Source: Nonomuraea angiospora (GTDB lineage Bacteria; Actinomycetota; Actinomycetes; Streptosporangiales; Streptosporangiaceae). Taken from it: a DNA stretch of 64,000 bases. Each line of letters opens with the position of its first letter. Position 1 is the first letter of the stretch. Under the pieces are notes generated by a model. It searched no databases. It saw only the letters and a program-made list of their open reading frames with translations, and was not told the origin of the DNA. The position numbers and the translations under genes were made by a program. Positions 1 through 64,000 of this stretch are shown piece after piece. Location of the stretch: contig NZ_JADBEK010000001.1 in the NCBI RefSeq assembly GCF_014873145.1, positions 8,184,001 to 8,248,000 of the forward strand, written 5' to 3'.

Positions 1-2
1 CG

Positions 3-560
3 GCGCTGCTTCCGTACTGGCCGGCGATCAGGTCCCTGCTCGAGGGCGAGATCCTCTACCGCGCCAGGTTGCTGGCCGCCGGCGGTGCCGGGCGCATGCT
101 GGCCGATCTCGATGACGCTGTGACCTGGCAGGACGGGACGATGCGCATCCGGCACCGCCAGGTCACGGGCACCCGGTCGCTGCGCGGCCTCGGGCTGCTG
201 CTGGTGCCGTGCGTGTTCGTCTGGCCCAGGATCTTCTCCGTCACCACCCCGCCCTACCAGCCCACCGTCCGCTACGCGCCGCGCGGCATCGCCACGCTCT
301 GGGAACGCCGCCGGATGGACCCGCCGGAGGCGCTGGCCGCCGTACTCGGCCAGACCCGCGCCCGCCTGCTGGCCGAGCTCGACCAGCCCACCTCCACGCG
401 CGACCTGGCCCAGCGCGTCGGCCTCTCCCAGCCCGGCGTCAACCAGCACCTCACCGCGCTCCACAGGGCGGGACTGTGCTCAGCCCACCGCACGGGCAGA
501 TACGTCCTGTACGCCCGCACCGCCGTAGCCGAAGCCCTTCTGGGAGATCCGCCGGCGTAG
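3..560 (+). CDS. ArsR-type winged-helix transcriptional regulator, 5' end outside the window
   Basis: The frame is open from the first bases, so the true start lies upstream and only the C-terminal 185 residues are visible. The last ~90 residues form an ArsR-like winged helix: a helix starting 'ALAAVLGQTRARLLAEL', then the helix-turn-helix 'LAQRVGLSQPGVNQHLTAL' and a wing ending 'GRYVLYART'. The region before it resembles the extra N-terminal domain that many actinobacterial ArsR proteins carry (DUF5937 type; family knowledge). I see no Cys-rich metal-sensing motif in the visible part, so the ligand is unknown. It is convergent with the DJ-1/EamA/MarR operon that follows. The HTH call is strong; the full domain layout is not. 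Confidence 0.8.
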   Translation, partial: ALLPYWPAIRSLLEGEILYRARLLAAGGAGRMLADLDDAVTWQDGTMRIRHRQVTGTRSLRGLGLLLVPCVFVWPRIFSVTTPPYQPTVRYAPRGIATLWERRRMDPPEALAAVLGQTRARLLAELDQPTSTRDLAQRVGLSQPGVNQHLTALHRAGLCSAHRTGRYVLYARTAVAEALLGDPPA

Positions 561-624
561 GCGTAGCACGAGGTCCGCCCCGCGACGGCGGCCGTGTCCC
601 GACGCCCGGTCGGCGCGCCGCGAT

Positions 625-1236
625 CTAGCCGCAGCCAGGTTCGTCGGCGAGGTACGGCGGGGCGGGCTCGTACTGGATCGCGTTCCGGACAGCGCGGGCA
701 TGGTCGCGGCCGTGGATGCGCCCCACGAGCCACAACGCCATGTCGATCCCCGCGGACACGCCCTGGCTGGACACCAGGTTGCCGTCCACCACGTACCGGG
801 CGTCACGTACCACCGTGAGGTCCCCAAGTCGCTCCAACTCGTCCTCGAGGGCTCGTTCCGTGGCCACCCGCCGGCCGCGCGACACCCCTGCGGCGCGCAT
901 GAGGAACGCGCCGGTGCACACGCTCGTGACCCACTCGACCTTCGCGGCCGTGGTCTTGATCCAGTCCGTGATCGCGGGGTTCCGCATTCCCGCCTCGATC
1001 CGCGAATGGGCGCCGCCCGGGACCAGGAGCACGTCCAGCGGTGGGTGGTCGGCCAGGGTGTGGTCGGGCATCACCCGCATGCCGTTGGCGCAGCGAATGA
1101 GGCCGGGCCCCTCCGCGATGAGCACGACCGTGTCGACGCGGCCCCGGCGCCGGGAGGACCCGTGGAACACCTCCCAAGGGCCGACGAAGTCGAGCTCCTG
1201 AACCCCGTCGAAGACGTAGATCCCGTAGGTGGTCAT
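625..1236 (-). CDS. DJ-1/PfpI family glutamine-amidotransferase-like protein
   Basis: The 203-residue protein begins 'MTTYGIYVFDGVQELDFVGP', typical of the DJ-1/PfpI branch that contains isonitrile hydratase and the sensor domains of GlxA-type regulators. The nucleophile-elbow cysteine is in 'VTSVCTGAFLMRAAG', and the 'LLVPGG' strand comes before it. The protein has no fused AraC domain, so it is a stand-alone enzyme or sensor. Its ATG overlaps the stop of the EamA gene in an ATGA, and that gene overlaps the MarR gene the same way, so the three form one translationally coupled operon on the minus strand. The substrate is unknown; isonitrile hydratase is one possibility but is not shown. Confidence 0.85.
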   Translation of the reverse strand: MTTYGIYVFDGVQELDFVGPWEVFHGSSRRRGRVDTVVLIAEGPGLIRCANGMRVMPDHTLADHPPLDVLLVPGGAHSRIEAGMRNPAITDWIKTTAAKVEWVTSVCTGAFLMRAAGVSRGRRVATERALEDELERLGDLTVVRDARYVVDGNLVSSQGVSAGIDMALWLVGRIHGRDHARAVRNAIQYEPAPPYLADEPGCG

Positions 1237-2126
1237 CGGACTTCCTCTCTCTTGAGCACAAGGTCGCTCGCCGGGGCGGTCCGCGCGTCGGCGACCAGGC
1301 TGCCGACCACGAGCGCGCCCCCGGCGAGGTCCAGCCACGTCACCTGCTCTCCCAGCACGAGCACCGCGCCCAGCACCCCGAACACCGGGATCAGCGTGAG
1401 GTAGCCGGCCGCGCGCGCCACCGGCATCCTCCTGAGGGCGGTGAGGTACAGCCAGAACGGCAACGCGTAGTTGAGGATGCCGGCCGCGCCGGCCAGCAGC
1501 AGCTGGGTCGGCGTCACCGAGAGCCGCAGCGGGCCGGCCAGCACGAACTGGCAGACGATCACGAACCCCAGGGCCCACACCTGCTGCGTGAGCGCCGCAG
1601 GAAGCGGTGCGATGGCGGTGACCTGTCTGGAGGCCACCACCACGTAGAACGCGGCCGCGACGACGCTCGCGACGACAAGGCCGTCGCCCGCCCACGACCC
1701 GGCGCCTCCGCCCGCTGAGAACGACACCAGCGCCGAGCCCGCCGTCGCGCCGGCGATGACGACGACGAGCCGCCAGTGCGGTCGCTCCCGCAGCAGGGCC
1801 CAGGCGATGAGCGGCACCATCACCGGCTCGAGGCTCCCCAGCACGCTCGCGTTGGCGGCGCTGGTGAGCGCGAGCCCGGCAAGTCCTAACTGGTAGGCGA
1901 TCCCGGGCTCGAGCAGGCCGACCCAACCGGGCCGCCACGCACCCCTGAGCGAGGCGCCGGTGACCGCGCACGCGGCGGCGAGCGCGCCGACGGAGGCGAT
2001 CAGCTGGACCACCAGCACCGAGCCGGGCGCCGCCCCGGTGACGTCGAGTGTGGCCTTCGTGAGGACCAGCCCGGCCGCCCATGTCGCGGCGCTCGCCACC
2101 ATCAGGAGCGGCCCGCCGGCCTTCAT
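1233..2126 (-). CDS. EamA/DMT-superfamily permease
   Basis: This 297-residue integral membrane protein has about ten hydrophobic segments in two EamA repeats. The second repeat includes 'LRRMPVARAAGYLTLIPVFG' and ends 'VLGEQVTWLDLAGGALVVGS', the usual DMT signature. It probably exports or exchanges a small metabolite across the cytoplasmic membrane; the substrate cannot be read from sequence. I start it at the ATG at 2126, which overlaps the MarR stop (ATGA), rather than at an in-frame start 11 codons upstream that would sit inside MarR. It is the middle gene of the MarR-EamA-DJ-1 operon, so the MarR protein is its likely repressor. Confidence 0.85.
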   Translation of the reverse strand: MKAGGPLLMVASAATWAAGLVLTKATLDVTGAAPGSVLVVQLIASVGALAAACAVTGASLRGAWRPGWVGLLEPGIAYQLGLAGLALTSAANASVLGSLEPVMVPLIAWALLRERPHWRLVVVIAGATAGSALVSFSAGGGAGSWAGDGLVVASVVAAAFYVVVASRQVTAIAPLPAALTQQVWALGFVIVCQFVLAGPLRLSVTPTQLLLAGAAGILNYALPFWLYLTALRRMPVARAAGYLTLIPVFGVLGAVLVLGEQVTWLDLAGGALVVGSLVADARTAPASDLVLKREEVR

Positions 2127-2659
2127 GTGCTCGGGGCGATCGCGAGGGTGACGGGGCACCGGTCCTGCGGGCAGCGGTGCTCATCGCACAGCCGGCAGAT
2201 CCGTTCTGCCGACTCCTCGTCACCGGTGATCGCGGTGAGGAGCGCCGAGACGATCCGCTCGACGTCCGCGCGCTCATCGGGCGCCAGCTGCGCGATCGTC
2301 CGCTCCAGCCGGCCGAGGCGGGCGTCGGTCTGCCGCTGCCACACCTCCGTACCCGCCGCCGTGAGGTGCAGGGAGACCGTACGGCCGTCCACGCCGGCGC
2401 GGCGCTCCACGAGCCCGGCGGCGGCGAGGCGGTCGATGGTGCGCACGGTGCCGGGGTGCGTGATGCCGAGAGCGACCCGCACCGCCCGGATGCTGCATCC
2501 GGGCGCCACGCCGACCGCGTTGAGCGCCGCCGCGTCGGTGGGCGCGAGGCCGGACGACGCCGTCAGCTCGGCGGTCTGCGCATCGGCGAGAGCGATGCCG
2601 AGGGCCCCCAGGAGGTTGGCAGTTCGAGAACACATGACTCGTTCATATAACTCATTCAC
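2123..2659 (-). CDS. MarR-family transcriptional regulator with C-terminal cysteine motif
   Basis: The 178-residue protein has a MarR winged helix: 'CSIRAVRVALGITHPGTVRT' as the HTH and 'GRTVSLHLTAAGTEVWQ' as the wing. A C-terminal tail carries several cysteines ('CRLCDEHRCPQDRCPV'), a pattern seen in a MarR subgroup and suggestive of redox or metal sensing (inference). It is first in the operon with EamA and DJ-1. The DNA around its start contains two near-direct repeats, 'TGAATGAGTTATA' and 'TGAACGAGTCAT', that could be its own operator. The start at 2659 is the most upstream ATG; an internal ATG at 2635 is possible. Confidence 0.85.
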   Translation of the reverse strand: MNELYERVMCSRTANLLGALGIALADAQTAELTASSGLAPTDAAALNAVGVAPGCSIRAVRVALGITHPGTVRTIDRLAAAGLVERRAGVDGRTVSLHLTAAGTEVWQRQTDARLGRLERTIAQLAPDERADVERIVSALLTAITGDEESAERICRLCDEHRCPQDRCPVTLAIAPST

Positions 2660-2713
2660 ATATCCGTCAACGCCTGGCCGCCGCGTGCTTGCCGCCCTCT
2701 GCCCTACGGGCGG

Positions 2714-3099
2714 TCATAGCCCTACGCCTGGCTGCAACACGCTGAGAGTGAACCGGGCCGGGCCGCCGGGCGCTGACACGTTCGCGTACGTGTGCGGTTG
2801 GTCGCCGCTGAAGCTCACCGCGTCTCCGGGGGCCAGGTCCAGCTCTTGGTCCCCGGCGTGGAGGCGGATCTCTCCGCTGATCATGAGGAGGTGTTCGATG
2901 GTGCCCGCGGTGTGCGCTTCGCTGCTGTGCGACTCACCGGGGAACATCGTCCAGTCCCACAGTTCCAGCACGTTGGGCGGCTCGGCCCCATCTGGACAAT
3001 GGCACGCCGGCTCAGACCGCTGCGGCTTGCCATCTCGTCCAGCGTCCAACGGCGGGCCTGGCGGGCGGCGCGCACGTTGGACGCGATCACATCGGTTAT
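2714..3099 (-). pseudogene. XRE-cupin regulator, internally deleted and frameshifted
   Basis: Two frames together spell an XRE-cupin transcription factor. Reading from about 3099, one frame gives 'ITDVIASNVRAARQARRW' followed by an HTH with 'LDEMASRSGLSRRAIVQM'. From about 2985 a different frame continues as 'PPNVLELWDWTMFPGES' and a cupin barrel with 'GDAVSFSGDQPHTYAN' ending at 2714. The roughly 80-residue linker expected between HTH and cupin is missing, so a deletion with frame change joined the two parts. The likely start codon is ATA (3099-3097) where related proteins have ATG. It lies head-to-head against the truncated MFS gene, so both were probably damaged in one rearrangement. Confidence 0.7.
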
Positions 3100-3945
3100 G
3101 CCGACGTGCTCAAGGGCGAGAGGTACGTCCTGGGCCTGTCCATCCGGCAGATCAGCAGTCAATCTGCCCAGATCGCCGGCTTCCTCGGCGGCGGCCTGCT
3201 GGCTCAAGGGCTCACGTCGGCCACGGGACTGGTCATCGACGCGCTGACGTTCATGATGTCGGCTCTCCTGGTGCGGTTCGGGCTGCGGCGCCGGCGCGCG
3301 GCGGCAGGCGAGCGGGTACGGCGCAGGATGACGACCGGCGGGTTCGGGTTGGCCGCCGTATGGCGGGATCCACGGCTGCGGTCGCTGACGGCGCTGAGCT
3401 GGCTGGCCGGCTTCTACATCGTGCCGGAGGGCCTGGCTGCTCCCTACGCGGACGCGTTGAACGTCAGCTCGGCGGTGGCAGTGGGCGTGATCATGGCGGC
3501 GGACCCGATCGGCTGCGTGATCGGCGCCTTCGTCTTCGGCCGGTACGTCCCCGAGACGATGAGGAGCAGGACGCTGGGCGCGCTGGCACTGCTGACGGGC
3601 GTGCCGTTGATGTTGTGCGTGCTCAGCCCCGGCCTGGCCGTGTCCGCGGTCTTGTTCGGACTGTCGGGTGCTCTGTCGATCTGCTGCCAGATGCAGGTGG
3701 GCGCCTTGTTCGTGCGGATTCTCCCGGACGGTTCGCGCGCTCAGGGGATGGGCGTGCTGTCCTCCGGGCTCATCACCGTACAGGGGCTGGGGGTTTTGGC
3801 GGGCGGGGTGGTGGCCACGTGGGCGGGGCCCGCGATGACGGTCGCACTCGCCGGTCTGGCCGGGGTGGTGTTCGGCGCCTATCCGGCCTGGCGGTGGGCG
3901 GCCCCATGCGGACCAAGGACCAGTAAGCAGAGCACTCTCGGGTGA
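3100..3945 (+). pseudogene. MFS transporter, 5'-truncated fragment
   Basis: An open frame (GTG at 3106) encodes about 280 residues equivalent to the C-terminal two thirds of a 12-helix MFS carrier. It starts abruptly in a region that is normally internal, 'DVLKGERYVLGLSIRQISSQ', followed by about eight hydrophobic helices. The first four helices are absent, and the upstream in-frame codons belong to the antisense XRE-cupin remnant, so the gene has lost its 5' part and probably its promoter. It might still be translated, but a functional 12-helix carrier cannot be made from it. Confidence 0.7.
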
Positions 3946-4013
3946 GCGCGAACCCGAGGCATGGGCCTGGCGCACCGGCGGCCGCGTGGCCGTCCGGCCG
4001 CTGGTGCGCGGGT

Positions 4014-4643
4014 TCAACGGCGGGCGTAGCCGCCCAGGGCGGGTTCGAGCAGGCCGAAGGCGTGGTCGGCGGTCTCGGCGAGGATGGTGTAGATCTCCTC
4101 GGAGCTCACGCCGTCGAGGACCAGGCGCTGGCCTTCGAAGAACAGCAGCCGGTCCACGGCGGCGAGCTGGGCGGCGGCGAGTTTGGGCGTGATGCCCGCG
4201 TCGCCGGTCTCGTCCGCCAGCACGGCCGCCAGCGCGTGCTCGGCCTGCTCGTGGATCTGCCGGAGGCGGGCGCGAAGCGCCGGAGTATCGCGCACCAGGC
4301 GCTGCCAGTCCATGTCGTCGTCGGGGATGAGCGGGTCGCGGCGGCGCACGCGTTCGAGATAGTCGCGGCGCATGGCGGCCAGGGCGGACTCGCCCGGGGC
4401 GCGCTGCCCGACCGCCCGGGCGAGCGCGCTGACGTGTTCCTCGTGCATGTCGAGGACGAGGTCCTCCTTGAGCGGGAAGTGGTTGGTGACCGTCATCTTG
4501 GCCACGCCCGCGGCACTCGCGACCTCGGCGATCGTCACCTTGTCGAAGCCGCGCTCCTTGAACAGCTGGGTCGCGACGTCAGAGATCATCTGACGCGTCC
4601 GGCGTTTCTTGACCTCGCGCAACCCCTCGGCTCGCACGCTCAT
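4014..4643 (-). CDS. TetR-family repressor
   Basis: The 209-residue protein has a TetR N-terminal HTH ('TIAEVASAAGVAKMTVTNHF', then 'PLKEDLVLDMHEEHV') and a helical ligand-binding C-terminal domain. It is transcribed divergently from a DHA2 drug-exporter gene across about 110 bp that contain three 17-bp-spaced direct repeats over a strong promoter. It is therefore very likely the repressor of that exporter and perhaps of itself. The ligand is unknown. Its 3' end faces the truncated MFS fragment. Confidence 0.9.
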   Translation of the reverse strand: MSVRAEGLREVKKRRTRQMISDVATQLFKERGFDKVTIAEVASAAGVAKMTVTNHFPLKEDLVLDMHEEHVSALARAVGQRAPGESALAAMRRDYLERVRRRDPLIPDDDMDWQRLVRDTPALRARLRQIHEQAEHALAAVLADETGDAGITPKLAAAQLAAVDRLLFFEGQRLVLDGVSSEEIYTILAETADHAFGLLEPALGGYARR

Positions 4644-4687
4644 GACCTCATGCTACCCACGGTCGCAAGGACGGACCCAAAATTATG

Positions 4688-4730
4688 TTTGACCTAATAA
4701 AGTGTCCGACCTATATTTAGGTCCGACCTA
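4688..4730 (+). promoter_or_regulatory. DHA2 exporter promoter overlapped by TetR-type operator repeats
   Basis: A TTGACC -35 box (4689-4694) and a TATATT -10 box (4712-4717) are separated by exactly 17 bp. Three copies of (T/C)CGACCTA-like sequence start at 4688, 4705 and 4722, exactly 17 bp apart, covering the -35 box, the -10 box and the start region. The middle copy is also part of the palindrome GACCTA-TATT-TAGGTC (4708-4723). This is what a TetR operator blocking the plus-strand promoter should look like. Confidence 0.7.
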
Positions 4731-4754
4731 ACTAATCACGGCGAGAGGGTGACA

Positions 4755-6188
4755 ATGGCCGCGGACACGCACCCGTCGACGCGCGAAAAGCTCGACCCCC
4801 GGCTGACCCGCATAGGGCTCGTCCTGATCGCCGCTCCCATCCTGGCCACCGTGGACGCGACGGCCGTCGGGGTCGCGACGCAAGCCATGACCGCCCACTT
4901 CCACGCCTCGCTGGCCGACGTCCAGTGGGTGGCGACCGGATACCTGCTGGCGATCGCCATGGTGATGCCGCTGTCGGGCTGGCTGAGCGAGCGCTACGGC
5001 GCCAAGCGGATGTGGATCAGCGCTGTGGCGTTGTTCACGGTGGGCTCGGCCCTGTGCGGCCTCGCCTGGTCGCTTCCCGCACTCATCGGCTTCCGGCTGC
5101 TCCAGGCGCTGGGCGGCGGTCTGATGAACCCCATCTCGCAGGCGATCGTGGCACGAGCAGCCGGGCCGTCCCAGGCAGGCCGAGTCCTCGGGCTGCTGTC
5201 GATCCCGGCGATGTTCGCACCGGTCCTCGGGCCGGTCCTCGGCGGGCTGGTCGTGCAGAGCCTGGACTGGCGTTGGATCTTCTACGTCAACCTGCCCATC
5301 TGCCTGACCGTACTCCCGCTCGCCGCACGCCTGCTGCCCGCCGACGGCGCCGAACGGGACGCCGTCCGTCCGCTCGACGTGCTCGGCCTGCTCCTGCTGT
5401 GTCCCGGTGCGGCTGCCGTGATCTACGGCTTGTCCCTGGCGGGCGAAGGCGGCGGACCGGGAGCGCCCATCGTCACCGCCGTCCTCGGCGCCGGGCTGCT
5501 CCTGATCGGCGGCTACGTCCTCCACGCGCTGCGGGCCGGCGACGCGGCGATGATCGACGTGCGGCTGTTCGCCCGCCGCGGCTTCGCTGCCGCGACTGCG
5601 ACCTCGTTCCTGCTCGGCGCCGCACTCTACAGCTCCATGGTCCTGCTGCCGCTCTTCTACCAGCAGGTTCATCACACGGACGCGTTCCGCACCGGGCTGC
5701 TCCTCATCCCACAGGCGATCGGCGCCGCCATCGGCGCGTTCGCCGCGGGACGGCTCGCCCAGCGCCACGGAGCGCGCACCGTCGTGCTCACCGGCCTCCT
5801 GCTCATGGCCGTGGGAACGGTCGTCTTCACCCAGGCGAGCGCCGGGCCGGCCGCGTGGTCACTCACCGTCTCCTTGGTGGTCCAGGGGCTGGGGCTCGGC
5901 AGCGTGATGGGTCCGACGATGGGAGCCGCCTACGCGTCGGTCGACCAACGGGAGACACCGCGCGCCGCGAGCGCCTTGAACGTCCTCAACCGGATCGGCG
6001 GATCAGTGGGTACCGCGATCTTCCTGATCGTGCTGGAGAACCGGCTCGCCGGCGCCCAGGCCGGTCCCGCGCCGGCGTTCGGCGTCACGTTCGGCTGGGC
6101 CCTGGCCCTGGTGCTGCTCGCCCTCGTCCCCGCGGCCATGTTTCCCCGAGGAGATCGTCGCAATCCTGAGCCGGCGACAGCGACATAG
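4755..6188 (+). CDS. DHA2-family (EmrB/QacA) 14-helix multidrug MFS exporter
   Basis: The protein (477 residues from the ATG at 4755) has about 14 hydrophobic segments. It carries MFS motif A 'GWLSERYGAKRMWI' and the DHA2 signature 'LDWRWIFYVNLPI' after helix 6, so it is a proton-coupled drug or metabolite exporter in the cytoplasmic membrane. GAGAGG at 4743-4748 sits about 6 bases before the ATG; a GTG at 4749 is in frame but overlaps that ribosome site. A divergent TetR gene and an operator-covered promoter indicate inducible expression. The substrate is not predictable. Confidence 0.9.
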   Translation: MAADTHPSTREKLDPRLTRIGLVLIAAPILATVDATAVGVATQAMTAHFHASLADVQWVATGYLLAIAMVMPLSGWLSERYGAKRMWISAVALFTVGSALCGLAWSLPALIGFRLLQALGGGLMNPISQAIVARAAGPSQAGRVLGLLSIPAMFAPVLGPVLGGLVVQSLDWRWIFYVNLPICLTVLPLAARLLPADGAERDAVRPLDVLGLLLLCPGAAAVIYGLSLAGEGGGPGAPIVTAVLGAGLLLIGGYVLHALRAGDAAMIDVRLFARRGFAAATATSFLLGAALYSSMVLLPLFYQQVHHTDAFRTGLLLIPQAIGAAIGAFAAGRLAQRHGARTVVLTGLLLMAVGTVVFTQASAGPAAWSLTVSLVVQGLGLGSVMGPTMGAAYASVDQRETPRAASALNVLNRIGGSVGTAIFLIVLENRLAGAQAGPAPAFGVTFGWALALVLLALVPAAMFPRGDRRNPEPATAT

Positions 6189-6198
6189 TGCTCGGGAA

Positions 6199-6226
6199 CG
6201 CCCCGCTTGCGGTGACCAGCGGGGCG
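6199..6226 (+). terminator. possible hairpin terminator of the DHA2 gene
   Basis: CGCCCCGCT (6199-6207) and AGCGGGGCG (6218-6226) form a perfect 9-bp stem with a 10-base loop, 11 bases after the exporter stop. There is no T-run. The stem lies inside the IS110 remnant, so it may be coincidental. Confidence 0.35.
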
Positions 6227-6390
6227 AGCTGGTCGTCCAACTCGGCGATCTCCTCGCTCAGGTGCCGATGACGGCGGGCCAGGCCGCGCAGCGCCGTCCT
6301 GGTCGAGGCCGTGACCGCATCCGCCCCGTGGTCAGGCCGCAACCGCAGACAGGCCGCCACGATAGTGCCCTCCACTCGCCCGTCCCTGGC
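6200..6390 (-). mobile_element. IS110-family transposase remnant
   Basis: On the minus strand about 60 residues match the central part of IS110/IS116-type (DEDD) transposases: 'EGTIVAACLRLRPD', then 'TRTALRGLARRHRHLSEEI' and 'AELDDQLAPLVTA'. The frame is closed on both sides by non-homologous sequence. There is no N-terminal RuvC-like domain, no C-terminal serine domain and no recognisable element ends. It is a dead fragment that marks past insertion or rearrangement between the two MFS genes. Confidence 0.6.
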
Positions 6391-6486
6391 TTTGGGCACC
6401 AGCGCACGCCATGCATGCGCGCACCATGGCGGGCGTACGCCAGCTCTACGGCGGCGTGGCGCACTTGCCGAGCTCGAATTCATAGA

Positions 6487-6544
6487 TTGACATATACCCC
6501 ACCCTGGTATACAAAACTCCCGACGCCATACCCCTAAGGGGTAT
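6487..6544 (+). promoter_or_regulatory. promoter with two 17-bp palindromic operators
   Basis: TTGACA (6487-6492) is followed 17 bp later by TACAAA (6510-6515). Between and after them lie two related 17-bp elements exactly 34 bp apart: ATACCCCACCCTGGTAT (6494-6510, imperfect) and ATACCCCTAAGGGGTAT (6528-6544, a perfect 7-bp-arm palindrome). The first fills the -35/-10 spacer and the second lies downstream of the start site. The pattern resembles CsoR-family metal-sensor operators, but no cognate regulator gene lies beside it. Confidence 0.6.
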
Positions 6545-6591
6545 CTGTTCGGCGCTTGATGGTGACTGCGGTTGCCCGGGAGGAGACGGAC

Positions 6592-7965
6592 ATGGGATTG
6601 TTCGCGATTCGCGACTACCGGCGGCTGTTCAGCGCTCAAGTCATCGCGTTGTTCGGTACCGGTCTGGCCACCGTCGCGCTGGGGCTGCTCGCGTACGAGC
6701 TCGCAGGTCCGCGTGCCGGTGCGGTTCTCGCCACCGCGCTGACGATCAAGATGGTCGCGTACGTGGTCGTCGCACCGCTCGCGGCCGCGTACGTCGATCG
6801 GCTGCCCAGACGCTGGTTTCTCACGATCCTCGACGTGGTGCGCGCTCTGGTGGTGATCGCGCTGCCGTTCGTCACCGAGGTGTGGCACATCTACGTCCTG
6901 ATCGGGGCTCTCCAGACCGCGTCAGCGGCATTCACCCCGACGTTTCAGGCGGTCATCCCCGACATCGTGACCAAGGAGGCCGACTACACCCGCGCCCTGT
7001 CCGCATCGCAGGTGGCCTACACCATGGAGAGCCTGTTGAGCCCCGTGCTCGCGGCTGTGGCGCTCACCTTCATGTCGTTCAACCTGCTGTTCATCGGCAC
7101 CTCCGTCGGGTTCGCCGTGTCCGCGCTGCTGGTCCTGTCCACGCGCATCCCCAACGCGCGCCCCAGTTCGCGTACGAGCGCCTGGGACCGGGCCGTGGCG
7201 GGGATCCGCACTTTCGCGGCCACCCCGAGTCTGCGCGGTGTCATGGCACTGAACCTCGTGGTCGCCGCCGTCGGCTCCATCGTGGTCGTCAACACCGTGA
7301 ACTACGTCCGCGACGTTCTCGGCGGAGCCCAATCCGACGTCGCCTGGGTGCTCGCCGCGTCCGGAACGGGGACGCTGCTGGTGGCCCTCGTCCTCCCGCG
7401 CGTCCTGGACCGGGTGGCGGACCGGTTCGTGATGCTGATCGGTGCCGCCGTGCTGGTATCGGCGGTCGGCGCGGCGGTCACCATGTCCGCGGCGAGCGTC
7501 GCCGCATCACTGCCGACCGTGGTGATCTGGGTGGCGATCGGCGGTGGGATGGCGCTGATCGTCACGCCGACCGGGCGGGTGCTTCGCCGGGCGGTCGATC
7601 CCGCCGGAATTCCCGAGGTCTTCGCCGCCCAGTTCTCGCTGTCCCACCTGGCCTGGTTGGTCACCTATCCCATCGCCGGCTGGGTCGCCACGCAGGCAGG
7701 CTTCACGATCACCTGGACCGTGCTGGCGGGCCTGGCGGTAATCGGAGCTGTCACGGCACTGGTGGTCTGGCCGCGCGAGGAGAAGGCCGGGGTCGGAGGG
7801 CGTGCGGCAGTGGCGGTCCGGCCACGCATCAGGAAGGCCGAGGCCGGAGCCCGCACCGCGGCGGCGGTTGCCTCCGCCAGGACCGAAGTCACCACGCGTG
7901 AAGCCGCAGAGGCTGCGGAGGGCACGCTCGCGGCAGGCCAGTGCGCCTGCGTTCGCACCGTCTGA
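6592..7965 (+). CDS. MFS transporter (12-helix, Ala-rich tail)
   Basis: The protein starts 'MGLFAIRDYRRLFSAQVIAL' and has about 12 hydrophobic helices with a motif-A-like loop 'AYVDRLPRRWFLTIL'. I place the start at the ATG at 6592, because GGGAGGAG lies about 6 bases upstream; in-frame TTG (6556) and ATG (6559) codons have no ribosome site. The last ~65 residues are hydrophilic and Ala-rich. Transcription should start from the operator-flanked promoter just upstream, so expression is probably induced by a small ligand or metal. No partner genes adjoin it. Confidence 0.85.
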   Translation: MGLFAIRDYRRLFSAQVIALFGTGLATVALGLLAYELAGPRAGAVLATALTIKMVAYVVVAPLAAAYVDRLPRRWFLTILDVVRALVVIALPFVTEVWHIYVLIGALQTASAAFTPTFQAVIPDIVTKEADYTRALSASQVAYTMESLLSPVLAAVALTFMSFNLLFIGTSVGFAVSALLVLSTRIPNARPSSRTSAWDRAVAGIRTFAATPSLRGVMALNLVVAAVGSIVVVNTVNYVRDVLGGAQSDVAWVLAASGTGTLLVALVLPRVLDRVADRFVMLIGAAVLVSAVGAAVTMSAASVAASLPTVVIWVAIGGGMALIVTPTGRVLRRAVDPAGIPEVFAAQFSLSHLAWLVTYPIAGWVATQAGFTITWTVLAGLAVIGAVTALVVWPREEKAGVGGRAAVAVRPRIRKAEAGARTAAAVASARTEVTTREAAEAAEGTLAAGQCACVRTV

Positions 7966-8203
7966 GTTCGCCGACCGACACCGTGTAGACAACGACGCAT
8001 GAGCAGGTCCACTACCGGAATGGGAGCTTCATCCGCCCCCATGAGCGTCGGGTCAGCGAGTCCGCTGTGGCAGCAGGGGGCGGCGGCCTGCTGTTGCTCG
8101 TCCTCCTGAGTGGAGTCGGCTGATCATGGTTCCAGGAGAACTCGTTCGAACCCGCCGGTGACCCCTGGCGCCGTTCGGACGGACGGCCAAATGACGGTCA
8201 AAC

Positions 8204-8247
8204 GGTCAAGGGCCTGACCACTGTCTCCAGTGATCAGGCCCTTGACC
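8204..8247. terminator. 20-bp stem hairpin between the MFS gene and tRNA-Pro
   Basis: GGTCAAGGGCCTGA (8204-8217) pairs perfectly with 8234-8247. Inside it CACTG (8219-8223) pairs with CAGTG (8228-8232) around a TCTC loop, giving one long stem with a single mismatch. It lies 14 bp beyond the 3' end of the minus-strand tRNA gene and can serve as its terminator, or as a bidirectional one. Confidence 0.75.
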
Positions 8248-8260
8248 TGTAACTACCGTG

Positions 8261-8334
8261 TCGGGGTGGCGGGATTTGAACCCACGACCTCTTCGTCCCG
8301 AACGAAGCGCGCTGCCAAGCTGCGCTACACCCCG
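8261..8334 (-). tRNA. tRNA-Pro (anticodon CGG)
   Basis: The minus strand folds as a complete cloverleaf of 74 nt including the discriminator. The acceptor stem is CGGGGTG paired with CACCCCG. The anticodon stem CTTCG/CGAAG encloses loop TTCGGGA with anticodon CGG (reads CCG). The T arm contains GGTTCAAATCC. The 3' CCA is not encoded. The gene marks the boundary between the accessory left end and the conserved core. I saw no second copy of its 3' end that would indicate an attachment site. Confidence 0.95.
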
Positions 8335-8397
8335 GCGCACGCCGTCTTGCGCGTGCTTGGAAAAGTCTAGCGGACTCCCAAGGTACTTGTGACCGTG

Positions 8398-9291
8398 TCA
8401 ACGGCGAGGAACGAGGGTAAGCAGTGACGCCTCCGGGAAGCAGGCGAAGCGGGCGGGGGCGTAAGGGGAGGTGCCGAGGCCGGCCGAGACGTGGAGCCAG
8501 GCGTCGTCGTGGCGGCTCAGGCCCTTGACGCGGGCCCGGTCGATGCCGCAGTTGGTCACCAGGGCGCCGTAGAACGGGATGCAGAGCTGGCCGCCGTGGG
8601 TGTGGCCGGCCAGCAGGAACTGGTAGCCGTCCGCGGCGAAGCGGGTCATGTTGCGGGGCTCGGGAGAGTGCATGACGCCCAGCCGGAGGTCGGCGTCGGC
8701 GGGGGCCGGGCCGGCGACGAGGTCGTAGCGGTCGCGGTTGATGTGGGAGTCGTGGATGCCCGCCACCGCCACGTCGAGGTCGCCCACCTTGATGCGGGCC
8801 GTGGTGTTGTTCATGTCGAGCCAGCCCTCGGCCGCCATGCCGGCCCCCAGCTCCTCCCAGGGCAGGGAGGGCACGTGCTGGCGGCGGTCGTTCTTGGAGG
8901 TGCGCCAGAGGTAGCGGACCGGGTTTTTGGGCTTGGGCGCGTACAGGTCGTTGGAGCCGTAGACGAACAGGCCCGGACGCGACAGCAGGGGCTCCAGGGC
9001 GTGCAGGAGCGAGGGGACGGCGTCCGGGTGCGCGATCGAGTCGCCGGTGTTGACCACCAGGTCCGGCTTCAGCGGGCCCAGGGAGCGGACCCAGTTGATC
9101 AGCATCGTGCGGCGCGGCGTCAGATGCAGGTCGGACAGGTGGAGAATGCGTACGGGACGCTGACCGCGCTCCAGCACCGGCACGTCGAAGCGGCGCAGCC
9201 GGAACCAGTTGCGCTCCACGACAGAGGCGTAACCCAGCCCGGCCAGGCCGAGACCGAGCATGGACAAGGGCACTGCGACGGCTTTCCTCAC
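8398..9291 (-). CDS. Membrane-anchored metallophosphoesterase (YaeI-like)
   Basis: About 297 residues with an N-terminal hydrophobic anchor ('VPLSMLGLGLAGLGYASVV') and a calcineurin-type metallophosphoesterase domain. The metal motifs are 'HLSDLHL', 'NTGDS', 'GSND' (normally GNHD) and 'AGHTHGGQ', so two catalytic metals are expected and the active site probably faces outward. It belongs to the YaeI/YkuE-like group; the substrate is unknown. The GTG at 9291 is the best start in an open frame that runs further upstream; it is weakly supported, and a GTG a few codons downstream is possible. It is divergent from the GatB/YqeY gene, with 66 bp between them. Confidence 0.85.
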   Translation of the reverse strand: MRKAVAVPLSMLGLGLAGLGYASVVERNWFRLRRFDVPVLERGQRPVRILHLSDLHLTPRRTMLINWVRSLGPLKPDLVVNTGDSIAHPDAVPSLLHALEPLLSRPGLFVYGSNDLYAPKPKNPVRYLWRTSKNDRRQHVPSLPWEELGAGMAAEGWLDMNNTTARIKVGDLDVAVAGIHDSHINRDRYDLVAGPAPADADLRLGVMHSPEPRNMTRFAADGYQFLLAGHTHGGQLCIPFYGALVTNCGIDRARVKGLSRHDDAWLHVSAGLGTSPYAPARFACFPEASLLTLVPRR

Positions 9292-9357
9292 CTTCTCATG
9301 ATGCCCGACATCGGGCGCGCGGCGTCCGGAGTCCGCGCAGACGGCAAGATGGAGCGC

Positions 9358-9813
9358 ATGAGCGCATTGAAGGACAAGCTGAAGGCCGATCTGACGGCCT
9401 CGCTTAAGAGCCGGGACGAGGTACGTCTCCGGACGATTCGGATGGCACTGGCCGCGGTGAACGTCGAGGAGGTCGCCGGCAAGGAGGCTCGGGAGCTGAC
9501 CGACGACGAGGTCATCAAGGTGCTGACCAAGGAGGCCAAGAAGCGCAAGGAGGCCGCCGAGGCGTTCGGTAACGCGGGGCGGGCCGAGCAGGCGCAGGCC
9601 GAGCTGGACGAGCAGGCGGTGCTGGAGGAGTACCTGCCGGCGCAGCTCAGCGACGAGGAGCTGGGCGCCCTCGTCGACGCCGCCATCGCGGAGACGGGCG
9701 CCGCCGGGCCGCAGGCCATGGGGCAGGTCATGAAGGCGGTCAACCCGAAGGTCGCCGGGCGGGCCGAGGGCGGCCGCGTGGCCGCCGCCGTCCGCGCCCG
9801 ACTGGCGGGGTAG
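9358..9813 (+). CDS. GatB/YqeY domain protein
   Basis: The 151-residue protein is a full-length YqeY-type protein: a helical N-terminal part ('MSALKDKLKADLTASLKSRD', 'RMALAAVNVEEVA') and a C-terminal 'MGQVMKAVNPKVAGRAEGGR'. The domain resembles the tRNA-binding tail of the amidotransferase subunit GatB, but the free-standing protein has no established role. An alternative ATG three codons upstream (9349) is possible. The gene is monocistronic. Confidence 0.85.
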   Translation: MSALKDKLKADLTASLKSRDEVRLRTIRMALAAVNVEEVAGKEARELTDDEVIKVLTKEAKKRKEAAEAFGNAGRAEQAQAELDEQAVLEEYLPAQLSDEELGALVDAAIAETGAAGPQAMGQVMKAVNPKVAGRAEGGRVAAAVRARLAG

Positions 9814-10039
9814 AGCCTCCCGGGTGTTGTTCCGTCGCCCGCTGGCCGGCTGTCTCATCACCCCTTGCGCTAGGACGCCCCCAGAAGGGCCTGGAGGCGT
9901 CTCAGCGGGCCGGAAACGGGTCCCCGCCGCCCAGGGGTAGCGGCGGGGGCCGGAGCGAGCCTCAGGCCGTCAGGCGGCGGCGCGGCCGGAGTGGGGGGCC
10001 GGGCCGTCAGAGGGCGGGAACCCGAAGCGGGCCTTGGGG

Positions 10040-12355
10040 TCAGCGGCCGCGGCCGTTGCCACGGCCGTTGCCCGGCCCGTCCCCACGGTCCCCGTTCTGC
10101 GGGTTGAAGATGTCGAACGGGTCGCCGTCCCCGTCGGTGGGCGGCCCTTCCTCGTCCTTGTCCTTCTTCTCGGGCTTCTTCGGCGCGCAGTTCTCCGTGC
10201 ACCCGCCGAACCGCGACTGGTCCACCGGCTTGAACTCCGCCGCCTCGACCCCCTTCAGCGCGGTCAGCATCGCGTCTTTCCAGATCCGCCCGGAAATGGA
10301 GGCCCCGTACACGTACGAGTAGTAGCGACCCCCGATGGTGACCCCGATCAGCTCGTTGCCCTTGGTGCCGCGCGGGTCGCCCAGGCTGACGGCCGACGAC
10401 ATGTTGGGGGTGTAACCGGCGAACCAGGCCGAGGCGTAGTTGTCGGTCGTGCCCGTCTTGCCGGCCGCGTCGCGCCCGATGCCGCCCACCTCCTGCATCG
10501 TGCCCTTGGTGAACACGCCGGACAGGATGCCGCTGACCGCGTCGGCGACCTCCTCCTCCAGGACCTGGGAGCACTTCGGCTTGTACTGCTTCGCCTTGCC
10601 GTTCCTGTCCTTGATCTCCGTGATCGCCAGCGGCTTGCAGTATTGCCCGCGCGAGGCGAAGACGGCGTACGAGCTGGCGATCGTCACGGGGTCGACCTCG
10701 TTGACCCCCAGCGTGAACGTCTCCACCTCCGACAGCTTCTGCCCGTCGGCCCGCTTGACCCCGAGCTTCTTGGCCATCTTGACCACGCTGCAGAGCCCGA
10801 CCTTCTCCTCCAGCTTGAGGAAGAACGTGTTGACCGAGCCCCAGGTGCCGGTCTGCAGCGTCTTGAAGCCGCCGCCGCCCTCGCTGGAGTTGTGCACGGT
10901 GTGGGACGGGTCGCCGACGTTGTTGCCCTTGCAGTCCTTGAACGTGCTGTAGCCGCTCGCCTGGTAGCCCGCGGGCGACGGGAAGCCGTCGCCGTACTTC
11001 AGGCCCTCCTCCAGCGCCGCGGCCAGCGTGTAGACCTTGGCCGTCGAGCCCTGCTGGAACCCGCGACCGCCGCCGTGCGCCGCGTCGGCCACGACGTTGT
11101 AGCTCATCTCGTTCTTCTTCTTGCTCCCGCCGAACTTCCGCGAGGCGGCCATGGCCTTGATCTCGCCGGTGCCGGGAACGACCATGGCCTGCGAGGCCAC
11201 GGGCTTGTCCTTCCTGGAGACGTACTTCTTGATCGCCTTGTCGGCGGCGGCCTGCATCTTCGGGTCGATCGTGGTCTTGATCGTCAGGCCGCCCCGCTGG
11301 AGCAGCTTCTTGCGCTCGTCCTGGTTCTTGCCGAAGTCCTCGTTGTTGAGGATCTCGTACTGGACGTAGAGGCAGAAGTACGGAAATTTGCTGGCCTCGC
11401 AGCCGCCGGGCGCCTTGATGTTCTTCCAGCCCAGCTTCTTCGCCTTGGCCTCGGCGGCCTCCTGCTGCGAGATCTTGCCGATCTCGGCCATCCGGTCGAG
11501 CACGATGTTGCGCCGCTGCAGCAGCCGGGCCCGCGACTCGGGGCCGACGCTCGGGTCGGTGCGGGCGGGATTCTGGACGGCGCCGGCCAGGGTGGCGCTC
11601 TCGGCGAGGTTGAGCTCGGAGGCGGGCTTGTCGAAGAAGCGCCGGGCCGCGGCCTGGATGCCGTGGGCGCCCGCGCCGAAGTAGGCGATGTTCAGATATT
11701 TCTCGAGAATCTGGTTCTTCGAGTACTTCTTCTCGATCGCCATCGCGTTACGCAGCTCGGACAGCTTGCGGGAGAGCGTCGGGGCGATGGCCGCCGCCTG
11801 CTCCTCGGGCGTCTCGGCCTTGTTGACCAGCACCTGCTTGACGTACTGCTGGGTGATCGACGAGCCGCCCTGCATCACGCCGCCGCCCGACAAATTCTTC
11901 ACGAGCGCTCTGGCCGTTCCTTCAACATCGATCGGCCCGTGCTGGTAAAAACGGAAGTCCTCGATCGCGATCAGCGCGGTCTGCATGATCGGGGCGACCT
12001 GGTCAAGGCGGACAGACTGCCGGTTCTCAAAGTAGAACTGGGCGAACTGCTTGCCGTTGGCGTCCTTGAGGACGGTGCGTTCGGGAAGAGGGGGTTCGTC
12101 GAGCTCTTCGGGCTTGAGATTGAGGCTTTCCACAGCGCTCTTCGTGGAGATCCCCGCCCCTCCCACCGCAGGCAGGGCCACGGCCGCGGCGAGCACCCCG
12201 GCGACCGATCCGGCGATGATCAGACGCAGGATGCTGAGGACGGGGTTGGAACGATCTTTGCGCTGCGCTTGCACGCTACCAAGAGTACGTGGAAAGACTG
12301 ACCGAATCGGTAGCACGACACCATTTCGCCTTGACTGACGGGGGTGACTAGTCAT
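10040..12355 (-). CDS. Class A penicillin-binding protein (transglycosylase/transpeptidase)
   Basis: This 771-residue bifunctional peptidoglycan synthase has a cytoplasmic N-terminus and one membrane anchor ('LRLIIAGSVAGVLAAAVAL', ~44-65). A GT51 domain follows (~95-290) with 'IAIEDFRFYQHGPIDVEG', 'GGSSITQQYVKQ' and 'RNAMAIEKKYSKNQILEKYL'. The transpeptidase domain (~400-690) has SxxK as 'GSTAK', SxN as 'SVN' and KTG as 'AGKTGTTD'. The tail is acidic and then Gly/Asn/Arg-rich. It lies immediately upstream of, and divergent from, wblA, as in Streptomyces. The start may be the ATG at 12355 or a GTG at 12274. Confidence 0.93.
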   Translation of the reverse strand: MTSHPRQSRRNGVVLPIRSVFPRTLGSVQAQRKDRSNPVLSILRLIIAGSVAGVLAAAVALPAVGGAGISTKSAVESLNLKPEELDEPPLPERTVLKDANGKQFAQFYFENRQSVRLDQVAPIMQTALIAIEDFRFYQHGPIDVEGTARALVKNLSGGGVMQGGSSITQQYVKQVLVNKAETPEEQAAAIAPTLSRKLSELRNAMAIEKKYSKNQILEKYLNIAYFGAGAHGIQAAARRFFDKPASELNLAESATLAGAVQNPARTDPSVGPESRARLLQRRNIVLDRMAEIGKISQQEAAEAKAKKLGWKNIKAPGGCEASKFPYFCLYVQYEILNNEDFGKNQDERKKLLQRGGLTIKTTIDPKMQAAADKAIKKYVSRKDKPVASQAMVVPGTGEIKAMAASRKFGGSKKKNEMSYNVVADAAHGGGRGFQQGSTAKVYTLAAALEEGLKYGDGFPSPAGYQASGYSTFKDCKGNNVGDPSHTVHNSSEGGGGFKTLQTGTWGSVNTFFLKLEEKVGLCSVVKMAKKLGVKRADGQKLSEVETFTLGVNEVDPVTIASSYAVFASRGQYCKPLAITEIKDRNGKAKQYKPKCSQVLEEEVADAVSGILSGVFTKGTMQEVGGIGRDAAGKTGTTDNYASAWFAGYTPNMSSAVSLGDPRGTKGNELIGVTIGGRYYSYVYGASISGRIWKDAMLTALKGVEAAEFKPVDQSRFGGCTENCAPKKPEKKDKDEEGPPTDGDGDPFDIFNPQNGDRGDGPGNGRGNGRGR

Positions 12356-12517
12356 TCCCGGTCAAGATGGCCGCGAGAAATTGGTCCTCTGGGGTCTGTC
12401 GGCCCGAACGTGAAGTTGCGTACGTTCTCCTCTGCGGCAACTGAATACGGAGGCTCGGCGCCCGCGCCCGTCGGCCCCAAATGACGACTGACCACCTAAG
12501 GGGAGTGGGGTCGAACA

Positions 12518-12814
12518 ATGTGGATCACGGATTGGACCTCCCGTGCCGCCTGTAAGGGTGCGGATCCGGATGCCCTGTTCGTGCAGGGCGCCGCGCAGAA
12601 CAGAGCCAAGCTCATCTGCCGGGGCTGCCCGGTCCGTACTGAATGCCTCGCCGATGCGCTGGACAACCGCATCGAGTTCGGGGTGTGGGGCGGTATGACC
12701 GAACGCGAACGGCGTGCGCTGCTTCGACGGCGGCCTGACGTGGACTCGTGGCGAGACCTGCTCGAGTCGGCCAAGGAAGAGTACGAACGAACCAACGAGC
12801 TGATCGCGGGCTGA
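12518..12814 (+). CDS. wblA: WhiB-family regulator, WblA type
   Basis: The 98-residue protein has the four iron-sulfur cysteines at 12, 34, 37 and 43 and the WhiB turn 'GVWGGMTERERRALLRR'. The stretch 'LFVQGAAQNRAK' and the N-terminal 'WITDWTSRAAC' are characteristic of WblA (mycobacterial WhiB4-like) rather than WhiB1/WblE. Known WblA proteins bind a redox- and nitric-oxide-sensitive 4Fe-4S cluster, and in Streptomyces they control the switch to sporulation and repress antibiotic clusters. The neighbourhood (class A PBP on one side, two ArsA-type ATPases on the other) supports orthology. Confidence 0.92.
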   Translation: MWITDWTSRAACKGADPDALFVQGAAQNRAKLICRGCPVRTECLADALDNRIEFGVWGGMTERERRALLRRRPDVDSWRDLLESAKEEYERTNELIAG

Positions 12815-12833
12815 ACCAAGCCCGGCGAGCCGT

Positions 12834-12867
12834 AGTACGGCCGGCGCCGTCCGCCGGCCGTACTTTC
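12834..12867. terminator. terminator downstream of wblA
   Basis: AGTACGGCCGGCG (12834-12846) pairs perfectly with 12852-12864 across a 5-base loop and is followed by TT. It lies between the convergent wblA and ArsA-type genes and probably ends both transcripts. Confidence 0.8.
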
Positions 12868-13993
12868 ATGCGCTCGCCAGCAAGTCCCCGATCTGCCGCA
12901 GACCAGTGAGATCGTGGACGTCCTCGGACATGGCGCGAACCTGCACCACGGGCACCGTGGGGTGGGCCGAGACGAAATGCTCCTGCTCGCGGTGCTCGCG
13001 AGCGGTGAGCTGCATTCGCCCGGCGTGCAGCCGCAGCACGGCGGCGGTCAGCTCATGCTCACCCCGCGCCTCCAGGTCCTCCGCGGCCGCGGCGCTACGG
13101 GCGGCCGAGAGGACCGAGGCGGGTGACATGTGCACGCGGTTGACCACCAGGCCGGCCAGTGGCATGCGCTCTTCGGCGAGCCTTTCGACGAAGTAGGACG
13201 CCTCCCGCATGGCGTCCCGCTCGGGCGCGGCCACCACGAGGAAGGCCGTCCCGGGGGCCTGCAGCAGCTGGTACGTCATCTCGGCCCGCTGCCTGAAGCC
13301 GCCGAAGACGGCGTCGAGCGCGGACACGAACGTCTGCAGATCCTTGATCACCTGCGCGCCCAGCAGTTTGGTCATCGCTCCGGCCATCAACCCGAACCCG
13401 GCGTTGAGCAGCCGGAAGGCGCTGCGTCCTCCGGCCTTGGCCGGTGCCGTCAGCAGCCGGATGAACCGTCCGTCGAGGAAGCGCCCGAGCCGCTCGGGCG
13501 CGTCGAGGAAGTCGAGCGCGGACCTCGACGGCGGCGTGTCCACGATGATCAGGTCCCACTCGTCCGACCGGCGCAGCTGGCCAAGCTTCTCCATGGCCAT
13601 GTACTCCTGCGTGCCGGAGAAGCTGGAGGAGAGGGACTGGTAGAAGGGGTTCGACAGGATCTGTCCGGCACGCACCGGATCGGCGTGCGCCTCGATGATC
13701 TCGTCGAACGTGCGCTTCATGTCGAGCATCATGGCGTAGAGCTGGCCGCCGCCCTCGGGCGAGCTGACCAGGCGCGGGGTGTTGTCGAGCTCGGTCAGCC
13801 CCATCGACTGGGCCAGCCGGCGCGCGGGGTCCACGGTGAGGACGACGGCGCACCTGCCGCGTTCGGCGGCCCGCAGCCCGAGCGCCGCGGCGGTCGTGGT
13901 CTTGCCCACCCCGCCGGCTCCGCAGCAGACGATGATCCTGGTGCCGGAGTCGTCGAGTATCGCGTCGATGTCGAGTGCGGCGGGCTTCTTCAC
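12866..13993 (-). CDS. ArsA-type ATPase, second gene of the pair (lacks the signature lysine)
   Basis: The 375-residue protein is an ArsA/Get3-class SIMIBI ATPase. Its Walker A is 'CGAGGVGKTTTAAAL': the P-loop lysine is present, but the intersubunit signature lysine of KGGxGKT is replaced by alanine. Switch motifs include 'VLTVDPARRLAQSMG' and 'LIIVDTPPSRSALDFLDAP'. It overlaps the upstream ArsA-type gene by an ATGA, so the two are co-translated and may form a heterodimer. No arsenite efflux gene is nearby, so arsenic resistance is unlikely. The same pair sits next to wblA in Streptomyces; its role is unknown. Confidence 0.88.
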   Translation of the reverse strand: MKKPAALDIDAILDDSGTRIIVCCGAGGVGKTTTAAALGLRAAERGRCAVVLTVDPARRLAQSMGLTELDNTPRLVSSPEGGGQLYAMMLDMKRTFDEIIEAHADPVRAGQILSNPFYQSLSSSFSGTQEYMAMEKLGQLRRSDEWDLIIVDTPPSRSALDFLDAPERLGRFLDGRFIRLLTAPAKAGGRSAFRLLNAGFGLMAGAMTKLLGAQVIKDLQTFVSALDAVFGGFRQRAEMTYQLLQAPGTAFLVVAAPERDAMREASYFVERLAEERMPLAGLVVNRVHMSPASVLSAARSAAAAEDLEARGEHELTAAVLRLHAGRMQLTAREHREQEHFVSAHPTVPVVQVRAMSEDVHDLTGLRQIGDLLASA

Positions 13994-14994
13994 GCTGCTC
14001 CTTGGGTGCGCATGCTCTCTGCCAGCTCGTACAGGCCGGCCAGGTCGACGCCGTCGGCCAGCAGCGGCAGCTCGTAGCTCTTCAGCCCGGCCTCGCCCAG
14101 CGACTCGCGCTCGGCGCGCTCCAGCTCGGTGCGGCGGGCGTGCTCGGAGATCTCCTCGGCGAGCGCCTCGGCGATCCTCGTCGCCTCCGCCCCGTCGGCC
14201 ACCCCGGCGGCCTTGAGTCCGAGCACGAGCTCCCCGGGATCGAAACGGCCTTTGACAGCCGTGTCAAGAGCGGCCTGTGGGATCAGTGATTCACGCACCA
14301 TATTGACGAAAATTCCGCCCGCGGGAAGCCCGGCCGAACGCAATTCGGAGATGCCGTCGAGCGTCTCCTGCACGGGCATCTCCTCCAGCAGCGTCACGAA
14401 GTGCACCGCCGTCTCCGGCGATTTCACGACCCCGTTGACCAGCTCGGAGTGGTTCTTGATCGGCCCGACCTTGGCCAGGCCCGCCACCTCCTGGGTGACG
14501 TTCAGGAAGCGCGTGATGCGGCCCGTGGGGGGCGCGTCGAGCACGACCGCGTCGTAGATCCTGCGGCCGTTCTTGCCCCGCCTGCGCACCGCCTCGGTCG
14601 TCTTGCCCGTGACGAGCACGTCGCGGAAGCCGGGGGCCACGGTGGTGGCGAAGTCGACGACGCCCATCTTGGTCAGCGCCCGGCCCGCTCGCCGCATCCC
14701 GTAGAACATCTCCATGTACTCGAGCATGGCCTCCTCGGGATCGACGGCCAGCGCGTACACGTCGCCGCCGGAGGGCGCCACGGCGATCTTGCGCTCCTCG
14801 TAGGGCAGCGGCGGCAGGTCGAAGATCTGCGCGATGCCCTGCCTGCCCTCGACCTCGACGAGGAGCACCTTGCGACCGCCCGCGGCCAGCGCGAGCGCGA
14901 GCGCGGCGGCCACGGTCGTCTTGCCGGTGCCGCCCTTGCCGGTGACCACGTGCAGCCGCACGCCGGCCCAATCCGTGTCCGGAGAGTCCACCAT
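13990..14994 (-). CDS. ArsA-type ATPase, first gene of the pair (canonical deviant Walker A)
   Basis: The 334-residue protein has an intact deviant Walker A, 'VVTGKGGTGKTTVAAALAL', with both the signature and P-loop lysines. It also has 'LLVEVEGRQGIAQIFDLP' (switch-I-like) and 'AVVLDAPPTGRITRFLNV' (switch II). It precedes and overlaps the second ArsA-type gene. By analogy with ArsA, which has two fused ATPase halves, the two proteins could form an asymmetric ATPase. The substrate and location are unknown; no transmembrane segment is present. The start is the ATG at 14994. Confidence 0.88.
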   Translation of the reverse strand: MVDSPDTDWAGVRLHVVTGKGGTGKTTVAAALALALAAGGRKVLLVEVEGRQGIAQIFDLPPLPYEERKIAVAPSGGDVYALAVDPEEAMLEYMEMFYGMRRAGRALTKMGVVDFATTVAPGFRDVLVTGKTTEAVRRRGKNGRRIYDAVVLDAPPTGRITRFLNVTQEVAGLAKVGPIKNHSELVNGVVKSPETAVHFVTLLEEMPVQETLDGISELRSAGLPAGGIFVNMVRESLIPQAALDTAVKGRFDPGELVLGLKAAGVADGAEATRIAEALAEEISEHARRTELERAERESLGEAGLKSYELPLLADGVDLAGLYELAESMRTQGAA

Positions 14995-15140
14995 TCGAGG
15001 CTACCGAAGGGTCATTTGCCGGAAGCCGACGACCACCCTTTGAGATTGCTCACACCTCGGCCGGGAACTTGCCGGCGACCACCGTCTGAGCAGGCACAAG
15101 GCAGGCCGGCGGGCGGGTTTCTTGTGAGAAGCTGACCTTC

Positions 15141-15296
15141 ATGAAGAAATGGGAGTACCTCACCGCCCCGGTGCTGATCCACAACACCAAGATGATCCTG
15201 GACAACTTCGGCTCCGACGGCTGGGAGCTGGTCCAGATCGTTCAGGGTGCCACGCCCGAGCAGCTCGTCGCCTACTTCAAGAGGGAGAAGCAGTGA
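15141..15296 (+). CDS. DUF4177-type 51-residue protein
   Basis: A 51-residue ORF starts 'MKKWEYLTAPVLIHNTKMIL', continues with 'DNFGSDGWELVQI' and ends in 'YFKREKQ'. The 'KWEY' start and 'GWELV' core are the hallmarks of the small DUF4177 family of unknown function. Its stop overlaps the GTG start of the RidA gene (GTGA), so the two are translationally coupled. In related actinomycetes a DUF4177 protein also precedes RidA at this locus (recalled synteny). It is short enough to be missed by length-filtered gene calling. Confidence 0.8.
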   Translation: MKKWEYLTAPVLIHNTKMILDNFGSDGWELVQIVQGATPEQLVAYFKREKQ

Positions 15297-15751
15297 CCCC
15301 CGAGCAGAAGATCGCCGAGCTCGGCCTGACGCTGCCCGAGGTGGCGGCGCCGGCGGGCGCCTACGTGCCGGCCGTGCGCACGGGCAACCTCGTCTACACC
15401 TCCGGCCAGGTGCCGTTCGTCGACGGCAAGCTGCAGCGGACCGGCAAGCTCGGGGCCGACCTGACCACCGAGGAGGGCGCGGAGCAGGCCCGCATCTGCG
15501 CGCTCAACGCGCTTGCCGCCCTGAAGGCCGAGGTGGGCGACCTGCAGAAGGTCGTGCGGATCGTGAAGGTCGTGGTGTTCGTGGCCAGCGAACCGTCCTT
15601 CACCGAGCAGCCCAAGGTCGGCAACGGCGCCAGCGAGCTGCTCGCCGAGGTGCTGGGCGAGCCGGGCAGGCATGCCCGCAGCGCCGTGGGCGTGGCCGTC
15701 CTCCCGCTGGACGCACCTGTGGAAGTGGAGCTGATCGCCGAAGTAGCCTGA
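15293..15751 (+). CDS. RidA/YjgF/YER057c family protein
   Basis: The 152-residue protein has the RidA fold signature: 'VRTGNLVYTSGQVPF' near the N-terminus and 'ARICALNALAALKAEVGDL', 'VVRIVKVVVFVASEPSF' further on. The C-terminal part holds 'GRHARSAVGVAVLPL', where the arginine equivalent to the iminopropionate-binding Arg of RidA lies. Canonical RidA hydrolyses reactive 2-aminoacrylate; this subgroup (longer N-terminus) is not proven to do so. The start is the GTG at 15293 with GGGAG 5 bases upstream, overlapping DUF4177. Confidence 0.88.
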   Translation: MTPEQKIAELGLTLPEVAAPAGAYVPAVRTGNLVYTSGQVPFVDGKLQRTGKLGADLTTEEGAEQARICALNALAALKAEVGDLQKVVRIVKVVVFVASEPSFTEQPKVGNGASELLAEVLGEPGRHARSAVGVAVLPLDAPVEVELIAEVA

Positions 15752-15757
15752 GGCACT

Positions 15758-16570
15758 ATGACCGATGTGACCGGATTGCTGCTTCCAGCCGAGCTAGCCG
15801 CGCGGGCGCGGGACCTCCTCGCGGGGCGGGTCGAGCCGGTCCCGGCCCGCGACGCCGCCACGGTCGTGATTCTGCGGGAAGGACCGGAAGCGTACCTGCT
15901 GCGGCGCAAGGCCACGATGGCCTTCGCGGCGGGCGCGTACGTCTTCCCCGGCGGCTCGGTGGACGTCCGCGACACCGACCAGGCCGTCGCCTGGGCCGGC
16001 CCGTCACCGGCCGAGTGGGGCACGGTCTTCAACGCGAGCGAGCAGGTCGCGCGCGGGCTGGTGTGCGCGGCCGTACGCGAGACGTTCGAGGAGTCCGGCG
16101 TGCTGCTGGCCGGTCCAGGGCCCGATTCCGTGGTCGCCGACACGACGGGCGACGACTGGGAGTCCGACCGGCTGGCGCTGATCGACAGGAGCCTGGGCTT
16201 CGCCGACTTCCTCGCCAGGCGCGGCCTGGTGCTCCGGTCCGACCTGCTCAAACCGTGGGCCCACTGGATCACCCCGGAGATCGAGCACAGGCGCTTCGAC
16301 ACGCGGTTCTTCGTCGCCGTGCTCCCCGAGGGCCAGCGCACCCGGGACGTCGGCGGTGAGGCCGACCAGGTGGCCTGGAAGCGCCCCGCGGAGGCGATCG
16401 AGCTGGCGCACCGGGGGGAGATCTTCCTGATGCCGCCGACGTACCACACGCTGAGCGAGCTGGCGGCCCACGACGGCGTGGCGGGGATCCTGGCCGAGCG
16501 CAGGGAGATCGTGCCGATCATGCCGAAGGCCGTGGAGATCCAGGGCGAGATGCGGCTGGTGACCCGGTGA
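15758..16570 (+). CDS. NUDIX hydrolase (NUDT19-like)
   Basis: The 270-residue protein has an N-terminal extension and a NUDIX fold in which the Nudix box is split by an insertion: 'GAYVFPGGSVDVRD' begins it and 'AAVRETFEESGVLLAG' carries the metal-binding REx2EE core. This insertion is typical of the NUDT19/RP2p subgroup, some of which hydrolyse CoA derivatives. It is followed by the metallo-beta-lactamase gene with a GTGA overlap, so the two are coupled. Substrate inferred only. Confidence 0.85.
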   Translation: MTDVTGLLLPAELAARARDLLAGRVEPVPARDAATVVILREGPEAYLLRRKATMAFAAGAYVFPGGSVDVRDTDQAVAWAGPSPAEWGTVFNASEQVARGLVCAAVRETFEESGVLLAGPGPDSVVADTTGDDWESDRLALIDRSLGFADFLARRGLVLRSDLLKPWAHWITPEIEHRRFDTRFFVAVLPEGQRTRDVGGEADQVAWKRPAEAIELAHRGEIFLMPPTYHTLSELAAHDGVAGILAERREIVPIMPKAVEIQGEMRLVTR

Positions 16571-17355
16571 GCGGCCTGCACATCCCGATCGGGACGCCCG
16601 ACGGCTCCCGTACCGAGCACGCCGAGAACCTGCTCGCGCCCAACCCGTCCGCCATGACGCTCGACGGCACCAACACCTGGGTCATCGGCGGGGACGACGT
16701 GGTGGTGGTGGATCCGGGGCCGGAGGACGAGGCGCATCTGCGCCGCGTACGCGATCACCTCGGGGAGCGGCGCGTCACCGAGATCCTGCTGACCCACGGG
16801 CACTTCGACCACAGCGGCGGCGCCAGGCGCTTCGCCGAGATGGTGCGCGCCCCCGTCCGGGCGCTCGACCCGCGGCACCGGCTGGGCGAGGAGGGGCTCG
16901 CCGACGGCGACGTGGTGACCGTGGCGGGGCTGGAGATCCACGTGTACGGCACGCCGGGCCACTCGTTCGACTCGCTCTGCTTCTGGCTGCCGCAGGACCG
17001 CGCGATGCTGACCGGCGACACCGTGCTCGGCAGGGGCACCACGATCATCGCCCGCGACGGCGGCCTGGCCGACTATCTCCGCAGCCTCGACCGGCTCAGG
17101 GCGGCCGCGGAGGGCCTGGAGGCGCGGGCGCTGCTGCCCGGCCACGGCCCCGTGCTGCCCGACCCGATCGCCGCGCTGGACGGCTACATCGCCCACCGGC
17201 GCCGGCGCCTCGACCAGATCAGGGCGGCGCGCGCCCAGGGCGCGAGCACGCCGCGCGAGATCGTCAAGATCGTGTACGCCGACGTCGACCGCTCCCTCTG
17301 GGCCGCCGCCGAGATGTCGGTCGTGGCCCAGCTCGACTACCTGGACCGGTTGTAG
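16567..17355 (+). CDS. Metallo-beta-lactamase-fold hydrolase (LACTB2-like)
   Basis: The 262-residue protein has the five metal-ligand motifs of the fold: 'LTHGHFDHSGGARRF', 'GTPGHSFDSL', 'AMLTGDTVLG' and 'LLPGHGPVL', with 'VVDPGPEDEAHL' upstream. The C-terminal helical domain ('HRRRRLDQIRAARAQG' with 'TPREIVKIVYADVD') is like that of LACTB2, a nuclease/hydrolase in other organisms. It is probably a cytosolic thioesterase or nuclease, not a beta-lactamase. The GTG start overlaps the NUDIX stop. Its 3' end overlaps the convergent crp gene by 19 bp. Confidence 0.85.
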   Translation: MSGLHIPIGTPDGSRTEHAENLLAPNPSAMTLDGTNTWVIGGDDVVVVDPGPEDEAHLRRVRDHLGERRVTEILLTHGHFDHSGGARRFAEMVRAPVRALDPRHRLGEEGLADGDVVTVAGLEIHVYGTPGHSFDSLCFWLPQDRAMLTGDTVLGRGTTIIARDGGLADYLRSLDRLRAAAEGLEARALLPGHGPVLPDPIAALDGYIAHRRRRLDQIRAARAQGASTPREIVKIVYADVDRSLWAAAEMSVVAQLDYLDRL

Positions 17356-18017
17356 AGCCGGTCCATGTCGAGGATGACCACGGCCTTGGCCTCGATCCGC
17401 AGCCAGCCGCGCTGGGCGAAGTCGGCCAGCGCCTTGTTGACCGTCTCGCGCGAGGCGCCGACGAGCTGGGCCAGCTCCTCCTGCGTCAGGTCGTGGTGCA
17501 CCCGCAGGCCGTCGTCCGTCTTGGTGCCGAACCGCTCGGCCAGGTCGAGCAGCTGCTTGGCCACGCGCCCGGGCACGTCGGTGAAGACCAGGTCGGCCAG
17601 CACGTCGTTGGTGCGGCGCAGCCGCTGGGCGAGCGCGCGCAGCAGGTGGAGCGCCACCTCGGGGCGGCCGGTCAGCCAGGGGCGCAGGTCGTCGTGGCCG
17701 AGCCCGGCCAGCCGCACGTCGGTCAGCGCCGTCGCAGAGGCCGTACGCGGCCGCGGGTCGAACAGCGACAGCTCGCCGAACATCTCGCTCGGCCCGAGCA
17801 CGCTCAGCAGGTTTTCCCGTCCGTCGGGCGAGGTGCGGGACAGCTTGATCTTGCCTTCCAGCACGACGTAGAGCCGGTCGCCGGTCTCGTTCTCGTGGAA
17901 GAGCGTCTGTCCCTTGGAGAGCTGGACCTCCGTGATGCTCGTACGCAGCGCCGCGGCGCTCTCGCGGTCCAGCGCGGCGAACAGGGGGGCCTTGCCCAGC
18001 ACATCTTCGGTGTTCAC
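17337..18017 (-). CDS. crp: Crp/Fnr-family cyclic-nucleotide-binding regulator
   Basis: The 226-residue protein has an N-terminal cNMP-binding barrel ('LYVVLEGKIKLSR', then 'GPSEMFGELSLFDPRPRTAS', the phosphate-binding cassette) and a C-terminal winged helix with 'LTQEELAQLVGASRETVNKA'. The spacing and motifs match actinobacterial Crp, which binds cAMP and controls development and acetate metabolism. I use the GTG at 18017 because AGGAGG lies 4 bases upstream; the frame stays open 17 codons further without a ribosome site. A consensus Crp site lies 22 bp upstream, so autoregulation is likely. Confidence 0.92.
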   Translation of the reverse strand: MNTEDVLGKAPLFAALDRESAAALRTSITEVQLSKGQTLFHENETGDRLYVVLEGKIKLSRTSPDGRENLLSVLGPSEMFGELSLFDPRPRTASATALTDVRLAGLGHDDLRPWLTGRPEVALHLLRALAQRLRRTNDVLADLVFTDVPGRVAKQLLDLAERFGTKTDDGLRVHHDLTQEELAQLVGASRETVNKALADFAQRGWLRIEAKAVVILDMDRLYNRSR

Positions 18018-18038
18018 TCTGCCTCCTCTGCTGCCATT

Positions 18039-18052
18039 GTGACTCACCCCAC
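18039..18052 (-). promoter_or_regulatory. Crp-binding site upstream of crp
   Basis: The minus strand reads GTGGGGTGAGTCAC, an exact match to the actinobacterial Crp consensus GTG-N6-GNCAC. It lies 22 bp upstream of the crp start codon and predicts autoregulation, which is known for Streptomyces Crp. Confidence 0.55.
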
Positions 18053-18184
18053 TCTGCGTGGCACACACAGGTTATGGGAATGCTGGAGTGTTCTGCGCTT
18101 GTCGGATGAGTCGTATCCAGGGGAAAGGTACCTGATGCCCTGATTTCAGGGGCTATCGACCCTCCCCTGTGCCGCAGAAGAGTC

Positions 18185-18625
18185 TCAGGAGGCGAGAAGG
18201 CCGTCCACGGAGGCCACCGCGGCCGCCACCGACTGGCCGAGCAGCACGCGGAGCACGTCGGCCGCGCGCGGGCGGGCCGTGGGGTCGGCCTGGCGGCACT
18301 GCCGTACCGCCAGGTGCAGCGCGGGAGGCAGGACGGCGGGGTCGCCGTCCGTGCGGCCCGTGGCCGCGAAGACCACCAGGTCGGCCCAGGCCAGCACGTC
18401 GTCGGCCGCCGAGCCCGGCGTGACGCCGGGCTGCCAGCCGATCAGCACCTGGCCGTGGGCGCCGAGCGCGACGCTCTTGTGGCTGAGCCGGAGCCCCACG
18501 TTGCCGCGGGCGTGCAGCTTGGCCACCGCGGAGGCGCAGGCCAGGGCCAGGCGATGCAGCGCCTGCCCCCGCAAAGGCCCCGATGTACGCACGAAGTCCG
18601 ACAGCACCGCACCCTGACCGCTCAT
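18185..18625 (-). CDS. Truncated pseudokinase-like protein (kinase C-lobe only)
   Basis: The 146-residue protein resembles only the C-lobe of a Ser/Thr kinase. 'ALACASAVAKLHARGNV' matches helix E, and 'LRLSHKSVALGAHGQVLIG' occupies the place of HRDxKxxNVLL...DFG but lacks the catalytic Asp and DFG. 'DVLAWADLVVFAATGR' matches helix F, and 'CRQADPTARPRAADVLRVLL' matches helix I. There is no N-lobe or ATP lysine, so it cannot be an active kinase and may be a scaffold or regulator. I start at the ATG at 18625, with GGGAGG 8 bases upstream. It lies between crp and the divergent nth. Confidence 0.65.
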   Translation of the reverse strand: MSGQGAVLSDFVRTSGPLRGQALHRLALACASAVAKLHARGNVGLRLSHKSVALGAHGQVLIGWQPGVTPGSAADDVLAWADLVVFAATGRTDGDPAVLPPALHLAVRQCRQADPTARPRAADVLRVLLGQSVAAAVASVDGLLAS

Positions 18626-18709
18626 GGCCACCGCCTCCCGTGTCGCCCCCTTGTACGCGAGAAGGCGGTCCTGGGTTCAACGGTTCGCGGAAGCTTCTAG
18701 TCTTGCGGC

Positions 18710-19432
18710 ATGGCCACGAACGCGGCGGGGCGCAAGCCGGAGACCCGGCTCGCATTGGTACGGCGGGCCCGCAAGATCAACCGCATCCTCGCGGACACCT
18801 ATCCAGAGGCCCACTGCGAGCTCGACTTCGGCAACCCGTTAGAACTCCTGGTCGCGACCATCCTCTCCGCCCAGTGCACGGACAAGCGGGTCAACATGGT
18901 CACCCCCGTCCTGTTCGCGAAATATCCGACAGTGGAGGACTACGCCGCCGCCGACCGGTCCGAGATGGAAGAGATCATCCGCTCGACCGGCTTCTTCCGC
19001 GCGAAGACCAACAGCATCATCGGCATGGCACAGGCGGTCTGCGAGAAGTACGGCGGCGAGGTGCCCGGCAAGCTGAAGGACCTGGTCACCCTGCCCGGCG
19101 TGGGCCGCAAGACCGCCAACGTGGTGCTGGGCAACGCGTTCGACGTGCCGGGCCTCACCGTCGACACCCACTTCCAGCGGCTGGTACGGCGTTTCGGCTG
19201 GACGGAGGAGACCGACCCCGTCAAGATCGAGCACGTCGTGGGGGAGCTGCTGCCCAAACGCGAGTGGACGATCTTCTCCCATCGGGTGATCTGGCACGGC
19301 CGCCGCATCTGCCACGCGCGCCGGCCCGCGTGCGGCGTGTGCCCGCTGGCCGCGCTCTGCCCGTCGTACGGCACCGGCCCCACGGCGGCGGCCGAGGCCG
19401 AGAAGCTCGTCAGGTCCGGCCCCTTCTCGTGA
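18710..19432 (+). CDS. nth: Endonuclease III (DNA glycosylase/AP lyase)
   Basis: The 240-residue protein is a full-length Nth. The helix-hairpin-helix '[14 protein letters not shown]' contains the Schiff-base lysine, and '[14 protein letters not shown]' has the catalytic aspartate. The C-terminal 4Fe-4S motif is C-x6-C-x2-C-x5-C within '[17 protein letters not shown]'. It excises oxidised pyrimidines in base-excision repair. It is followed by a CoA-type NUDIX gene 40 bp downstream, probably co-transcribed. Confidence 0.95.
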
Positions 19433-19472
19433 TCGCGGGAAGTCCCCGGAGGCCCGGCGTGTTGGAGGATGC

Positions 19473-20120
19473 GTGACCCAAGTGCCCGACTGGCTCGACC
19501 GACTGGCGGCGCAGGCTCAGCGCTTCGACGTACCGGGATGGTGGACGCCTCCCAACGGGAGCGGCCGGGCCGCGGCGGTGCTGATGCTGTTCGGCGAGGG
19601 GCCGCTCGGCCCCGACGTCCTGCTCATCCAGCGCAGCACGCGCGGGCGCAGGCACCCGGGCCAGCCCGCCTTCCCCGGCGGCGGCGTCGACCCCGACGAC
19701 GGCGGGCCCGTCGCGGCGGCGCTGCGCGAGGCCGAGGAGGAGACCGGGGTCGATCCCGCGGGCGTCCACGTGCTGTGCACGATGCCCGAGCTGTACCTCG
19801 GCCACAGCGACAACCGGGTCACGCCCGTGATCGCCTGGTGGCGCGAGCCGTCGGCCGTGCACGCGGCCTCGCCGCACGAGGTGGAGTCCGTGGAGCGGGT
19901 GCCGATCGCCGAGCTGGTCGATCCCGCCAACCGGGTCACGCTGCGGCATCCGCGCGGGACGGCGGGGCCGGCGTTCCGGGTGCGGGGGATGCTGGTGTGG
20001 GGGTTCACCGCGATGGTGCTCGACACCGTGCTGCGCGCGGGCGGGCTGGAGCGCCCGTGGGACTCCGCGCAGGTGGAGGACCTCCCGCAGGAAGTGATCG
20101 ACCTGGCGTCGAGGGGTTAG
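19473..20120 (+). CDS. NUDIX CoA pyrophosphatase (NudL-like)
   Basis: The 215-residue protein has the NudL/UPF0035 signature 'QRSTRGRRHPGQPAFPGGGV' followed by the Nudix box 'AALREAEEETGVDP'. This arrangement is diagnostic of coenzyme A pyrophosphatases that cleave CoA to phosphopantetheine and 3',5'-ADP. The start is the GTG at 19473. It follows nth in the same orientation, and its stop overlaps the end of the convergent HEAT-repeat gene by 4 bp. Confidence 0.88.
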   Translation: MTQVPDWLDRLAAQAQRFDVPGWWTPPNGSGRAAAVLMLFGEGPLGPDVLLIQRSTRGRRHPGQPAFPGGGVDPDDGGPVAAALREAEEETGVDPAGVHVLCTMPELYLGHSDNRVTPVIAWWREPSAVHAASPHEVESVERVPIAELVDPANRVTLRHPRGTAGPAFRVRGMLVWGFTAMVLDTVLRAGGLERPWDSAQVEDLPQEVIDLASRG

Positions 20121-20629
20121 CGGGCCGAGCGCAGGGCCACGCCCAGGGAGGCCCAGCCGGCCACGTCCTTGTCGCTGTCGGCCGCCAGCGCGCGCAGCGT
20201 CTCCAGGCCGGCCCGGTCGGGGGGATCGCCGAGCACGTGCTGCAGCGCGTACGCCGCGCCGTAGCGCACCCTCGCGTCCTCGTGGCCCGCCAGCTCGATC
20301 ACGGACGGCAGCGACCGCGGGTCGGCCAGGTGCCCGAACGCGATCAGCACCGAGTAGAGCACCATGGCGTCGTCCTCGCTGGCCGCCAGGTAGCGCAGCA
20401 CCGGCAGAGTGCGGTCCACGAACGGCCGCAGCATCCCCATGATGTCCACGCCGAGCAGCCGCTCGGCCACGGTGTCCGCGGCGCACAGCCGGCGCGCCTC
20501 GATGAAGGACTCCAGATCACCGCGCTGACGCAGCACGGAGATCACGTGCCAGCGCAGGGGGCCGTCGGGGTCGGTGTCGCACAGAGCTGCCTCGATGAGA
20601 TCGCGCACTGTTCCCTCGGCCGACGGCAT
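20117..20629 (-). CDS. HEAT-repeat protein
   Basis: The 170-residue all-helical protein has HEAT-like repeats: 'RPFVDRTLPVLRYLAASEDD', 'LADPRSLPSVIELAGHEDAR' with 'VRYGAAYALQHVLGD', and a final 'LAADSDKDVAGWASLGVALR'. It has no signal or membrane segment, so it is probably a cytosolic scaffold. The frame is open far upstream, but the ATG at 20629 begins the conserved part ('MPSAEGTVRDLIEAAL'). It lies between convergent NUDIX and divergent marP-like genes. Function unknown. Confidence 0.75.
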   Translation of the reverse strand: MPSAEGTVRDLIEAALCDTDPDGPLRWHVISVLRQRGDLESFIEARRLCAADTVAERLLGVDIMGMLRPFVDRTLPVLRYLAASEDDAMVLYSVLIAFGHLADPRSLPSVIELAGHEDARVRYGAAYALQHVLGDPPDRAGLETLRALAADSDKDVAGWASLGVALRSAR

Positions 20630-20710
20630 ACCGCTCAAGGTAGCCACGCGGTGACGCCGTCCTGGCGGAAGACGTGCACACTTGACCGTATCCCTGGTTA
20701 GCTTTGAAGC

Positions 20711-21901
20711 GTGCGCGGTGATCTGCTTGACCTCATCTTGATCGGCCTCGTGATCGCCTTCGGCGTCTCGGGTTACCGGCAGGGCTTCATCATCGGGGCG
20801 ATGAGCTTCGTGGGGTTCGTCGGCGGGGCCGTGCTGGGCGTCTTCATCGCGCCACCGATCTCCAAGGCCCTGGTCAGCGGCGACACCCCGCAGGCGCTGC
20901 TGGCCATCGTGATCGTCTTCCTGGCCGCCACCATCGGCCAGTTCGCGTCCTCGACGCTCGGCGCCGTCGTGCGCAGCCACGTCACGTGGGAGCCCGCCAA
21001 GGTCGCAGACGCGGTCGGCGGCACGTTCTCCAGCGCGCTGTCCGTGCTGGTGATCGCCTGGCTGATCGGCTCGTTGATCGTCTCCACGGCCTTCAGCCCC
21101 CTCGTCGACCAGGTGAAGAACTCCGCGCTGCTGACCACCGTCGACGACGTGATCCCGCAGGCCGCGCGCAACTGGCAGCAGCCGTTCAAGAAGTTCGTCG
21201 ACCGGTCGGAGTTCCCGCCGGTCTTCGACGCCATCGGCGGGGGCACGATCATCGACGTGCCGCCGCCCGACCAGAGCGTGCTGCAGGGCTCCAAGCTGAG
21301 CCGGGCCCGGCGGGCCATCGTCAAGGTCCAGGGCAACGCGGAGAGCTGCAACAAGCACATCGAGGGCACCGGCTTCGTCTACGCCCCCGGCCGGATCATG
21401 ACCAACGCCCACGTGGTCGCCGGCGTGACCCGTGACCTGCAGGTCATCGACTCCACCAACACGCCCCACGCGGCCACCGTCGTGCGCTACAACCCGCGCC
21501 GCGACATCGCCATCCTCTACGTGCCCGGCCTCGACCTGCCGCAGCTCTCCTTCGACGGCGACGGCTCGCGCGGCGACAGCGCCATCATCGCCGGGTTCCC
21601 CAAGAGCAAGGGGTTCACCGCGGAGCCGGCCAGGATCGGCGGCCAGCTCGAGGCCGAGGCGCCCGACATCTACCGCGACGCCACGGTCAGGCGCAAGGTC
21701 TACGCGATCCGCGGGAAGGTGCTGCCCGGAAACTCGGGCGGCCCGCTGCTCACGGTGGACGGCCGGGTCTACGGCGTGATCTTCGCCGCCGCGATCAACG
21801 AAGAGGAGACCGGCTACGTCCTGACGGCCGAGGAGGTCGCCCCCGACGCGGCCCAGGGCCGCGACGACACGACCCCGGCCAGCACCCAGAAGTGCGACTG
21901 A
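20711..21901 (+). CDS. MarP-like membrane serine protease (CvpA domain plus trypsin-like domain)
   Basis: The 396-residue protein has four N-terminal transmembrane helices of the CvpA type ('DLILIGLVIAFGVSGYRQGF' onward, ~5-130) and an extracytoplasmic chymotrypsin-fold protease. The catalytic triad is His in 'IMTNAHVVAGV', Asp in 'PRRDIAILYV' and Ser in 'LPGNSGGPLLT'. Two cysteines, in 'AESCNKH' and near the C-terminus ('TQKCD'), could form a disulfide. Domain order and length match mycobacterial MarP, needed for acid and oxidative stress survival. The start is the GTG at 20711. Confidence 0.9.
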   Translation: MRGDLLDLILIGLVIAFGVSGYRQGFIIGAMSFVGFVGGAVLGVFIAPPISKALVSGDTPQALLAIVIVFLAATIGQFASSTLGAVVRSHVTWEPAKVADAVGGTFSSALSVLVIAWLIGSLIVSTAFSPLVDQVKNSALLTTVDDVIPQAARNWQQPFKKFVDRSEFPPVFDAIGGGTIIDVPPPDQSVLQGSKLSRARRAIVKVQGNAESCNKHIEGTGFVYAPGRIMTNAHVVAGVTRDLQVIDSTNTPHAATVVRYNPRRDIAILYVPGLDLPQLSFDGDGSRGDSAIIAGFPKSKGFTAEPARIGGQLEAEAPDIYRDATVRRKVYAIRGKVLPGNSGGPLLTVDGRVYGVIFAAAINEEETGYVLTAEEVAPDAAQGRDDTTPASTQKCD

Positions 21902-21911
21902 CGCCCGGCCC

Positions 21912-22355
21912 TCAGCCGGGCAGCTTGTCCAGGATCGAGGCGATGGCCTCGTCGGGGTCGCTGTCCTGCCCGAAGCCCGAGGCCGCCTTGCCGACCGCGT
22001 CGTACGCGCCGCCGTACCCCTGGACCCTGGCCGCGCCGCGGCCGAAGAGGGTCAGCGCCCCGCGCCCGTTGCCGCGCTGCAGGTGCGTCAGCCCGACGCA
22101 GATCTGAGCGAGGCCCTGCCACAGCTCGCGCTCGTCCTCCGGCGCGCATTTCCAGCGGCCCTCGAACACCTCGTGCGCGTTGAACGGCAGGCCCTCGCCG
22201 AGGAAGCCGCGGGCGTCGGCCAGGGCCTGCTCGGTGGTGGGGGCGTAGTCGTCGGGGACCCGGGGCACGCCGGGTTCGCCGTAGGGGAGCGGCCTGCCGT
22301 ACGCGTCGCGCGGCCTGGCGTTACGCGGCCTGCCCTCGGGATCGCGGTCTCTCAT
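21912..22355 (-). CDS. DUF309-domain protein
   Basis: The 147-residue protein has the DUF309 core: 'FNAHEVFEGRWKCAPEDE' followed by 'LWQGLAQICVGLTHLQRGN'. The conserved His-Glu and Trp-Gln-Gly residues define the family, a small helical domain of unknown function. The N-terminal 35 residues are Arg/Pro-rich and probably disordered. It overlaps the upstream alpha/beta-hydrolase gene by an ATGA and is the last gene of a three-gene minus-strand operon. Confidence 0.85.
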   Translation of the reverse strand: MRDRDPEGRPRNARPRDAYGRPLPYGEPGVPRVPDDYAPTTEQALADARGFLGEGLPFNAHEVFEGRWKCAPEDERELWQGLAQICVGLTHLQRGNGRGALTLFGRGAARVQGYGGAYDAVGKAASGFGQDSDPDEAIASILDKLPG

Positions 22356-23272
22356 CGTTCGGGCTCCGGATCGGCCAGCCAGCCGAGCAACTCGGTGTCG
22401 AACACGTCGGGGATCTCCTCATGGGGGAAGTGGCCGGCTCCTTCGAGCAGCCGCCACCGGTACGGGGCCGCCACGTAGCGGCCCGAGCCGTGCGCCGTAC
22501 GCGGCAGGGCGCGCGGGTCGAGCGCCCCGTGCAGGTGGAGCGTGGGGGCCTCGACCGCGGTGCGCATGGCCCTGGCGTAGCGGCGGCCGTCCGGGCGCAG
22601 CTGGGAGCGGCCGAACCAGCGGTGATACTCCAGCGCGCAGTGTGCCACGGCGGGGATGCGGAACGCCTCACGGTATGTGCGCGCGGTCTCGGCATCGGGC
22701 CAGCCGGGCCGCGACCAGTCGTCGAGCAACCGGCCCACCAGGGCCCCTTCGCGGCGCCTGAGCCGGTGCTCGGGCAGCAGCGGCAGCTGGTGGCCCAGCG
22801 CCTGCCGGCTGGCCCTGAGCTGGCCGAACGGGTCGGTCAGCAGCGCCTTGCGCAGGCGCAGCGGATGCGGCGCGGACACGGCGACCAGCCGGTGCACGCA
22901 CTTGGGATCGAGCACGGCCATGGTCCAGGCCAGCAGCCCGCCCCAGTCGTGCCCCACCACGATCGCCCCGGTCTCGCCCAGCGCCCTGATCAGGCCGGTC
23001 GCGTCGGCGGCCAGCGTGGGCAGGTCGTAGCCGCGCGGCGGCTTGTCGCTGCCGCCGTAGCCGCGCAGATCGGCCGCGACCGCCCGGTAGCCCGCCTTCG
23101 GCAGCGAGACGAGCTGGTTGCGCCACGTCCACCAGAACTGCGGGAACCCGTGCAGCAGCAGCACCAGCGGCCCTTCGCCCGCCTCGACGACGTGGAAGCG
23201 GGTGCCGCCCGCGTGGACCGCGCGGTGCGTCCAGGGCCCCTCGATCTCGACGACCGACTCGTCAGGTGCCAT
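22352..23272 (-). CDS. Alpha/beta-hydrolase, epoxide-hydrolase-like
   Basis: The 306-residue protein has the epoxide-hydrolase pattern: oxyanion motif 'LLHGFPQFWWTWRNQLVSL', nucleophile Asp in 'IVVGHDWGGLLAW' and catalytic His in 'GAGHFPHEEIPDVF', with a cap domain between. The Asp nucleophile separates it from esterases and lipases and suggests epoxide hydrolase or dehalogenase activity. The start is the ATG at 23272 (a GTG at 23275 is also in frame); it overlaps the end of the upstream holin-like gene. The substrate is unknown. Confidence 0.85.
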   Translation of the reverse strand: MAPDESVVEIEGPWTHRAVHAGGTRFHVVEAGEGPLVLLLHGFPQFWWTWRNQLVSLPKAGYRAVAADLRGYGGSDKPPRGYDLPTLAADATGLIRALGETGAIVVGHDWGGLLAWTMAVLDPKCVHRLVAVSAPHPLRLRKALLTDPFGQLRASRQALGHQLPLLPEHRLRRREGALVGRLLDDWSRPGWPDAETARTYREAFRIPAVAHCALEYHRWFGRSQLRPDGRRYARAMRTAVEAPTLHLHGALDPRALPRTAHGSGRYVAAPYRWRLLEGAGHFPHEEIPDVFDTELLGWLADPEPER

Positions 23273-23702
23273 CACGTGTCACCGGCTCACGATCGGGACG
23301 AACCGCGGGCAGCGTCTCGTCCTCGGGCGTGGCGATCTCCTTGAGCCCCTTGATCGACCTGGCGGTGCGCTTCATCCCGGCCAGCCCCTTGAGCCGCCTG
23401 ACTCCGATGAACACCAGCAGACCCGCCACCACCAGGTAGAACACGGTCACGATGAGGAAGGCGAGCCAATTGGGCAGCCACTGCGCCAGCACGAACGCGA
23501 TCGTGAATGAGGCGAGGATCAGGCACAGGTGCGCCATGAAGGCGGCGGCGGCGAACAGGCCGCCGGCCGTGCCGACCCGCTTGGCGTCGAACCTGAACTC
23601 GGCCTTGGCCAGCTCGATCTCCGAGCGGACCAGGTCCGAGATCTGACTGCTCGCCTGGGCGACCAGCGAGCCCAGGGATTCTTCCTCGGGAGTCTGCGGC
23701 AT
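23262..23702 (-). CDS. Actinobacterial holin-X/DUF1469-type membrane protein
   Basis: The 146-residue protein has an N-terminal amphipathic region 'SLGSLVAQASSQISDLVRSE' and two transmembrane helices ('LFAAAAFMAHLCLILASF' and 'LPNWLAFLIVTVFYLVVAGL'), then a basic cytoplasmic tail. This is the layout of the phage-holin-3_6/DUF1469 family, which is common on actinobacterial chromosomes outside prophages. No phage gene is nearby. It is first in the operon with the hydrolase and DUF309 genes. Confidence 0.85.
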   Translation of the reverse strand: MPQTPEEESLGSLVAQASSQISDLVRSEIELAKAEFRFDAKRVGTAGGLFAAAAFMAHLCLILASFTIAFVLAQWLPNWLAFLIVTVFYLVVAGLLVFIGVRRLKGLAGMKRTARSIKGLKEIATPEDETLPAVRPDREPVTRDGT

Positions 23703-23955
23703 GAACGTCTCCTATCGAGGCCTGGCGGCCGTGTCAAACATCATCCAGCGCGATGCGACGCTCGCGTACCGTGTGAAGCGGCACCGCCGCCAGGAGCTCT
23801 TCCGACAGTTTCGCCAGGCCGAGCCGCGCTGACAGCCAGGCGCCCCGAACACGCCGAAACTTGTCGAGCGCGAGTCCCGCTATCCCAGAACTACCCGATC
23901 GAACAAGATAGCGCCCGCATCGGGTGCGCCGGGCTTCGCCCCAGGCTCTCAGGAG

Positions 23956-23993
23956 CCAGGCGCATGTCCCCATATTTCGGGACATGCGCCTGG
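23956..23993. terminator. 15-bp hairpin downstream of acs
   Basis: CCAGGCGCATGTCCC (23956-23970) pairs perfectly with 23979-23993 around an 8-base A/T-containing loop. It begins 10 bp beyond the acs stop codon (minus strand) and is the likely acs terminator. The rest of the ~300-bp gap 23703-24002 holds no convincing gene. Confidence 0.8.
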
Positions 23994-24002
23994 GGGGTGG
24001 GA

Positions 24003-25976
24003 TCAGTCCTCGGACTTGGCGGACGGGAGCTTCTCCGAGATCAGGTTCATCACCGTGCTGTCGGCCAGCGTGGTGACGTCGCCGATGCTGCGGTTCTCGG
24101 CCACGTCGCGCAGGAGGCGGCGCATGATCTTGCCGGAGCGGGTCTTGGGCAGCTCCGGCACGACCAGGATCTGGCGCGGCTTGGCGATCGGGCCCAGGGT
24201 CTTGGCCACGTGGTTGCGCAGTTCGGCGGCGATGTCGTCGCTCTCCTCCGCCGAGCCGCGCAGGATCACGAACGACACGATCGCCTGGCCGGTGACCGGG
24301 TCGGTCGCGCCGACCACCGCCGCCTCGGCCACCTTCGGGTGGCTGACCAGCGCGCTCTCCACCTCCGTGGTGGAGATGTTGTGGCCGGAGACGAGCATGA
24401 CGTCGTCCACGCGGCCGAGCAGCCACAGGTCGCCGTCGTCGTCCTTCTTGGCGCCGTCGCCGGGGAAGTACATCCCCTCGAACCTGCTCCAGTACGTGTC
24501 GATGTAGCGCTGGTCGTCGCCCCAGATCGTGCGGAGCATCGACGGCCACGGCTCGCGTACGACGAGGAAGCCGCCGCCCCCGTCGGGGACGCTGTTGCCC
24601 TGGTCGTCCACCACGTCGGCGGCGATGCCGGGCAGCGGGCGCATCGCGGCGCCCGGCTTGCCCGCGGTGACGCCGGGCAGCGGGCTGATCATGATGGCGC
24701 CGGTCTCCGTCTGCCACCAGGTGTCGACCACGGGGCAGCGCTCGCCGCCGATGTGCTCGCGGTACCAGACGTACGCCTCGGGGTTGATCGGCTCACCCAC
24801 GGAGCCCAGGATGCGCAGGCTGGACATGTCGAACTTCGCGGGGATGTCGTCGCCCCACTTCATGAACGTCCGGATCGCGGTGGGCGCCGTGTAGAGGATC
24901 GTGACCTTGTACTTCTGCACGACCTCCCAGAACCGGCCGCGGTGCGGGGTGTCGGGGGTGCCCTCGTAGATGACGCTGGTGGCGCCGTTGGCGAGGGGGC
25001 CGTACACGATGTAGGAGTGGCCGGTCACCCAGCCGATGTCGGCCGTGCACCAGTAGATGTCGGTGTCGGGCTTGAGGTCGAAGACCGCGTGGTGCGTCCA
25101 GGCGGTCTGGGTGAGGTAGCCGCCGGTGGTGTGCAGGATGCCCTTGGGCCTGCCGGTGGTGCCGCTGGTGTAGAGGATGTACAGCGGGTCCTCGGCGTCG
25201 TGGGGCTCGGCGGTGTGCTGGTCGCTCTGCCGGTCGACCAGGTCGTGCCACCAGACGTCCTTCTCGCCGAAGGCGACGTCCTGGCCGGTACGGCGTACGA
25301 CGATGACCTTCTCGACCTGCGGGCACTCGGCGACGGCCTCGTCCACCGTGGGCTTGAGCGCCGACGGGTTGCCCCTGCGGTAGCCGCCGTCGGCGGTGAT
25401 GACGAGCTTGGCGTCGGCGTCGTCGATCCGGCTCTTCAGCGCCGTGGCCGAGAAGCCGCCGAACACCACCGAGTGGATCGCCCCGATGCGGGCGCAGGCC
25501 AGCATCGCGATCGGCAGCTCGGGGATCATCGGCATGTAGACGGCCACCCGGTCGCCCTTGCCGACGCCCAGCTCCTGGAGGGCGTTGGCGGCCTTGCTGA
25601 CCTCGCGCTGGAGGTCGCTGTAGGTCAGCGTACGGCTGTCGCCCTCGGGCTCACCCTCCCAGTAGTAGGCGACCTTGTCGCCGCGGCCCTCCTCGACGTG
25701 GCGGTCGACGCAGTTGTAGGCCACGTTGAGCTCGCCGCCGACGAACCACTTGGCGAAGGGGGCGTTCCACTCGAGGGTCGTCTCCCACCGTTTGGCCCAC
25801 GCCAGCCTGTCGGCCGCACGCTCCCAGAAGGCGAGACGGTCGGCGGCGGCCTCGGCATATGCGGCGGCGGTCACGTTCGCGGCCGCCGCCAGGTCAGCCG
25901 GCGGTGCGAACCGGCGATTCTCCTGTAGCAGGTTGGACAGCGCCTGGGTCTCGTTGCCCGGGGTCTCGGGGGCCAC
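24003..25976 (-). CDS. acs: Acetyl-CoA synthetase (AMP-forming)
   Basis: The 657-residue protein is a full-length Acs. It has the P-loop '[20 protein letters not shown]', the acyl pocket '[16 protein letters not shown]', the A8 hinge '[20 protein letters not shown]' and the catalytic, acetylation-controlled lysine in '[15 protein letters not shown]'. It activates acetate to acetyl-CoA through acetyl-AMP in the cytosol. The start is the GTG at 25976, with AAGGAG 6 bases upstream. A consensus Crp site lies 35 bp upstream, which fits cAMP-Crp control of acetate use. Confidence 0.95.
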
Positions 25977-26010
25977 CTCGTGCTCCTTCTATGGCCAGAT
26001 TGGATAGGTC

Positions 26011-26024
26011 GTGTCCCACTTCAC
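26011..26024 (-). promoter_or_regulatory. Crp-binding site upstream of acs
   Basis: The minus strand reads GTGAAGTGGGACAC, an exact match to GTG-N6-GNCAC, 35 bp upstream of the acs start codon. It predicts that the Crp encoded at 17.3 kb controls acetate activation. Its position relative to the promoter is unknown. Confidence 0.5.
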
Positions 26025-26093
26025 CAGCTCACAGCCTCCGCACACAAGAGGTCTAGACAGGTCTGTACCGAGGGGCTTCGCTTATCAGGTCGC

Positions 26094-26121
26094 ATGACAA
26101 CCGCTATTGAAACGTTGTCAT
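26094..26121. promoter_or_regulatory. inverted repeat between acs and the Fic-like gene
   Basis: ATGACAAC (26094-26101) and GTTGTCAT (26114-26121) form a perfect 8-bp inverted repeat with a 12-bp spacer in the divergent promoter region. It could be an operator for either gene; no cognate regulator can be named. Confidence 0.4.
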
Positions 26122-26275
26122 CCTGAAATCTGGCGGGGACCCATAAAGGGTTCCGCATATTCGGCGCCTGGGGATTTCCGGCTTTTGAGCGCGCGCCGCC
26201 TTGCTGCCGGGGCGCTGGTACGGTCGTCACCCGGTGGAGCGAGAGCGGTCGTACCCGCCGGTAAGGTCGGTTTCC

Positions 26276-27058
26276 GTGAGTGACCCACTGGCTGTCATCG
26301 CGGAGTTCCCCGGCGTCCCCGAGGCGGTCGACTCCGCCAGGCAGGCCGTCGACCGGCTGTACCGCCATCGAGTCCTGCGCCGGGCCAGCCCGGCCGTCTC
26401 GACGGAGTCGTCCCTGCGCGGCGCCCGGGCCTCGGCGGCCCTGGAAGGCGTGGACGTGTCCCTCGACGCCCTGCGCCGGGACGAGGTCCACGACCCGCTG
26501 GTCCAGGGAGCCCTGCGGGCGTCGGCGGAGCTGGGCCGGCTGGGCTCGATGTGGCGGACGGCGCCGCGGCAGGTGCTGGCCCGCCTGCACACGGTGGCCG
26601 CCGCCGGCCTGGCGCCGCAGTCCGCCCTGGGCCGTCCGCGGGCGGCCGACGAGGCGCCGGACCCGCTGGGGCTGGGTCCCGCGCCGGGCGCCTCGGAGAC
26701 GGCGACGCGCATGGAGGGGCTGCTCGGGCTGCTCGAACGGCCCACGAAGGCGCCCGCGATCGTGCTGGCCGCCGTCGTACACGCCGAGCTGGCCGTACTG
26801 CGTCCCTTCGGCGCGGCGGACGGGATCGTGGCGCGCGCGGCCGAGCGCCTGACCCTGGTCGAGTACGGCCTGGACCCGAAGTCCCTCGTGGCCGTGGAGG
26901 TCGGGCACCTGGAGCAGTCCGCGTACGCCGGGGGGTTGGGCGCGTACCTGGGCGGGACCCCGGAGGGCGTCGCCCAGTGGGTACAACAGTGTGCCTCCGC
27001 AGTAAGTCTGGGAGTGCGCGAGGCGACCGCCATCTGCGAGGCGATGCAACGAGGCTGA
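26276..27058 (+). CDS. Degenerate Fic-domain protein
   Basis: The 260-residue protein follows the Fic fold, with a helical N-terminal part ('ESSLRGARASAALEGVDVSL' resembles the inhibitory-helix/N-terminal region). At the active-site loop, where active Fic proteins have HPFxDGNGRxxR, it reads 'RPFGAADGIVARAAERL': the catalytic His and the GNGR are gone. AMPylation is therefore unlikely. Related proteins, often labelled 'oxidoreductase' in Streptomyces, are divergent from acs in the same way. The start is the GTG at 26276, supported by the conserved 'SDPLAVIAEFPGV' beginning. Confidence 0.75.
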   Translation: MSDPLAVIAEFPGVPEAVDSARQAVDRLYRHRVLRRASPAVSTESSLRGARASAALEGVDVSLDALRRDEVHDPLVQGALRASAELGRLGSMWRTAPRQVLARLHTVAAAGLAPQSALGRPRAADEAPDPLGLGPAPGASETATRMEGLLGLLERPTKAPAIVLAAVVHAELAVLRPFGAADGIVARAAERLTLVEYGLDPKSLVAVEVGHLEQSAYAGGLGAYLGGTPEGVAQWVQQCASAVSLGVREATAICEAMQRG

Positions 27059-27113
27059 GGCCGCGGCGGCGGAGTCGCAGGTGGGGGCGTTGGGCCGGGG
27101 CGCCGACATAGCT

Positions 27114-27141
27114 GACGGCGTCTCAGTCAAGAGACGCCGTC
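27114..27141 (+). terminator. terminator of the Fic-like gene
   Basis: GACGGCGTCTC (27114-27124) pairs perfectly with GAGACGCCGTC (27131-27141) around a 6-base loop, 55 bp beyond the Fic-like stop codon. It separates that gene from the next transcription unit. Confidence 0.8.
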
Positions 27142-27334
27142 TGCTTGCGCATCACACCGGGTTACCAAGCGTGCACCTCTATTCGTCGGAACGGGTCAAG
27201 CCCGTCACGACGCGCCTCCCGCGGCTGGTCGCGCGTGGGTACCCGGCTGATGCGCCCGGACTAGGGGTCCGTGACACCTTTCTACGTCGGATCCGCCCTG
27301 ATGGGAAGCCCTCGGACCAAGACCTTTACCCGCC

Positions 27335-27680
27335 TATGAGGGGGCTCCTGGCATACCTCGCCACCGCCACCCTGTGTGATCTGGTTACCAACCTGTGATG
27401 ACTACAGAGAGTGACTGTCTTTATGTGATCGTTATGGCGCAGACAAAAAACTTGGCGAAAATGCGAGATTGCTCCTCGACGAAACTCGAGTCCATCGGGC
27501 AGCATACGGGGGTATCGCCCGAAACTGGAGCGATCGTGCACGGGGCCGCTTTGCCAGTCCCTTGCCAGGCTCTGGTGAAGTGATGAAAGCTTTCTTCTGA
27601 AACGGGACCGGCTCTACCCCCCCGGAGCCGGACCGATCAGGCGACCCCCGCTCTCCCCCCCGGCGGGGGTCGCCCCTTTT
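27335..27680 (+). ncRNA. candidate 6S-like (Ms1/scr3559-type) small RNA
   Basis: A ~330-nt stretch between the Fic-like gene and ssd has no convincing ORF but looks like its own transcription unit. A possible promoter is TCGGAC (27312-27317) and TATGAG (27335-27340). Near the presumed 5' end CCTGGCA (27347-27353) can pair with TGCCAGG (27563-27569), and two strong hairpins close the unit: 27608-27631, and 27641-27673 followed by CCCTTTT. An internal hairpin is at 27495-27522. S. coelicolor has the 6S-like RNA scr3559 at this syntenic gap, related to mycobacterial Ms1 of ~300 nt (recalled knowledge). No homology search was possible, and the ends are estimates. Confidence 0.5.
27608..27680 (+). 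terminator. tandem terminators closing the candidate small RNA
   Basis: The first stem is CCGGCTC/GAGCCGG (27608-27614 with 27625-27631). The second is GCGACCCCCG/CGGGGGTCGC (27641-27650 with 27664-27673), followed by CCCTTTT. The T-run shows plus-strand termination, although no protein gene ends here. Confidence 0.8.
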
Positions 27681-27739
27681 CCGCCCCAAGCTCCGTACAC
27701 GCGCATCCTCCAGAAGCCCACCCAACCCGCCACGCCCTC

Positions 27740-27950
27740 CCACGGCCGCCACTACGGCGCTTTCCCGCGGCTGCCAGCCAGCCCTCCCCGCGGCCGCCAG
27801 CTACGCCGCCTTCCCTCGGCCCTCAGCCACGGTGCCTTCCCGGGGCCGCCAGCCACGGCGCCTTCCCGCGGCCGCTAGCCAGCCCTCCCACGGCCGCCAG
27901 CTACGGCGCCTTCCCTCGGCCCCCAGCTACGGCGCTTTCCCACGACACGC
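27740..27950. repeat. ~26-bp tandem repeat array with a 101-bp higher-order period
   Basis: About eight degenerate copies of a unit like CGGCCGCCAGCTACGGCG followed by CCTTCCC run head to tail. Every fourth unit is a shorter variant ending CAGCCAGCCCTCC, at 27768 and 27869, giving a 101-bp super-repeat. All units are C-rich on the plus strand. Reading frames across it are low-complexity and not credible proteins. Confidence 0.8.
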
Positions 27951-28451
27951 CTCTCACCGAGCGCTTCCCCCGCGGCTCCCTCCCCACGGTGCACTCCTCG
28001 CCAAGCGCCCCCCTATCGCGGCCTCACCTGCCGCCCCTGGCCAAGCGCTCTTCGCTACGGGGCTTCGTCAGCGCGCCTCCCGCCAAGCACTCCCCGGCAA
28101 GCGCTCCCCGCCACCGCGCCCTGACGGCGCACCTCGCCGAGCGCTCTTCGCCACCACACGCCCTCCACTGCAGCGGCACCCAACCACCCCGCCGCATTCG
28201 TATGCCCCGCCGCCGTCGTTGCCGCGACTCGACCGCTGCACTTACCTCCAGCCCGCGGCACCCCACGACAGCAGCGCCACCACAGCCCCGTGCGCCCTCC
28301 CGCGCGCAGGCAGTTATCCACAGGCCCACCACAACCCCCACCCAACAATCCCCAGAACCCCGTTCACCCTCTCCCCAACCCACCCACCTCCAGCAAGGTT
28401 GGCCTCCCAACACCCACCCCACCCCAACCCACCCCCGAGAGGCCGACTGGA
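27951..28451. other. C-rich low-complexity gap upstream of ssd, no gene seen
   Basis: About 500 bp of strongly C-biased plus-strand sequence with degenerate short repeats (GCGCTTCGCCA- and CCCACC-like words). Open frames run through it only because stops are rare at this base composition. They encode Pro/Ala/His/Arg-rich low complexity and lack a ribosome site until the ssd start. A promoter for the tad operon must lie here or in the array, but I cannot pick it out. Confidence 0.6.
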
Positions 28452-29492
28452 ATGCACCGCCCCCTCGTCATCACCGAAGACCACGCCCTGCTCGACGACC
28501 TGGTCCGCATAGCCGCCGCCGCAGGCGCCCAACTCGACGTGGCCCACGTCCCCGCCCACGCCCGCCCGTTCTGGAACCTGGCCCCGCTGATAGCGGTAGG
28601 CGCCGACCAGGCAGACGCCGTGGCCGCGAGCTCACCCCCCACCCGAGACCAGGTCCTCCTCGTGACCCGGGCCCCCGACGACCCGGACACCTGGCGAAAA
28701 TGCGTGGCCGTGGGCGCCCAGGCCGTCGTGACCCTCCCCAACGACGAGCGCCACCTGGTGGAGCGGCTGGCGGACGCCATGGAGCCCGACCCCCGCTCAG
28801 GATCCGTAGTCTGTGTGATCGGCGGCCGAGGCGGGGCAGGCGCGAGCGTGCTGTCGGCGTGCCTGTCCCTGCGAGCCTCGGGTGACCACCTCCGGACCTT
28901 GCTGGTGGACGCCGACCCGCTGGGCGGCGGCATAGACGCACTGCTGGGCCACGAGGAGGCATCGGGCGCCCGCTGGGGAGACCTGGTCGCCAGAGAGGGC
29001 CGGATCAACTCCAGCGCACTTCAGGCCGCGCTGCCGTCGTTCGGCGACCTGGCGGTCCTCTCCTTCCACAGAGGGGAGGTGGCGGCGATCCCCGCCCAGG
29101 CCATGCGCTCCGTCCTCGAGGCAGGCCAGCGAGGCTTCGACCTGATAGTCGTCGACCTCCCCCGCCACCTCGACCCAGCCGCGATCGAGGCCCTCACCAG
29201 AGCGAAGACCACGTTGATGGTCGCCACGGCCGACGTACGCGGCATTCTCTCGGCCGTACAGGTGCTGGGCGAGACCCGCAAACACACCTCGGACATCCGC
29301 GCCATCCTCCGCCCGGGCGTGGTGGACGACGACATGGCCGCGGGCGCCCTGGGCATCCCGTCCGCCGGCACCCTGCCCGACCAGCCGAGACTCACCGCCA
29401 CCCTCAACCGGGGCGAGCTGCCCAAGCTGGGCCCCCGCACGGTGATGGGCGCCCTGTGCGGCACTCTCCTACGAGACCTCCTCCCGGCATGA
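28452..29492 (+). CDS. ssd: Septum-site-determining/TadZ-CpaE-like protein
   Basis: The 346-residue protein has an N-terminal receiver-like region (~1-115) and a MinD/ParA-like domain. Where MinD has KGGxGKT it reads 'VIGGRGGAGASVLSACLSL', lacking both the signature and P-loop lysines, so ATP hydrolysis is doubtful. 'LLVDADPLGGGIDALLG' and 'FDLIVVDLPRHLDPAA' keep the Walker A' and B shapes. This is the layout of mycobacterial Ssd (Rv3660c) and TadZ, which place Tad machinery or affect septation. The ATG at 28452 has GAGAGG 9 bases upstream. It overlaps tadA by an ATGA. Confidence 0.88.
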   Translation: MHRPLVITEDHALLDDLVRIAAAAGAQLDVAHVPAHARPFWNLAPLIAVGADQADAVAASSPPTRDQVLLVTRAPDDPDTWRKCVAVGAQAVVTLPNDERHLVERLADAMEPDPRSGSVVCVIGGRGGAGASVLSACLSLRASGDHLRTLLVDADPLGGGIDALLGHEEASGARWGDLVAREGRINSSALQAALPSFGDLAVLSFHRGEVAAIPAQAMRSVLEAGQRGFDLIVVDLPRHLDPAAIEALTRAKTTLMVATADVRGILSAVQVLGETRKHTSDIRAILRPGVVDDDMAAGALGIPSAGTLPDQPRLTATLNRGELPKLGPRTVMGALCGTLLRDLLPA

Positions 29493-30673
29493 GCGCCCCG
29501 CAACCGCCGGCTCCCGCTGGTGCCGTGTCCCAGGAACTGGTCGAAGCGGTCCGCGTACGCCTCGCCAGAGCGGGCGTAGAGCCCAGCGCCGCCCAGGTGG
29601 CAGTGGCCCTGCGAGCCGAGAAATCCGTGTACGGCGACGCGGAGATCCTCGCGGTGGCCAGGGCACTCTGCGCCGACCTCATGGGTGCCGGCCCTCTGGA
29701 GCCGCTCCTGGCCCGGCCAGACGTGACAGACGTCCTGGTCAACGGCCCGCGCGAGGTATGGATAGACGATGGCGGCGGCTTACGCCGTACCTCTGTGACC
29801 TTCGCGGACGACGGGGCCGTACGCCGGCTGGCCCAGCGCCTGGCGTCCGTCGCTGGCAGGAGGCTCGACGACGCCTCCCCGTACGTGGACGCGAGACTCG
29901 CCGGCGGCGTCCGCCTCCACGCCGTGCTTCCGCCGGTGGCGTCCGGTGGCACCTGCGTGTCGCTACGCCTACCGCCGCGCCGTACGTTCACCCTGGACGA
30001 CCTGGTGTCGGCGGGCACGATCACCCCATTTGCCATCCCGGTGCTGACAGCCATGGTGACCGCCAGGCTGGCATTCCTGGTGACGGGCGGCACAGGCACC
30101 GGCAAGACGACCCTCCTGTCCGCCCTGCTCTCGCTCGCCGACCCGGCAGAACGCCTGCTCCTGGTAGAGGACTCAGCCGAGCTCCGCCCCCTCCACCCCC
30201 ACATCGTCCGCCTGGAAACCCGCCCGGCGAACCTCGAAGGCGCGGGCGGCGTGAGCCTGCGCGACCTGGTACGCCAAGCGCTGCGCATGCGCCCGGACCG
30301 TTTGGTGGTCGGGGAGGTCAGAGGCAGCGAGGTGGTGGACCTGCTGGCCGCCCTCAACACGGGCCACGAAGGCGGCTGCGGCACGCTTCACGCCAACACC
30401 GCCGCCGACGTACCCCCTCGCCTGGAAGCACTGGGCTGCGCAGCAGGGCTGACCAGGGAAGCCGTACACAGCCAGCTGGCCGCGGCGCTCGACGCGGTCA
30501 TTCACCTGACCCGCGGCCGCCCGGACGGCCGACGCCGCATAGCCGAGATCTGCCTGCTCTCCAGAACGTCAGCCGGCTTCGTCGAGTCGATCCCGGCCCT
30601 GACCTTCGACGCGAGGGGCAACTCCCAACCCGGCCCTGCCTACGACGCCCTCTCCAAAAGAGCCCAGCCATGA
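29489..30673 (+). CDS. tadA: TadA/CpaF-type secretion ATPase
   Basis: The 394-residue protein is a GspE/CpaF-family ATPase. An N-terminal domain contains 'GPLEPLLARPDVTDVLVNGP', followed by Walker A 'VTGGTGTGKTTLLSALLSL', the Asp box region 'LLLVEDSAEL', Walker B 'MRPDRLVVGEVRGSE' and His box 'GHEGGCGTLHANTA'. It powers assembly or export of the Flp-like pseudopilin encoded at 35.0 kb. Its ATG overlaps the ssd stop (ATGA). All catalytic motifs are present, unlike in ssd. Confidence 0.93.
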   Translation: MSAPQPPAPAGAVSQELVEAVRVRLARAGVEPSAAQVAVALRAEKSVYGDAEILAVARALCADLMGAGPLEPLLARPDVTDVLVNGPREVWIDDGGGLRRTSVTFADDGAVRRLAQRLASVAGRRLDDASPYVDARLAGGVRLHAVLPPVASGGTCVSLRLPPRRTFTLDDLVSAGTITPFAIPVLTAMVTARLAFLVTGGTGTGKTTLLSALLSLADPAERLLLVEDSAELRPLHPHIVRLETRPANLEGAGGVSLRDLVRQALRMRPDRLVVGEVRGSEVVDLLAALNTGHEGGCGTLHANTAADVPPRLEALGCAAGLTREAVHSQLAAALDAVIHLTRGRPDGRRRIAEICLLSRTSAGFVESIPALTFDARGNSQPGPAYDALSKRAQP

Positions 30674-30695
30674 TTCCCAGCACAAAGGCCACGCC

Positions 30696-31403
30696 ATGAC
30701 CGGCGCCCTCATAGCAACACTGTCCACAGCCTGCGCCGTATGGCTGTGGACAGCCCCGGACACCCCCACCACCCGCCTGGCGAGGCTAGTGACAGGCAGG
30801 AGCAAATACAGCCGGACATCCCTCACCACCCGCCTCACTCGCCCCACCGCCGCCCGCCGCGCGCAGCACTGGCGCCACGCATCAATCGAGCTATGCCAGT
30901 CCCTGTCGGCAGAGCTGTCGGCCGGCCGCACCCCAGGAGAGGCCCTGACCAGGGCAATCGCCTCAGTGGACTTCCCAGCCGCAGAAACCCTGCGTCCGGT
31001 CGTCGCCGCCGCAAGAGACGGCGGCGACGTCTCCGCGGCCCTCACCGCATCGGCCCCGCCCCAGGGCGGCGAGGGCCTCCGCCAACTGGCGGCCTGCTGG
31101 GAAGTAGGCGTCACAGTAGGCGCGGGCCTGGCCGTATTGGTCGAGCGAGTCGCGAGCACGCTACGCGCAGCCCAAACCCACCGCCAGGACGTCGCCGCCC
31201 AACTCGCGGGCCCCCGCACCACAGCCCGCCTCCTGGCCGTACTGCCGGCCCTCGGCCTCCTCATGGCCGCCGCCCTCAACATGCACCCGCTGGACTTCCT
31301 CCTGGGCAGTCTCCCCGGCCTCATGTGCCTGATAGCAGGCATCGCCCTCGACGCCTGCGGCCTGTGGTGGACCAACCACATGGCCACCCAAGCGCAAACC
31401 TAA
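30696..31403 (+). CDS. tadB: TadB-like inner-membrane secretion protein
   Basis: The 235-residue protein has an N-terminal membrane helix, a cytoplasmic GspF-type region ('LCQSLSAELSAGRTPGEAL' and 'LRQLAACWEVGVTVGAGLA'), and two C-terminal membrane helices ('LLAVLPALGLLMAAALNM', 'LPGLMCLIAGIALDACGL'). This is the shorter actinobacterial TadB. It starts 22 bp after tadA and should form the platform with TadC. It is followed by a ~980-bp repeat-filled gap that separates it from tadC, whereas the genes normally adjoin. Confidence 0.85.
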   Translation: MTGALIATLSTACAVWLWTAPDTPTTRLARLVTGRSKYSRTSLTTRLTRPTAARRAQHWRHASIELCQSLSAELSAGRTPGEALTRAIASVDFPAAETLRPVVAAARDGGDVSAALTASAPPQGGEGLRQLAACWEVGVTVGAGLAVLVERVASTLRAAQTHRQDVAAQLAGPRTTARLLAVLPALGLLMAAALNMHPLDFLLGSLPGLMCLIAGIALDACGLWWTNHMATQAQT

Positions 31404-32382
31404 CCACCGCCCCAATCCCAAGAGAGCAGCCCACGCACAACCCCGAACCCCAACCCACCCACACAGCACCACCATCGGGGACCGGACCGCCAGTCCCACA
31501 GCACCTTCACCCCTTCAGAACCGCCAATCGGCTGTGCAATCCGCCATGGCGCGGCTCCCGTGCGATGTCTACAGCCGCTCCGACTCTCGACCCACTTGCA
31601 ACCACCCACACAGCTTCCACCCAGCTGAAACCGGCCCGAGCAGAACGCCCGCCCCATCAAGCGCGCCACTCAGACCGCGCAGTCGCCAACCGCAGCCACC
31701 GGCCAGGCCCGCCATCCGCCAGGCCTGCGACCTTCAGCCCGCCAGCCACCAAATCGCAGCCACCCCACCAAGCCCGCCACCCGTGTCAGCCACCCTCCGG
31801 CTTGCCAGCCACCACAGCGGCCACGCCGGTCACAGTGGCCACGACGACACGTCCGCCACAAAAGCCACACCGCCACGCCAGCCACGCGTCCACCACATGC
31901 CCAGGGCCATGCCGCCCACGGCGGCCACCCACCCGTCAGCTACCGCCACGCCGCCCCGGCCACACTTCCCACGCCGCCACTTAGCGCCACGACGCCACAC
32001 AGGCCAACTTCCCACGGCCGCCACCTACCGCCACGCCGCCACACCCGCCGCGCAACCCACGGCCGCCAGCCAGGTAACGCCACGCTGCCACACCCGCCAT
32101 GCCCCCCGTCCTCCACTCACCGCCAAATACCGCCGGTAGGCCCGCCACCCGCTAGACCGGCCACGCCGGCCACGCCGGAAACCCGGCCACGCCGGCCACG
32201 CAGGCAAGATCCGTCAGGCACGCCACCCGCCAGGGCGGCCACCCACAGGCTCACCAGCCACCAAAGGCACTACCCACCAAGCCGGCCACCCACTAACGCC
32301 CATCCACCCACTAAATGCCCATCCACTCACCAAACGCGCCGCTCACCAAGCAACCCCACACTGAACCGATCGGACCTCGCCA
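31404..32382. repeat. GCCAC-rich low-complexity gap between tadB and tadC
   Basis: About 980 bp without a credible gene. From about 31640 the plus strand is dominated by GCCAC/CCGCCACG words. The clearest short tandem array is the 10-bp unit CCGGCCACGC at about 32155-32210, and diffuse ~30-bp periodicity is seen elsewhere. Frames are open over long stretches but give His/Pro/Ala-rich low complexity. The first ~230 bp are less repetitive and carry no recognisable signal. Confidence 0.7.
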
Positions 32383-33171
32383 ATGCTCGAATGGCTCTCT
32401 GCCTTCCTCGTCGGCCTGGCTACATGGCTATGGCTCTCTCCCCGAACCCCGGCAGAGCGCCTCTCCCAACTACGCCCGCCATCCAATCCGCACCCTCAAC
32501 AGCCACATCCAAACCAGCAAACGCAATCCCGCAGTGACGAGCCACTCTGGCAAGATTCCCCACCCACCGGCATCACCCGCAAGACGATCACCATCGCCAC
32601 CTGCACCGGCCTGTTCACTGCCCTCCTGATCGGCGGCATCCCCGGAACCATCGCCGGCCTCCTGATCACCCCAGCCGCCGCAGCCTTCCTCCACAAGAAA
32701 CAACCCCAGCAAACCCACCACGACCGCCGCCGAATCTCGGCCGACCTCCCATTCGCCGCGGACTTGATGACCGCATGCCTGCTCGCCGGCCGCCCAGTGA
32801 GCGACGCCACGGAAATCGCAGCCAACGCGATCGGCGGGCCCCTCGGCCAGCGGCTGAAATGGGTCAGCACCCAACTACGCCTGGGCGCCGACCCCGACCC
32901 CACCTGGGCCGCGCTCGCCAAGGACCCATCCACGGCCCAACTCTCCCGCGCCATGAGCCGAGCGGCTCAAAGCGGCGCACCGGTAGCGGACGTCCTTACC
33001 CGCCTGGCCGACGACGCCCGCGAAGCCGCCAGAGCCGATTCCGTCGCCTCAGCCAGAAGCGTCGGCGTAAAGGCAGTAGCCCCGCTCGGCCTCTGCTTCC
33101 TCCCGGCATTCGTCCTGCTGGGAATCATCCCCGTAATAGCCGGCCTGGCCTCCACAATCATCATTCCCTGA
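32383..33171 (+). CDS. tadC: TadC-like inner-membrane secretion protein
   Basis: The 262-residue protein has a GspF-type cytoplasmic domain ('DLPFAADLMTACLLAGRPVS' and 'SRAMSRAAQSGAPVADVLTR') and C-terminal membrane helices ending 'LCFLPAFVLLGIIPVIAGLA'. The Tad platform is normally a TadB-TadC heteromer. The segment between the first helix and the domain is Gln/Pro-rich and differs in composition from the rest. It is in line with tadB across the repeat gap. Confidence 0.85.
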   Translation: MLEWLSAFLVGLATWLWLSPRTPAERLSQLRPPSNPHPQQPHPNQQTQSRSDEPLWQDSPPTGITRKTITIATCTGLFTALLIGGIPGTIAGLLITPAAAAFLHKKQPQQTHHDRRRISADLPFAADLMTACLLAGRPVSDATEIAANAIGGPLGQRLKWVSTQLRLGADPDPTWAALAKDPSTAQLSRAMSRAAQSGAPVADVLTRLADDAREAARADSVASARSVGVKAVAPLGLCFLPAFVLLGIIPVIAGLASTIIIP

Positions 33172-33618
33172 ACCTTCTGCATTCCCCGAACAAACTGGTT
33201 ACTTAGAGCGGAAGGACCACCCTCGCCAAACCCGGGATCGCAAAAACAGCCCTCAACACCAGGCCCACCCAGCGCACCGATAGAAGCCCATACAGCGAGC
33301 TCCCCCGGACGACGGGGGCGATGACCACCAATCAGGGCGATACCTGCGGCCGCGGCACCGAGCCGCGCGATCGAGGAACACAGGGCCATTCAGGCAAAAC
33401 GACCACTCTAGTTCGCCTCGCACTCCCACCGGCATCGAGCCCCTTCGAGGCAACGACCGCCGAAGCGTCCTTCCCGGCCGGCCCGCCACCAAATGGGCAG
33501 CCGACGAACGCCACCACCCCTCTATCGGGCACGTCCTGAGCTTTTGGTGCAGACCGGAGAGATCAGTCCAAACCGCGTGCATGGTTCGGTGAGCGCTTCA
33601 GCTTGAGTCGTCGGCGGA
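33172..33618. other. gap downstream of tadC, no gene seen
   Basis: About 450 bp with lower GC and no credible ORF. A 72-codon plus-strand frame (33321-33539) has no ribosome site and no recognisable motif. I see no repeats or clear terminator stem. Confidence 0.5.
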
Positions 33619-33885
33619 TCACTCCGCTCGATCGTGATCGGGGTCTTTACAACATCGTGGTCGGTGGGATGCGAAGTGCTCGTTCATATGCCGTCGAAGG
33701 GCTGCGACCTCGTCTCCCTCGCCGCCAAGAGCGGCGAGGTCTTGCCTTATCTCGATCTGGACCTCGCTGATCTCGGCCTTCAACTGGGCCATGTTGGTCG
33801 CCGTGCCATCGTTGCTGCGGCACTGGCCCGCTTTGAGCGTGCGGAGGTGCAACAGCAACTCGAGGATTTGTGCCTCTAGGTCCAT
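33619..33885 (-). CDS. Orphan 88-residue coiled-coil protein
   Basis: A minus-strand ORF with AGGA 5 bases before the ATG encodes a charged, helical protein: 'MDLEAQILELLLHLRTLKAG', then 'MAQLKAEISEVQIEIRQDLA' with heptad-like leucines, and a C-terminal His/Cys tail 'HMNEHFASHRPRCCKDPDHD'. The tail could bind metal. The DNA has clearly lower GC than its surroundings and lies antisense inside the tad locus, so it may be a recent arrival. I recognise no family. The frame is open upstream, so a longer form is possible. Confidence 0.45.
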   Translation of the reverse strand: MDLEAQILELLLHLRTLKAGQCRSNDGTATNMAQLKAEISEVQIEIRQDLAALGGEGDEVAALRRHMNEHFASHRPRCCKDPDHDRAE

Positions 33886-34336
33886 GAATTCCTGCCTTTG
33901 TGCCAGCTCAGACGGATTGTAGGGTCTGGTGACGGGCCGGATTTGGCTGCGTAAGAACACGATGACAGAAAGTCCACGCGCAGGGCAGCCATCATCACTT
34001 GTAGCAAGAGTGAAGTTCTTCATACGCAAGCTGATGTTGTTGCTCCCGCAGGGGATGATCGGGCACCGTAGATGCGGACGCAAATGGGCCCATGGTAGGC
34101 GGAAACGGTGCATCCGACCCAGCATAAGGGCACAACGACGCTTCTCGCGTCCTCTATATCGCCTTCTGTGTACTTAGCGCCACCTCTAGCAGACTATGGT
34201 CTATCGGGCCTTTTGCGTCGCTGCTTTGTGCGCATTAACACCCCTCAGATCAAGCAACTCATTCCTGGTGCGCGTGTACCAATGCCGCTTTGACGAGACA
34301 ACTCCGCCTCTGAGCCCACGAGCGCCGGGCCCGAGT
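33886..34336. other. lower-GC gap, no gene seen
   Basis: About 450 bp of unusually low GC for this window, upstream of the orphan coiled-coil gene. It may hold that gene's promoter. No conserved ORF, tRNA or repeat is visible. Confidence 0.45.
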
Positions 34337-34673
34337 CCAAGCAGCGCAGCCTTCGAGTCCGGACAGTGCCTCGTCCGGCCCGGGCAACACCGCGTGCGGG
34401 CCCAGGCAACCCCGGGTTGGAGTCCAGGCAGTGCCGCTTCCGGCCATGCGGCCTCCGGCCCGGGCAGCGCCGCCTCCGAGTTCGGACAGTGCCTCTTCCG
34501 GCCCAGGTAACACCGTGTGCGAGCCCCGGCAACCCTGGGCCGGAGCCAGGCAGCGGGGCCTTCGGGCGGGGCAGTGCGGCCTCTGGCTCGGGCAGCGCGG
34601 CCTTCGGGCGGGGCAGCGCGGTCTTCGGCCCGGGCAGCGGGGCCTTCGGGCGGGGCAGCGCCGACGCCGCCTC
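34337..34673. repeat. nested tandem repeats: 123-bp duplication followed by a 21-bp array
   Basis: Two imperfect copies of a 123-bp unit lie side by side; for example GGACAGTGCC occurs at 34361 and 34484. From 34548 a 21-bp unit (GGGCAG + CGCGGCCTTCGGGCG) repeats exactly in phase, with GGCAG at 34549 and GGGCAG at 34569, 34590, 34611, 34632 and 34653. The 21-bp period keeps frame and reads as heptapeptide repeats on either strand. No start signal or conserved domain supports a protein. Confidence 0.85.
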
Positions 34674-34980
34674 CGGGCTCAGACAGAGTCGCAACTGAGC
34701 ACAGGTATCGCCGCCTCCGAGCGCGCAACCCGGTGCCTGGGCCCTCTCCGCCGCAACGCCATCTCCCAGCCCTCTACGCGACCTCCAGGTCCCAATGGCG
34801 GTCTCCGGGGCCCCAAGCCCATGCCCCGATCCGCTTCGAGACGCTGTATCCACAACGTTGGGCTGCGCGATCTCGTCCATCCACAGAACGCCGTTCGGCC
34901 CCTCTCCGGCGACCCGGCTTCCGCCAACCTAAGGACTCCCGCCGGACAAGACCCGGCTCCGAGCACCACCTGGAGGCACG
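34674..34980. other. leader region of the flp gene
   Basis: About 300 bp between the 21-bp array and the flp start. It is non-repetitive and carries no credible ORF. It ends with a GGAGG ribosome site 4 bases before the flp ATG. A promoter is expected but not identified. Confidence 0.4.
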
Positions 34981-35466
34981 ATGCACAGTCCCGCCACCAT
35001 GCCAGACGACATCAAAGCCACCCCAGCACTCAGTCACACCACATCGAGCAACAAAACAGCCGGCAAGTTCTCGCTCAGCCGCACCCACATCGCCCGAAGC
35101 GCCCCGTCAGTCCTCAACACCGCCGCAGAAGCCACTACTCACACCGCCGGGCCCCAAAGGGAAACCTCGATCAAGTCTCAAAAGGAAACCTCGACGCCGC
35201 CCAAGATTGCCGCGAGGGTACAAAACGGATCACCCGAGTCGGTCCCGACCGGGCGTACCACCAGCCCCGCTACAGCGCGACCCAGCAAATGGCTTCATTA
35301 CGCGACGGTCAATCGTGAGCGTGGCATGTCCACAGCCGAATATGCAGTAGGCACGATTGCGGCCTGCGCCTTCGCCGCGCTTTTGTTCAAGGTGGTGAGC
35401 AGTCCCGAAGTCCAGGAAATGCTGAAGACCCTCGTCGATCGAGCACTCAACACCGCCACCGGATGA
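34981..35466 (+). CDS. Flp-type pseudopilin (DUF4244) with long N-terminal extension
   Basis: The conserved part is the last ~55 residues: 'RERGMSTAEYAVGTIAACAF' continuing into 'AALLFKVVSSPEV', the class III prepilin cleavage context (G-M-S-T-A-E-Y) and hydrophobic spine of actinobacterial Flp/DUF4244 proteins. Such proteins normally have only ~15-30 residues before the cleavage site. Here the ATG at 34981, preceded by GGAGG at ideal spacing, adds ~114 Ser/Thr/Pro/Lys-rich residues. An internal start cannot be excluded. It overlaps the TadE-like gene by an ATGA. Confidence 0.75.
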   Translation: MHSPATMPDDIKATPALSHTTSSNKTAGKFSLSRTHIARSAPSVLNTAAEATTHTAGPQRETSIKSQKETSTPPKIAARVQNGSPESVPTGRTTSPATARPSKWLHYATVNRERGMSTAEYAVGTIAACAFAALLFKVVSSPEVQEMLKTLVDRALNTATG

Positions 35467-35855
35467 CCGTCCGCCAAGCGCGGACCCCCCTGGGCAGGAA
35501 GCGGTCGGCATCGCGGGGCTCGGTCACGGCCGAGACCGCCGCGGTGCTGCCCGCGCTCATGGTCGTGCTCGCGGCCGCGCTGTGGGCCGTCCAAGCTGTC
35601 AGCGTCCAGCTCGAGTGCGTGGACGTGGCCCGCGCCGCCGCACGAGCCGCGGCCAGGGGTGAGCCCCTTGACCAGGTCATCACCCGTGCCCGCACGGCAG
35701 CCCGCCCCGGGGCGAAGGTAGCCGTAACCCGCGACATAGAAACCACAAAGGTTCAGATCACCGTAGAAGTACGACCACCCTGGGGCCAATCATTGCCCGC
35801 AGTACAAATATCCGCGACGGCCATCGCCGACACCGAGCCCGGATATCCCCCGTAA
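35463..35855 (+). CDS. TadE-like minor pseudopilin
   Basis: The 130-residue protein has a basic N-terminus, 'SRGSVTAETAAVLPALMVVL' as the TadE signature (Glu five residues after the likely cleavage site, then a hydrophobic helix), and a small extracytoplasmic domain with 'RAAARAAARGEP'. It corresponds to Rv3654c/Rv3655c-region proteins and Streptomyces TadE. The start overlaps the flp stop (ATGA). No prepilin peptidase gene is present in the window. Confidence 0.85.
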   Translation: MTVRQARTPLGRKRSASRGSVTAETAAVLPALMVVLAAALWAVQAVSVQLECVDVARAAARAAARGEPLDQVITRARTAARPGAKVAVTRDIETTKVQITVEVRPPWGQSLPAVQISATAIADTEPGYPP

Positions 35856-35892
35856 CCACAGGCGCACGAGCTCGGCAGGTGAGGAGGTCCAC

Positions 35893-36249
35893 ATCAATAC
35901 TAAGGAAAAAGGCTCAGCAACACTCTGGGGGGTAGCTCTCATGGGTCTTCTGATGGCGGTGGCCACAGCGTTCGCCACGCTGGGCTCGGTGCGCGTGGCA
36001 CGCCATCGCGTCCACAGCGCTGCCGACCTGAGCGCCCTTGCCGCAGCCAAGCTAGCGATAATGAATCCCGAGACTGCCTGCGCCCGAGCAGCCGCCCTGG
36101 CCGGCCAGAACGGCGTGAAGCTGACCCAATGCAAAATCACTGACGAAATCGCCGATGTTTGGACCTCGCTGTCGATCTCGCTACCGATATTGGGCTCCCG
36201 CACGCTGACGGCCAGATCTCGGGCCGGTCCAGCGGAAAGGGGCCCTTGA
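35893..36249 (+). CDS. TadE/G-like pseudopilin (Rv3655c type), start codon uncertain
   Basis: The conserved N-terminus 'KGSATLWGVALMGLLMAVAT' is a Rv3655c-type signal/pilin segment, followed by 'RVARHRVHSAADLSALAAAK', typical of the family. The first ATG (35941) lies inside the hydrophobic segment and would delete the conserved GSATLW part. A strong ribosome site, GAGGAGGT at 35881-35888, is followed 4 bases later by ATC at 35893, and no ATG, GTG or TTG is in frame between. I place the start at that ATC provisionally. It is the last gene of the tad locus. Confidence 0.65.
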   Translation: MNTKEKGSATLWGVALMGLLMAVATAFATLGSVRVARHRVHSAADLSALAAAKLAIMNPETACARAAALAGQNGVKLTQCKITDEIADVWTSLSISLPILGSRTLTARSRAGPAERGP

Positions 36250-36279
36250 ATCGTCGACTGGGCCGTACACTCGTGGTCG

Positions 36280-37020
36280 TCAAGCGCGCATGCCGGAAAG
36301 CAACAGAAATAACGGAACGCGACGCCGGCGCGCCAGCTCATCGGCATCCCCGTTGAAACGATCCTCGCAAGGTGCACACTCGCGCAGCGAGCTCAGCGCA
36401 AACCCTGACCTCGTGAGTGCCACAACATAATCCTCTATAGTGCGGTGAAACCACGTGACGGTTCCACCGATCCATTCTCTTTCCCGCGGCCCTTGGACAA
36501 AGTAGTCATCAACAACCCAAGACGTTCGCTTCTCCCGCGCACCGGAGTCGTGCGAGGTCAGAACCGGATGAACGACCGTGAAGACGATGCGTCCGCCGGG
36601 CGAGAGGCATCTATGGAGGGCGGCCAGCACCGTCTCGATATCTTTGACATAGTGAAACGCCAATCTCGAAACAATCAGGTCGAACGAAGAGGGTGGAGCG
36701 GAGAAGTCCTCGATATCGACCATCTCGACGCGGCCGGCCGTTTCGCATAACGCCGCATTGGCAGCCTCGACCATCGCCGCCGAGCCGTCCAATCCCAGGT
36801 AGCTACGACAGCCGGCATCCAACAGGACTTGTCCGATGGCCGCATCCCCGCATCCGAGATCCAACACCCGGAGCCCTGCGACCTCACCAAGTTCCGCCAG
36901 GAAAGCCGGTTCCTCCATCACATGGTTGGGGCTCGACACACCACTATGCCGATGGCCGAAGTACCGCTCGACGACTTGGGGCGCGTCGTAGAAGGACCCG
37001 CCGCGCTTGGTTTCAGCCAC
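36280..37020 (-). CDS. Class I SAM-dependent methyltransferase
   Basis: About 246 residues with a Rossmann methyltransferase core: motif I 'LRVLDLGCGDAAIGQVLL', 'YLGLDGSAAMVEAANAAL', motif II 'VEMVDIEDFSAPPSSFDLIV' and 'LSPGGRIVFTVVHPV'. The fold resembles UbiE/Methyltransf_11 enzymes that act on small molecules. The acceptor is unknown. I use the GTG at 37020; no ribosome site is convincing and the frame is open upstream. It is antisense to its neighbours between the tad locus and the surface-protein gene, a position where related genomes lack it, so it is probably accessory. Confidence 0.8.
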   Translation of the reverse strand: MAETKRGGSFYDAPQVVERYFGHRHSGVSSPNHVMEEPAFLAELGEVAGLRVLDLGCGDAAIGQVLLDAGCRSYLGLDGSAAMVEAANAALCETAGRVEMVDIEDFSAPPSSFDLIVSRLAFHYVKDIETVLAALHRCLSPGGRIVFTVVHPVLTSHDSGAREKRTSWVVDDYFVQGPREREWIGGTVTWFHRTIEDYVVALTRSGFALSSLRECAPCEDRFNGDADELARRRRVPLFLLLSGMRA

Positions 37021-37096
37021 GGCCCCGAAGCGTAGATCGGCGACCCCGCCGGAGCTCTCGTTACCGAGGATCTGGTGGCAAAGGGTGAGGCGGGTT

Positions 37097-37380
37097 GGAG
37101 TGGGAGTCGATGGTGAGGGACTCCGGTGGGGGAGTCGATGGTGAGGGACGTGAGGGACTCTGGTGGGTCGGGAGCGGAGGGTGAACGGCTCTGGTGGGTC
37201 GGGAGCGGAGGGTGAACGGCTCCGGTGGGTGGGAGTGGATGGCGAAGAAGGCCAGTGGTGGGGAATTGATGACCAGGGACTTTGGTCGGTGGGGAGTTGA
37301 CGGAGAAGGCGTCCGGCGGGTGCGGAGCCGACGGTGAGGGATGGGGTGCTTGCGTGGAACTGATGACCAGGAGGGAGTCG
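37097..37380. repeat. ~31-bp tandem repeat array
   Basis: About nine units of the type GGTGGGTCGGGAGCGGAGGG + TGAACGGCTCT. GGTG phase markers fall at 37162, 37193, 37224, 37257, 37288 and 37319 (spacings 31, 31, 33, 31, 31), with more diverged units before (37097, 37125) and after. Two neighbouring units are nearly identical. The array is G-rich on the plus strand and lies directly upstream of the methyltransferase start. Confidence 0.85.
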
Positions 37381-37913
37381 GCGACTGGGCATGGGGCGCG
37401 GAAGGGGGGATCGGGGCGGCTGGGAGGCAGGTGGTGAAGGTCGAGATCGATCTCGGCCCTCCGGTCTGAGGTCCGCTTCAGGCGAATGGTCCTGCGTTGC
37501 GCTGCCCTCATGGGAGTGGCCGACCGCATGTGTTTTGCGGGCGAATGGGTGGCATGGTCGCTGTGGCGTAAATGTGGTGAATGGCGACATTTCGGTTGAC
37601 ATGAAACGCGGCGAATGAATCGAATGAGCGGCCGAAAAGGCTGGGGCACTAGGGGTTTGCGGGGCTAGGTCGCAATCCAGTCACGACCTCTTAGACATGG
37701 TGTCCAAGAGTCGTGTATCTACCGTAAGGTTCCGCTTACCCTCGGTCCATGCCGAATGTGACAGGGCGCCCGTGAGCGCCGGAGCGAAGTCGCTAGGGTG
37801 CGGGTCCGGGGACGGTCGGTGACCGTATCGGCCGGGCGGACTGCACTTCCGGTCGTCGCGTGAACGCCCCCGGGTGGTCAGGCGGCGCGAGGCTCTCGAT
37901 GGAGGGAAGCGTC
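37381..37913. other. upstream region of the surface-protein gene
   Basis: About 530 bp. The first ~300 bp have no repeats and no credible gene. A strong hairpin at 37682-37715 and the promoter of the gene at 37914 should lie in the last 230 bp. I cannot identify the -10 and -35 boxes with confidence. Confidence 0.4.
37682..37715. terminator. hairpin upstream of the surface-protein gene
   Basis: CACGACCTCTTAGACA (37682-37697) pairs with TGTCCAAGAGTCGTG (37701-37715), with one bulged C and one G-T pair around a 3-base loop. It could be a terminator for sequences upstream or part of the 5' leader of the gene at 37914. Confidence 0.5.
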
Positions 37914-39581
37914 GTGACGGTAGTCGGCAGAGTGGTGGCCACAGGGATGATCGTGGCCGGCTCCATCGCGCTTGGCGGGACCGCTCAGGCCGCCGCGGTG
38001 ACTTGGCGGGCCGACACGTCCGGGCAGATCACCTCGCCCGCTGACGGCCAGGTGCTTTCGAGCTCGTCCGTGACCGTTTCCGCGCACACGGGCGTGATGC
38101 AGCTGAACATGGGGCTCTACGTCGAGGGGCCCTCCACGCCCAGTCGGAAGGTCGCCGGAGGGGGAGCGAACCAGACGATCTCCGGCACGTTCGACGCCGG
38201 CAACGCCCCGAACGGGACCTTCACCGTGACCCTCAAGGGAGAGATCACGGGGAGCCAGTACGCGAGCAGTGCGTTCAAGCTCCGTCGGCCGCCCGAGGCG
38301 CCGGGCAACGTGAACGCGACCCGGCAGGGCAGCGCCAAGGTCCAGCTGACCTGGAGCAAGGGCTCGGAGCCCGACCTGCAGTCGTACGAGGTCTCCAACA
38401 GCCAGTCCGGCATCGTGGGAAGGCTGCCCGCCGACAGTGCGTGCGCCGGGTCCACATGCCGGGCGGTGCTCGCCGTGCCGGCCAGGGCGAAGGGCCAGAA
38501 GGTGGGGTTCACGGTCAAGGCGTTCAGGGGTGACGGCGACGGCGGGTCGATCGGGTCGGGCAGTTCGGCCGCCGCGTACGTCGCCTTCCCCGCCGCGCCG
38601 ACGCCCACGCCGACGAAGAAGAAGACCGGCGGCACCCGGACCCCGAAGACCACCAAGAACGTCGACCCGCTCCCCACACTGCCCGCCAAGAGACAGACCC
38701 TGCCGACGACGAAACCGACGACGCACAAGCGAACGACAGCCAAGCTTCCGGAAATACCCGACGCCGATCCGAACGGGAACCTGCCGATCCCCACGACCGA
38801 CGAAACGGGTGGTCTGCGCCCATCCGACGCAAAGGGCGGCGCGGACACCGCTTCCGTCCAGCCCGACGTGAAGGCGCAGTCGAGCGAGTCGCCGATCGGG
38901 AACCTCGGCCAGTACGGCCTCTACGTCGCAGCGGGCGTCCTCCTGCTGCTGTTCGGCGCCCATGCGGGGGCCTGGGCGCGACGGCGGGCACTCGCCACGG
39001 GCGAGAGCTCCGCGCCTGGACCGGCCACAGCGGCCACGGGTGTGAGCACGTCGCCGGTCGGCGGGGTGCAGACCGCCCATGCGAACGAAAGCGTTTCGGT
39101 CACCACGGCTCCGCCCCGGCGGCGGCCCGCCGTGATCCTGGCCGTCGCCAAGACTCGGGTTCCCGATCAGTCCCGGGCTCAACGGCCGGTGTCCGCGGAG
39201 AATTTCGACGAGGCTGCTCCGGAACAGTCGCCGGCGCCGCCCGCACTCGACCGGAAGCGTGAGGAGGCCCGCGGCACGTTAGGGGTGGAGGAAGTGCGAG
39301 ACGTGCCGGAAACCCGCCAGGGGCCCGTTCGCATCACCTTGCTCAGTTCCGCGGTCACGGATGTCCCCGAGGCCGAAGCATCGCCCGTCCGGCCCGCCGT
39401 GCGGATGGAGGATCGTTGGGACGATTATCTGCCGCCGTCTCCCCGGTCAATGGAGGACAGCGGATTCTGGGAACGCCCTCAGCCGGGGGCGGCCGATTTC
39501 TGGTCCGGCGACGATGACAACAAGGGCGAAGGCGAGGAACGCGCTTTTGTGGGACCTCGGCATAGAGATGGCGAAAGCTGA
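37914..39581 (+). CDS. Secreted, membrane-anchored surface protein with Ig/FnIII-like domains
   Basis: The protein starts with a signal peptide ('VVATGMIVAGSIALGGTAQA'). An Ig-like stretch (~27-110) is followed by a fibronectin-III-like domain ('PPEAPGNVNATRQGSAKVQL' onward) with two cysteines ('DSACAGSTCRAV'), then a T/P/K-rich stalk (~225-330). One membrane helix ('YGLYVAAGVLLLLFGAHAGA') comes next, with a ~180-residue acidic, Pro-rich cytoplasmic tail. GTG at 37914 is preferred because GGAGGG lies 7 bases upstream. The organisation suggests a cell-surface or envelope-spanning protein; no enzyme motif is present. Confidence 0.75.
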   Translation: MTVVGRVVATGMIVAGSIALGGTAQAAAVTWRADTSGQITSPADGQVLSSSSVTVSAHTGVMQLNMGLYVEGPSTPSRKVAGGGANQTISGTFDAGNAPNGTFTVTLKGEITGSQYASSAFKLRRPPEAPGNVNATRQGSAKVQLTWSKGSEPDLQSYEVSNSQSGIVGRLPADSACAGSTCRAVLAVPARAKGQKVGFTVKAFRGDGDGGSIGSGSSAAAYVAFPAAPTPTPTKKKTGGTRTPKTTKNVDPLPTLPAKRQTLPTTKPTTHKRTTAKLPEIPDADPNGNLPIPTTDETGGLRPSDAKGGADTASVQPDVKAQSSESPIGNLGQYGLYVAAGVLLLLFGAHAGAWARRRALATGESSAPGPATAATGVSTSPVGGVQTAHANESVSVTTAPPRRRPAVILAVAKTRVPDQSRAQRPVSAENFDEAAPEQSPAPPALDRKREEARGTLGVEEVRDVPETRQGPVRITLLSSAVTDVPEAEASPVRPAVRMEDRWDDYLPPSPRSMEDSGFWERPQPGAADFWSGDDDNKGEGEERAFVGPRHRDGES

Positions 39582-39783
39582 ATCGGCTATTTGAGTCGGC
39601 TCATCGATCAACCGGGTCCGAGGTCTGGGTTGGCGTGCGACAGTGCAGGTGGAGCGGGGTCCGGAGTGTTCGGGATGGCGGGTCCAGCGGGCCGGTATTT
39701 ACGGGCGGCGGGTGCCGCTCGCGCGGAGAATAGTCGCTGAGCGCCGCGCTCGGTGGCAGTTGTTGTGTGGATGCCGGGGCGTC

Positions 39784-42636
39784 TTACTGAGAAGACAGCA
39801 GTGTGTTGAGGAGGCGGACGGCGCCTCGTTTGTCGAGAGGCTCGTTGCCGTTGCCGCATTTCGGGGATTGAATGCAGGAGGGGCAGCCTCGTTCGCATTC
39901 ACATGAGGTTATGGCTTCGCGGGTGGCGGTCAGCCAGTCGGCCGCGCGGGCGTAGCCGCGTTCGGCGAAACCCGCCCCGCCCTCGTGGCCGTCGTACACG
40001 AAGACGGTGAGCAGCCCCGTGTCGGCGTGAAGTTCGGTGGAGACGCCGCCGATGTCCCAGCGGTCGCAGGTGGCGAAGAGGGGGAGCAGACCGATGGAGG
40101 CGTGTTCGGCGGCGTGGGCGGCGCCGCCGAGGTCGATGCCCGCCTCGGCGAGCGGCGCGACCGCCGAGGCGGGGAGCGTCCACCAGACGGCGCGGGTGCG
40201 GAGAGTGCGGGGTGGCAGGTCCAGGGGCTCGTCGCCGAGCATCTCGCCCGATTGGAGGCGTCTCTTGAGGTAGGAGACCACTTGCCGGGTCACCTCCACC
40301 TCGCCGAAGTGGAGCGTGCCGGGGCCCAGGGGATGGGAGCGCTGGGTGGCGAGGATGGAAATGTCGGTGATGTCGCGAGCGAACGTCGTGAAATCCGGGG
40401 TCGCGCTGGACACCAGGGCGACCCCGGCCTCCAGGTCCAGAAGCTCAACCAGGAAGGTCTCGCCCTGATGGATGTAGACCGCGCCCGTGTGCACCGTCGT
40501 GTGCGCGGACGGCTCGTCCACGCTGCCCAGGAGGCGCCCGGTGGACGACTCCACGACCTGGATGGGGGCGCCTCCGCCGCCTCGGATGTCGGCGAGGTCG
40601 GTGGCACGCTCCCGCTTGGTCCAGAACCAGCCGGCGGGCCGCCTCCTGAGCAGCCCCTGGGAGACCAGGTCATCGAGGACCGTTGAGGTGGTGGTGCCGA
40701 AGATGGGCAGGTCGTCGTCGGTCAGCGGGATCTCGGCGGCCGCGGCGCAGAGGTGGGGGCCCAGGACGTACGGGTTGTCGGGGTCGAGGACGATCGCCTC
40801 CACGGGCTGGCCGAACAGGGCCTGGGGGTGGTGGACGAGGTAGGTGTCCAAGGGGTCGTCCCTGGCGATCAGCACGGCGAGCGCGTCCTGGCCGTCGCGG
40901 CCCGCCCGGCCCGCCTGCTGCCAGAGGGAGGCGCGGGTGCCGGGCCAGCCCGCGATCAGCACGGCGTCCAGGCCTGAGACGTCCACGCCCAGTTCGAGGG
41001 CGTTGGTGGTGGCCAGGCCCATGATCGTGCCTGAGCGGAGGGCCTTCTCCAGGAGCCTGCGGTCTTCGGCGAGGTATCCGGCGCGGTAGGCGGCGATCTT
41101 GTCGGGGAGGTCGCTCCAGTCCGGCTGGGCGGGGGCGTCCGGGAGCGCCCAGGTGAGGGAGCTCTCCGAGGCCGGCTCGATCGTCGGGCCCGTGTGCTCT
41201 GAGGCGCAGGCCGCCGGGTCCGTCGTGGAGAGCCCGCTGGTGGTTCGGGATGGTTCCGGCGTGGCGGGGTCCGCCGGCTCCTCTGTGCCGGGTTGGCGGT
41301 CCGTTTCCAGCAGGGTGGCCTGGGTCGTCCCGCCTGGTTCGGTTGGCGACTGGCGGCTGGTGGTGGGGGCTGGTTCGGGGGAGGTCGGCGGGGTGGCGCT
41401 GGTGGGCTCGGCCGTGCCTGGTTGGTGGTTGAGGGTGGGGGCTGGGTTCAGGGGGGCTGGCTGGGGGGTGGTGGCCTGTTCGGCTGTGCGTGGCTGGTGG
41501 CTGGAGGTGGGGTTGGTTTCCAGCGGGGGCGTGCCGGTTGTGTTCGGCTGGTGGCGGGTTGCGGGGCGGGGGTGGCGGGTGGAGAGGGAGAAGGCTACGT
41601 CGGCGAGCTTGGCGCGGGCCGTCAGGGCGACTGTTTCGGCGCCGCGGCGGGAACGTACGAAGGCGAGCGTGCGGACGTCGGCCAGGACGAGGTCCGCCAG
41701 CAGATCCGCCGCCTCTGCCGTGGCCGTACGCCGTACAGGGGCCCCTCCCTCGCCCCGTAGCTCGGTCAGGGGCGGCTCCCACAGCGCGATGGTGGTGGAA
41801 CCCTTGGGTGAGGCGTCCACGGTCACCTCGTCCATCTCAAGCCCCGTCAGCCTCATCCCGAACGCGCCCGGCTCGCTGGCGGTCGCCGAGGCGAGCAGGA
41901 ACGTGGGGCGCGAGCCGTAACGGGCGCAGACGCGGCGCAGGCGGCGCAGGATCTGGGCGACGTGGGAGCCGAAGACGCCGCGGTAGCCGTGGCACTCGTC
42001 GACGACGACCATGCGCAACCGGCGGAAGAACGAGGACCACTGGGCGTGGCGGGGGAGGATGCTGCGGTGCAGCATGTCCGGATTGGTAAGGACGTAGTTG
42101 GCGTGCTTGCGCACCCACGTACGTTCCTCGAACGGCGTGTCGCCGTCAAAGCAGGCCGCGCGGAGCTGGGTGATGCGCAGCTCGCGCAGGCCGCGCAGCT
42201 GGTCGGCGGCCAGGGCCTTGGTCGGGGTCAGGTACAGGATCGTGCCGCCGTCGAGGCAGGAGGCGACGGCGGGAGTGAGGTACGCCAGCGACTTCCCGGA
42301 CGCCGTACCCGTTGAGATGATCACGTTTCGGCCACGGAATGCCAGGTCGGCGGCCTCGTACTGGTGAGGCCAGAGTCCTGTCACCCCGCGGTTCGCCAAG
42401 CGCGTAACAAGTACTTCTGGCGTCCACTTGGGCCATCCCGCTTGACCCGCCCGACGTGCTGGAACATGCTCCACATGGGTGACACGCTCATGACGTGCGG
42501 GAACACCGAGCAGGTGGCGGAGGAGTGGACCCGCCTGTTGTGGGGAGGATGCGGAGGAAGTCACTGTTTCCAGTCTTGCATCGATGGGCAAAGTCGCCGG
42601 GAATCGTGATTTCGTATAGACACAAGCCAGACGCAT
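39784..42636 (-). CDS. MrfA-like DEAD/DEAH-box helicase with DUF1998 domain
   Basis: The 950-residue protein is a superfamily 2 helicase. It has motif I 'ISTGTASGKSLAYL', Ia 'LYLTPTKALAADQL', II 'VVVDECHGYRGVFG' (DECH), III 'LLASATASEPG', and lobe-2 motifs 'LATTNALELGVDVSG' and 'WQQAGRAGRDGQDALAVLI'. A C-terminal DUF1998-like region ends with four cysteines in 'CECERGCPSCIQSPKCG'. Relatives include B. subtilis MrfA (mitomycin repair) and Rv3649. A ~150-residue Thr/Pro-rich insertion splits lobe 2 (DNA about 41130-41600). The start is ATG 42636 or a GTG at 42564. It is divergent from bldG. Confidence 0.9.
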   Translation of the reverse strand: MRLACVYTKSRFPATLPIDARLETVTSSASSPQQAGPLLRHLLGVPARHERVTHVEHVPARRAGQAGWPKWTPEVLVTRLANRGVTGLWPHQYEAADLAFRGRNVIISTGTASGKSLAYLTPAVASCLDGGTILYLTPTKALAADQLRGLRELRITQLRAACFDGDTPFEERTWVRKHANYVLTNPDMLHRSILPRHAQWSSFFRRLRMVVVDECHGYRGVFGSHVAQILRRLRRVCARYGSRPTFLLASATASEPGAFGMRLTGLEMDEVTVDASPKGSTTIALWEPPLTELRGEGGAPVRRTATAEAADLLADLVLADVRTLAFVRSRRGAETVALTARAKLADVAFSLSTRHPRPATRHQPNTTGTPPLETNPTSSHQPRTAEQATTPQPAPLNPAPTLNHQPGTAEPTSATPPTSPEPAPTTSRQSPTEPGGTTQATLLETDRQPGTEEPADPATPEPSRTTSGLSTTDPAACASEHTGPTIEPASESSLTWALPDAPAQPDWSDLPDKIAAYRAGYLAEDRRLLEKALRSGTIMGLATTNALELGVDVSGLDAVLIAGWPGTRASLWQQAGRAGRDGQDALAVLIARDDPLDTYLVHHPQALFGQPVEAIVLDPDNPYVLGPHLCAAAAEIPLTDDDLPIFGTTTSTVLDDLVSQGLLRRRPAGWFWTKRERATDLADIRGGGGAPIQVVESSTGRLLGSVDEPSAHTTVHTGAVYIHQGETFLVELLDLEAGVALVSSATPDFTTFARDITDISILATQRSHPLGPGTLHFGEVEVTRQVVSYLKRRLQSGEMLGDEPLDLPPRTLRTRAVWWTLPASAVAPLAEAGIDLGGAAHAAEHASIGLLPLFATCDRWDIGGVSTELHADTGLLTVFVYDGHEGGAGFAERGYARAADWLTATREAITSCECERGCPSCIQSPKCGNGNEPLDKRGAVRLLNTLLSSQ

Positions 42637-42733
42637 GGTTGAATGCCGCGCGTCAGGGTCGGACGATCTGGGGCCACGCTCCAGATTGCCAGTCCCAAGA
42701 GAGTAGTTTCGCAGGCGAGGCGCTGGAGGATCT

Positions 42734-43084
42734 GTGGATCTGAAGTTGGATCACCGCACCGAAGACCGACTCACCATCGTGGAGGTCGAGGGTGAGATCG
42801 ATGTCTACACGGCGCCGAGATTGCGTGAGCTCCTCATCGACCTGGTGAACAAGGGCAACTTCCACCTGCTCGTCAACATGGAGAAGGTGGACTTCCTCGA
42901 CTCCACGGGCCTTGGCGTCCTGGTCGGGGGGCTCAAGCGGGTGCGTGCGCACGACGGCTCGCTCGAGCTGGTCTGCACCCAGGAGCGCATCCTGAAGATC
43001 TTCCGGATTACCGGTCTGACCAAGGTCTTCGGGATCTACGCTTCGGTCGACGAGGCCAAGGAAGCTCACGGCAAAGACAAGTAG
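42734..43084 (+). CDS. bldG: STAS-domain anti-sigma factor antagonist BldG
   Basis: The 116-residue protein is a single STAS domain: '[19 protein letters not shown]' and the phosphorylation loop '[19 protein letters not shown]', where Ser in DST is the expected phosphosite. Length and sequence match BldG, the pleiotropic anti-anti-sigma factor of Streptomyces that is needed for aerial growth and antibiotics. The start is the GTG at 42734. It is followed 1 bp later by its predicted anti-sigma partner and lies divergent from the helicase gene, the same layout as in Streptomyces. Confidence 0.92.
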
Positions 43085-43085
43085 C

Positions 43086-43505
43086 ATGGCTACCGTCGAG
43101 CTGACGTTCAGCGCTCTTCCCGCCCATGTGCGGACCGCGCGGCTGGTGGCGACGGCGATCGCTCGCCGCACCGGCGTGGAGGAGTCCCTGCTGGACGAGG
43201 TAAGGCTCGCTGTGGGTGAGGCCTGCTCCCGGGCAGTCGAGGCGCACCGCGTTCACTGTCCGGGCGAGCCCATCCGCATCGAGCTGCGTGACGACTCCGG
43301 GCGTTTCGAAGTCACTGTCAGCGACCAGGCCCCCAGCGATGAGATCAAGCAGGAGCAGCCCCTCGATCTGGGCATGCTCTCTGACTCGTTCATGTCGGGC
43401 TTCGGCCTCGCGGTCATCGAGGGCCTGGCCGACGACGTGGAGGTCTTCCCCAGCCCGAAGGGCACGAACATCCGCATGAGCTGGCCCGCGGCCGCCAAGG
43501 TCTGA
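43086..43505 (+). CDS. Anti-sigma factor, HATPase (SpoIIAB/RsbW-like) partner of BldG
   Basis: The 139-residue protein has a GHKL kinase fold: N-box region 'VRLAVGEACSRAVEAHRVH', 'VTVSDQAPSDE' near G1 and 'SGFGLAVIEGLADDVEVF' for G2, ending 'GTNIRMSW'. Such proteins bind sigma factors and phosphorylate STAS antagonists. The usual N-box Asn appears replaced (EACSRAVEAH), as I recall for the Streptomyces homologue next to bldG. It starts 1 bp after bldG and is surely co-expressed. Confidence 0.88.
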   Translation: MATVELTFSALPAHVRTARLVATAIARRTGVEESLLDEVRLAVGEACSRAVEAHRVHCPGEPIRIELRDDSGRFEVTVSDQAPSDEIKQEQPLDLGMLSDSFMSGFGLAVIEGLADDVEVFPSPKGTNIRMSWPAAAKV

Positions 43506-44069
43506 GCCGGCTCCGCCGTCCCGCCTCGCTCCGCCGGGCGTCCCTTCGTGGCGCTCGGCGTGCGGTCGTTCTGTGCTTAAAAACCCCATCTTGTACGGCG
43601 GAGCACGGGCGGCACCACCCGCCGCACGTGGCTGAGCGCCTCCAGGGAGACGCCCGCTGACCCGCGCGTGCCTGGCCGCCGTAACGGCGCACGGGCACCG
43701 TGGTTCCCGCCTTCCGCTGGCCCAGGGGGTGAACGGGGGTTCGTGTAGCGAAGTGGGCCCAACGGATGACCCCGACGGGCGAACGAGGTTCGTGGGCGGG
43801 CGGTCGCACTGGGCGAGGGCGGCTTCGCGGGGCGCACAGCCCTATGGGTGCCCCGAGGGGCAAAGGGAGTCCGTGGGTGGACTGTCGCATGGGGCAAGCG
43901 GGGGCGGACGGGCTCGGTGGGCGGCCAGGCGAACTCGCGGGGCGGGCGGGCTCGGCCGGTCATCAGGCGGGCTACGGGGCGGGCGGCGCGGCGGGCGGTC
44001 AGGCGGGCTGGTGGAGCGGCGGTCAGGCGGGCTCGCGGAGTGGGCGGTTTCGTGGTGGGGCGGTCGCGC
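43506..44069. other. G-rich gap downstream of the bldG pair, no gene seen
   Basis: About 560 bp. The first 250 bp are ordinary high-GC sequence without a credible ORF. From ~43760 the plus strand becomes strongly G-rich with GGGCGGGCG-type words leading into the arrays that follow. Long open frames on both strands here are products of base composition. Confidence 0.5.
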
Positions 44070-44365
44070 GGCATGCGGGTCTGTGAGGCGCGCGGCGTTG
44101 CGGGTCTGTGAGGCGAGCGGCATGCGGGTCTGTGAGGCTGGCGGTCCTGTGGCATGCGAGTGGCGTTGCGGGTCTGTGAGGCGTGGGGCGGTCGGGCGGC
44201 ATGCGAGTGGCGTTGCGGGTCTGTAGGCGCGCCGGTGTCGCGGGTCTATGGGGCGAGCGGCATGCGGGTCTGTGAGGCTGGCGGTCCCGTGGCAGGCCAA
44301 TGGCGTTGCGGGTCTGAGGCATGGGGCGGTCGGGCGGCAGGCGAGTGGGTTGCGGGTCTGCGAGG
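44070..44365. repeat. tandem array with ~140-bp higher-order period
   Basis: The word GGGTCTG recurs at 44077, 44102, 44126, 44170, 44217, 44242, 44266, 44310 and 44353. The spacings are 25, 24, 44, 47 and then 25, 24, 44, 43, so two copies of a four-part ~138-bp super-repeat lie in tandem. Core unit: GGCATGCGGGTCTGTGAGGC. G-rich on the plus strand. Confidence 0.85.
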
Positions 44366-44391
44366 CGAGCGGCGCGGCGAGTGCGGATGAG

Positions 44392-44680
44392 GTGCGGTCC
44401 GCGGCGTGGATGAGTGTCCGATGGGGCCGTGTCGACGGCACCGACGGGCGTTCCGGTCGTCGGACGATGTGCGGTCCTCGGTGTGGAAGGTCGTCTGACG
44501 GGGTCGTGTCGCCGGGGACGATGGGCGTTCCGGTCGTCGGATGACGTACGCCTGCGCGCGCGGAAGGGCGTTCGAGGAGGCTGTGTCGCCGGAGGCGATG
44601 GGTGTTCCGGTCGTCGGATGAGGGGCGGTCCGCGGCGTGGGTGGGCGTCCGATGTGGCCATAGCCACGGGGGCCCGGTGA
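44392..44680. repeat. 77-bp tandem repeat array
   Basis: About three and a half copies of a 77-bp unit follow directly. GTGCGGTCC starts copies at 44392 and 44469, with diverged starts at 44546 and 44623; TTCCGGTCGTCGG falls at 44451, 44528 and 44605. The spacing is exactly 77 bp throughout. The unit is unrelated to the preceding ~140-bp array. Confidence 0.85.
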
Positions 44681-44689
44681 GGTAGGCGC

Positions 44690-45128
44690 GGGTGGGGCAC
44701 CGCGTGTCGTGTCCTGGGTGGCGGTGCCGTGGTCGGGTGGCGGTGGTGGGCGGCTGGGAGGATCGTGGGCGATCGTTCCGGTGGTCGGGTTCCGCCTCTC
44801 TGGTCCCTCCAGCATCGCTCCAGGCGGGCCAAGTTTCGGTCCGGCACTATCCGGAGGTTTTCATGACCGTAAACCCGGGGAAATTTCGCCTGTCAGGCCG
44901 CAAACCGGCCCGCTGTCAGGGGATTACTGGACGCGCGCACAATTAGCCACCTCGAGAGCCTTCATATCCGTTCAGTGCCTGCGTAGACTCCCGGCACCGG
45001 CCAAGGTGATCCGGCGGAACGCGGATTCAACCGGAAGCGGCACCCACAACCCGGATGGTGCCGCAACACCCGCCGAGGAAAACTGCAGCACCGCCCGGGC
45101 AGGACGACCGGTCTTGCCGAGGAGAACG
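44690..45128. other. leader region of the pyrophosphatase gene
   Basis: About 440 bp between the repeat arrays and the hppA start. Base composition returns to normal, with a few A/T-rich words near 44870-44970. The plus-strand frame is open but has no conserved content before the start at 45129, which has GAGGAG at ideal distance. A promoter is expected but not pinpointed. Confidence 0.4.
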
Positions 45129-47444
45129 ATGAGCAGGCACATGCTGGCAGCGGAGCCAGCGTCAAATCTGGCCCTGAGTGGAAACAATCTCACCATCGTG
45201 ATCGTGGTCGCCGCGGTCGCACTGATCGCACTAGCCGTCGCAGGCGGCCTGGTGCGCGAAGTGCTGTCCGCCGGCCAAGGCACGGAGCGCATGCAGAACA
45301 TCGCGCGTGCCGTACAAGAAGGCGCCGCCGCCTATCTAGGGCGCCAGTTTCGCACATTGGCGATCTTCGTCGTCGCAATACCTATCCTGTTGCTCCTGCT
45401 ACCGGGGGAAACGGAAGTAGTCGTCGGGCGTTCGATCTTCTTCGTGGTCGGGGCGGTTTTCTCCGCGCTGACCGGGTTCATGGGCATGTGGCTGGCCGTG
45501 CGCGGAAATGTCCGTGTCGCCGCCGCGGCCAACGAATCGGGCGAGAAGCGCGCCATGCGCATCGCGTTCCGTACCGGCGGTGTGGCCGGTATGTTCACCG
45601 TCGGCCTCGGCCTGTTCGGCGCGGCCGTGGTCGTGTTCATCTACCAGGGCAACGCCCCCGGTGTGCTCGAGGGATTCGGGTTCGGGGCGGCGCTGCTCGC
45701 GATGTTCATGCGAGTCGGCGGCGGCATCTTCACCAAGGCCGCCGACGTCGGCGCCGACCTGGTCGGCAAGGTCGAGCAGGGCATCCCTGAGGACGACCCG
45801 CGCAACGCCGCGACCATCGCCGACAACGTGGGCGACAACGTCGGTGACTGCGCGGGCATGGCGGCCGACCTGTTCGAGTCGTACGCGGTCATGCTGGTCG
45901 CCAGCCTCATCCTGGGCAAGGTGGCCTTCGGCGAGCAGGGGCTGGTCTTCCCCCTGATCGTCCCCATGGTCGGCGTGATCACGGCGATCATCGGCATCTT
46001 CGTCACCGGGATGCGCGACCGCGACCGCAACGGCATGTCGGCGATCAACCGCAGCTTCTTCATCTCGGCCGCGATCTCCGCGGTGCTCGTCGCCGTGGCC
46101 GCGTTCCTGTATCTGCCCGACAGCTTCAGCGGCCTGACCGGCGCCACCGTGCAGTCCGACGCCGACCCGCGGTTCATCGCCATCGGCGCGGTGCTCATCG
46201 GCCTGGTGCTGGCCAGCGCCATCCAGCTGCTGACCGGCTACTTCACCGAGACCAACCGCCGTCCCGTACGCGAGATCGGCGAGAGCTCGGCCACCGGCCC
46301 GGCCACCGTCATCCTGGCCGGCATCAGCGTCGGCCTGGAGTCGGCCGTCTACTCCGCCCTGGTCATCGGCGGCGCGGTCTACGGCGCGTTCCTGCTCGGG
46401 TTCGGGAACGTGACGATCGCGCTGTTCGCGGTGGCGCTGGCGGGCACCGGCCTGCTGACCACGGTCGGCGTCATCGTCTCCATGGACACGTTCGGGCCGG
46501 TCTCCGACAACGCCCAGGGCATCGCCGAGATGTCGGGCGACGTCGAGGGCGAGGGCGCCCGCGTCCTCACCAGCCTGGACGCGGTCGGCAACACCACCAA
46601 GGCCATCACCAAGGGCATCGCGATCGCCACGGCCGTGCTGGCGGCGACCGCGCTGTTCGGCGCCTTCCGCACCGCGGTGGAGAGCGCGCTGGCCGAGGCG
46701 GGCGGGGCGGTGAAGTCCGCGCTCGGCGCGTTCTCCACCTTCAGCCTCAGCGTCGACCAGCCGAACGTCCTGGTCGGCCTGGTCATCGGGGCCGCGGTCG
46801 TGTTCCTCTTCTCGGGGCTCGCGATCATGGCGGTCGGACGGGCCGCGATGCGCGTGGTCTTCGAGGTACGCGACCAGTTCCGCAACAAGCCGGGCATCAT
46901 GGACGGCACGGAGAAGCCGGAGTACGGCCGGGTCGTGGACATCTGCACCCGTGACTCGCTCCGCGAGCTGGCCACGCCCGGTCTGCTGGCGGTCATGACG
47001 CCGATCGCGGTCGGGTTCGCCCTCGGGTACGCGCCGCTGGGCGCCTTCCTCGCGGGGGCCATCGCGTGCGGCACGCTGATGGCCGTCTTCCTGTCGAACT
47101 CCGGTGGCGCCTGGGACAACGCCAAGAAGCTGGTGGAGGACGGTCACCACGGCGGCAAGGGCTCTGAGGCGCACGCCGCCACCGTCATCGGCGACACGGT
47201 CGGCGACCCGTTCAAGGACACGGCCGGGCCTGCCATCAACCCGCTGATCAAGGTGATGAACCTGGTGGCGCTGCTGGTCGCGCCCGCGGTCGTGCAGTAT
47301 GCGGGCAACCCGGCCCTGCGGATCGGCGTCACGGTGGTGGCGGTGGCCGTGGTGGTCGGGGCCATCGTGGTGTCCAAGCGGCGCTCCGTGACCACCGAAC
47401 CGGCCAACAACGACAACCGCGAGCACCAGCCCGTGGCCTCATAA
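45129..47444 (+). CDS. hppA: Membrane-bound proton-pumping pyrophosphatase
   Basis: The 771-residue protein has about 16 membrane helices. The pyrophosphate-binding motifs are 'GGGIFTKAADVGADLVGKVE', 'DDPRNAATIADNVGDNVGD' and 'GDTVGDPFKDTAGPAINP'. At the K+-dependence site the sequence is 'GNTTKAITKG': Lys where K+-dependent enzymes have Ala, so a K+-independent H+-pumping enzyme is predicted. The ATG at 45129 has GAGGAG just upstream. It ends in a strong terminator. In Streptomyces it likewise follows the bldG pair. Confidence 0.95.
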   Translation: MSRHMLAAEPASNLALSGNNLTIVIVVAAVALIALAVAGGLVREVLSAGQGTERMQNIARAVQEGAAAYLGRQFRTLAIFVVAIPILLLLLPGETEVVVGRSIFFVVGAVFSALTGFMGMWLAVRGNVRVAAAANESGEKRAMRIAFRTGGVAGMFTVGLGLFGAAVVVFIYQGNAPGVLEGFGFGAALLAMFMRVGGGIFTKAADVGADLVGKVEQGIPEDDPRNAATIADNVGDNVGDCAGMAADLFESYAVMLVASLILGKVAFGEQGLVFPLIVPMVGVITAIIGIFVTGMRDRDRNGMSAINRSFFISAAISAVLVAVAAFLYLPDSFSGLTGATVQSDADPRFIAIGAVLIGLVLASAIQLLTGYFTETNRRPVREIGESSATGPATVILAGISVGLESAVYSALVIGGAVYGAFLLGFGNVTIALFAVALAGTGLLTTVGVIVSMDTFGPVSDNAQGIAEMSGDVEGEGARVLTSLDAVGNTTKAITKGIAIATAVLAATALFGAFRTAVESALAEAGGAVKSALGAFSTFSLSVDQPNVLVGLVIGAAVVFLFSGLAIMAVGRAAMRVVFEVRDQFRNKPGIMDGTEKPEYGRVVDICTRDSLRELATPGLLAVMTPIAVGFALGYAPLGAFLAGAIACGTLMAVFLSNSGGAWDNAKKLVEDGHHGGKGSEAHAATVIGDTVGDPFKDTAGPAINPLIKVMNLVALLVAPAVVQYAGNPALRIGVTVVAVAVVVGAIVVSKRRSVTTEPANNDNREHQPVAS

Positions 47445-47461
47445 CACCGCAATACCCTGGA

Positions 47462-47503
47462 GAGACGCCCGCCCTGCTGCGTAGGGGCGGGCGTCTCGTC
47501 TTT
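47462..47503 (+). terminator. terminator of hppA
   Basis: GAGACGCCCGCCC (47462-47474) pairs perfectly with 47485-47497 across a 10-base loop and is followed by GTCTTT. It begins 17 bp after the hppA stop. Confidence 0.9.
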
Positions 47504-47695
47504 CCAGGCTCTTCCCGGCATTGGCATCCGGGGCCGCTGGTCGTCGGCTTCTGCGTCGGGCGACGCCCGCCCGATCCCACGCCGACGTTGGCGCCCCAAA
47601 GCACCGCCGCCTCATTGGGACGTGGGCGATGGGGTGGGGAGGGGAGGGTGAAGGCGGACGTGGAGGCGGGGTGGTCCGGTGGGAAACTGGGCGAC

Positions 47696-47812
47696 GTGAA
47701 AGGTGACAAGCAGCCCAGTGGTGGCAAGACCCTGGGCCTGATTCTGCTGGTGATGCTCGTCATCCTGGCCGTGATCGTCGGGCTGGCCGTCTGGGCTTCG
47801 AGGACGGGGTGA
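47696..47812 (+). CDS. 38-residue single-helix membrane protein
   Basis: A short ORF (GTG 47696) starts 'VKGDKQPSGGKTLGLILLVM' and continues into a 20-residue hydrophobic helix ending 'VWASRTG'. It lies 4 bp before the SixA start, so the two are probably one transcript. A cytoplasmic basic tail and one membrane helix are all that can be seen. The frame is open upstream, and the ribosome site is weak. Function unknown. Confidence 0.5.
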   Translation: MKGDKQPSGGKTLGLILLVMLVILAVIVGLAVWASRTG

Positions 47813-47816
47813 TCTG

Positions 47817-48293
47817 GTGCGGACCTTGATTGTGCTGCGGCATGCGAAGGCGGCCCACGTGCCCGGGCTGGCCGATCGGGAGCGGCCGCTGACCGGGAGG
47901 GGCGAGCGGGACGCCAAGCGGGCGGGCGACGAGATACGGGCCGCCGGGCTCGACCCGGAGGTCGTGCTGTGCTCGCCGGCGCTGAGGACCAGGAGCACCG
48001 CCGAGATCGCCTTTCCCGAGGCGGAGATCAGTTATGAGCGCGACATCTACGAGGCGTATCCCGATGAGCTGCTGGAGCTGGTCCGCCGGGTCGATCCCGA
48101 GGTGAGCACCGTGGTGCTGTGCGGGCACAACCCGGGGGTGCATGAGCTGGCCGTGGGGCTGGCCGGAGGGGACTACGTGTTCCGGCCGGGCGCGTTCGCG
48201 GTGATCGAGGTGGAGTCTGACTGGGATGAGCTCTGGATGGGTGAGGGGCGCTTGGTAACGCTCTGGGACCCTAAGGAGCCCCACGAGCACTGA
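47817..48293 (+). CDS. SixA-type histidine phosphatase
   Basis: The 158-residue protein is a compact histidine-phosphatase-superfamily member: the phosphate-binding 'LIVLRHAKAAH' with catalytic His, 'VVLCSPALRTRSTAE', and the second His in 'VVLCGHNPGVHELA'. The short length and RHAK (not RHG) motif point to the SixA branch, which dephosphorylates phosphohistidine in E. coli. The start is the GTG at 47817. Target unknown. Confidence 0.9.
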   Translation: MRTLIVLRHAKAAHVPGLADRERPLTGRGERDAKRAGDEIRAAGLDPEVVLCSPALRTRSTAEIAFPEAEISYERDIYEAYPDELLELVRRVDPEVSTVVLCGHNPGVHELAVGLAGGDYVFRPGAFAVIEVESDWDELWMGEGRLVTLWDPKEPHEH

Positions 48294-48339
48294 AATGAAG
48301 GCGCCCCAAAGGATTCGAGGGGCATGGAGACCTCAGAGG

Positions 48340-48600
48340 AGCGCGGAGGCTCCGAGGAAGGGCAGAGGTCCCGATGGGAGCAGAGGTCCTGAGAAGGCGA
48401 GGTCCCACGGGCGCGGAGGTGTCCAGGGCGCCGAGGCTCCTGAGGTGGCGGAGGCTCAACGGGCGCGGAGACGTCCAGGGCGCCGAGGCTGAGGGGCGGA
48501 GGTCCAGCGAGGTGTCCAGGGCGCTGAGGCTCGCGAGGAGGCCGAGGTCCCAATGGGCGCGGAGGGCCCTGAGTGGCACGGAAGCGCCGGAAGAGGGCCG
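48340..48600. repeat. purine-rich degenerate tandem array
   Basis: GTCCAGGGCGC-containing units occur at 48421, 48473 and 48514 (spacings 52 and 41), with further diverged units on both sides built from GGGCGCGGAGGTCC and GAGGCTCCTGAGG words. The plus strand is almost entirely G/A-rich. It fills the gap between the convergent SixA and serB genes. Confidence 0.7.
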
Positions 48601-48642
48601 AGGCTCCCCCAGGGACGCGTACCGGTCCGGAGGGTCAGAGAG

Positions 48643-48666
48643 CCCATCCTGGGGCCCCAGGATGGG
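48643..48666. terminator. terminator between SixA and serB
   Basis: A perfect 24-bp palindrome (arms CCCATCCTGGGG and its complement) lies 10 bp beyond the serB stop codon on the minus strand. It is suitable as a bidirectional terminator for the two convergent genes. Confidence 0.8.
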
Positions 48667-48675
48667 CGGTGGCGG

Positions 48676-49899
48676 TCAGCCCGCGGTGAGGGTGGCGCCG
48701 TCCTCCGCGTCCGCCGCCTCCACCTCGTCCCTGGAGATCCCCAGCAGGTAGAGGATCGAGTCGAGGTAGGGAGTGTTGACCGCCGTGTCGGCCGCCTGCC
48801 GTACCACCGGCTTGGCGTTGAACGCCACCCCCAGCCCGGCCACGGCGATCATGTCGAGGTCGTTGGCCCCGTCGCCGATGGCCACCGTCTGCGAGATCGG
48901 CAGGCCGGCCTCCTTCGCGAACCGCTCCAGCGCCCGCGCCTTGCCCGGCCGGTCCACGATCTCGCCCACGACGCGGCCGGTCAGCCGGCCGTCGATGACC
49001 TCGAGGACGTTCGCCGCCGAGTAGTCGATCCCGAGCTCTTCCACCAGCCCGTCGGTGATCTGCGTGAACCCGCCGCTGACGATGGCGAAGCGGTAGTCGA
49101 GCCGCTTGAGCGTGCGAACCAGGGTGCGGGCGCCGGGCGTGAGCACGACCTCCTTGCGCACCGCCTCGAACACCTCGGCCGGCAGCCCCTCCAGCAGCGC
49201 CACCCGGCGCCGCAGCGACTCGGCGAAGTCGAGCTCGCCGCGCATGGCCTGCTCGGTGACCTTGGCGACCTCGTCCAGGCAGCCGGCGTGGGCCGCGAGC
49301 AGCTCGATGACCTCGCCCTGGATGAGGGTCGAGTCGACGTCCATGACGATCAGCCGCTTGGCGCGCCGCGACAGGCCGGTGCGCTGCACGGCCACGTCCA
49401 CCGCTTGGACGGCCGCCTCGGCCGCCAGCTCGACCCGCAGCGAGCTGGGGTCGGCGCCGGAGACGGACAGCTCGATGCAGGTGACGGGCCATTGGGCGAG
49501 GCGTTCGATGCGGTCGATGTTCGCGCCGGCGGCGGCGATGCGTCCGGCGATGCCCGCGATGGCGGCGGGCTGGAGCGTGGCGCCCAGCACGCTGACCGAC
49601 AGGCGGCCGCGGCGGCGCTGCTCCTTGGCCTGGGAGCCGGTGGAGAGCTCCACCTCCATGCCGAGGTCCTCGGCCACCCGCTCGACCGCGGTCCACATGG
49701 CGCCGAGGGTCGTGCCGGTGCCCGTCGGGGGGCCGCCGGCGTACGTGACGAGCACGCCGAGGGTGAGCCGGCCGCGAATGACGACCTGTTCGATGTCCGC
49801 CACAGTCACTGGAAAGGCGGACAGAACGGAGAAAAGCCGCGAGGTGACGCCGGGCCGGTCGGGGCCGGTCAGGGTGATCAGGAGGCTGCGCTGGTCCAC
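48676..49899 (-). CDS. serB: Phosphoserine phosphatase with ACT domains
   Basis: The 407-residue protein has two N-terminal ACT-type regulatory domains ('LLITLTGPDRPGVTSRLFSV' and 'SVSVLGATLQPAAIAGIAGR') and a HAD phosphatase domain. The catalytic motifs are 'IVMDVDSTLIQGEVIELL' (DxD nucleophile), 'AIVSGGFTQITDGL' and 'AIGDGANDLDMIAVAGLGVA'. It catalyses the last step of serine synthesis, probably with serine feedback through the ACT domains. I use the GTG at 49899; the 50 residues upstream in frame are not conserved. Confidence 0.92.
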   Translation of the reverse strand: MDQRSLLITLTGPDRPGVTSRLFSVLSAFPVTVADIEQVVIRGRLTLGVLVTYAGGPPTGTGTTLGAMWTAVERVAEDLGMEVELSTGSQAKEQRRRGRLSVSVLGATLQPAAIAGIAGRIAAAGANIDRIERLAQWPVTCIELSVSGADPSSLRVELAAEAAVQAVDVAVQRTGLSRRAKRLIVMDVDSTLIQGEVIELLAAHAGCLDEVAKVTEQAMRGELDFAESLRRRVALLEGLPAEVFEAVRKEVVLTPGARTLVRTLKRLDYRFAIVSGGFTQITDGLVEELGIDYSAANVLEVIDGRLTGRVVGEIVDRPGKARALERFAKEAGLPISQTVAIGDGANDLDMIAVAGLGVAFNAKPVVRQAADTAVNTPYLDSILYLLGISRDEVEAADAEDGATLTAG

Positions 49900-50115
49900 A
49901 TCCAGCCACGGTACTGCGCCCGGCCCGATGCTCGCGAAGCAGGGCGGGCATTCGGGCGCGGGCGCAGCCGTGATCGTCCTACCGGGTGACACTGCGGTGA
50001 ACGTCCTGTGGACATCCGGCCAATATTCGAGTGGCCGGTAACGTTCCATCGGACGCTGCGGGGAACGTTCAGCGGGGGTAGGGTCCCGGCGTCTCGAAAC
50101 GTTCCACCGGACGTA

Positions 50116-50652
50116 CTAGCGGACGATCTTGGTCTTGACCGTCTTCACGTAGCCGTGCTCGGGGATGCCGAGCCGGTCGAGCTCTTCCTTGCTCATGTTG
50201 TCCATGCCCGTCTGGACGTCGTAGGAGACCACGCCGAGCTTGGCGGTCTGCGTGCCCGTCGCGGTCTTCTTGAGCTTGGTCTCGAAGACCAGGGCGATGG
50301 AGTCACCCTTCTCCAGGATCTTGGGCACGAAGCAGAAGAACGCGCGGCCCTCGAGCCCGCACTCGGTGCCCTTGACGCTCGTGCGGTACATGATCCGCTT
50401 AAGGTCGACCCCCTTGGGGAACTCGCCGCCGACGAAGTAGGCGTCGGCCTGGTAGGGCCCCTTGTTGGTGGCGACGATGCTGAAGTTGAGCTTGCCGCCG
50501 GCCTTGGCGGTCTTCGCGGTCTTCACGTTGACGGCGAAGGCCGAGAACGGCTCGCCGGCGGCCGTCGTGGCGGAAGCGGAAGCCGGAACAGCCGGGACAA
50601 GCAGGGCCGCCGCCAGCAATGCCAGCGACGCGGCCTTGGTCAGGTTACGCAT
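50116..50652 (-). CDS. Secreted beta-sandwich protein, paralog 1
   Basis: The 178-residue protein has a signal peptide ('LALLAAALLVPAVPASASA') and one extracellular domain with an Ig/DUF11-like pattern: 'GGKLNFSIVATNKGPYQADA', 'FVGGEFPKGVDLKRI', a disulfide candidate 'CGLEGRAFFC', and a conserved C-terminal 'LGVVSYDVQTGMDNMSKEE' with 'LDRLGIPEHGYVKTVKTKIV'. It is clearly paralogous to the protein at 54263-54913 over its whole length. Function unknown; it is likely exported to the cell wall. Confidence 0.8.
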   Translation of the reverse strand: MRNLTKAASLALLAAALLVPAVPASASATTAAGEPFSAFAVNVKTAKTAKAGGKLNFSIVATNKGPYQADAYFVGGEFPKGVDLKRIMYRTSVKGTECGLEGRAFFCFVPKILEKGDSIALVFETKLKKTATGTQTAKLGVVSYDVQTGMDNMSKEELDRLGIPEHGYVKTVKTKIVR

Positions 50653-50753
50653 TAAACGTCTCCGGTGAGGAAGTGGTCACGGGGAGGCGTACACAGTTGA
50701 AGCCCCCGTAAATGCCCGCTGTTCCTATCATGTTGGCAAAATCTATGTAAAGA

Positions 50754-51764
50754 CTATTTCTTCAGAATCAAGTGCGTGTCACCGAACTCGTGCCATAGAT
50801 ATGCGTTCTGTAGCGCCTCCCCGTACGCCCGCGCGAGCGCCCTCTCGCCCGCGATCGCGCTCAGCATGAGCAGGTGGCTGGAGCGCGGCTCGTGCAGCCC
50901 GGTGATCAGTCCCGTGACGGCCCGTACGCCGCTCCGGGGCGTGACGATGTGCCTGGTCCACCCGGTGGCCCCGCCGACCAGCCCGTCCGTCCCCACGGCC
51001 GTCTCCAGGGCCCGTACGACGGTCGTGCCCGCCGCCACCACCCGGTTGCCGCTCTCGAGCGCCAGGTTGACCAGCCGCGCCGTGGCCGCCGGCACCTCGT
51101 ACCGCTCGGCGTAGGGCGGCTCGTCCTTCTCCGGCGAGGCCACCCCCGTGTGCAGGGTGATCGGCGCGATCCCGATCCCGCGCGCCACGAGCGCCGTCAC
51201 CAGCTCCGCGGTGAACGGCCGTGCCGCGCTCGGCATCTCCGCGCTCCCCGGCACGGTCGCGAACACGGTCTGGTACGCCTCGATCGGCCAGTCCGCGCTC
51301 ACGTACGAGTAGCGGATCGGCGCCCCGTGCGCCCGCAGGTACGGCTCCACCTCCCGATCCAGCGACGCCCGCCACAGGCGCGGCGTCTCCCGTTCGATCA
51401 GCCGCAGCGTGGCCCGCCCCGGCAGCGGCAGCCACTCGCCGGGCTCGCCCCCGCCGTAGGGCTCGGAGGCGGTGGCGGTACGGCGGCGCAGCTCGACGAG
51501 CCAGGTGCCGTCCTCCCTCGCGGTGGAGAAGTGCACGGCCAGCCGGTCGAGCCGGACGGCCGCGGGCAGGGTCGCCGAGTTGTTCACGACGATCAGGTCA
51601 CCGGGGTCGAGCAGCCCCGGCAGGTCGGCGAAGTGGTGGTGCGAGGGGGCGAGGTCGCCGCGCGAGACCATCAGGCGTACCGCGTCCCTGGACATCCCCC
51701 GCGCCTCGGGCGGCTCGCTCGCCGACAGGCCCGGCGGCAGCGCGAAGTCGAGCGCGACGGTCAT
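50754..51764 (-). CDS. QueA-like S-adenosylmethionine:tRNA ribosyltransferase-isomerase
   Basis: The 336-residue protein belongs to the QueA family: 'LLDPGDLIVVNNSATLPA' (usual DVLVFNDT/NT region), 'RYSYVSADWPIEAYQTVFAT', 'GSAEMPSAARPFT' (usual GSVAAPTAGLHF) and the C-terminal 'LHEPRSSHLLMLSAIAG'. QueA makes epoxyqueuosine in tRNA. Here the conserved motifs are diverged and no other queuosine gene is in the window, so the substrate may differ. Its ATG overlaps the SDR stop (ATGA). Confidence 0.8.
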   Translation of the reverse strand: MTVALDFALPPGLSASEPPEARGMSRDAVRLMVSRGDLAPSHHHFADLPGLLDPGDLIVVNNSATLPAAVRLDRLAVHFSTAREDGTWLVELRRRTATASEPYGGGEPGEWLPLPGRATLRLIERETPRLWRASLDREVEPYLRAHGAPIRYSYVSADWPIEAYQTVFATVPGSAEMPSAARPFTAELVTALVARGIGIAPITLHTGVASPEKDEPPYAERYEVPAATARLVNLALESGNRVVAAGTTVVRALETAVGTDGLVGGATGWTRHIVTPRSGVRAVTGLITGLHEPRSSHLLMLSAIAGERALARAYGEALQNAYLWHEFGDTHLILKK

Positions 51765-52417
51765 TGCAGGCTCACTTTGCCGCTGGCCGGACGGGACCGC
51801 ACCAGGTCGTGCAGCGCGGCGGCCACCTTGGCGGGGTCGGTGGCGCCCGCGGCCTCGTCGGCGCCCACGGCGTCGGCGAGCATGCGGGTGTTCATCTCGC
51901 CGGGGTCGGCCCACCAGACCCGGATCGCGGGCTCCTCGGCCGACAACACGTTGGAGAGCTGCTCCAAGGCCGCCTTGGTGGCGCCGTAGCCGCCCCAGCC
52001 CTCGTACGCGCCCGTGGCGGCGTCCGAGGTGATGTTCACGACGGCCCCGCCCGCCGCGCGCAGGGCGGGCAGCGTGGCCTGGATCAGCGCGAGCGGGGCG
52101 GTGACGTTGGTCTCCAGCAGCACCCTGAACGCCTCCAGCGGGTAGCCGGCCAGCGGCGGCAGTGGCGTCACGCCGAGGTCGCTGGCGTTGTTGACCAGCA
52201 GGTCCAGCTCGGGCGCCGCCCGGGCCAGCCGCTCGACGTGCGCGGGCTCCGTCACGTCGCCGGGGATCGCGGTGGCGCCCAGCTCGGCCGCGGCCCGCTC
52301 CAGGTCCTCCGCGCCGCGGGCGGTGAGCACGAGGTTCCAGCCGGCGTCCGCCAGAGACCTCGCCAGGGCGAGTCCGAGACCGCGGGAAGCGCCGGTGATG
52401 AGTGCGGTGTTCGTCAT
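51761..52417 (-). CDS. Short-chain dehydrogenase/reductase
   Basis: The 218-residue classical SDR has cofactor motif 'ALITGASRGLGLALARSL', 'LLVNNASDLG', catalytic Ser in 'VVNITSDAATG', and 'YGATKAALEQL' with the YxxxK pair. The substrate is unknown. I use the ATG at 52417; 22 codons upstream are open but not conserved. The gene has no clear ribosome site and may be leaderless. It is followed by the QueA-like gene with an ATGA overlap, and it is divergent from the histidine kinase. Confidence 0.88.
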   Translation of the reverse strand: MTNTALITGASRGLGLALARSLADAGWNLVLTARGAEDLERAAAELGATAIPGDVTEPAHVERLARAAPELDLLVNNASDLGVTPLPPLAGYPLEAFRVLLETNVTAPLALIQATLPALRAAGGAVVNITSDAATGAYEGWGGYGATKAALEQLSNVLSAEEPAIRVWWADPGEMNTRMLADAVGADEAAGATDPAKVAAALHDLVRSRPASGKVSLQ

Positions 52418-52511
52418 GGTGCCGACGTTAGGAACGCCGCGGGCGGCGCACATCGGGCCGAAGTCCCGCCGCCGCCTGGGCACATCGTCCTAGGACCATA
52501 AGCTGGGTCCC

Positions 52512-53627
52512 GTGACCTCCGACCGAGACGAGATCCTGCAGGCGGTGAGCTCCGCGGTGCTCGCGGTCACCCGCCATCTGTCGGTCCGCGAGGTGCTGCA
52601 GGTCATCGTACGCTCGGCGCAACGGCTGCTCGACGCCCGCTACGCCGCGCTCGGCGTGCCCGACGACGAGGGGTCGTTCGGCGAGTTCGTCGCCGAGGGC
52701 ATCACCGACAAGCAGTGGGACGCGATCGGGCCGCTGCCCCGGCAGCATGGCATGCTCGGCGCGATGCTCCGCGAGGGGAGCCCGGTCAGGCTGCCCGACC
52801 TGCGCAAGGACCCGAGGTTCGAGTGGTGGCCTAAGGCCCACCCGGTGATGAAGGACTTCCTAGGCGTCCCGATCCGCGACGGCGACCAGGTGCTCGGCAT
52901 CATCTTCCTGGCCAACAAGCGCACGCCGGGCGGCTTCACGCAGGACGACCAGGAGCTGCTGACGCTGTTCGCCGCGCACGCGGCCATCGCGCTGACCAAC
53001 GCCAGGCTCTATGAGCGCGGGCGCGAGCTGGCCATGCTGGAGGAGCGCAACCGGGTGGCCCGCGAGCTGCACGACGCCGTGACGCAGAAGCTGTTCTCGC
53101 TCAGGCTCACCGCGCAGGCCGCCTCCGCCATGCTCGACCGGGCGCCCGAGAAGGCCGCCGCCGAGCTCGAACGCGTCCAGCGCCTGGCCGGGGAGGCCCT
53201 GTCCGAGCTGCGGGCGGTGATCGTCGAGCTGCGGCCGGCCGAGCTCGACCGGCACGGCCTGGCCGAGACGCTGCGCAAGCACGTGCGGCTACTGGACCGG
53301 CTCCACCCGTCACTGGTCACGTTCGAGTGCGTCGAGCTGCCGCCGGTCGACCCGGCGGTCGAGGTGGCGGTGCTCAGAGTGGCCCAGGAGGCGCTGCACA
53401 ACGCGCTCAGGCACGCGGAGGCCACGAGCGTCTCCGTGCGCCTGGCGTTCGCGGACGGCAAGCTGGTGTTGATCGTGCGCGACGACGGCAACGGCTTCGA
53501 GCAGGCCGAGTCGCGCGGCCTGGGCCTGGTGTCGATGCGCGACAGGGCGGAGTCCGTGGGCGGGGTCATGACCGTCGACTCGGCCCACGGCCGGGGGACC
53601 ACGGTATGTGTGGAGGTGGGCGTTTGA
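52512..53627 (+). CDS. GAF-domain sensor histidine kinase (HisKA_3, NarL/DevS type)
   Basis: The 371-residue soluble kinase has an N-terminal GAF domain (~15-165; 'FLGVPIRDGDQVLGIIFLAN'), then a HisKA_3 dimerisation helix with the phospho-acceptor His in 'ERNRVARELHDAVTQKLFSL', and a HATPase domain ('RVAQEALHNALRHAEATSVS', 'VRDDGNGF', 'GLGLVSMRDRAESVGG'). There is one GAF and no membrane helix, so it senses a cytosolic signal. The response-regulator start overlaps its stop (TTGA), forming a two-component pair. Start GTG at 52512. Confidence 0.93.
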   Translation: MTSDRDEILQAVSSAVLAVTRHLSVREVLQVIVRSAQRLLDARYAALGVPDDEGSFGEFVAEGITDKQWDAIGPLPRQHGMLGAMLREGSPVRLPDLRKDPRFEWWPKAHPVMKDFLGVPIRDGDQVLGIIFLANKRTPGGFTQDDQELLTLFAAHAAIALTNARLYERGRELAMLEERNRVARELHDAVTQKLFSLRLTAQAASAMLDRAPEKAAAELERVQRLAGEALSELRAVIVELRPAELDRHGLAETLRKHVRLLDRLHPSLVTFECVELPPVDPAVEVAVLRVAQEALHNALRHAEATSVSVRLAFADGKLVLIVRDDGNGFEQAESRGLGLVSMRDRAESVGGVMTVDSAHGRGTTVCVEVGV

Positions 53628-54235
53628 TCCGGGTGCTGATCGCCGACGATCATCCGGTGGTGCGGCAGGGGCTGCGTACGTTCCTCGACCTGCAGGACGA
53701 CATCACGGTCGTCGGCGAGGCGGGTGACGGGGCGCAGGCCGTCGAGCTGGTCGGGGAGCTGTCGCCCGACGTGCTGCTGCTGGACCTGAAGATGCCGGTG
53801 CTCGACGGGCTCGGCACGCTCGAACGGCTGGCCGGGTCGGCGACCAGGGTGGTCGTGCTGACCTCGGTGAGCGACCGGTCCGACGTCGGCCCGGCCATGC
53901 GGGCGGGGGCGTCGGGGTTCCTCTACAAGGACGTCGATCCGACCGCGCTGGTGCAGGCCGTGCGGACCGTGCACGGAGGTCAGGTGTTACTGGCGCCCGA
54001 GGCCGCCGAGGCGATGCTGTCGGCGCCGGACGGGCCGCCACCGGCGCCGCTGACCGACCGCGAGCGCGAGGTGCTCGCGCTCATCGCGGCCGGCCGGTCC
54101 AACCGGGAGATCGCGAGGAGCCTGGCCGTCGCGGAGAAGACGGTCAAGACCCACGTCTCCAACGTGCTGATGAAGCTGGGCGTCCAGGACCGCACCCAGG
54201 CCGCGCTGTACGCCGTACGGCACGGCCTGGGGTAG
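53624..54235 (+). CDS. NarL/FixJ-type response regulator
   Basis: The 203-residue protein has a receiver domain ('IRVLIADDHPVVRQGLRTF'; phosphorylatable Asp in 'DVLLLDLKMPVLDG'; 'VVVLTSVSD'; 'GFLYKDV') and a LuxR-type HTH ('LTDREREVLALIAAGRSNRE', 'VAEKTVKTHVSNVLMKLG'). The start is a TTG at 53624 overlapping the kinase stop, with GGAGG 7 bases upstream. It is the output of the preceding kinase. The two secreted paralogs on either side are possible targets (inference). Confidence 0.92.
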   Translation: MIRVLIADDHPVVRQGLRTFLDLQDDITVVGEAGDGAQAVELVGELSPDVLLLDLKMPVLDGLGTLERLAGSATRVVVLTSVSDRSDVGPAMRAGASGFLYKDVDPTALVQAVRTVHGGQVLLAPEAAEAMLSAPDGPPPAPLTDREREVLALIAAGRSNREIARSLAVAEKTVKTHVSNVLMKLGVQDRTQAALYAVRHGLG

Positions 54236-54262
54236 TGCTCACGACCTCGTCCGAGGGAGCGG

Positions 54263-54913
54263 TCAGGTGTCCTTCTTCTTGTTGCTCTCCTCGTGGCTGG
54301 CGGGCGGGTTGTACGTCTTGACCGGCGGAGGCGGCGTCCAGCTCCGGCCCGGCCGGCGCGGCGGGGAGACGATCCTGGTGTTGACCTTCTTGAGCCAGTA
54401 GTAGCCCTTGATGCCGAGGCGCTTGAGTTCTTCCTCGTCGATGTTCTCCATGCCCTGGTCGACGTCGAACGACATCACGCCGACCCGGGCCGTGGCCGTG
54501 CCCTTGGTGCCCTTCTTCAGCGTCACCTGGAAGTTGAGCCAGTCGGTCTTGCCCTTCTCCAGCCGCAGCGGGCCCCAGCACCAGAACCAGCGGCCCTCCC
54601 AGGTGCACTTGGTGCCCTTCGCGGCGCCCCAGCGCAGCGTGGGCACGACGCCCTTGGGCACCTCGCCGCCCATCCAGTAGTAGTCGGCGTAGTAGGGGCC
54701 CAGGTTCTTCGCGCGGACGTAGTATGTGATCTTGCCGCCGCGCTTGGTGCGGCCGCTGTGCTTGACGGAGATCTTGAAGCTGGAGTACGGCTTCAGCTGG
54801 GCGACCGCCGCCGTGGTGGGGGCGGCGGCGGGGGTGGCACTCGCCGGGGCGGGTACGGCCAGCGGCGCGGCGGCCAGACCGCCGGCTAAGAACAGGCTGA
54901 AGCTTCTGCGCAT
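54263..54913 (-). CDS. Secreted beta-sandwich protein, paralog 2
   Basis: The 216-residue protein has a signal peptide ('SLFLAGGLAAAPLAVPAPAS') and a domain aligning throughout with the protein at 50116-50652: 'GGKITYYVRAKNLGPYYADY', 'WMGGEVPKGVVPTLRW', 'CTWEGRWFWC' with the same C-x8-C spacing, and 'VGVMSFDVDQGMENIDEEE' with 'LKRLGIKGYYWLKKVNTRIV'. It is richer in Trp/Tyr and has a Pro/Lys-rich C-terminal tail that the paralog lacks. I use the ATG at 54913, with GGGGAG 7 bases upstream. Function unknown. Confidence 0.8.
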   Translation of the reverse strand: MRRSFSLFLAGGLAAAPLAVPAPASATPAAAPTTAAVAQLKPYSSFKISVKHSGRTKRGGKITYYVRAKNLGPYYADYYWMGGEVPKGVVPTLRWGAAKGTKCTWEGRWFWCWGPLRLEKGKTDWLNFQVTLKKGTKGTATARVGVMSFDVDQGMENIDEEELKRLGIKGYYWLKKVNTRIVSPPRRPGRSWTPPPPVKTYNPPASHEESNKKKDT

Positions 54914-55083
54914 ATGACGGCTCCCCGTACGGTGCTGGAAATCCCCGATCATCTCCACGATTATTGCGTAGGGCAAATTTTTCGCAAAGAGCGATGATCT
55001 TTCGTAACTTGGGGTGTTTTGTGGGTGTTTGCCCGCGCTTATCCCACTTGTGAACGGGGGTCTAGCACAACGGGGAGGGCCAG

Positions 55084-57753
55084 GTGCCGGAAACGCACCC
55101 CTTACAGCCGACCGATCCGCGAACACTGGGCGAATACCGGCTGCTCGGCCGCTTGGGCAAGGGGGCGCAGGGGATCGTTTTCGAGGGCGAGTCGCCCGAC
55201 GGGCGGCGCGTGGCGATCAAGCTGCTGAACACCCGGCTGGACAAGCCCGGGCTGGACTCCGAACGCTTCCTGCGCGAGGTGGCGGCCGCGCGGCGGGTGG
55301 CCCAGTTCTGCACCGCGCAGGTGCTGGGGGCTCACATGGACGGCGAGCATCCGTACATCGTCAGCGAGCTGGTGGACGGGATCTCCCTGCAGGCGGTGGT
55401 GCAGCGGGACGGGCCTCGTACGGGCGGCGCGCTCTACCGCCTGGCCGTCGGAACGGTCACCGCGCTGGCCGCCATCCACCGCGCCGGGATCGTGCACCGC
55501 GACTTCAAGCCCAGCAACGTGCTGCTCGGCCCGGACGGGCCGCGGGTGATCGACTTCGGCATCGCGCGGGCGCTGGACTCGGCCATGACGATCAGCAGCG
55601 GGGTCGTGGGGACGCCCGCGTACATGTCGCCCGAGCAGATCTCGGCCGAGCGGGTGGGGCCGGCCAGCGACATGTTCAGCTGGGGCCTGACCATGGTGTT
55701 CGCGGCCACGGGGCGGCCCGCGTTCGGCCAGGACAGCCTGCCCGCGGTCGTCTACCGGGTGATGCACGAGGAGCCCGACCTCTCGGCGCTGCCCGAGACC
55801 CTGCGGCCGATCGTGCGCTCGTGCCTGCGCAAGCGGGCCGATGAGCGGCCGGCGGCGGCCGACGTGCTGTTCGCGCTGCTGGCGAACGAGGGAGAGCCGC
55901 CGCGGCCCGAGGACGCGCTCAACACGGGCTCGCAACTCGCGGCCGAGCAGACCCCGCCGGACCCGCCCGCGCCCGCCGCCGGCTGGGCGAACCCCAGCGG
56001 GCCGGCGGCGTCCGCCCCTCCCGGCGGGTACGGGTGGGCGAACCCGTCGGGGGAGGCGTACGCGCCGCCCCAGGGCCCTGCGACGCCCTACGTGCCGCCG
56101 CAACAGGGTGGCGGGCCGAGGTGGGGCGGTGCCCCTGGGCACGGTGGCGTGTCCGGGCAGGGTGGCGGGCCGCAGCACGGGGGTGCGGCGCGGGGTGTGC
56201 CTTATGTGCCTCGGCAGCAGCCTCCGTCGGGTCCGTCGCAGGTGCCGCCGCCCTATCCGATGAACGCCACGCCCCGTCCATCGATACCCGGCCCGGTGGA
56301 GCCGGGGCCGGAGGGGGTTGCGGGCGGTGAGGGACCGCCCGGGCGGGCGCCGTCGGTGCCGGGCCAAGGCCAGGGGCAAGGGCAAGGGCGCCAGGGGCGA
56401 GGGCAGGAACAGGCGCCCACGTCTCAGCAGGCCCCGTCCCGGCAGTCCCCGTCCCAGAAGCCTCCGGCGGTGGGGGAGGCCGGTGGGCGGGGGGACAACG
56501 ACGCGTTCTTCAAGCATGCGCCCATCGAGGAGCGGCCCGACGAGGTCAACGCCAGGCGCAGGCGGGCCGCCATGGTCTCCGGCACGCTGGTCGTGGCGCT
56601 CGCCCTGGCCGGGAGCGTGCTGTACTTCGGGCCGAAGATGTTCGGCGCCGGCGAGCCGACCGGCGGGAAAGCGGCCCAGACGACCACCTCCGCGAGCGCG
56701 GCCCCGGCCCAGACACAGGCACTGACGCAGGCCGAGACCCCGATCCCGACGCCGACGCCCAGCCAGATCACGCCCACCCCGACCCCCACGCGGAAGGTCG
56801 TCCCCGTCCTCGGCAAGCAGGACGGGAAGTCGTTCAAGGGGCACACCAAGGGCGTCCAGACGATCTCCGCGATCTCCGCGGGCGGCAAGACGTGGCTGGT
56901 CACCGGCGGGCAGGACGGCCGGGTGCGGCTGTGGGACCTGGCCAGGCACAAGTCGCTGGCCACGATGAAGGGCCACAGCGAGGAGGTGTACGCCGTCGCC
57001 TGCGTGATGGTCGGCAAGACCCCCATGGCCGTCTCCGGCGGGTACGACGGCAGCGTACGCCTGTGGAACCTCAAGACCCACAAGGGCAAGGTGCTCGGCT
57101 GGCACGGCGACGCCGTCTACGCGGTCGCCGTCACCAAGGTGAAGGGCAAGTACGTCGCGGTGACCGGCGACGCCGACGGCTATCTGAGGTTCTGGGACCT
57201 GAAGAAGCGCAAGTCCACCGGCAAGATCATCAGGGCCCACCGCAAGCCGGTCAACTGGCTCAGCGCCACCCACCTAGGCGACCGGGCCGTGGCCGTCTCG
57301 GCCAGCGAGGACGAGACGGTGCGCATGTGGGACATGGCCCGGCGCAAGGCGTACGGGAAGGCGTACAAGGGGCATTCCAGGGGCGTGTACTCGGTCGCGG
57401 TCGGCAAGGTGGGCGGGAAGACGGTCGTGGCATCTGGCGGTAAAGACGGAAAAATCAGGATCTGGGATGCGAAGAGCCGCAAGACCGTCGCCACCCTCTC
57501 CGGCCACAAGAAGATCGTTTACTCGCTCTCCTTCGGCACCCTCGACGGCCGCACGGTGCTGCTGTCCGGCAGCACCGACGGCACGATCAGGCTCTGGGAC
57601 CCCGAGACCCGCAAGACGCTCGGCAAACCGGTCAAGGCACACAAGAAGGGCGTGTACGCCGTGGGCATCGTCCCACTCGACGGGAACGCGGCCATCGTGT
57701 CCGCGGGCAAGGACAAGGTGGTCAGGCTGTGGAAGATCGCGAGCAGCTCTTAG
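55084..57753 (+). CDS. Membrane Ser/Thr protein kinase with extracytoplasmic WD40 repeats
   Basis: The 889-residue protein has an intact N-terminal kinase (~17-270): 'LGKGAQGIVFEG' loop, 'VAIKLL' lysine, 'IVHRDFKPSNVLLG', 'VIDFGIAR' and 'GTPAYMSPEQI'. A ~220-residue Gly/Pro/Gln-rich linker follows, then one membrane helix ('AAMVSGTLVVALALAGSVLY', ~500-520), a T/P-rich spacer and about seven WD40 repeats ('VTGGQDGRVRLWDLA', 'VSGGYDGSVRLWNLK' and so on). The propeller should lie outside the membrane as a sensor. Start GTG at 55084, with GGGGAGGG 4 bases upstream. Confidence 0.92.
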   Translation: MPETHPLQPTDPRTLGEYRLLGRLGKGAQGIVFEGESPDGRRVAIKLLNTRLDKPGLDSERFLREVAAARRVAQFCTAQVLGAHMDGEHPYIVSELVDGISLQAVVQRDGPRTGGALYRLAVGTVTALAAIHRAGIVHRDFKPSNVLLGPDGPRVIDFGIARALDSAMTISSGVVGTPAYMSPEQISAERVGPASDMFSWGLTMVFAATGRPAFGQDSLPAVVYRVMHEEPDLSALPETLRPIVRSCLRKRADERPAAADVLFALLANEGEPPRPEDALNTGSQLAAEQTPPDPPAPAAGWANPSGPAASAPPGGYGWANPSGEAYAPPQGPATPYVPPQQGGGPRWGGAPGHGGVSGQGGGPQHGGAARGVPYVPRQQPPSGPSQVPPPYPMNATPRPSIPGPVEPGPEGVAGGEGPPGRAPSVPGQGQGQGQGRQGRGQEQAPTSQQAPSRQSPSQKPPAVGEAGGRGDNDAFFKHAPIEERPDEVNARRRRAAMVSGTLVVALALAGSVLYFGPKMFGAGEPTGGKAAQTTTSASAAPAQTQALTQAETPIPTPTPSQITPTPTPTRKVVPVLGKQDGKSFKGHTKGVQTISAISAGGKTWLVTGGQDGRVRLWDLARHKSLATMKGHSEEVYAVACVMVGKTPMAVSGGYDGSVRLWNLKTHKGKVLGWHGDAVYAVAVTKVKGKYVAVTGDADGYLRFWDLKKRKSTGKIIRAHRKPVNWLSATHLGDRAVAVSASEDETVRMWDMARRKAYGKAYKGHSRGVYSVAVGKVGGKTVVASGGKDGKIRIWDAKSRKTVATLSGHKKIVYSLSFGTLDGRTVLLSGSTDGTIRLWDPETRKTLGKPVKAHKKGVYAVGIVPLDGNAAIVSAGKDKVVRLWKIASSS

Positions 57754-57761
57754 CGGGCCGG

Positions 57762-58481
57762 CTACGTGCTCCTGAGCGGTTCGAAAATCGCATGATGGGC
57801 GGCCACGAGCGCGCGGCGTACCGCCCGGTCCAGGTCGCGCAGGGCCGTGGCGCGGGCGGCGATCTGCCCCGACGTGAGCCCGCGCTCGTCGGCCAGCCGC
57901 ACCACGGTGGCCAGCCGCGTGGCGAGAGTGGAGACGCGGTGCGCCCGCCCGGGGTAGCCGGGCGCCAGCTCGCCGCCCCGGTGCCCGACGGCCGAGGGGC
58001 GGGACTGCGCGGGGCCTTCGACGCCGGACAGGGCGTCGGTGGCCAAGCGCATGGCCTCCGACAGCTCGCGTTCGGCCTCCGACAGCGACGGCAGATCATG
58101 GCGTACGGGCCCGGAGTCGTGGATCTCCAGGCGTACCCCGACATAGGACGACCCGCGCAGGTCGGGCGCCGGCACCAGACCGAGGTTGCGGCCGTCGAGC
58201 ACCGCGATGGCGGCCTGGCCGGCGTCCACCGCGGCCGAGTTGAACGCGGCGGGCCCCGACAGCCCCAGCGGATCGCCGGGCGCGGGCAGCGCGAGCCGGA
58301 ACTCGCGCAGGCCGTCGGAGCGCAGGTTTGCGAGGTATTTACGCAACGGGACGTCGCCGGCGACGGTGGGACCGCCGGCGGCTTCCACGTGGTCAGCCGC
58401 CTCGTCGAGACCGACGTGACCGGCGAGCCACGCGTTGCCCCAGGCGACCAGGGAGGGACAGACAGGCGATTCAGGGCGCAC
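57762..58481 (-). CDS. Conserved hypothetical actinobacterial protein
   Basis: The 239-residue soluble protein starts 'VRPESPVCPSLVAWGNAWLA' with 'GHVGLDEAADHVEAAGG', has a beta-rich middle ('LREFRLALPAPGDPLGL') and a helical C-terminal half rich in Arg/Ala ('LATRLATVVRLADERGL'). I recognise it only as a conserved hypothetical found beside this ABC ATPase in other actinomycetes (recalled). No catalytic motif or membrane segment is visible. It is convergent with the kinase gene and divergent from the ABC gene. Start GTG at 58481. Confidence 0.7.
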   Translation of the reverse strand: MRPESPVCPSLVAWGNAWLAGHVGLDEAADHVEAAGGPTVAGDVPLRKYLANLRSDGLREFRLALPAPGDPLGLSGPAAFNSAAVDAGQAAIAVLDGRNLGLVPAPDLRGSSYVGVRLEIHDSGPVRHDLPSLSEAERELSEAMRLATDALSGVEGPAQSRPSAVGHRGGELAPGYPGRAHRVSTLATRLATVVRLADERGLTSGQIAARATALRDLDRAVRRALVAAHHAIFEPLRST

Positions 58482-58549
58482 CGATCCACGATAAGCGCTC
58501 GCCCTGCAATAGGTTTGTCCCGAGCGTGACTCCTAAGGAGGTATCGGGG

Positions 58550-59338
58550 ATGGGTGGTCAGGTGCTGCGGCTCCAGGACGTCGCCGTCAGGCGGGACGGA
58601 GCGGCCCTGCTGCGCGGCATCGACTGGACGGTCAACGCCGATGAGCGTTGGGTCGTCGTCGGCCCCAACGGCGCGGGCAAGACCACGTTGCTGCAGGTCG
58701 CGGCCACGTTGCTCTACCCGAGCGAGGGCGTGGTCGAGGTGCTCGGGGAGCGGCTGGGACAGGCGGACGTCTTCGATCTGCGCCCGCGGATCGGGCTGGC
58801 GAGCTCCGCGCTGGCCGAGCGCATCCCGCCGGAGGAGAAGGTCATCGACCTCGTGCTGACCGCCTCGTACGGGATCATGGGCCGCTGGACGGAGGAGTAC
58901 GACTCCAACGACGTGACCAGGGCGGTCGAGCTGATCGACATGATGGGCGCGGCCCATCTGATCAGGCGGCGGTTCGGCACGCTGTCGGAGGGGGAGCGCA
59001 AGCGGGTGCAGATCGCCCGCGCCCTCATGCCCGACCCCGAGATGCTGCTGCTCGACGAGCCCGCCGCCGGGCTCGACCTGGGCGGGCGCGAAGACCTGGT
59101 GCGCCGGCTCTCGGTGCTCGCGGGCGACTTCCGCTCGCCGACGCTCATGCTGGTGACGCACCACGTGGAAGAGGTGCCGAGCGGGTTCACGCACGGGCTG
59201 CTGCTGAGGCACGGCTCGGTGGTGGCCCAGGGGCCGCTGGAGCACGTGATGACGCCCGACAACCTGTCGCAGACGTTCGGGGTGCCGCTCTCGCTGGAGC
59301 GCAGCGCCGAGGGACGCTGGTACGCGCGCGCCTACTAA
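58550..59338 (+). CDS. ABC transporter ATP-binding protein without adjacent permease
   Basis: The 262-residue ATPase has Walker A 'VVGPNGAGKTTLLQVAAT', ABC signature 'GTLSEGERKRVQIARALM', Walker B 'PEMLLLDEPAAGLDLGG' and H-loop 'LMLVTHHVEEV'. The signature LSEGE and the solitary gene resemble the ModF/YlmA-like class of stand-alone ABC ATPases. No permease or binding protein is nearby. The ATG at 58550 has AAGGAGG 8 bases upstream. Confidence 0.9.
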   Translation: MGGQVLRLQDVAVRRDGAALLRGIDWTVNADERWVVVGPNGAGKTTLLQVAATLLYPSEGVVEVLGERLGQADVFDLRPRIGLASSALAERIPPEEKVIDLVLTASYGIMGRWTEEYDSNDVTRAVELIDMMGAAHLIRRRFGTLSEGERKRVQIARALMPDPEMLLLDEPAAGLDLGGREDLVRRLSVLAGDFRSPTLMLVTHHVEEVPSGFTHGLLLRHGSVVAQGPLEHVMTPDNLSQTFGVPLSLERSAEGRWYARAY

Positions 59339-59425
59339 TCCCCCTATTTATCCACATAAAAGCCGCCGAAAGCGGAAAGGAAATAGGATCTACGGAGTCG
59401 GTCCCCTCGACTCCGGAGCGTCGCC

Positions 59426-60346
59426 ATGTCCGTCGAGCAGCTCATCGTCGCCCTTGTCGTGGTCGCGGCCGTGGGCTTCGGAGTGGCCCGCACGGTCCGC
59501 ATCATCCCCCAGGCCACGGCCGCCATCATCGAACGCCTGGGGCGCTACCACCGGACGCTGACCCCGGGCCTCAACCTCGTGGTGCCGTTCATCGACCGCA
59601 TCAAGGACCTGATCGACCTGCGGGAGCAGGTGGTCTCCTTCCCTCCGCAGCCGGTGATCACCTCCGACAACCTGGTCGTGTCCATCGACACCGTCATCTA
59701 TTTCCAGGTCACCAATCCGAAGGCGGCCACGTACGAGATCGCGAACTTCCTGACCGGCGTCGAGCAGCTCACGGTCACGACGCTGCGCAACGTGGTCGGC
59801 GGCATGGACCTGGAGCGCACGCTGACCTCGCGCGAGGACATCAACACCGCGCTGCGCGGCGTGCTCGACGAGGCGACGGGCAAGTGGGGCATCCGGGTCA
59901 ACAGGGTCGAGCTCAAGGCCATCGACCCGCCCTCCTCCATCCAGGACTCGATGGAGAAGCAGATGCGCGCCGACCGCGACAAGCGCGCCGCCGTGCTGAC
60001 CGCCGAGGGCCAGCGCCAGGCGGCGATCCTGCAGGCGGAGGGCGAGAAGCAGGCGGCCGTGCTGCGGGCTCGCGGCGAGGCGGAGGCGGCCGTGCTGCGC
60101 GCGCAGGCGGAGGCCGAGGCCCAGGCCATGCGGGCCAAGGGCCAGGCGGACGCGATCGGCATGGTGTTCAGGGCCATCCACGAGGGACGGCCCGACCAGC
60201 ACCTGCTCGCCTACCAGTACCTGCAGACCCTGCCGGAGATCGCCAAGGGCGACGCCAATAAAATCTGGATCGTCCCATCAGAAATGGGCAAAGTTCTGGA
60301 GAATCTGGGCGGCCTCTTCACACCCCCTAAGAGCCCGGATACGTAA
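59426..60346 (+). CDS. SPFH/stomatin-like membrane protein (QmcA type)
   Basis: The 306-residue protein has an N-terminal membrane helix ('QLIVALVVVAAVGFGVA'), an SPFH/band-7 domain ('IIPQATAAIIERLGRYHRTL', 'PGLNLVVPFIDRI', 'LTVTTLRNVVGGMDLERTLT') and a long Ala/Glu/Arg coiled coil ('EGQRQAAILQAEGEKQAAVL' and following). It probably forms large membrane-microdomain rings. A TSUP transporter gene follows 10 bp later in the same direction. No adjacent NfeD gene is present. Confidence 0.92.
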   Translation: MSVEQLIVALVVVAAVGFGVARTVRIIPQATAAIIERLGRYHRTLTPGLNLVVPFIDRIKDLIDLREQVVSFPPQPVITSDNLVVSIDTVIYFQVTNPKAATYEIANFLTGVEQLTVTTLRNVVGGMDLERTLTSREDINTALRGVLDEATGKWGIRVNRVELKAIDPPSSIQDSMEKQMRADRDKRAAVLTAEGQRQAAILQAEGEKQAAVLRARGEAEAAVLRAQAEAEAQAMRAKGQADAIGMVFRAIHEGRPDQHLLAYQYLQTLPEIAKGDANKIWIVPSEMGKVLENLGGLFTPPKSPDT

Positions 60347-60355
60347 GGAGGGCTC

Positions 60356-61111
60356 GTGACGGGGTGGGAACTGGCCGCGGTCTGCGTGGCCGGGCTGGTG
60401 GCCGGCGCGATCAACGCGGTCGTCGGGTCCGGGTCCCTGATCACGTTCCCCACGCTGCTGGCGATCGGCATCGATCCCGTCACCGCCAACGTCTCCAACA
60501 CCATCGGGCTCGTGCCGGGCTCGTTCACCGCCGCGTACGGCTACCGCCCCGAGCTCCGGGGCCAGCGCGAACGCCTCCTGCGCCTGGGCCTGGCCTCGGC
60601 CCTGGGCGCGCTGGCCGGCGGGATCCTGCTGCTGTTCCTGGACCCGTCGGTGTTCCAGGTCGTCGTCATCGCGCTGATCGCGCTGGCCTGCGTGCTGGTC
60701 CTGGTGCAGCCCAGGCTCAACCGGTGGCTGGCCGAGCGGCGCGAGCACGCGCACCCGCACGGTGGGCTGGAGCTGTGGTTCGGCGTGCTGGCCGCCGGGA
60801 TCTACGGCGGGTACTTCGGCGCCGCCCAGGGCGTGCTGCTGATCGGGCTGCTCGGCAGCTTCCTCGACGACCACCTCCAGCGGGTGAACGCGGCCAAGAA
60901 CGTCCTCGCGCTGATCGTCAACGCGGTGGCCGCCGCGCTGTTCATCGTGGTCGCGGACGTGAACTGGCTCGCCGTGGCGGGGGTGGCCCTGGGCGCGGTG
61001 GCGGGCGGCTTCCTGGGCGCCAGGGTGGGGCGGCGCATCCCGGTGCCCGTGCTCCGGGGAATCATCGTCTGCGTCGGTATTGCGGCGATTTTCGTACTGG
61101 TGTACGGATAG
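60356..61111 (+). CDS. TSUP/TauE-SafE family permease
   Basis: The 251-residue membrane protein has about eight helices and TSUP motifs: 'LVAGAINAVVGSGSLITFPT' in the first repeat and 'FGVLAAGIYGGYFGAAQGVL' in the second, followed by 'NAAKNVLALIVNAVAA'. The family moves sulfur-containing or organic anions, or acts as an exporter of such compounds. The substrate is unknown. Start GTG at 60356 with AAGGAGG close upstream. It is likely co-transcribed with the stomatin-like gene. Confidence 0.9.
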   Translation: MTGWELAAVCVAGLVAGAINAVVGSGSLITFPTLLAIGIDPVTANVSNTIGLVPGSFTAAYGYRPELRGQRERLLRLGLASALGALAGGILLLFLDPSVFQVVVIALIALACVLVLVQPRLNRWLAERREHAHPHGGLELWFGVLAAGIYGGYFGAAQGVLLIGLLGSFLDDHLQRVNAAKNVLALIVNAVAAALFIVVADVNWLAVAGVALGAVAGGFLGARVGRRIPVPVLRGIIVCVGIAAIFVLVYG

Positions 61112-61141
61112 GGTCTCGCGTTCGCGGGTATGAATTAGTAC

Positions 61142-61363
61142 ATGAAGGGCGACTGGGTAGAGATCGTCATCGATGCCGGAGGCACCCCGCGTACGTACGA
61201 GATCAGGGCCACTCGCGCCGGGCGGCGGGTCGACGTGACCACGAGGCGGGGGCTCGTCGAGGTGAGCGAGGTCACCCGCAGCGGCACGCCGGTGCGGACG
61301 GCCAGGTTCATGTCCAGCCGCATCCTGGCCCTCGTGGAGCACCCCGCGGACGAGGTCAGCTGA
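61142..61363 (+). CDS. Small hypothetical beta-rich protein
   Basis: The 73-residue basic protein begins 'MKGDWVEIVIDAGGTPRTYE' and has alternating hydrophobic residues consistent with a small beta barrel. 'VRTARFMSSRILALVEHPAD' ends the conserved-looking part. It starts 30 bp after the TSUP gene and could belong to that operon. Its 3' end overlaps the convergent NmrA gene by 8 bp. I recognise no family. Confidence 0.65.
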   Translation: MKGDWVEIVIDAGGTPRTYEIRATRAGRRVDVTTRRGLVEVSEVTRSGTPVRTARFMSSRILALVEHPADEVS

Positions 61364-62180
61364 AGTCGGCCACGTGATCCTCCGCCCACTGGCCGAATGT
61401 CAGCGCGGGCCTGCCGAGCAGCCGCTCCACGGTGTCGGTGGGCTGCTCGGGAGCCGTCACGAAGCTCGCCCACGCCTTCAGCGCGCTCTCGACGAAGGCC
61501 GCGTCCCCCCAGGCGGCCATGAGCTGCTCGCGGGCCTCCTCCGGCGGCTGCTCCTCCCAGCGCACCTCGCGCCCGGTCGCCGCGCCGATCACGCGCACCT
61601 GCTCCGCCTGGGTGAGCAGCTCGGGGCCGGTCAGCACGTACGTGGCGCCGTTGTGGCCCGCCGAGGTGAGCACGTGCGTGGCCACGGCCGCGATGTCCCG
61701 CTCGTGGATCAGGGACCTCGAAGCCTGCCCGTACGGCCAGCGCACCACGCCCTGCCTGATCTGCCCGGCCCAGCCCAGCGTGTTCGTCGCGAAGCCGCCG
61801 GGCCGCAGGAACGTCCACCCCAGCCCCGAGTTCCGGATCAGCCGCTCGACCTCGTGGTAGTGCGTCACCGGCTCGTCCGCCACGTTGGCCGACAGGTAGA
61901 CCACCCGCCGCGCGTGCTCCGCGACGGCCGTGACCACCTCCGCGGCGCCGTCCGCGGTGAAACGCGGCCACAGCAGGAACACGCTCTCCACGCCTTTCAG
62001 CGCGGGCTCCAGCGTCCTGGGCGCGGACAGGTCGCCGCGCACCACCTCCACGCGCTCGGGCAGCCTCGCCCGCCCCGGGTCCCTGACGAGGGCCCGCACC
62101 TCCAGCCCCGCTCCCGCGAGCTGGGACACCACATGCCTGCCAACATTGCCGGTCGCGCCGGTCACCAGAATCGTGCTCAT
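61356..62180 (-). CDS. NmrA-like NAD(P)-binding protein
   Basis: The 274-residue atypical SDR has the Rossmann motif 'ILVTGATGNVGRHVVSQL', 'VRALVRDPGRARLPERVEVV' and 'VVRGDLSAPRTLEPALKGV', the usual layout of NmrA/HSCARG-like or NAD(P)H:quinone-oxidoreductase-type proteins. It lacks the YxxxK active-site pair, so it may be a redox sensor or an enzyme on an unknown substrate. Start ATG at 62180. It is 29 bp upstream of the Rieske gene's end and in the same orientation. Confidence 0.88.
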   Translation of the reverse strand: MSTILVTGATGNVGRHVVSQLAGAGLEVRALVRDPGRARLPERVEVVRGDLSAPRTLEPALKGVESVFLLWPRFTADGAAEVVTAVAEHARRVVYLSANVADEPVTHYHEVERLIRNSGLGWTFLRPGGFATNTLGWAGQIRQGVVRWPYGQASRSLIHERDIAAVATHVLTSAGHNGATYVLTGPELLTQAEQVRVIGAATGREVRWEEQPPEEAREQLMAAWGDAAFVESALKAWASFVTAPEQPTDTVERLLGRPALTFGQWAEDHVADFS

Positions 62181-62209
62181 GGGGCCGACGGTAGAACCTC
62201 AAGCGAACT

Positions 62210-63121
62210 TCAGGTCAACCCCGGCCGCACCTGGAGCGTGCCGTCACGACGGATCCGCGTCTCGAACATGGGCGCGGGGGCGGTCGCCGGACCGTGCCGC
62301 ACCGAGCCGTCGGCCAGCCTGAACGTGCTGCCGTGCCACGGGCAGACCACGCACGCCTCGCCGTTCTCCATGACCAGCCTGCCCTGGTGCAGCGGGCCGG
62401 CCAGGTGCGGGCAGCGGTCGGCGAGCACGGTGACGGCCTCGCCCTGGCGCAGCACGAAGAGCTGGATGTAGCCGAGCCGCCGCGCGACGGGCCGGCCCTC
62501 CGGCAGGTCCCTGAGCAGGCACAGGTCGTGCCAGCCCAGCGGCACCAGGTGGGCGATCTGCGGGGCGTGGTTGGCCCCGGCCGCCTGCCGGTAGGCCATG
62601 TGGCCGCCGAGATAGCCGCCGAGCCCGGCCAGGCCGAGCCCGGCCAGGGTCAGGGTGCGGCCCAGCTGCTCGCGCCCGCGTACCCGGGCCAGCAAGGAGC
62701 CGGAGAACAGGCCCAGCGCGGCCACGTTCGACACCATGTGGACGAAGCCCACGCGCTGCTGCTCGCGGTGGAGAGAGGACCAGTCGGTCAGCCCGGCCGC
62801 CGCCGTGGGCAGCGCGTTGGCGATGCCCGTGGCCAGCAGCACGCGCGAGGCCCGCGGGTCGCCGTCGGTCAGGTCCAGCACCGCCGCCGACAGCCAGCAG
62901 CCCAGGCTGACCGTGGCCAGCGGCGGGTGCAGCGGCTTGCCCGTGGGCACGCCGTGCAGCAGGTCACGCAGCCGGCCGGGGCGGATGCGCTGGCGTACGG
63001 TCTTGGCCAGCACTCTGATCGGCGTGTCCAGGGCCTTGGACTTCTCCAGCCGGTCGGCGAGAGCAACCGGCCCGGCCAAACCCCGCAACGGCCGACGTTT
63101 CGCTCGCACTTCCTCTTTCAC
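62210..63121 (-). CDS. Rieske iron-sulfur protein with N-terminal DUF2231 membrane domain
   Basis: The 303-residue protein has a DUF2231-type membrane region (~60-170; 'GKPLHPPLATVSLGCWLSAA', 'AAGLTDWSSL') with about four helices. A C-terminal Rieske domain (~200-295) has the two cluster motifs 'CPHLAGPLHQG' and 'CVVCPWHGSTFRLADGSV' (CxH and CxxH). The fusion suggests a membrane-tethered electron-transfer protein or ferredoxin-like subunit. No partner oxygenase adjoins. Start ATG at 63121. Confidence 0.9.
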   Translation of the reverse strand: MKEEVRAKRRPLRGLAGPVALADRLEKSKALDTPIRVLAKTVRQRIRPGRLRDLLHGVPTGKPLHPPLATVSLGCWLSAAVLDLTDGDPRASRVLLATGIANALPTAAAGLTDWSSLHREQQRVGFVHMVSNVAALGLFSGSLLARVRGREQLGRTLTLAGLGLAGLGGYLGGHMAYRQAAGANHAPQIAHLVPLGWHDLCLLRDLPEGRPVARRLGYIQLFVLRQGEAVTVLADRCPHLAGPLHQGRLVMENGEACVVCPWHGSTFRLADGSVRHGPATAPAPMFETRIRRDGTLQVRPGLT

Positions 63122-63151
63122 GACAAGTCCCCTACCCCGCCCATGTGGGGA

Positions 63152-63763
63152 TCACTCGGACAGGTGTCCCCTGGCCACCGAGAGTTCGACCAGCTCCAGC
63201 GCGTACGCGCCGAGGGACGGCGAACCCTCCTCGATGATCCGCACTTTCTCCCTGACCTGCGCGGCCTTGACCTTGAACAGCGGCCACGTGCCACCTTCGG
63301 TGAGGTGGTTGGCGAGGATCGGGGAGAAACGGTCGAGCGCCTTGGCGAACCTGGCCTCCGGCGTCTTCCTGGCCTCGAACTCGTCCCACAGCTCCCGCAG
63401 CCACTGCCCCTGGTCGGCGGGCAGCAGGCCGAAGATGCGGTCGGCGGCGGCGCGCTCGGCGCCGGCCTGCGCGGCCACCTCCACGGGGTCATAGATGAAC
63501 GTGTCGCCGGCGTCGATCTCGACCAGGTCGTGCACGAGCAACATGGCCACCACCCGTTGGAGGTCCGTTCCAGGTGGGGCATGCTCGCCGAGGATCATCG
63601 CCAACGTGCCCACGTACCAGGAGTGCTCGGCGGTGTTCTCCCGCCGCGAGCCGTCCATCAAATGGTTGCGGCGGATGATCCGCTTCAACTTGTCGATCTC
63701 GATGGCGAAGGCGATCTGGGCGTTCAGGCGGTCCTCTTCTGGCGCGATAGTCACGCGCGACAC
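63152..63763 (-). CDS. HD-domain phosphohydrolase (YfbR/HDDC2-like)
   Basis: The 203-residue protein has an HD domain: 'IIRRNHLMDGSRRENTAEHS', the metal-binding 'LLVHDLVEIDAGD' and a later 'EARFAKALDRFSPIL' with Asp. This matches the HDDC2/YfbR group, which includes 5'-deoxynucleotidases. It probably acts on nucleotides in the cytosol. Start GTG at 63763. It is 1 bp downstream of the end of the molybdopterin gene and may be co-transcribed with it. Confidence 0.88.
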   Translation of the reverse strand: MSRVTIAPEEDRLNAQIAFAIEIDKLKRIIRRNHLMDGSRRENTAEHSWYVGTLAMILGEHAPPGTDLQRVVAMLLVHDLVEIDAGDTFIYDPVEVAAQAGAERAAADRIFGLLPADQGQWLRELWDEFEARKTPEARFAKALDRFSPILANHLTEGGTWPLFKVKAAQVREKVRIIEEGSPSLGAYALELVELSVARGHLSE

Positions 63764-63764
63764 C

Positions 63765-64000
63765 CTATTGTGCGGTGATCACCCCGGTTGGTGAAATCGT
63801 GACCGGAACTCCGTTGAACACTGCGTTACCACTCAGTACGTCGATGGTGGATTCGTCCGTGAGCGTGTTGACGCTGACCCCCGCGTGCTCGGCCGCCACG
63901 CTCTGTGAGCTGCCCGCGTGGCCCCAGCCGTGCGGCAGGCTGACCACGCCCGGCATGATCGTGTCGGTGGGTTCGAGCGGCACCGTGAGCTGCCCCTTCG
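63765..64000 (-). CDS. Molybdopterin oxidoreductase, C-terminal end only
   Basis: The frame runs off the right edge, so only the last 77 residues are seen. They read 'KGQLTVPLEPTDTIMPGVVS' then 'LPHGWGH', and end 'DVLSGNAVFNGVPVTISPTG' plus a short tail. This is the molybdopterin-dinucleotide-binding domain at the end of DMSO-reductase-family enzymes (formate dehydrogenase or nitrate reductase-like), where the PHGWGH stretch contacts the cofactor. The exact enzyme cannot be named. Confidence 0.75.
   Translation of the reverse strand, partial: KGQLTVPLEPTDTIMPGVVSLPHGWGHAGSSQSVAAEHAGVSVNTLTDESTIDVLSGNAVFNGVPVTISPTGVITAQ

Follow-up and report, generated by a model that had tools for sequence, protein, structure and literature searches.

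Tandem arrays cluster in a two-armed, strand-skewed domain running from the tad genes to hppA of Nonomuraea angiospora

Results

The window is a stretch of 64,000 nucleotides from Nonomuraea angiospora (contig NZ_JADBEK010000001.1, positions 8,184,001 to 8,248,000), and positions below count from its first nucleotide. The interval between 27.7 and 48.6 kb holds the tad genes, a helicase gene and hppA, together with a turning point in strand composition (the pivot):

27602..27678, plus strand: 6C RNA (RF01066), upstream of the tad genes at the left domain edge (Rfam, 60 bits against a cut-off of 47, gathering level)
28452-29492, plus strand: tadZ-like (Pfam P-loop ATPase families)
29525-30673, plus strand: tadA (Pfam T2SSE)
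30696-31403, plus strand: tadB (Pfam T2SSF)
32383-33171, plus strand: tadC (Pfam T2SSF)
34981-35466, plus strand: small DUF4244 protein (Pfam)
35466-35855, plus strand: TadE-like protein (Pfam)
36280..37020, minus strand: methyltransferase gene just left of the pivot (Pfam Methyltransf_11; GC3 0.68)
37050: pivot, the minimum of a cumulative walk of G+T minus A+C over spacers and fourfold sites
37899..39581, plus strand: g379, secreted-looking protein without a Pfam match
39784..42636, minus strand: helicase, of variable length in the genus (Pfam: MrfA Zn-binding and HRQ1 winged-helix domains)
42734-43084, plus strand: bldG-like STAS protein (Pfam)
43086-43505, plus strand: HATPase_c_2 kinase-like protein (Pfam)
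45141..47444, plus strand: hppA, H+ pyrophosphatase (Pfam H_PPase)

Tandem repeats were called with TRF, overlapping rows were merged, and counts were compared at scores of at least 100, 80 and 50. Strong GC-rich arrays sit in the spacers of the interval and none as strong occurs elsewhere in the window:

27729-27941: C-rich array, left arm, periods 26/48/74/100, GC skew -0.34
31933-32044: C-rich array, tadB-tadC spacer, period 44, GC skew -0.49 (31.9 kb)
32157-32205: C-rich array, tadB-tadC spacer, period 9
32286-32337: C-rich array, tadB-tadC spacer, period 19
34451-34678: array, period 21/42, GC skew +0.21
37102-37148: G-rich array, right arm, period 15, GC skew +0.55 (37.2 kb arrays)
37158-37246: G-rich array, right arm, period 31, GC skew +0.55 (37.2 kb arrays)
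41427-41465: weak row within the helicase gene, score 50
43901-44048: G-rich array, 1.6-kb spacer before hppA, periods 38/24/12
44068-44374: G-rich array, same spacer, periods 24/47/140, GC skew +0.36 (44.1-44.7 kb)
44384-44659: G-rich array, same spacer, period 77, GC skew +0.36 (44.1-44.7 kb)
48407-48565: G-rich array, right edge of the domain, period 17/52, GC skew +0.30

This bears out a preliminary description, made from the sequence alone, which had reported GC-rich arrays of differing period clustered in the spacers of 27740..48600. Its statement that the flanks have none holds for strong arrays (six, or 1278 bp, in the interval vs none in the remaining window at a score of at least 100) but not for weaker ones, with seven vs one (60051-60120) at a score of at least 80 and 11 vs eight at a score of at least 50. 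The 123-bp unit it listed gave no TRF row at a score of at least 40. The helicase gene, in which it noted a repetitive insertion, varies in length (matches of 2,484-3,184 nt in complete Nonomuraea matches vs 2,244-2,322 nt in Streptomyces/Kitasatospora); the TRF row inside the gene is weak. When nine of the array stretches were compared mutually, most had no unit in common, as described, the exception being one pair (27729 and 31933) with common sequence. The nine gave no match at E<=1e-5 in 100 other stretches of the same genome and, with a single cross-match among themselves, do not form a dispersed repeat family. Head-to-tail copies of units longer than about 9 bp, as at 44068-44374 and 44384-44659, are a feature they share with bacterial minisatellites (VNTRs).

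The 100 stretches, each of 20 kb, were drawn from the same 13.1-Mb genome, 60 at 131-kb spacing, 20 contiguous around the window and 20 wider-spaced to its right. They carry on average 1.22 arrays and 223 bp at a score of at least 100, and the interval's array number is reached in three of them and its array length in four. Arrays are thus not equally dense throughout the genome, and the interval ranks in the top few per cent for array density without being unique. Elsewhere, 68 of 128 arrays lie mostly outside called genes, about half of such arrays being in coding sequence; 23 of the 68 intergenic arrays, with those of the window counted in, fall in skewed domains that make up 2.6% of the sample.

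In spacers and at fourfold codon sites alike, the strand bias changes sign near 37.05 kb, with a plus strand rich in C+A to the left and in G+T, partly in G only, to the right. The walk reaches a net -1388 left and +856 right of the pivot, with a random-walk standard deviation of about 81 and 75. Left of the pivot, GC and AT skews on the plus strand are -0.35 and +0.61 at tad fourfold sites and -0.41 and +0.48 in the tadB-tadC spacer (31404-32382); to the right they are +0.35 and -0.25 at helicase fourfold sites and +0.21 and -0.15 in the 1.6-kb spacer before hppA. The arrays change sign too, their GC skew passing along the interval from -0.34 and -0.49 to +0.21, +0.55, +0.36 and +0.30, and G4 motifs are sorted by strand (six minus and one plus on the left, six plus and no minus on the right). 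The right arm is uneven. The last spacer (48294-48675) is G+A-rich instead of G+T-rich (GC +0.26, AT +0.33), g379 has a fourfold residual of +0.10/+0.02, and hppA, nearly unskewed at fourfold sites (residual -0.05/+0.17), and bldG are almost unskewed in GC.

The preliminary description had recognized the switch from C-rich to G-rich arrays and proposed looking for a replication or GC-skew landmark near 34-37 kb, where the pivot was indeed found. Of the two causes it offered, a local process is supported and is wider than tandem amplification, whereas selection for spacer DNA is disfavoured because fourfold codon sites carry the same bias as the spacers. The change of sign from C+A to G+T at 37050 is that of an oriC. 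Unlike at an oriC, no dnaA adjoins it, the sole Bac_DnaA match lying at 7.757 Mb, some 430 kb away from the window. To either side of dnaA, intergenic GC skew over the whole chromosome amounts to -0.019 and +0.015, so that the domain is up to about 20 times more skewed than replication leaves this chromosome.

Together with a second domain at dprA, the domain is one of the two strongest places among 1,820 windows of 2.14 Mb. In this second domain of the genome, ComM-DprA|XerC, both arms recur with the polarity of the first. At ComEA-ComEC|holA, picked beforehand as a test, the C+A arm is strong and the right arm, where one gene has the opposite sign, is weak; nuo is one-sided with a C+A arm only. 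Fourfold sites with G>C and T>A on the inferred exposed strand are found in tad, helicase, xerC (+0.42/-0.66) and M23 (+0.50/-0.50). Gene direction alone does not account for the skew: xerC (plus) and M23 (minus) are both G+T-rich on the plus strand, and spacers between co-directional plus genes are C+A-rich in left arms and G+T-rich in right arms.

Among Nonomuraea loci, represented by one genome per species, 19 of 20 (window included) have their pivot between tad and the helicase gene, left spacers are negative in 20 of 21 (vs 3/12 in other genera) and right spacers positive in 19 of 22 (vs 10/16); other genera are mostly without skew. Tad skew is weak in some Nonomuraea (G001, G034, G007), and xerC is strongly G+T-rich in 12 of 14 species (GC skew >+0.15), lying on the C+A side, and being C-rich, only in G047. 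Across 30 loci, spacer skew rises and falls with that of tad fourfold sites (rho 0.75, or 0.67 for the 19 Nonomuraea loci alone), and left spacers are anticorrelated with right ones (-0.53, n=30). The skews of two unlinked right arms, helicase and xerC, covary between species, with r = 0.74 in phylogenetic contrasts that rest on a tree with two poorly supported nodes; four other covariation comparisons were not significant, only helicase-xerC keeping p<0.05 in contrasts. Arrays with a score of at least 80 occur in the spacers of all 22 Nonomuraea loci with differing periods, and one of nine own arrays is recognizable in any of the 21 others, namely in the nearest sister, which supports the serial independent amplification proposed earlier. 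Most of the Nonomuraea loci examined thus keep the sign of the skew and the pivot, whereas array units differ between species and turn over.

Polarized substitutions show a C>T excess on the inferred exposed strand, in the predicted direction, for tad (G>A 114/3869 vs C>T 150/8282, p 1e-4) and xerC (C>T 38/788 vs G>A 58/1936, p 0.02). The C/G transversion asymmetries (C>A 176/8282 vs G>T 36/3869 in tad, p 1e-6; G>T 49/1936 vs C>A 6/788 in xerC, p 0.002) merely mirror composition. Helicase and dprA show neither C>T/G>A nor G>T/C>A asymmetry in these counts, A>G vs T>C is not significant in any arm, and in a trio analysis the right arm likewise lacked a C>T excess. In hppA, entered as a control, C>T is in excess by a similar amount (73/6183 vs 28/4648), and four flank control genes have a slight G>A excess.

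At fourfold sites the tad genes diverge 1.5-2.2 times faster than hppA and the flank genes, including in genera without skew. Four close Nonomuraea pairs give ratios of tad-to-helicase to hppA-flank synonymous divergence of 1.90, 2.02, 1.36 and 1.03, this genome and G023 give 1.50, and eight pairs from other genera, all lacking the skew, range over 1.52-2.21. On these ratios a coding hypermutation specific to the domain was rejected.

Discussion

When the strands of a bacterial chromosome differ in composition, replication or gene direction is usually held to be behind it. Here the asymmetry is local, two-armed and conserved in a genus, reverses at a fixed point among core genes and has fast-turning minisatellites inside. 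It shares its polarity on either side of the turning point with replication origins and replichores, but the domain spans only about 21 kb and lies hundreds of kilobases from dnaA.

Tentatively, and with slightly less than even confidence, we regard the arrays as by-products of this strand-asymmetric mutational domain. A recurrent process would separate the strands outward from the pivot, leaving the minus strand exposed in the left arm and the plus strand in the right. Base damage (C to T, G to T) would make the exposed strand G+T-rich, and slippage on it may seed short-lived minisatellites. As driver, R-loop-forming transcription that diverges from the downstream end of this left-arm operon and is for the most part non-coding seems likeliest, the alternative being local outward DNA synthesis. 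How strong the skew is in a given species would depend on a repair or transcription factor acting in trans. Single-stranded DNA is described as deaminating at C and A, so that T and G are left on the exposed strand (PMC4182315). If the arms are chronically single-stranded, they would be natural reporters of an unseen strand-separating activity. This reading does not account for the involvement of hppA, nuo and housekeeping genes.

Outward synthesis as the whole explanation, whether replication starts ectopically at the pivot or break-induced synthesis recurs there, with the left arm copied leftward and the right arm rightward through long single-stranded intermediates, is unlikely, though the most probable of the rivals. 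C+A on the left and G+T on the right is the polarity of a replication origin, such synthesis would expose the strands as observed, and template slippage would also yield arrays. However, normal forks leave just ~0.015-0.019 intergenic skew here, and local synthesis would therefore need far more mutagenesis per passage. The search for origin-like elements took in Rfam and inverted repeats.

Selection or codon usage could favour C+A-rich (poorly structured) or G+T-rich RNA for operon expression or termination, with arrays as tolerated filler. Most skewed coding strands are indeed C+A-rich (tad, helicase, ComM, dprA, comEA, comEC, M23) and coding strands across the genome lean slightly towards C themselves (-0.07 at fourfold sites), but this account, already weakened by the G+T-richness of the plus gene xerC, by the G-rich spacers between plus genes in right arms and by the covariation of spacers with codon sites across species, seems to us improbable. 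A shade more doubtful still is a relaxed, fast-evolving region of weak codon constraint and long spacers that gathers junk and repeats, its skew being chance drift. The lower GC3 and longer spacers of the interval fit it, as does the raised tad divergence in genera without skew, but it is largely contradicted by the conserved polarity: drift yields neither a genus-wide sign and a pivot with opposite arms nor covariation of two unlinked loci. A single introgression, by which this strain or its sister G022 would have taken up diverged DNA, is suggested by an identity of 87-95% inside the interval against 96-98% in the flanks, the edges being sharp near 27.69 and 48.66 kb (the alignment stops at 27687 at 97% and restarts at 48663 at 98%). 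We reject it, since two of three other close pairs drop at the same place, this pair also drops at a second domain, the genus conserves gene order and pivot, and the excess tad divergence extends to pairs of other genera.

Among known systems, the arrays resemble bacterial minisatellites, with mutually unrelated units of some 10-140 bp clustered in parts of the chromosome. In Clostridioides difficile, unrelated satellites are described as mostly clustered in two regions (PMC6749651). The Nonomuraea cluster differs in that a conserved two-armed strand bias, extending to codon sites, coincides with it. A strong G+T vs C+A asymmetry at fourfold sites is shared with vertebrate mitochondria, where it has been attributed to deamination of the strand left single-stranded in strand-displacement replication (PMC4182315), but the Nonomuraea domain is local, two-armed and chromosomal, and the A>G component is not seen in polarized counts. 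Immunoglobulin class-switch regions are kilobases of strand-skewed, G-rich, mutually unrelated tandem repeats; the likeness is an analogy only and is not meant to extend to a deaminase, programmed recombination or R-loops.

Homologues of tad, comEA/comEC and dprA occur at three skewed places, a likeness in gene set to the Tad/Flp-pilus-dependent natural transformation described in Micrococcus luteus (PMC4322843); the difference is that the skew in Nonomuraea extends to the nuo operon and housekeeping genes, and the link of skew domains to DNA-uptake genes is suggestive only. We consider it about as improbable as selection on RNA that natural-transformation loci in Nonomuraea (tad/Flp pilus, ComM-DprA, ComEA-ComEC) undergo strand separation by a process that acts in trans and is tuned by species. 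It would start at the downstream end of every uptake operon and run outward, for example as divergent or antisense transcription that silences the operon or as a part of the competent state, and would leave a heritable two-armed strand scar and a minisatellite nursery. If so, DNA-uptake loci could be read off skew alone. Although nuo is skewed as well, the three DNA-uptake loci with skew, one of them predicted, are a concrete lead to competence in filamentous actinomycetes.

Results

We confirmed the cluster of tandem arrays reported in the preliminary description for the tad-bldG-hppA interval (27.7–48.6 kb of the window), where TRF returned six merged arrays at a score of at least 100 and none in the rest of the window. 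As to their density, exceptional holds but unique does not: 100 sampled 20-kb stretches from this genome carry 1.22 such arrays on average, and only 3 of the 100 match the interval in array number and 4 in array length. The interval is thus among the top few per cent, and the idea that it is the sole such place in the genome is rejected. When nine array stretches were compared with each other, one related pair was found; none of the nine matched anything in 100 other stretches of the genome, which argues against a dispersed repeat family, and just one was recognisable outside the genome, and of 21 other Nonomuraea loci only that of the nearest sister (G022) carries it. Spacer arrays with a score of at least 80 occur in 22 of 22 Nonomuraea loci versus 10 of 16 loci from other genera, at 1.97 versus 1.10 per 10 kb (p 0.03).

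The spacers of the interval fall into two arms of opposite composition. On the plus strand, left spacers are C-rich and partly A-rich (GC/AT skew −0.25/+0.04 at 27.1–28.5 kb and −0.41/+0.48 at 31.4–32.4 kb), whereas right spacers are G-rich and mostly T-rich (+0.33/−0.05 at 37.0–37.9 kb, +0.29/−0.27 at 39.6 kb, +0.21/−0.15 at 43.5–45.1 kb and +0.15/−0.14 at 47.4–47.8 kb), the last one, at 48.3–48.7 kb, being G+A-rich (+0.26/+0.33). Outside the interval spacer skew is mostly about zero, with a few short spacers up to 0.26. Fourfold-degenerate sites are skewed in the same direction as the spacers in both arms, at −0.35/+0.61 in the tad genes and, read on the plus strand, +0.35/−0.25 in the helicase gene. 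The left arm peaks near the pivot (tadC −0.48, tadB −0.44, tadA −0.14 and tadZ −0.22, relative to the genome coding mean); in the right arm, hppA (−0.05) and bldG (−0.02) are nearly without GC skew at fourfold sites, perhaps owing to codon selection. A skew landmark had been suggested near 34–37 kb, and a walk of G+T minus A+C over neutral sites indeed reaches its minimum, the pivot at which the sign changes, at 37050. The right edge of the domain coincides with the end of a serB-like gene; two further features of the domain are:

27602–27678, plus strand, 6C RNA (RF01066), lying between the tad genes and the gene before them and coinciding with the left edge of the domain
39784–42636, minus strand, Hrq1/MrfA-like helicase gene with an in-frame repetitive insertion of variable length in Nonomuraea

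G-quadruplex (G4) motifs are sorted by strand, with 6 minus and 1 plus in the left arm, 6 plus and 0 minus in the right arm, and 4 and 3 in the right flank. An inverted repeat upstream of g379, a secreted-looking gene at 37899–39581, was spotted by eye and was not returned by the repeat search at the settings used. A lower-GC stretch at 33600–34300, without a convincing gene, is possibly a relic insertion. Genes were called with a purpose-made hexamer caller, so that gene starts are approximate and a few of the genes called within arrays are probably spurious.

Conservation of the two arms was assessed in 38 loci, 22 from Nonomuraea and 16 from other genera. Of the 21 Nonomuraea loci with enough sequence, 20 have negative left spacers, versus 3 of 12 others; right spacers are positive in 19 of 22 versus 10 of 16. 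In correlations that ignore kinship and include close species pairs, and whose n values exclude loci short of spacer or codon sites, left-spacer skew follows tad fourfold skew (rho 0.75, n 30; Nonomuraea 0.67, n 19; other genera 0.06, n 11) and runs against right-spacer skew (−0.53, n 30), while right spacers follow helicase sites (0.54, n 30; within Nonomuraea just 0.37, p 0.09). Of the 19 other Nonomuraea loci listed (of 21; G047 and L110 are absent), 18 have their pivot between tad and the helicase gene, G006 and G020 having it inside g379; the exception is G035, with its pivot inside the helicase gene. Left arms are weak in G001 and G007. Two other genera have the opposite sign to the Nonomuraea left arm on the tad side: in Herbidospora (L134) the tad spacers are G+T-rich, and in Thermocatellispora (L129) the G+T-rich stretch runs between tadE and the helicase gene. 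Loci L102 and L116, taken as G033 and G035, were omitted from the 38-locus set and kept for fourfold sites; L106 and L107 were taken as G049 and G027. The suspicion of a local process behind the arrays finds support, although a conserved two-armed strand-asymmetry domain is the better description of it. No domain of this kind was found in the open-licence papers searched; the main text of PMC5431353 nowhere mentions tandem, repeat, intergenic, antisense or non-coding.

The window is part of a single-contig 13.09-Mb genome (G000:C1:8184001-8248000); by its helicase protein, the nearest named relatives are N. basaltis, N. thailandensis and N. parvosata (92–94%, best segment), which places it in Nonomuraea. 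Among 1,820 overlapping 5-kb windows scored over 2.14 Mb of this genome, the two strongest skew places are the domain and 9.882–9.900 Mb. The nuo operon (8.388–8.399 Mb) is next among places rich in spacer, and the remaining high-scoring windows contain just 0–592 nt of spacer. Elsewhere, mean spacer skew is zero for each gene orientation (468 gaps), and correlates only with the adjacent gap (rho 0.13). The three skewed places, 2.6% of the sample, hold 23 of 68 intergenic arrays, a count in which the window's own six are not independent because the window was picked for its arrays; the intergenic share of their sequence is 0.40, 0.34 and 0.25, versus 0.125 overall. At 7,979.6–7,986.2 kb (L062/L063) lie adjoining long genes whose fourfold GC is low and whose plus-strand bias switches from C+A to G+T, possibly a further small two-armed place.

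The C+A arm at 9.88–9.90 Mb encodes a ComM-like Mg-chelatase-family protein and DprA (PF02481), and the G+T side a XerC-like integrase, an M23 peptidase, rpsB, tsf and frr, with the pivot at 9,887,953, about 185 nt past dprA; at their own fourfold sites, rpsB and tsf are C-rich. The dprA/xerC sign change is present in this genome, G022, G017 and G046. Of ten more species, all have negative dprA GC skew (weakest −0.12) and nine have positive xerC GC skew (weakest +0.08, in G033; G047 has −0.21). Beside this domain, about 14 kb (9,868.8–9,883.3 kb; L216/L254) have no alignment in G022. The dprA match has internal stop codons in 8 of 54 Nonomuraea genomes (G001, G034, G006, G043, G004, G014, G016 and G038), which decay, differences of frame or errors of assembly could explain.

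As a test, comEC (PF03772) was located after tad and ComM-DprA and before its skew was read. The left arm is strong (net walk −831, sd 55), with comEA (HHH_3) at −0.64/+0.89, comEC at −0.24/+0.33 and their spacers at −0.27 to −0.32. The right arm is weak (+102, sd 39): a holA-like gene, named by eye, has +0.15/−0.11 and spacers +0.12, and a later gene runs contrary to the pattern (−0.26/+0.22). Arrays at this locus score 213, 134 and 80.

Elsewhere nuo genes are usually tightly packed. Here (8.388–8.400 Mb, L080) the spacers between them reach 1 kb and contain C+A-rich arrays.

Discussion

We tentatively propose, at somewhat less than an even chance, that strands separate outward from the pivot, which would expose the minus strand on the left and the plus strand on the right; the arrays would then be the visible debris of the strand-asymmetry domain. 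Substitutions polarised on a 14-species tree fit such outward exposure in part. In tad, G>A (114/3869) exceeds C>T (150/8282) and C>A (176/8282) exceeds G>T (36/3869); in xerC, C>T (38/788) exceeds G>A (58/1936) and G>T (49/1936) exceeds C>A (6/788). In helicase and dprA the counts show neither asymmetry, and an A>G excess is unsupported in every arm. In hppA, which served as a control, C>T (73/6183) exceeds G>A (28/4648).

A tie between strand separation and DNA-uptake loci is a further reading, which we consider improbable. According to PMC4322843, transformation of Micrococcus luteus requires both tad clusters and comEC, and tad together with comEA/comEC is common in actinobacteria. The nuo operon (Pfam), which has no part in uptake, carries a C+A arm as well, so that the association can amount to no more than an enrichment.

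Domain-specific coding hypermutation looked right at first but failed against controls. Genes from tad to helicase outpace hppA/flank divergence 1.52–2.21-fold in eight pairs from genera without comparable skew (Microbispora, Microtetraspora, Sphaerisporangium, Streptosporangium and Planotetraspora), and the ratio is just 1.03 in the Nonomuraea pair G045/G046; the domain is therefore no specific substitution hotspot. What is specific to it is the direction of change plus the arrays. A single introgression could account for the fall in identity with G022 inside the interval, but it is rejected, since the same drop recurs at a second locus and in two of the three further close pairs. Ordinary replication forks are too weak a cause, since intergenic GC skew is just −0.019 to the left and +0.015 to the right of the sole dnaA match (7.757 Mb, about 430–490 kb left of the window). 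Gene direction as the only cause is contradicted by xerC, M23 and the right-arm spacers, and break-end resection, with its exposed 3'-ended strands, predicts by reasoning the reverse sign in both arms.

Whether one cause acts at several loci was examined by comparing fourfold bias between them across species. Phylogenetic contrasts were without significance for tad-dprA (0.50, p 0.07), dprA-xerC (−0.48, p 0.08), tad-xerC (−0.34, p 0.24) and tad-helicase (−0.37, p 0.22). Helicase and xerC fourfold bias correlate across species at rho 0.93, both in 13 species and in 10 with one per close pair, and their contrasts at r 0.74 (p 0.004), with G047, which has no called helicase, left out; this hints at a species-level factor without proving one.
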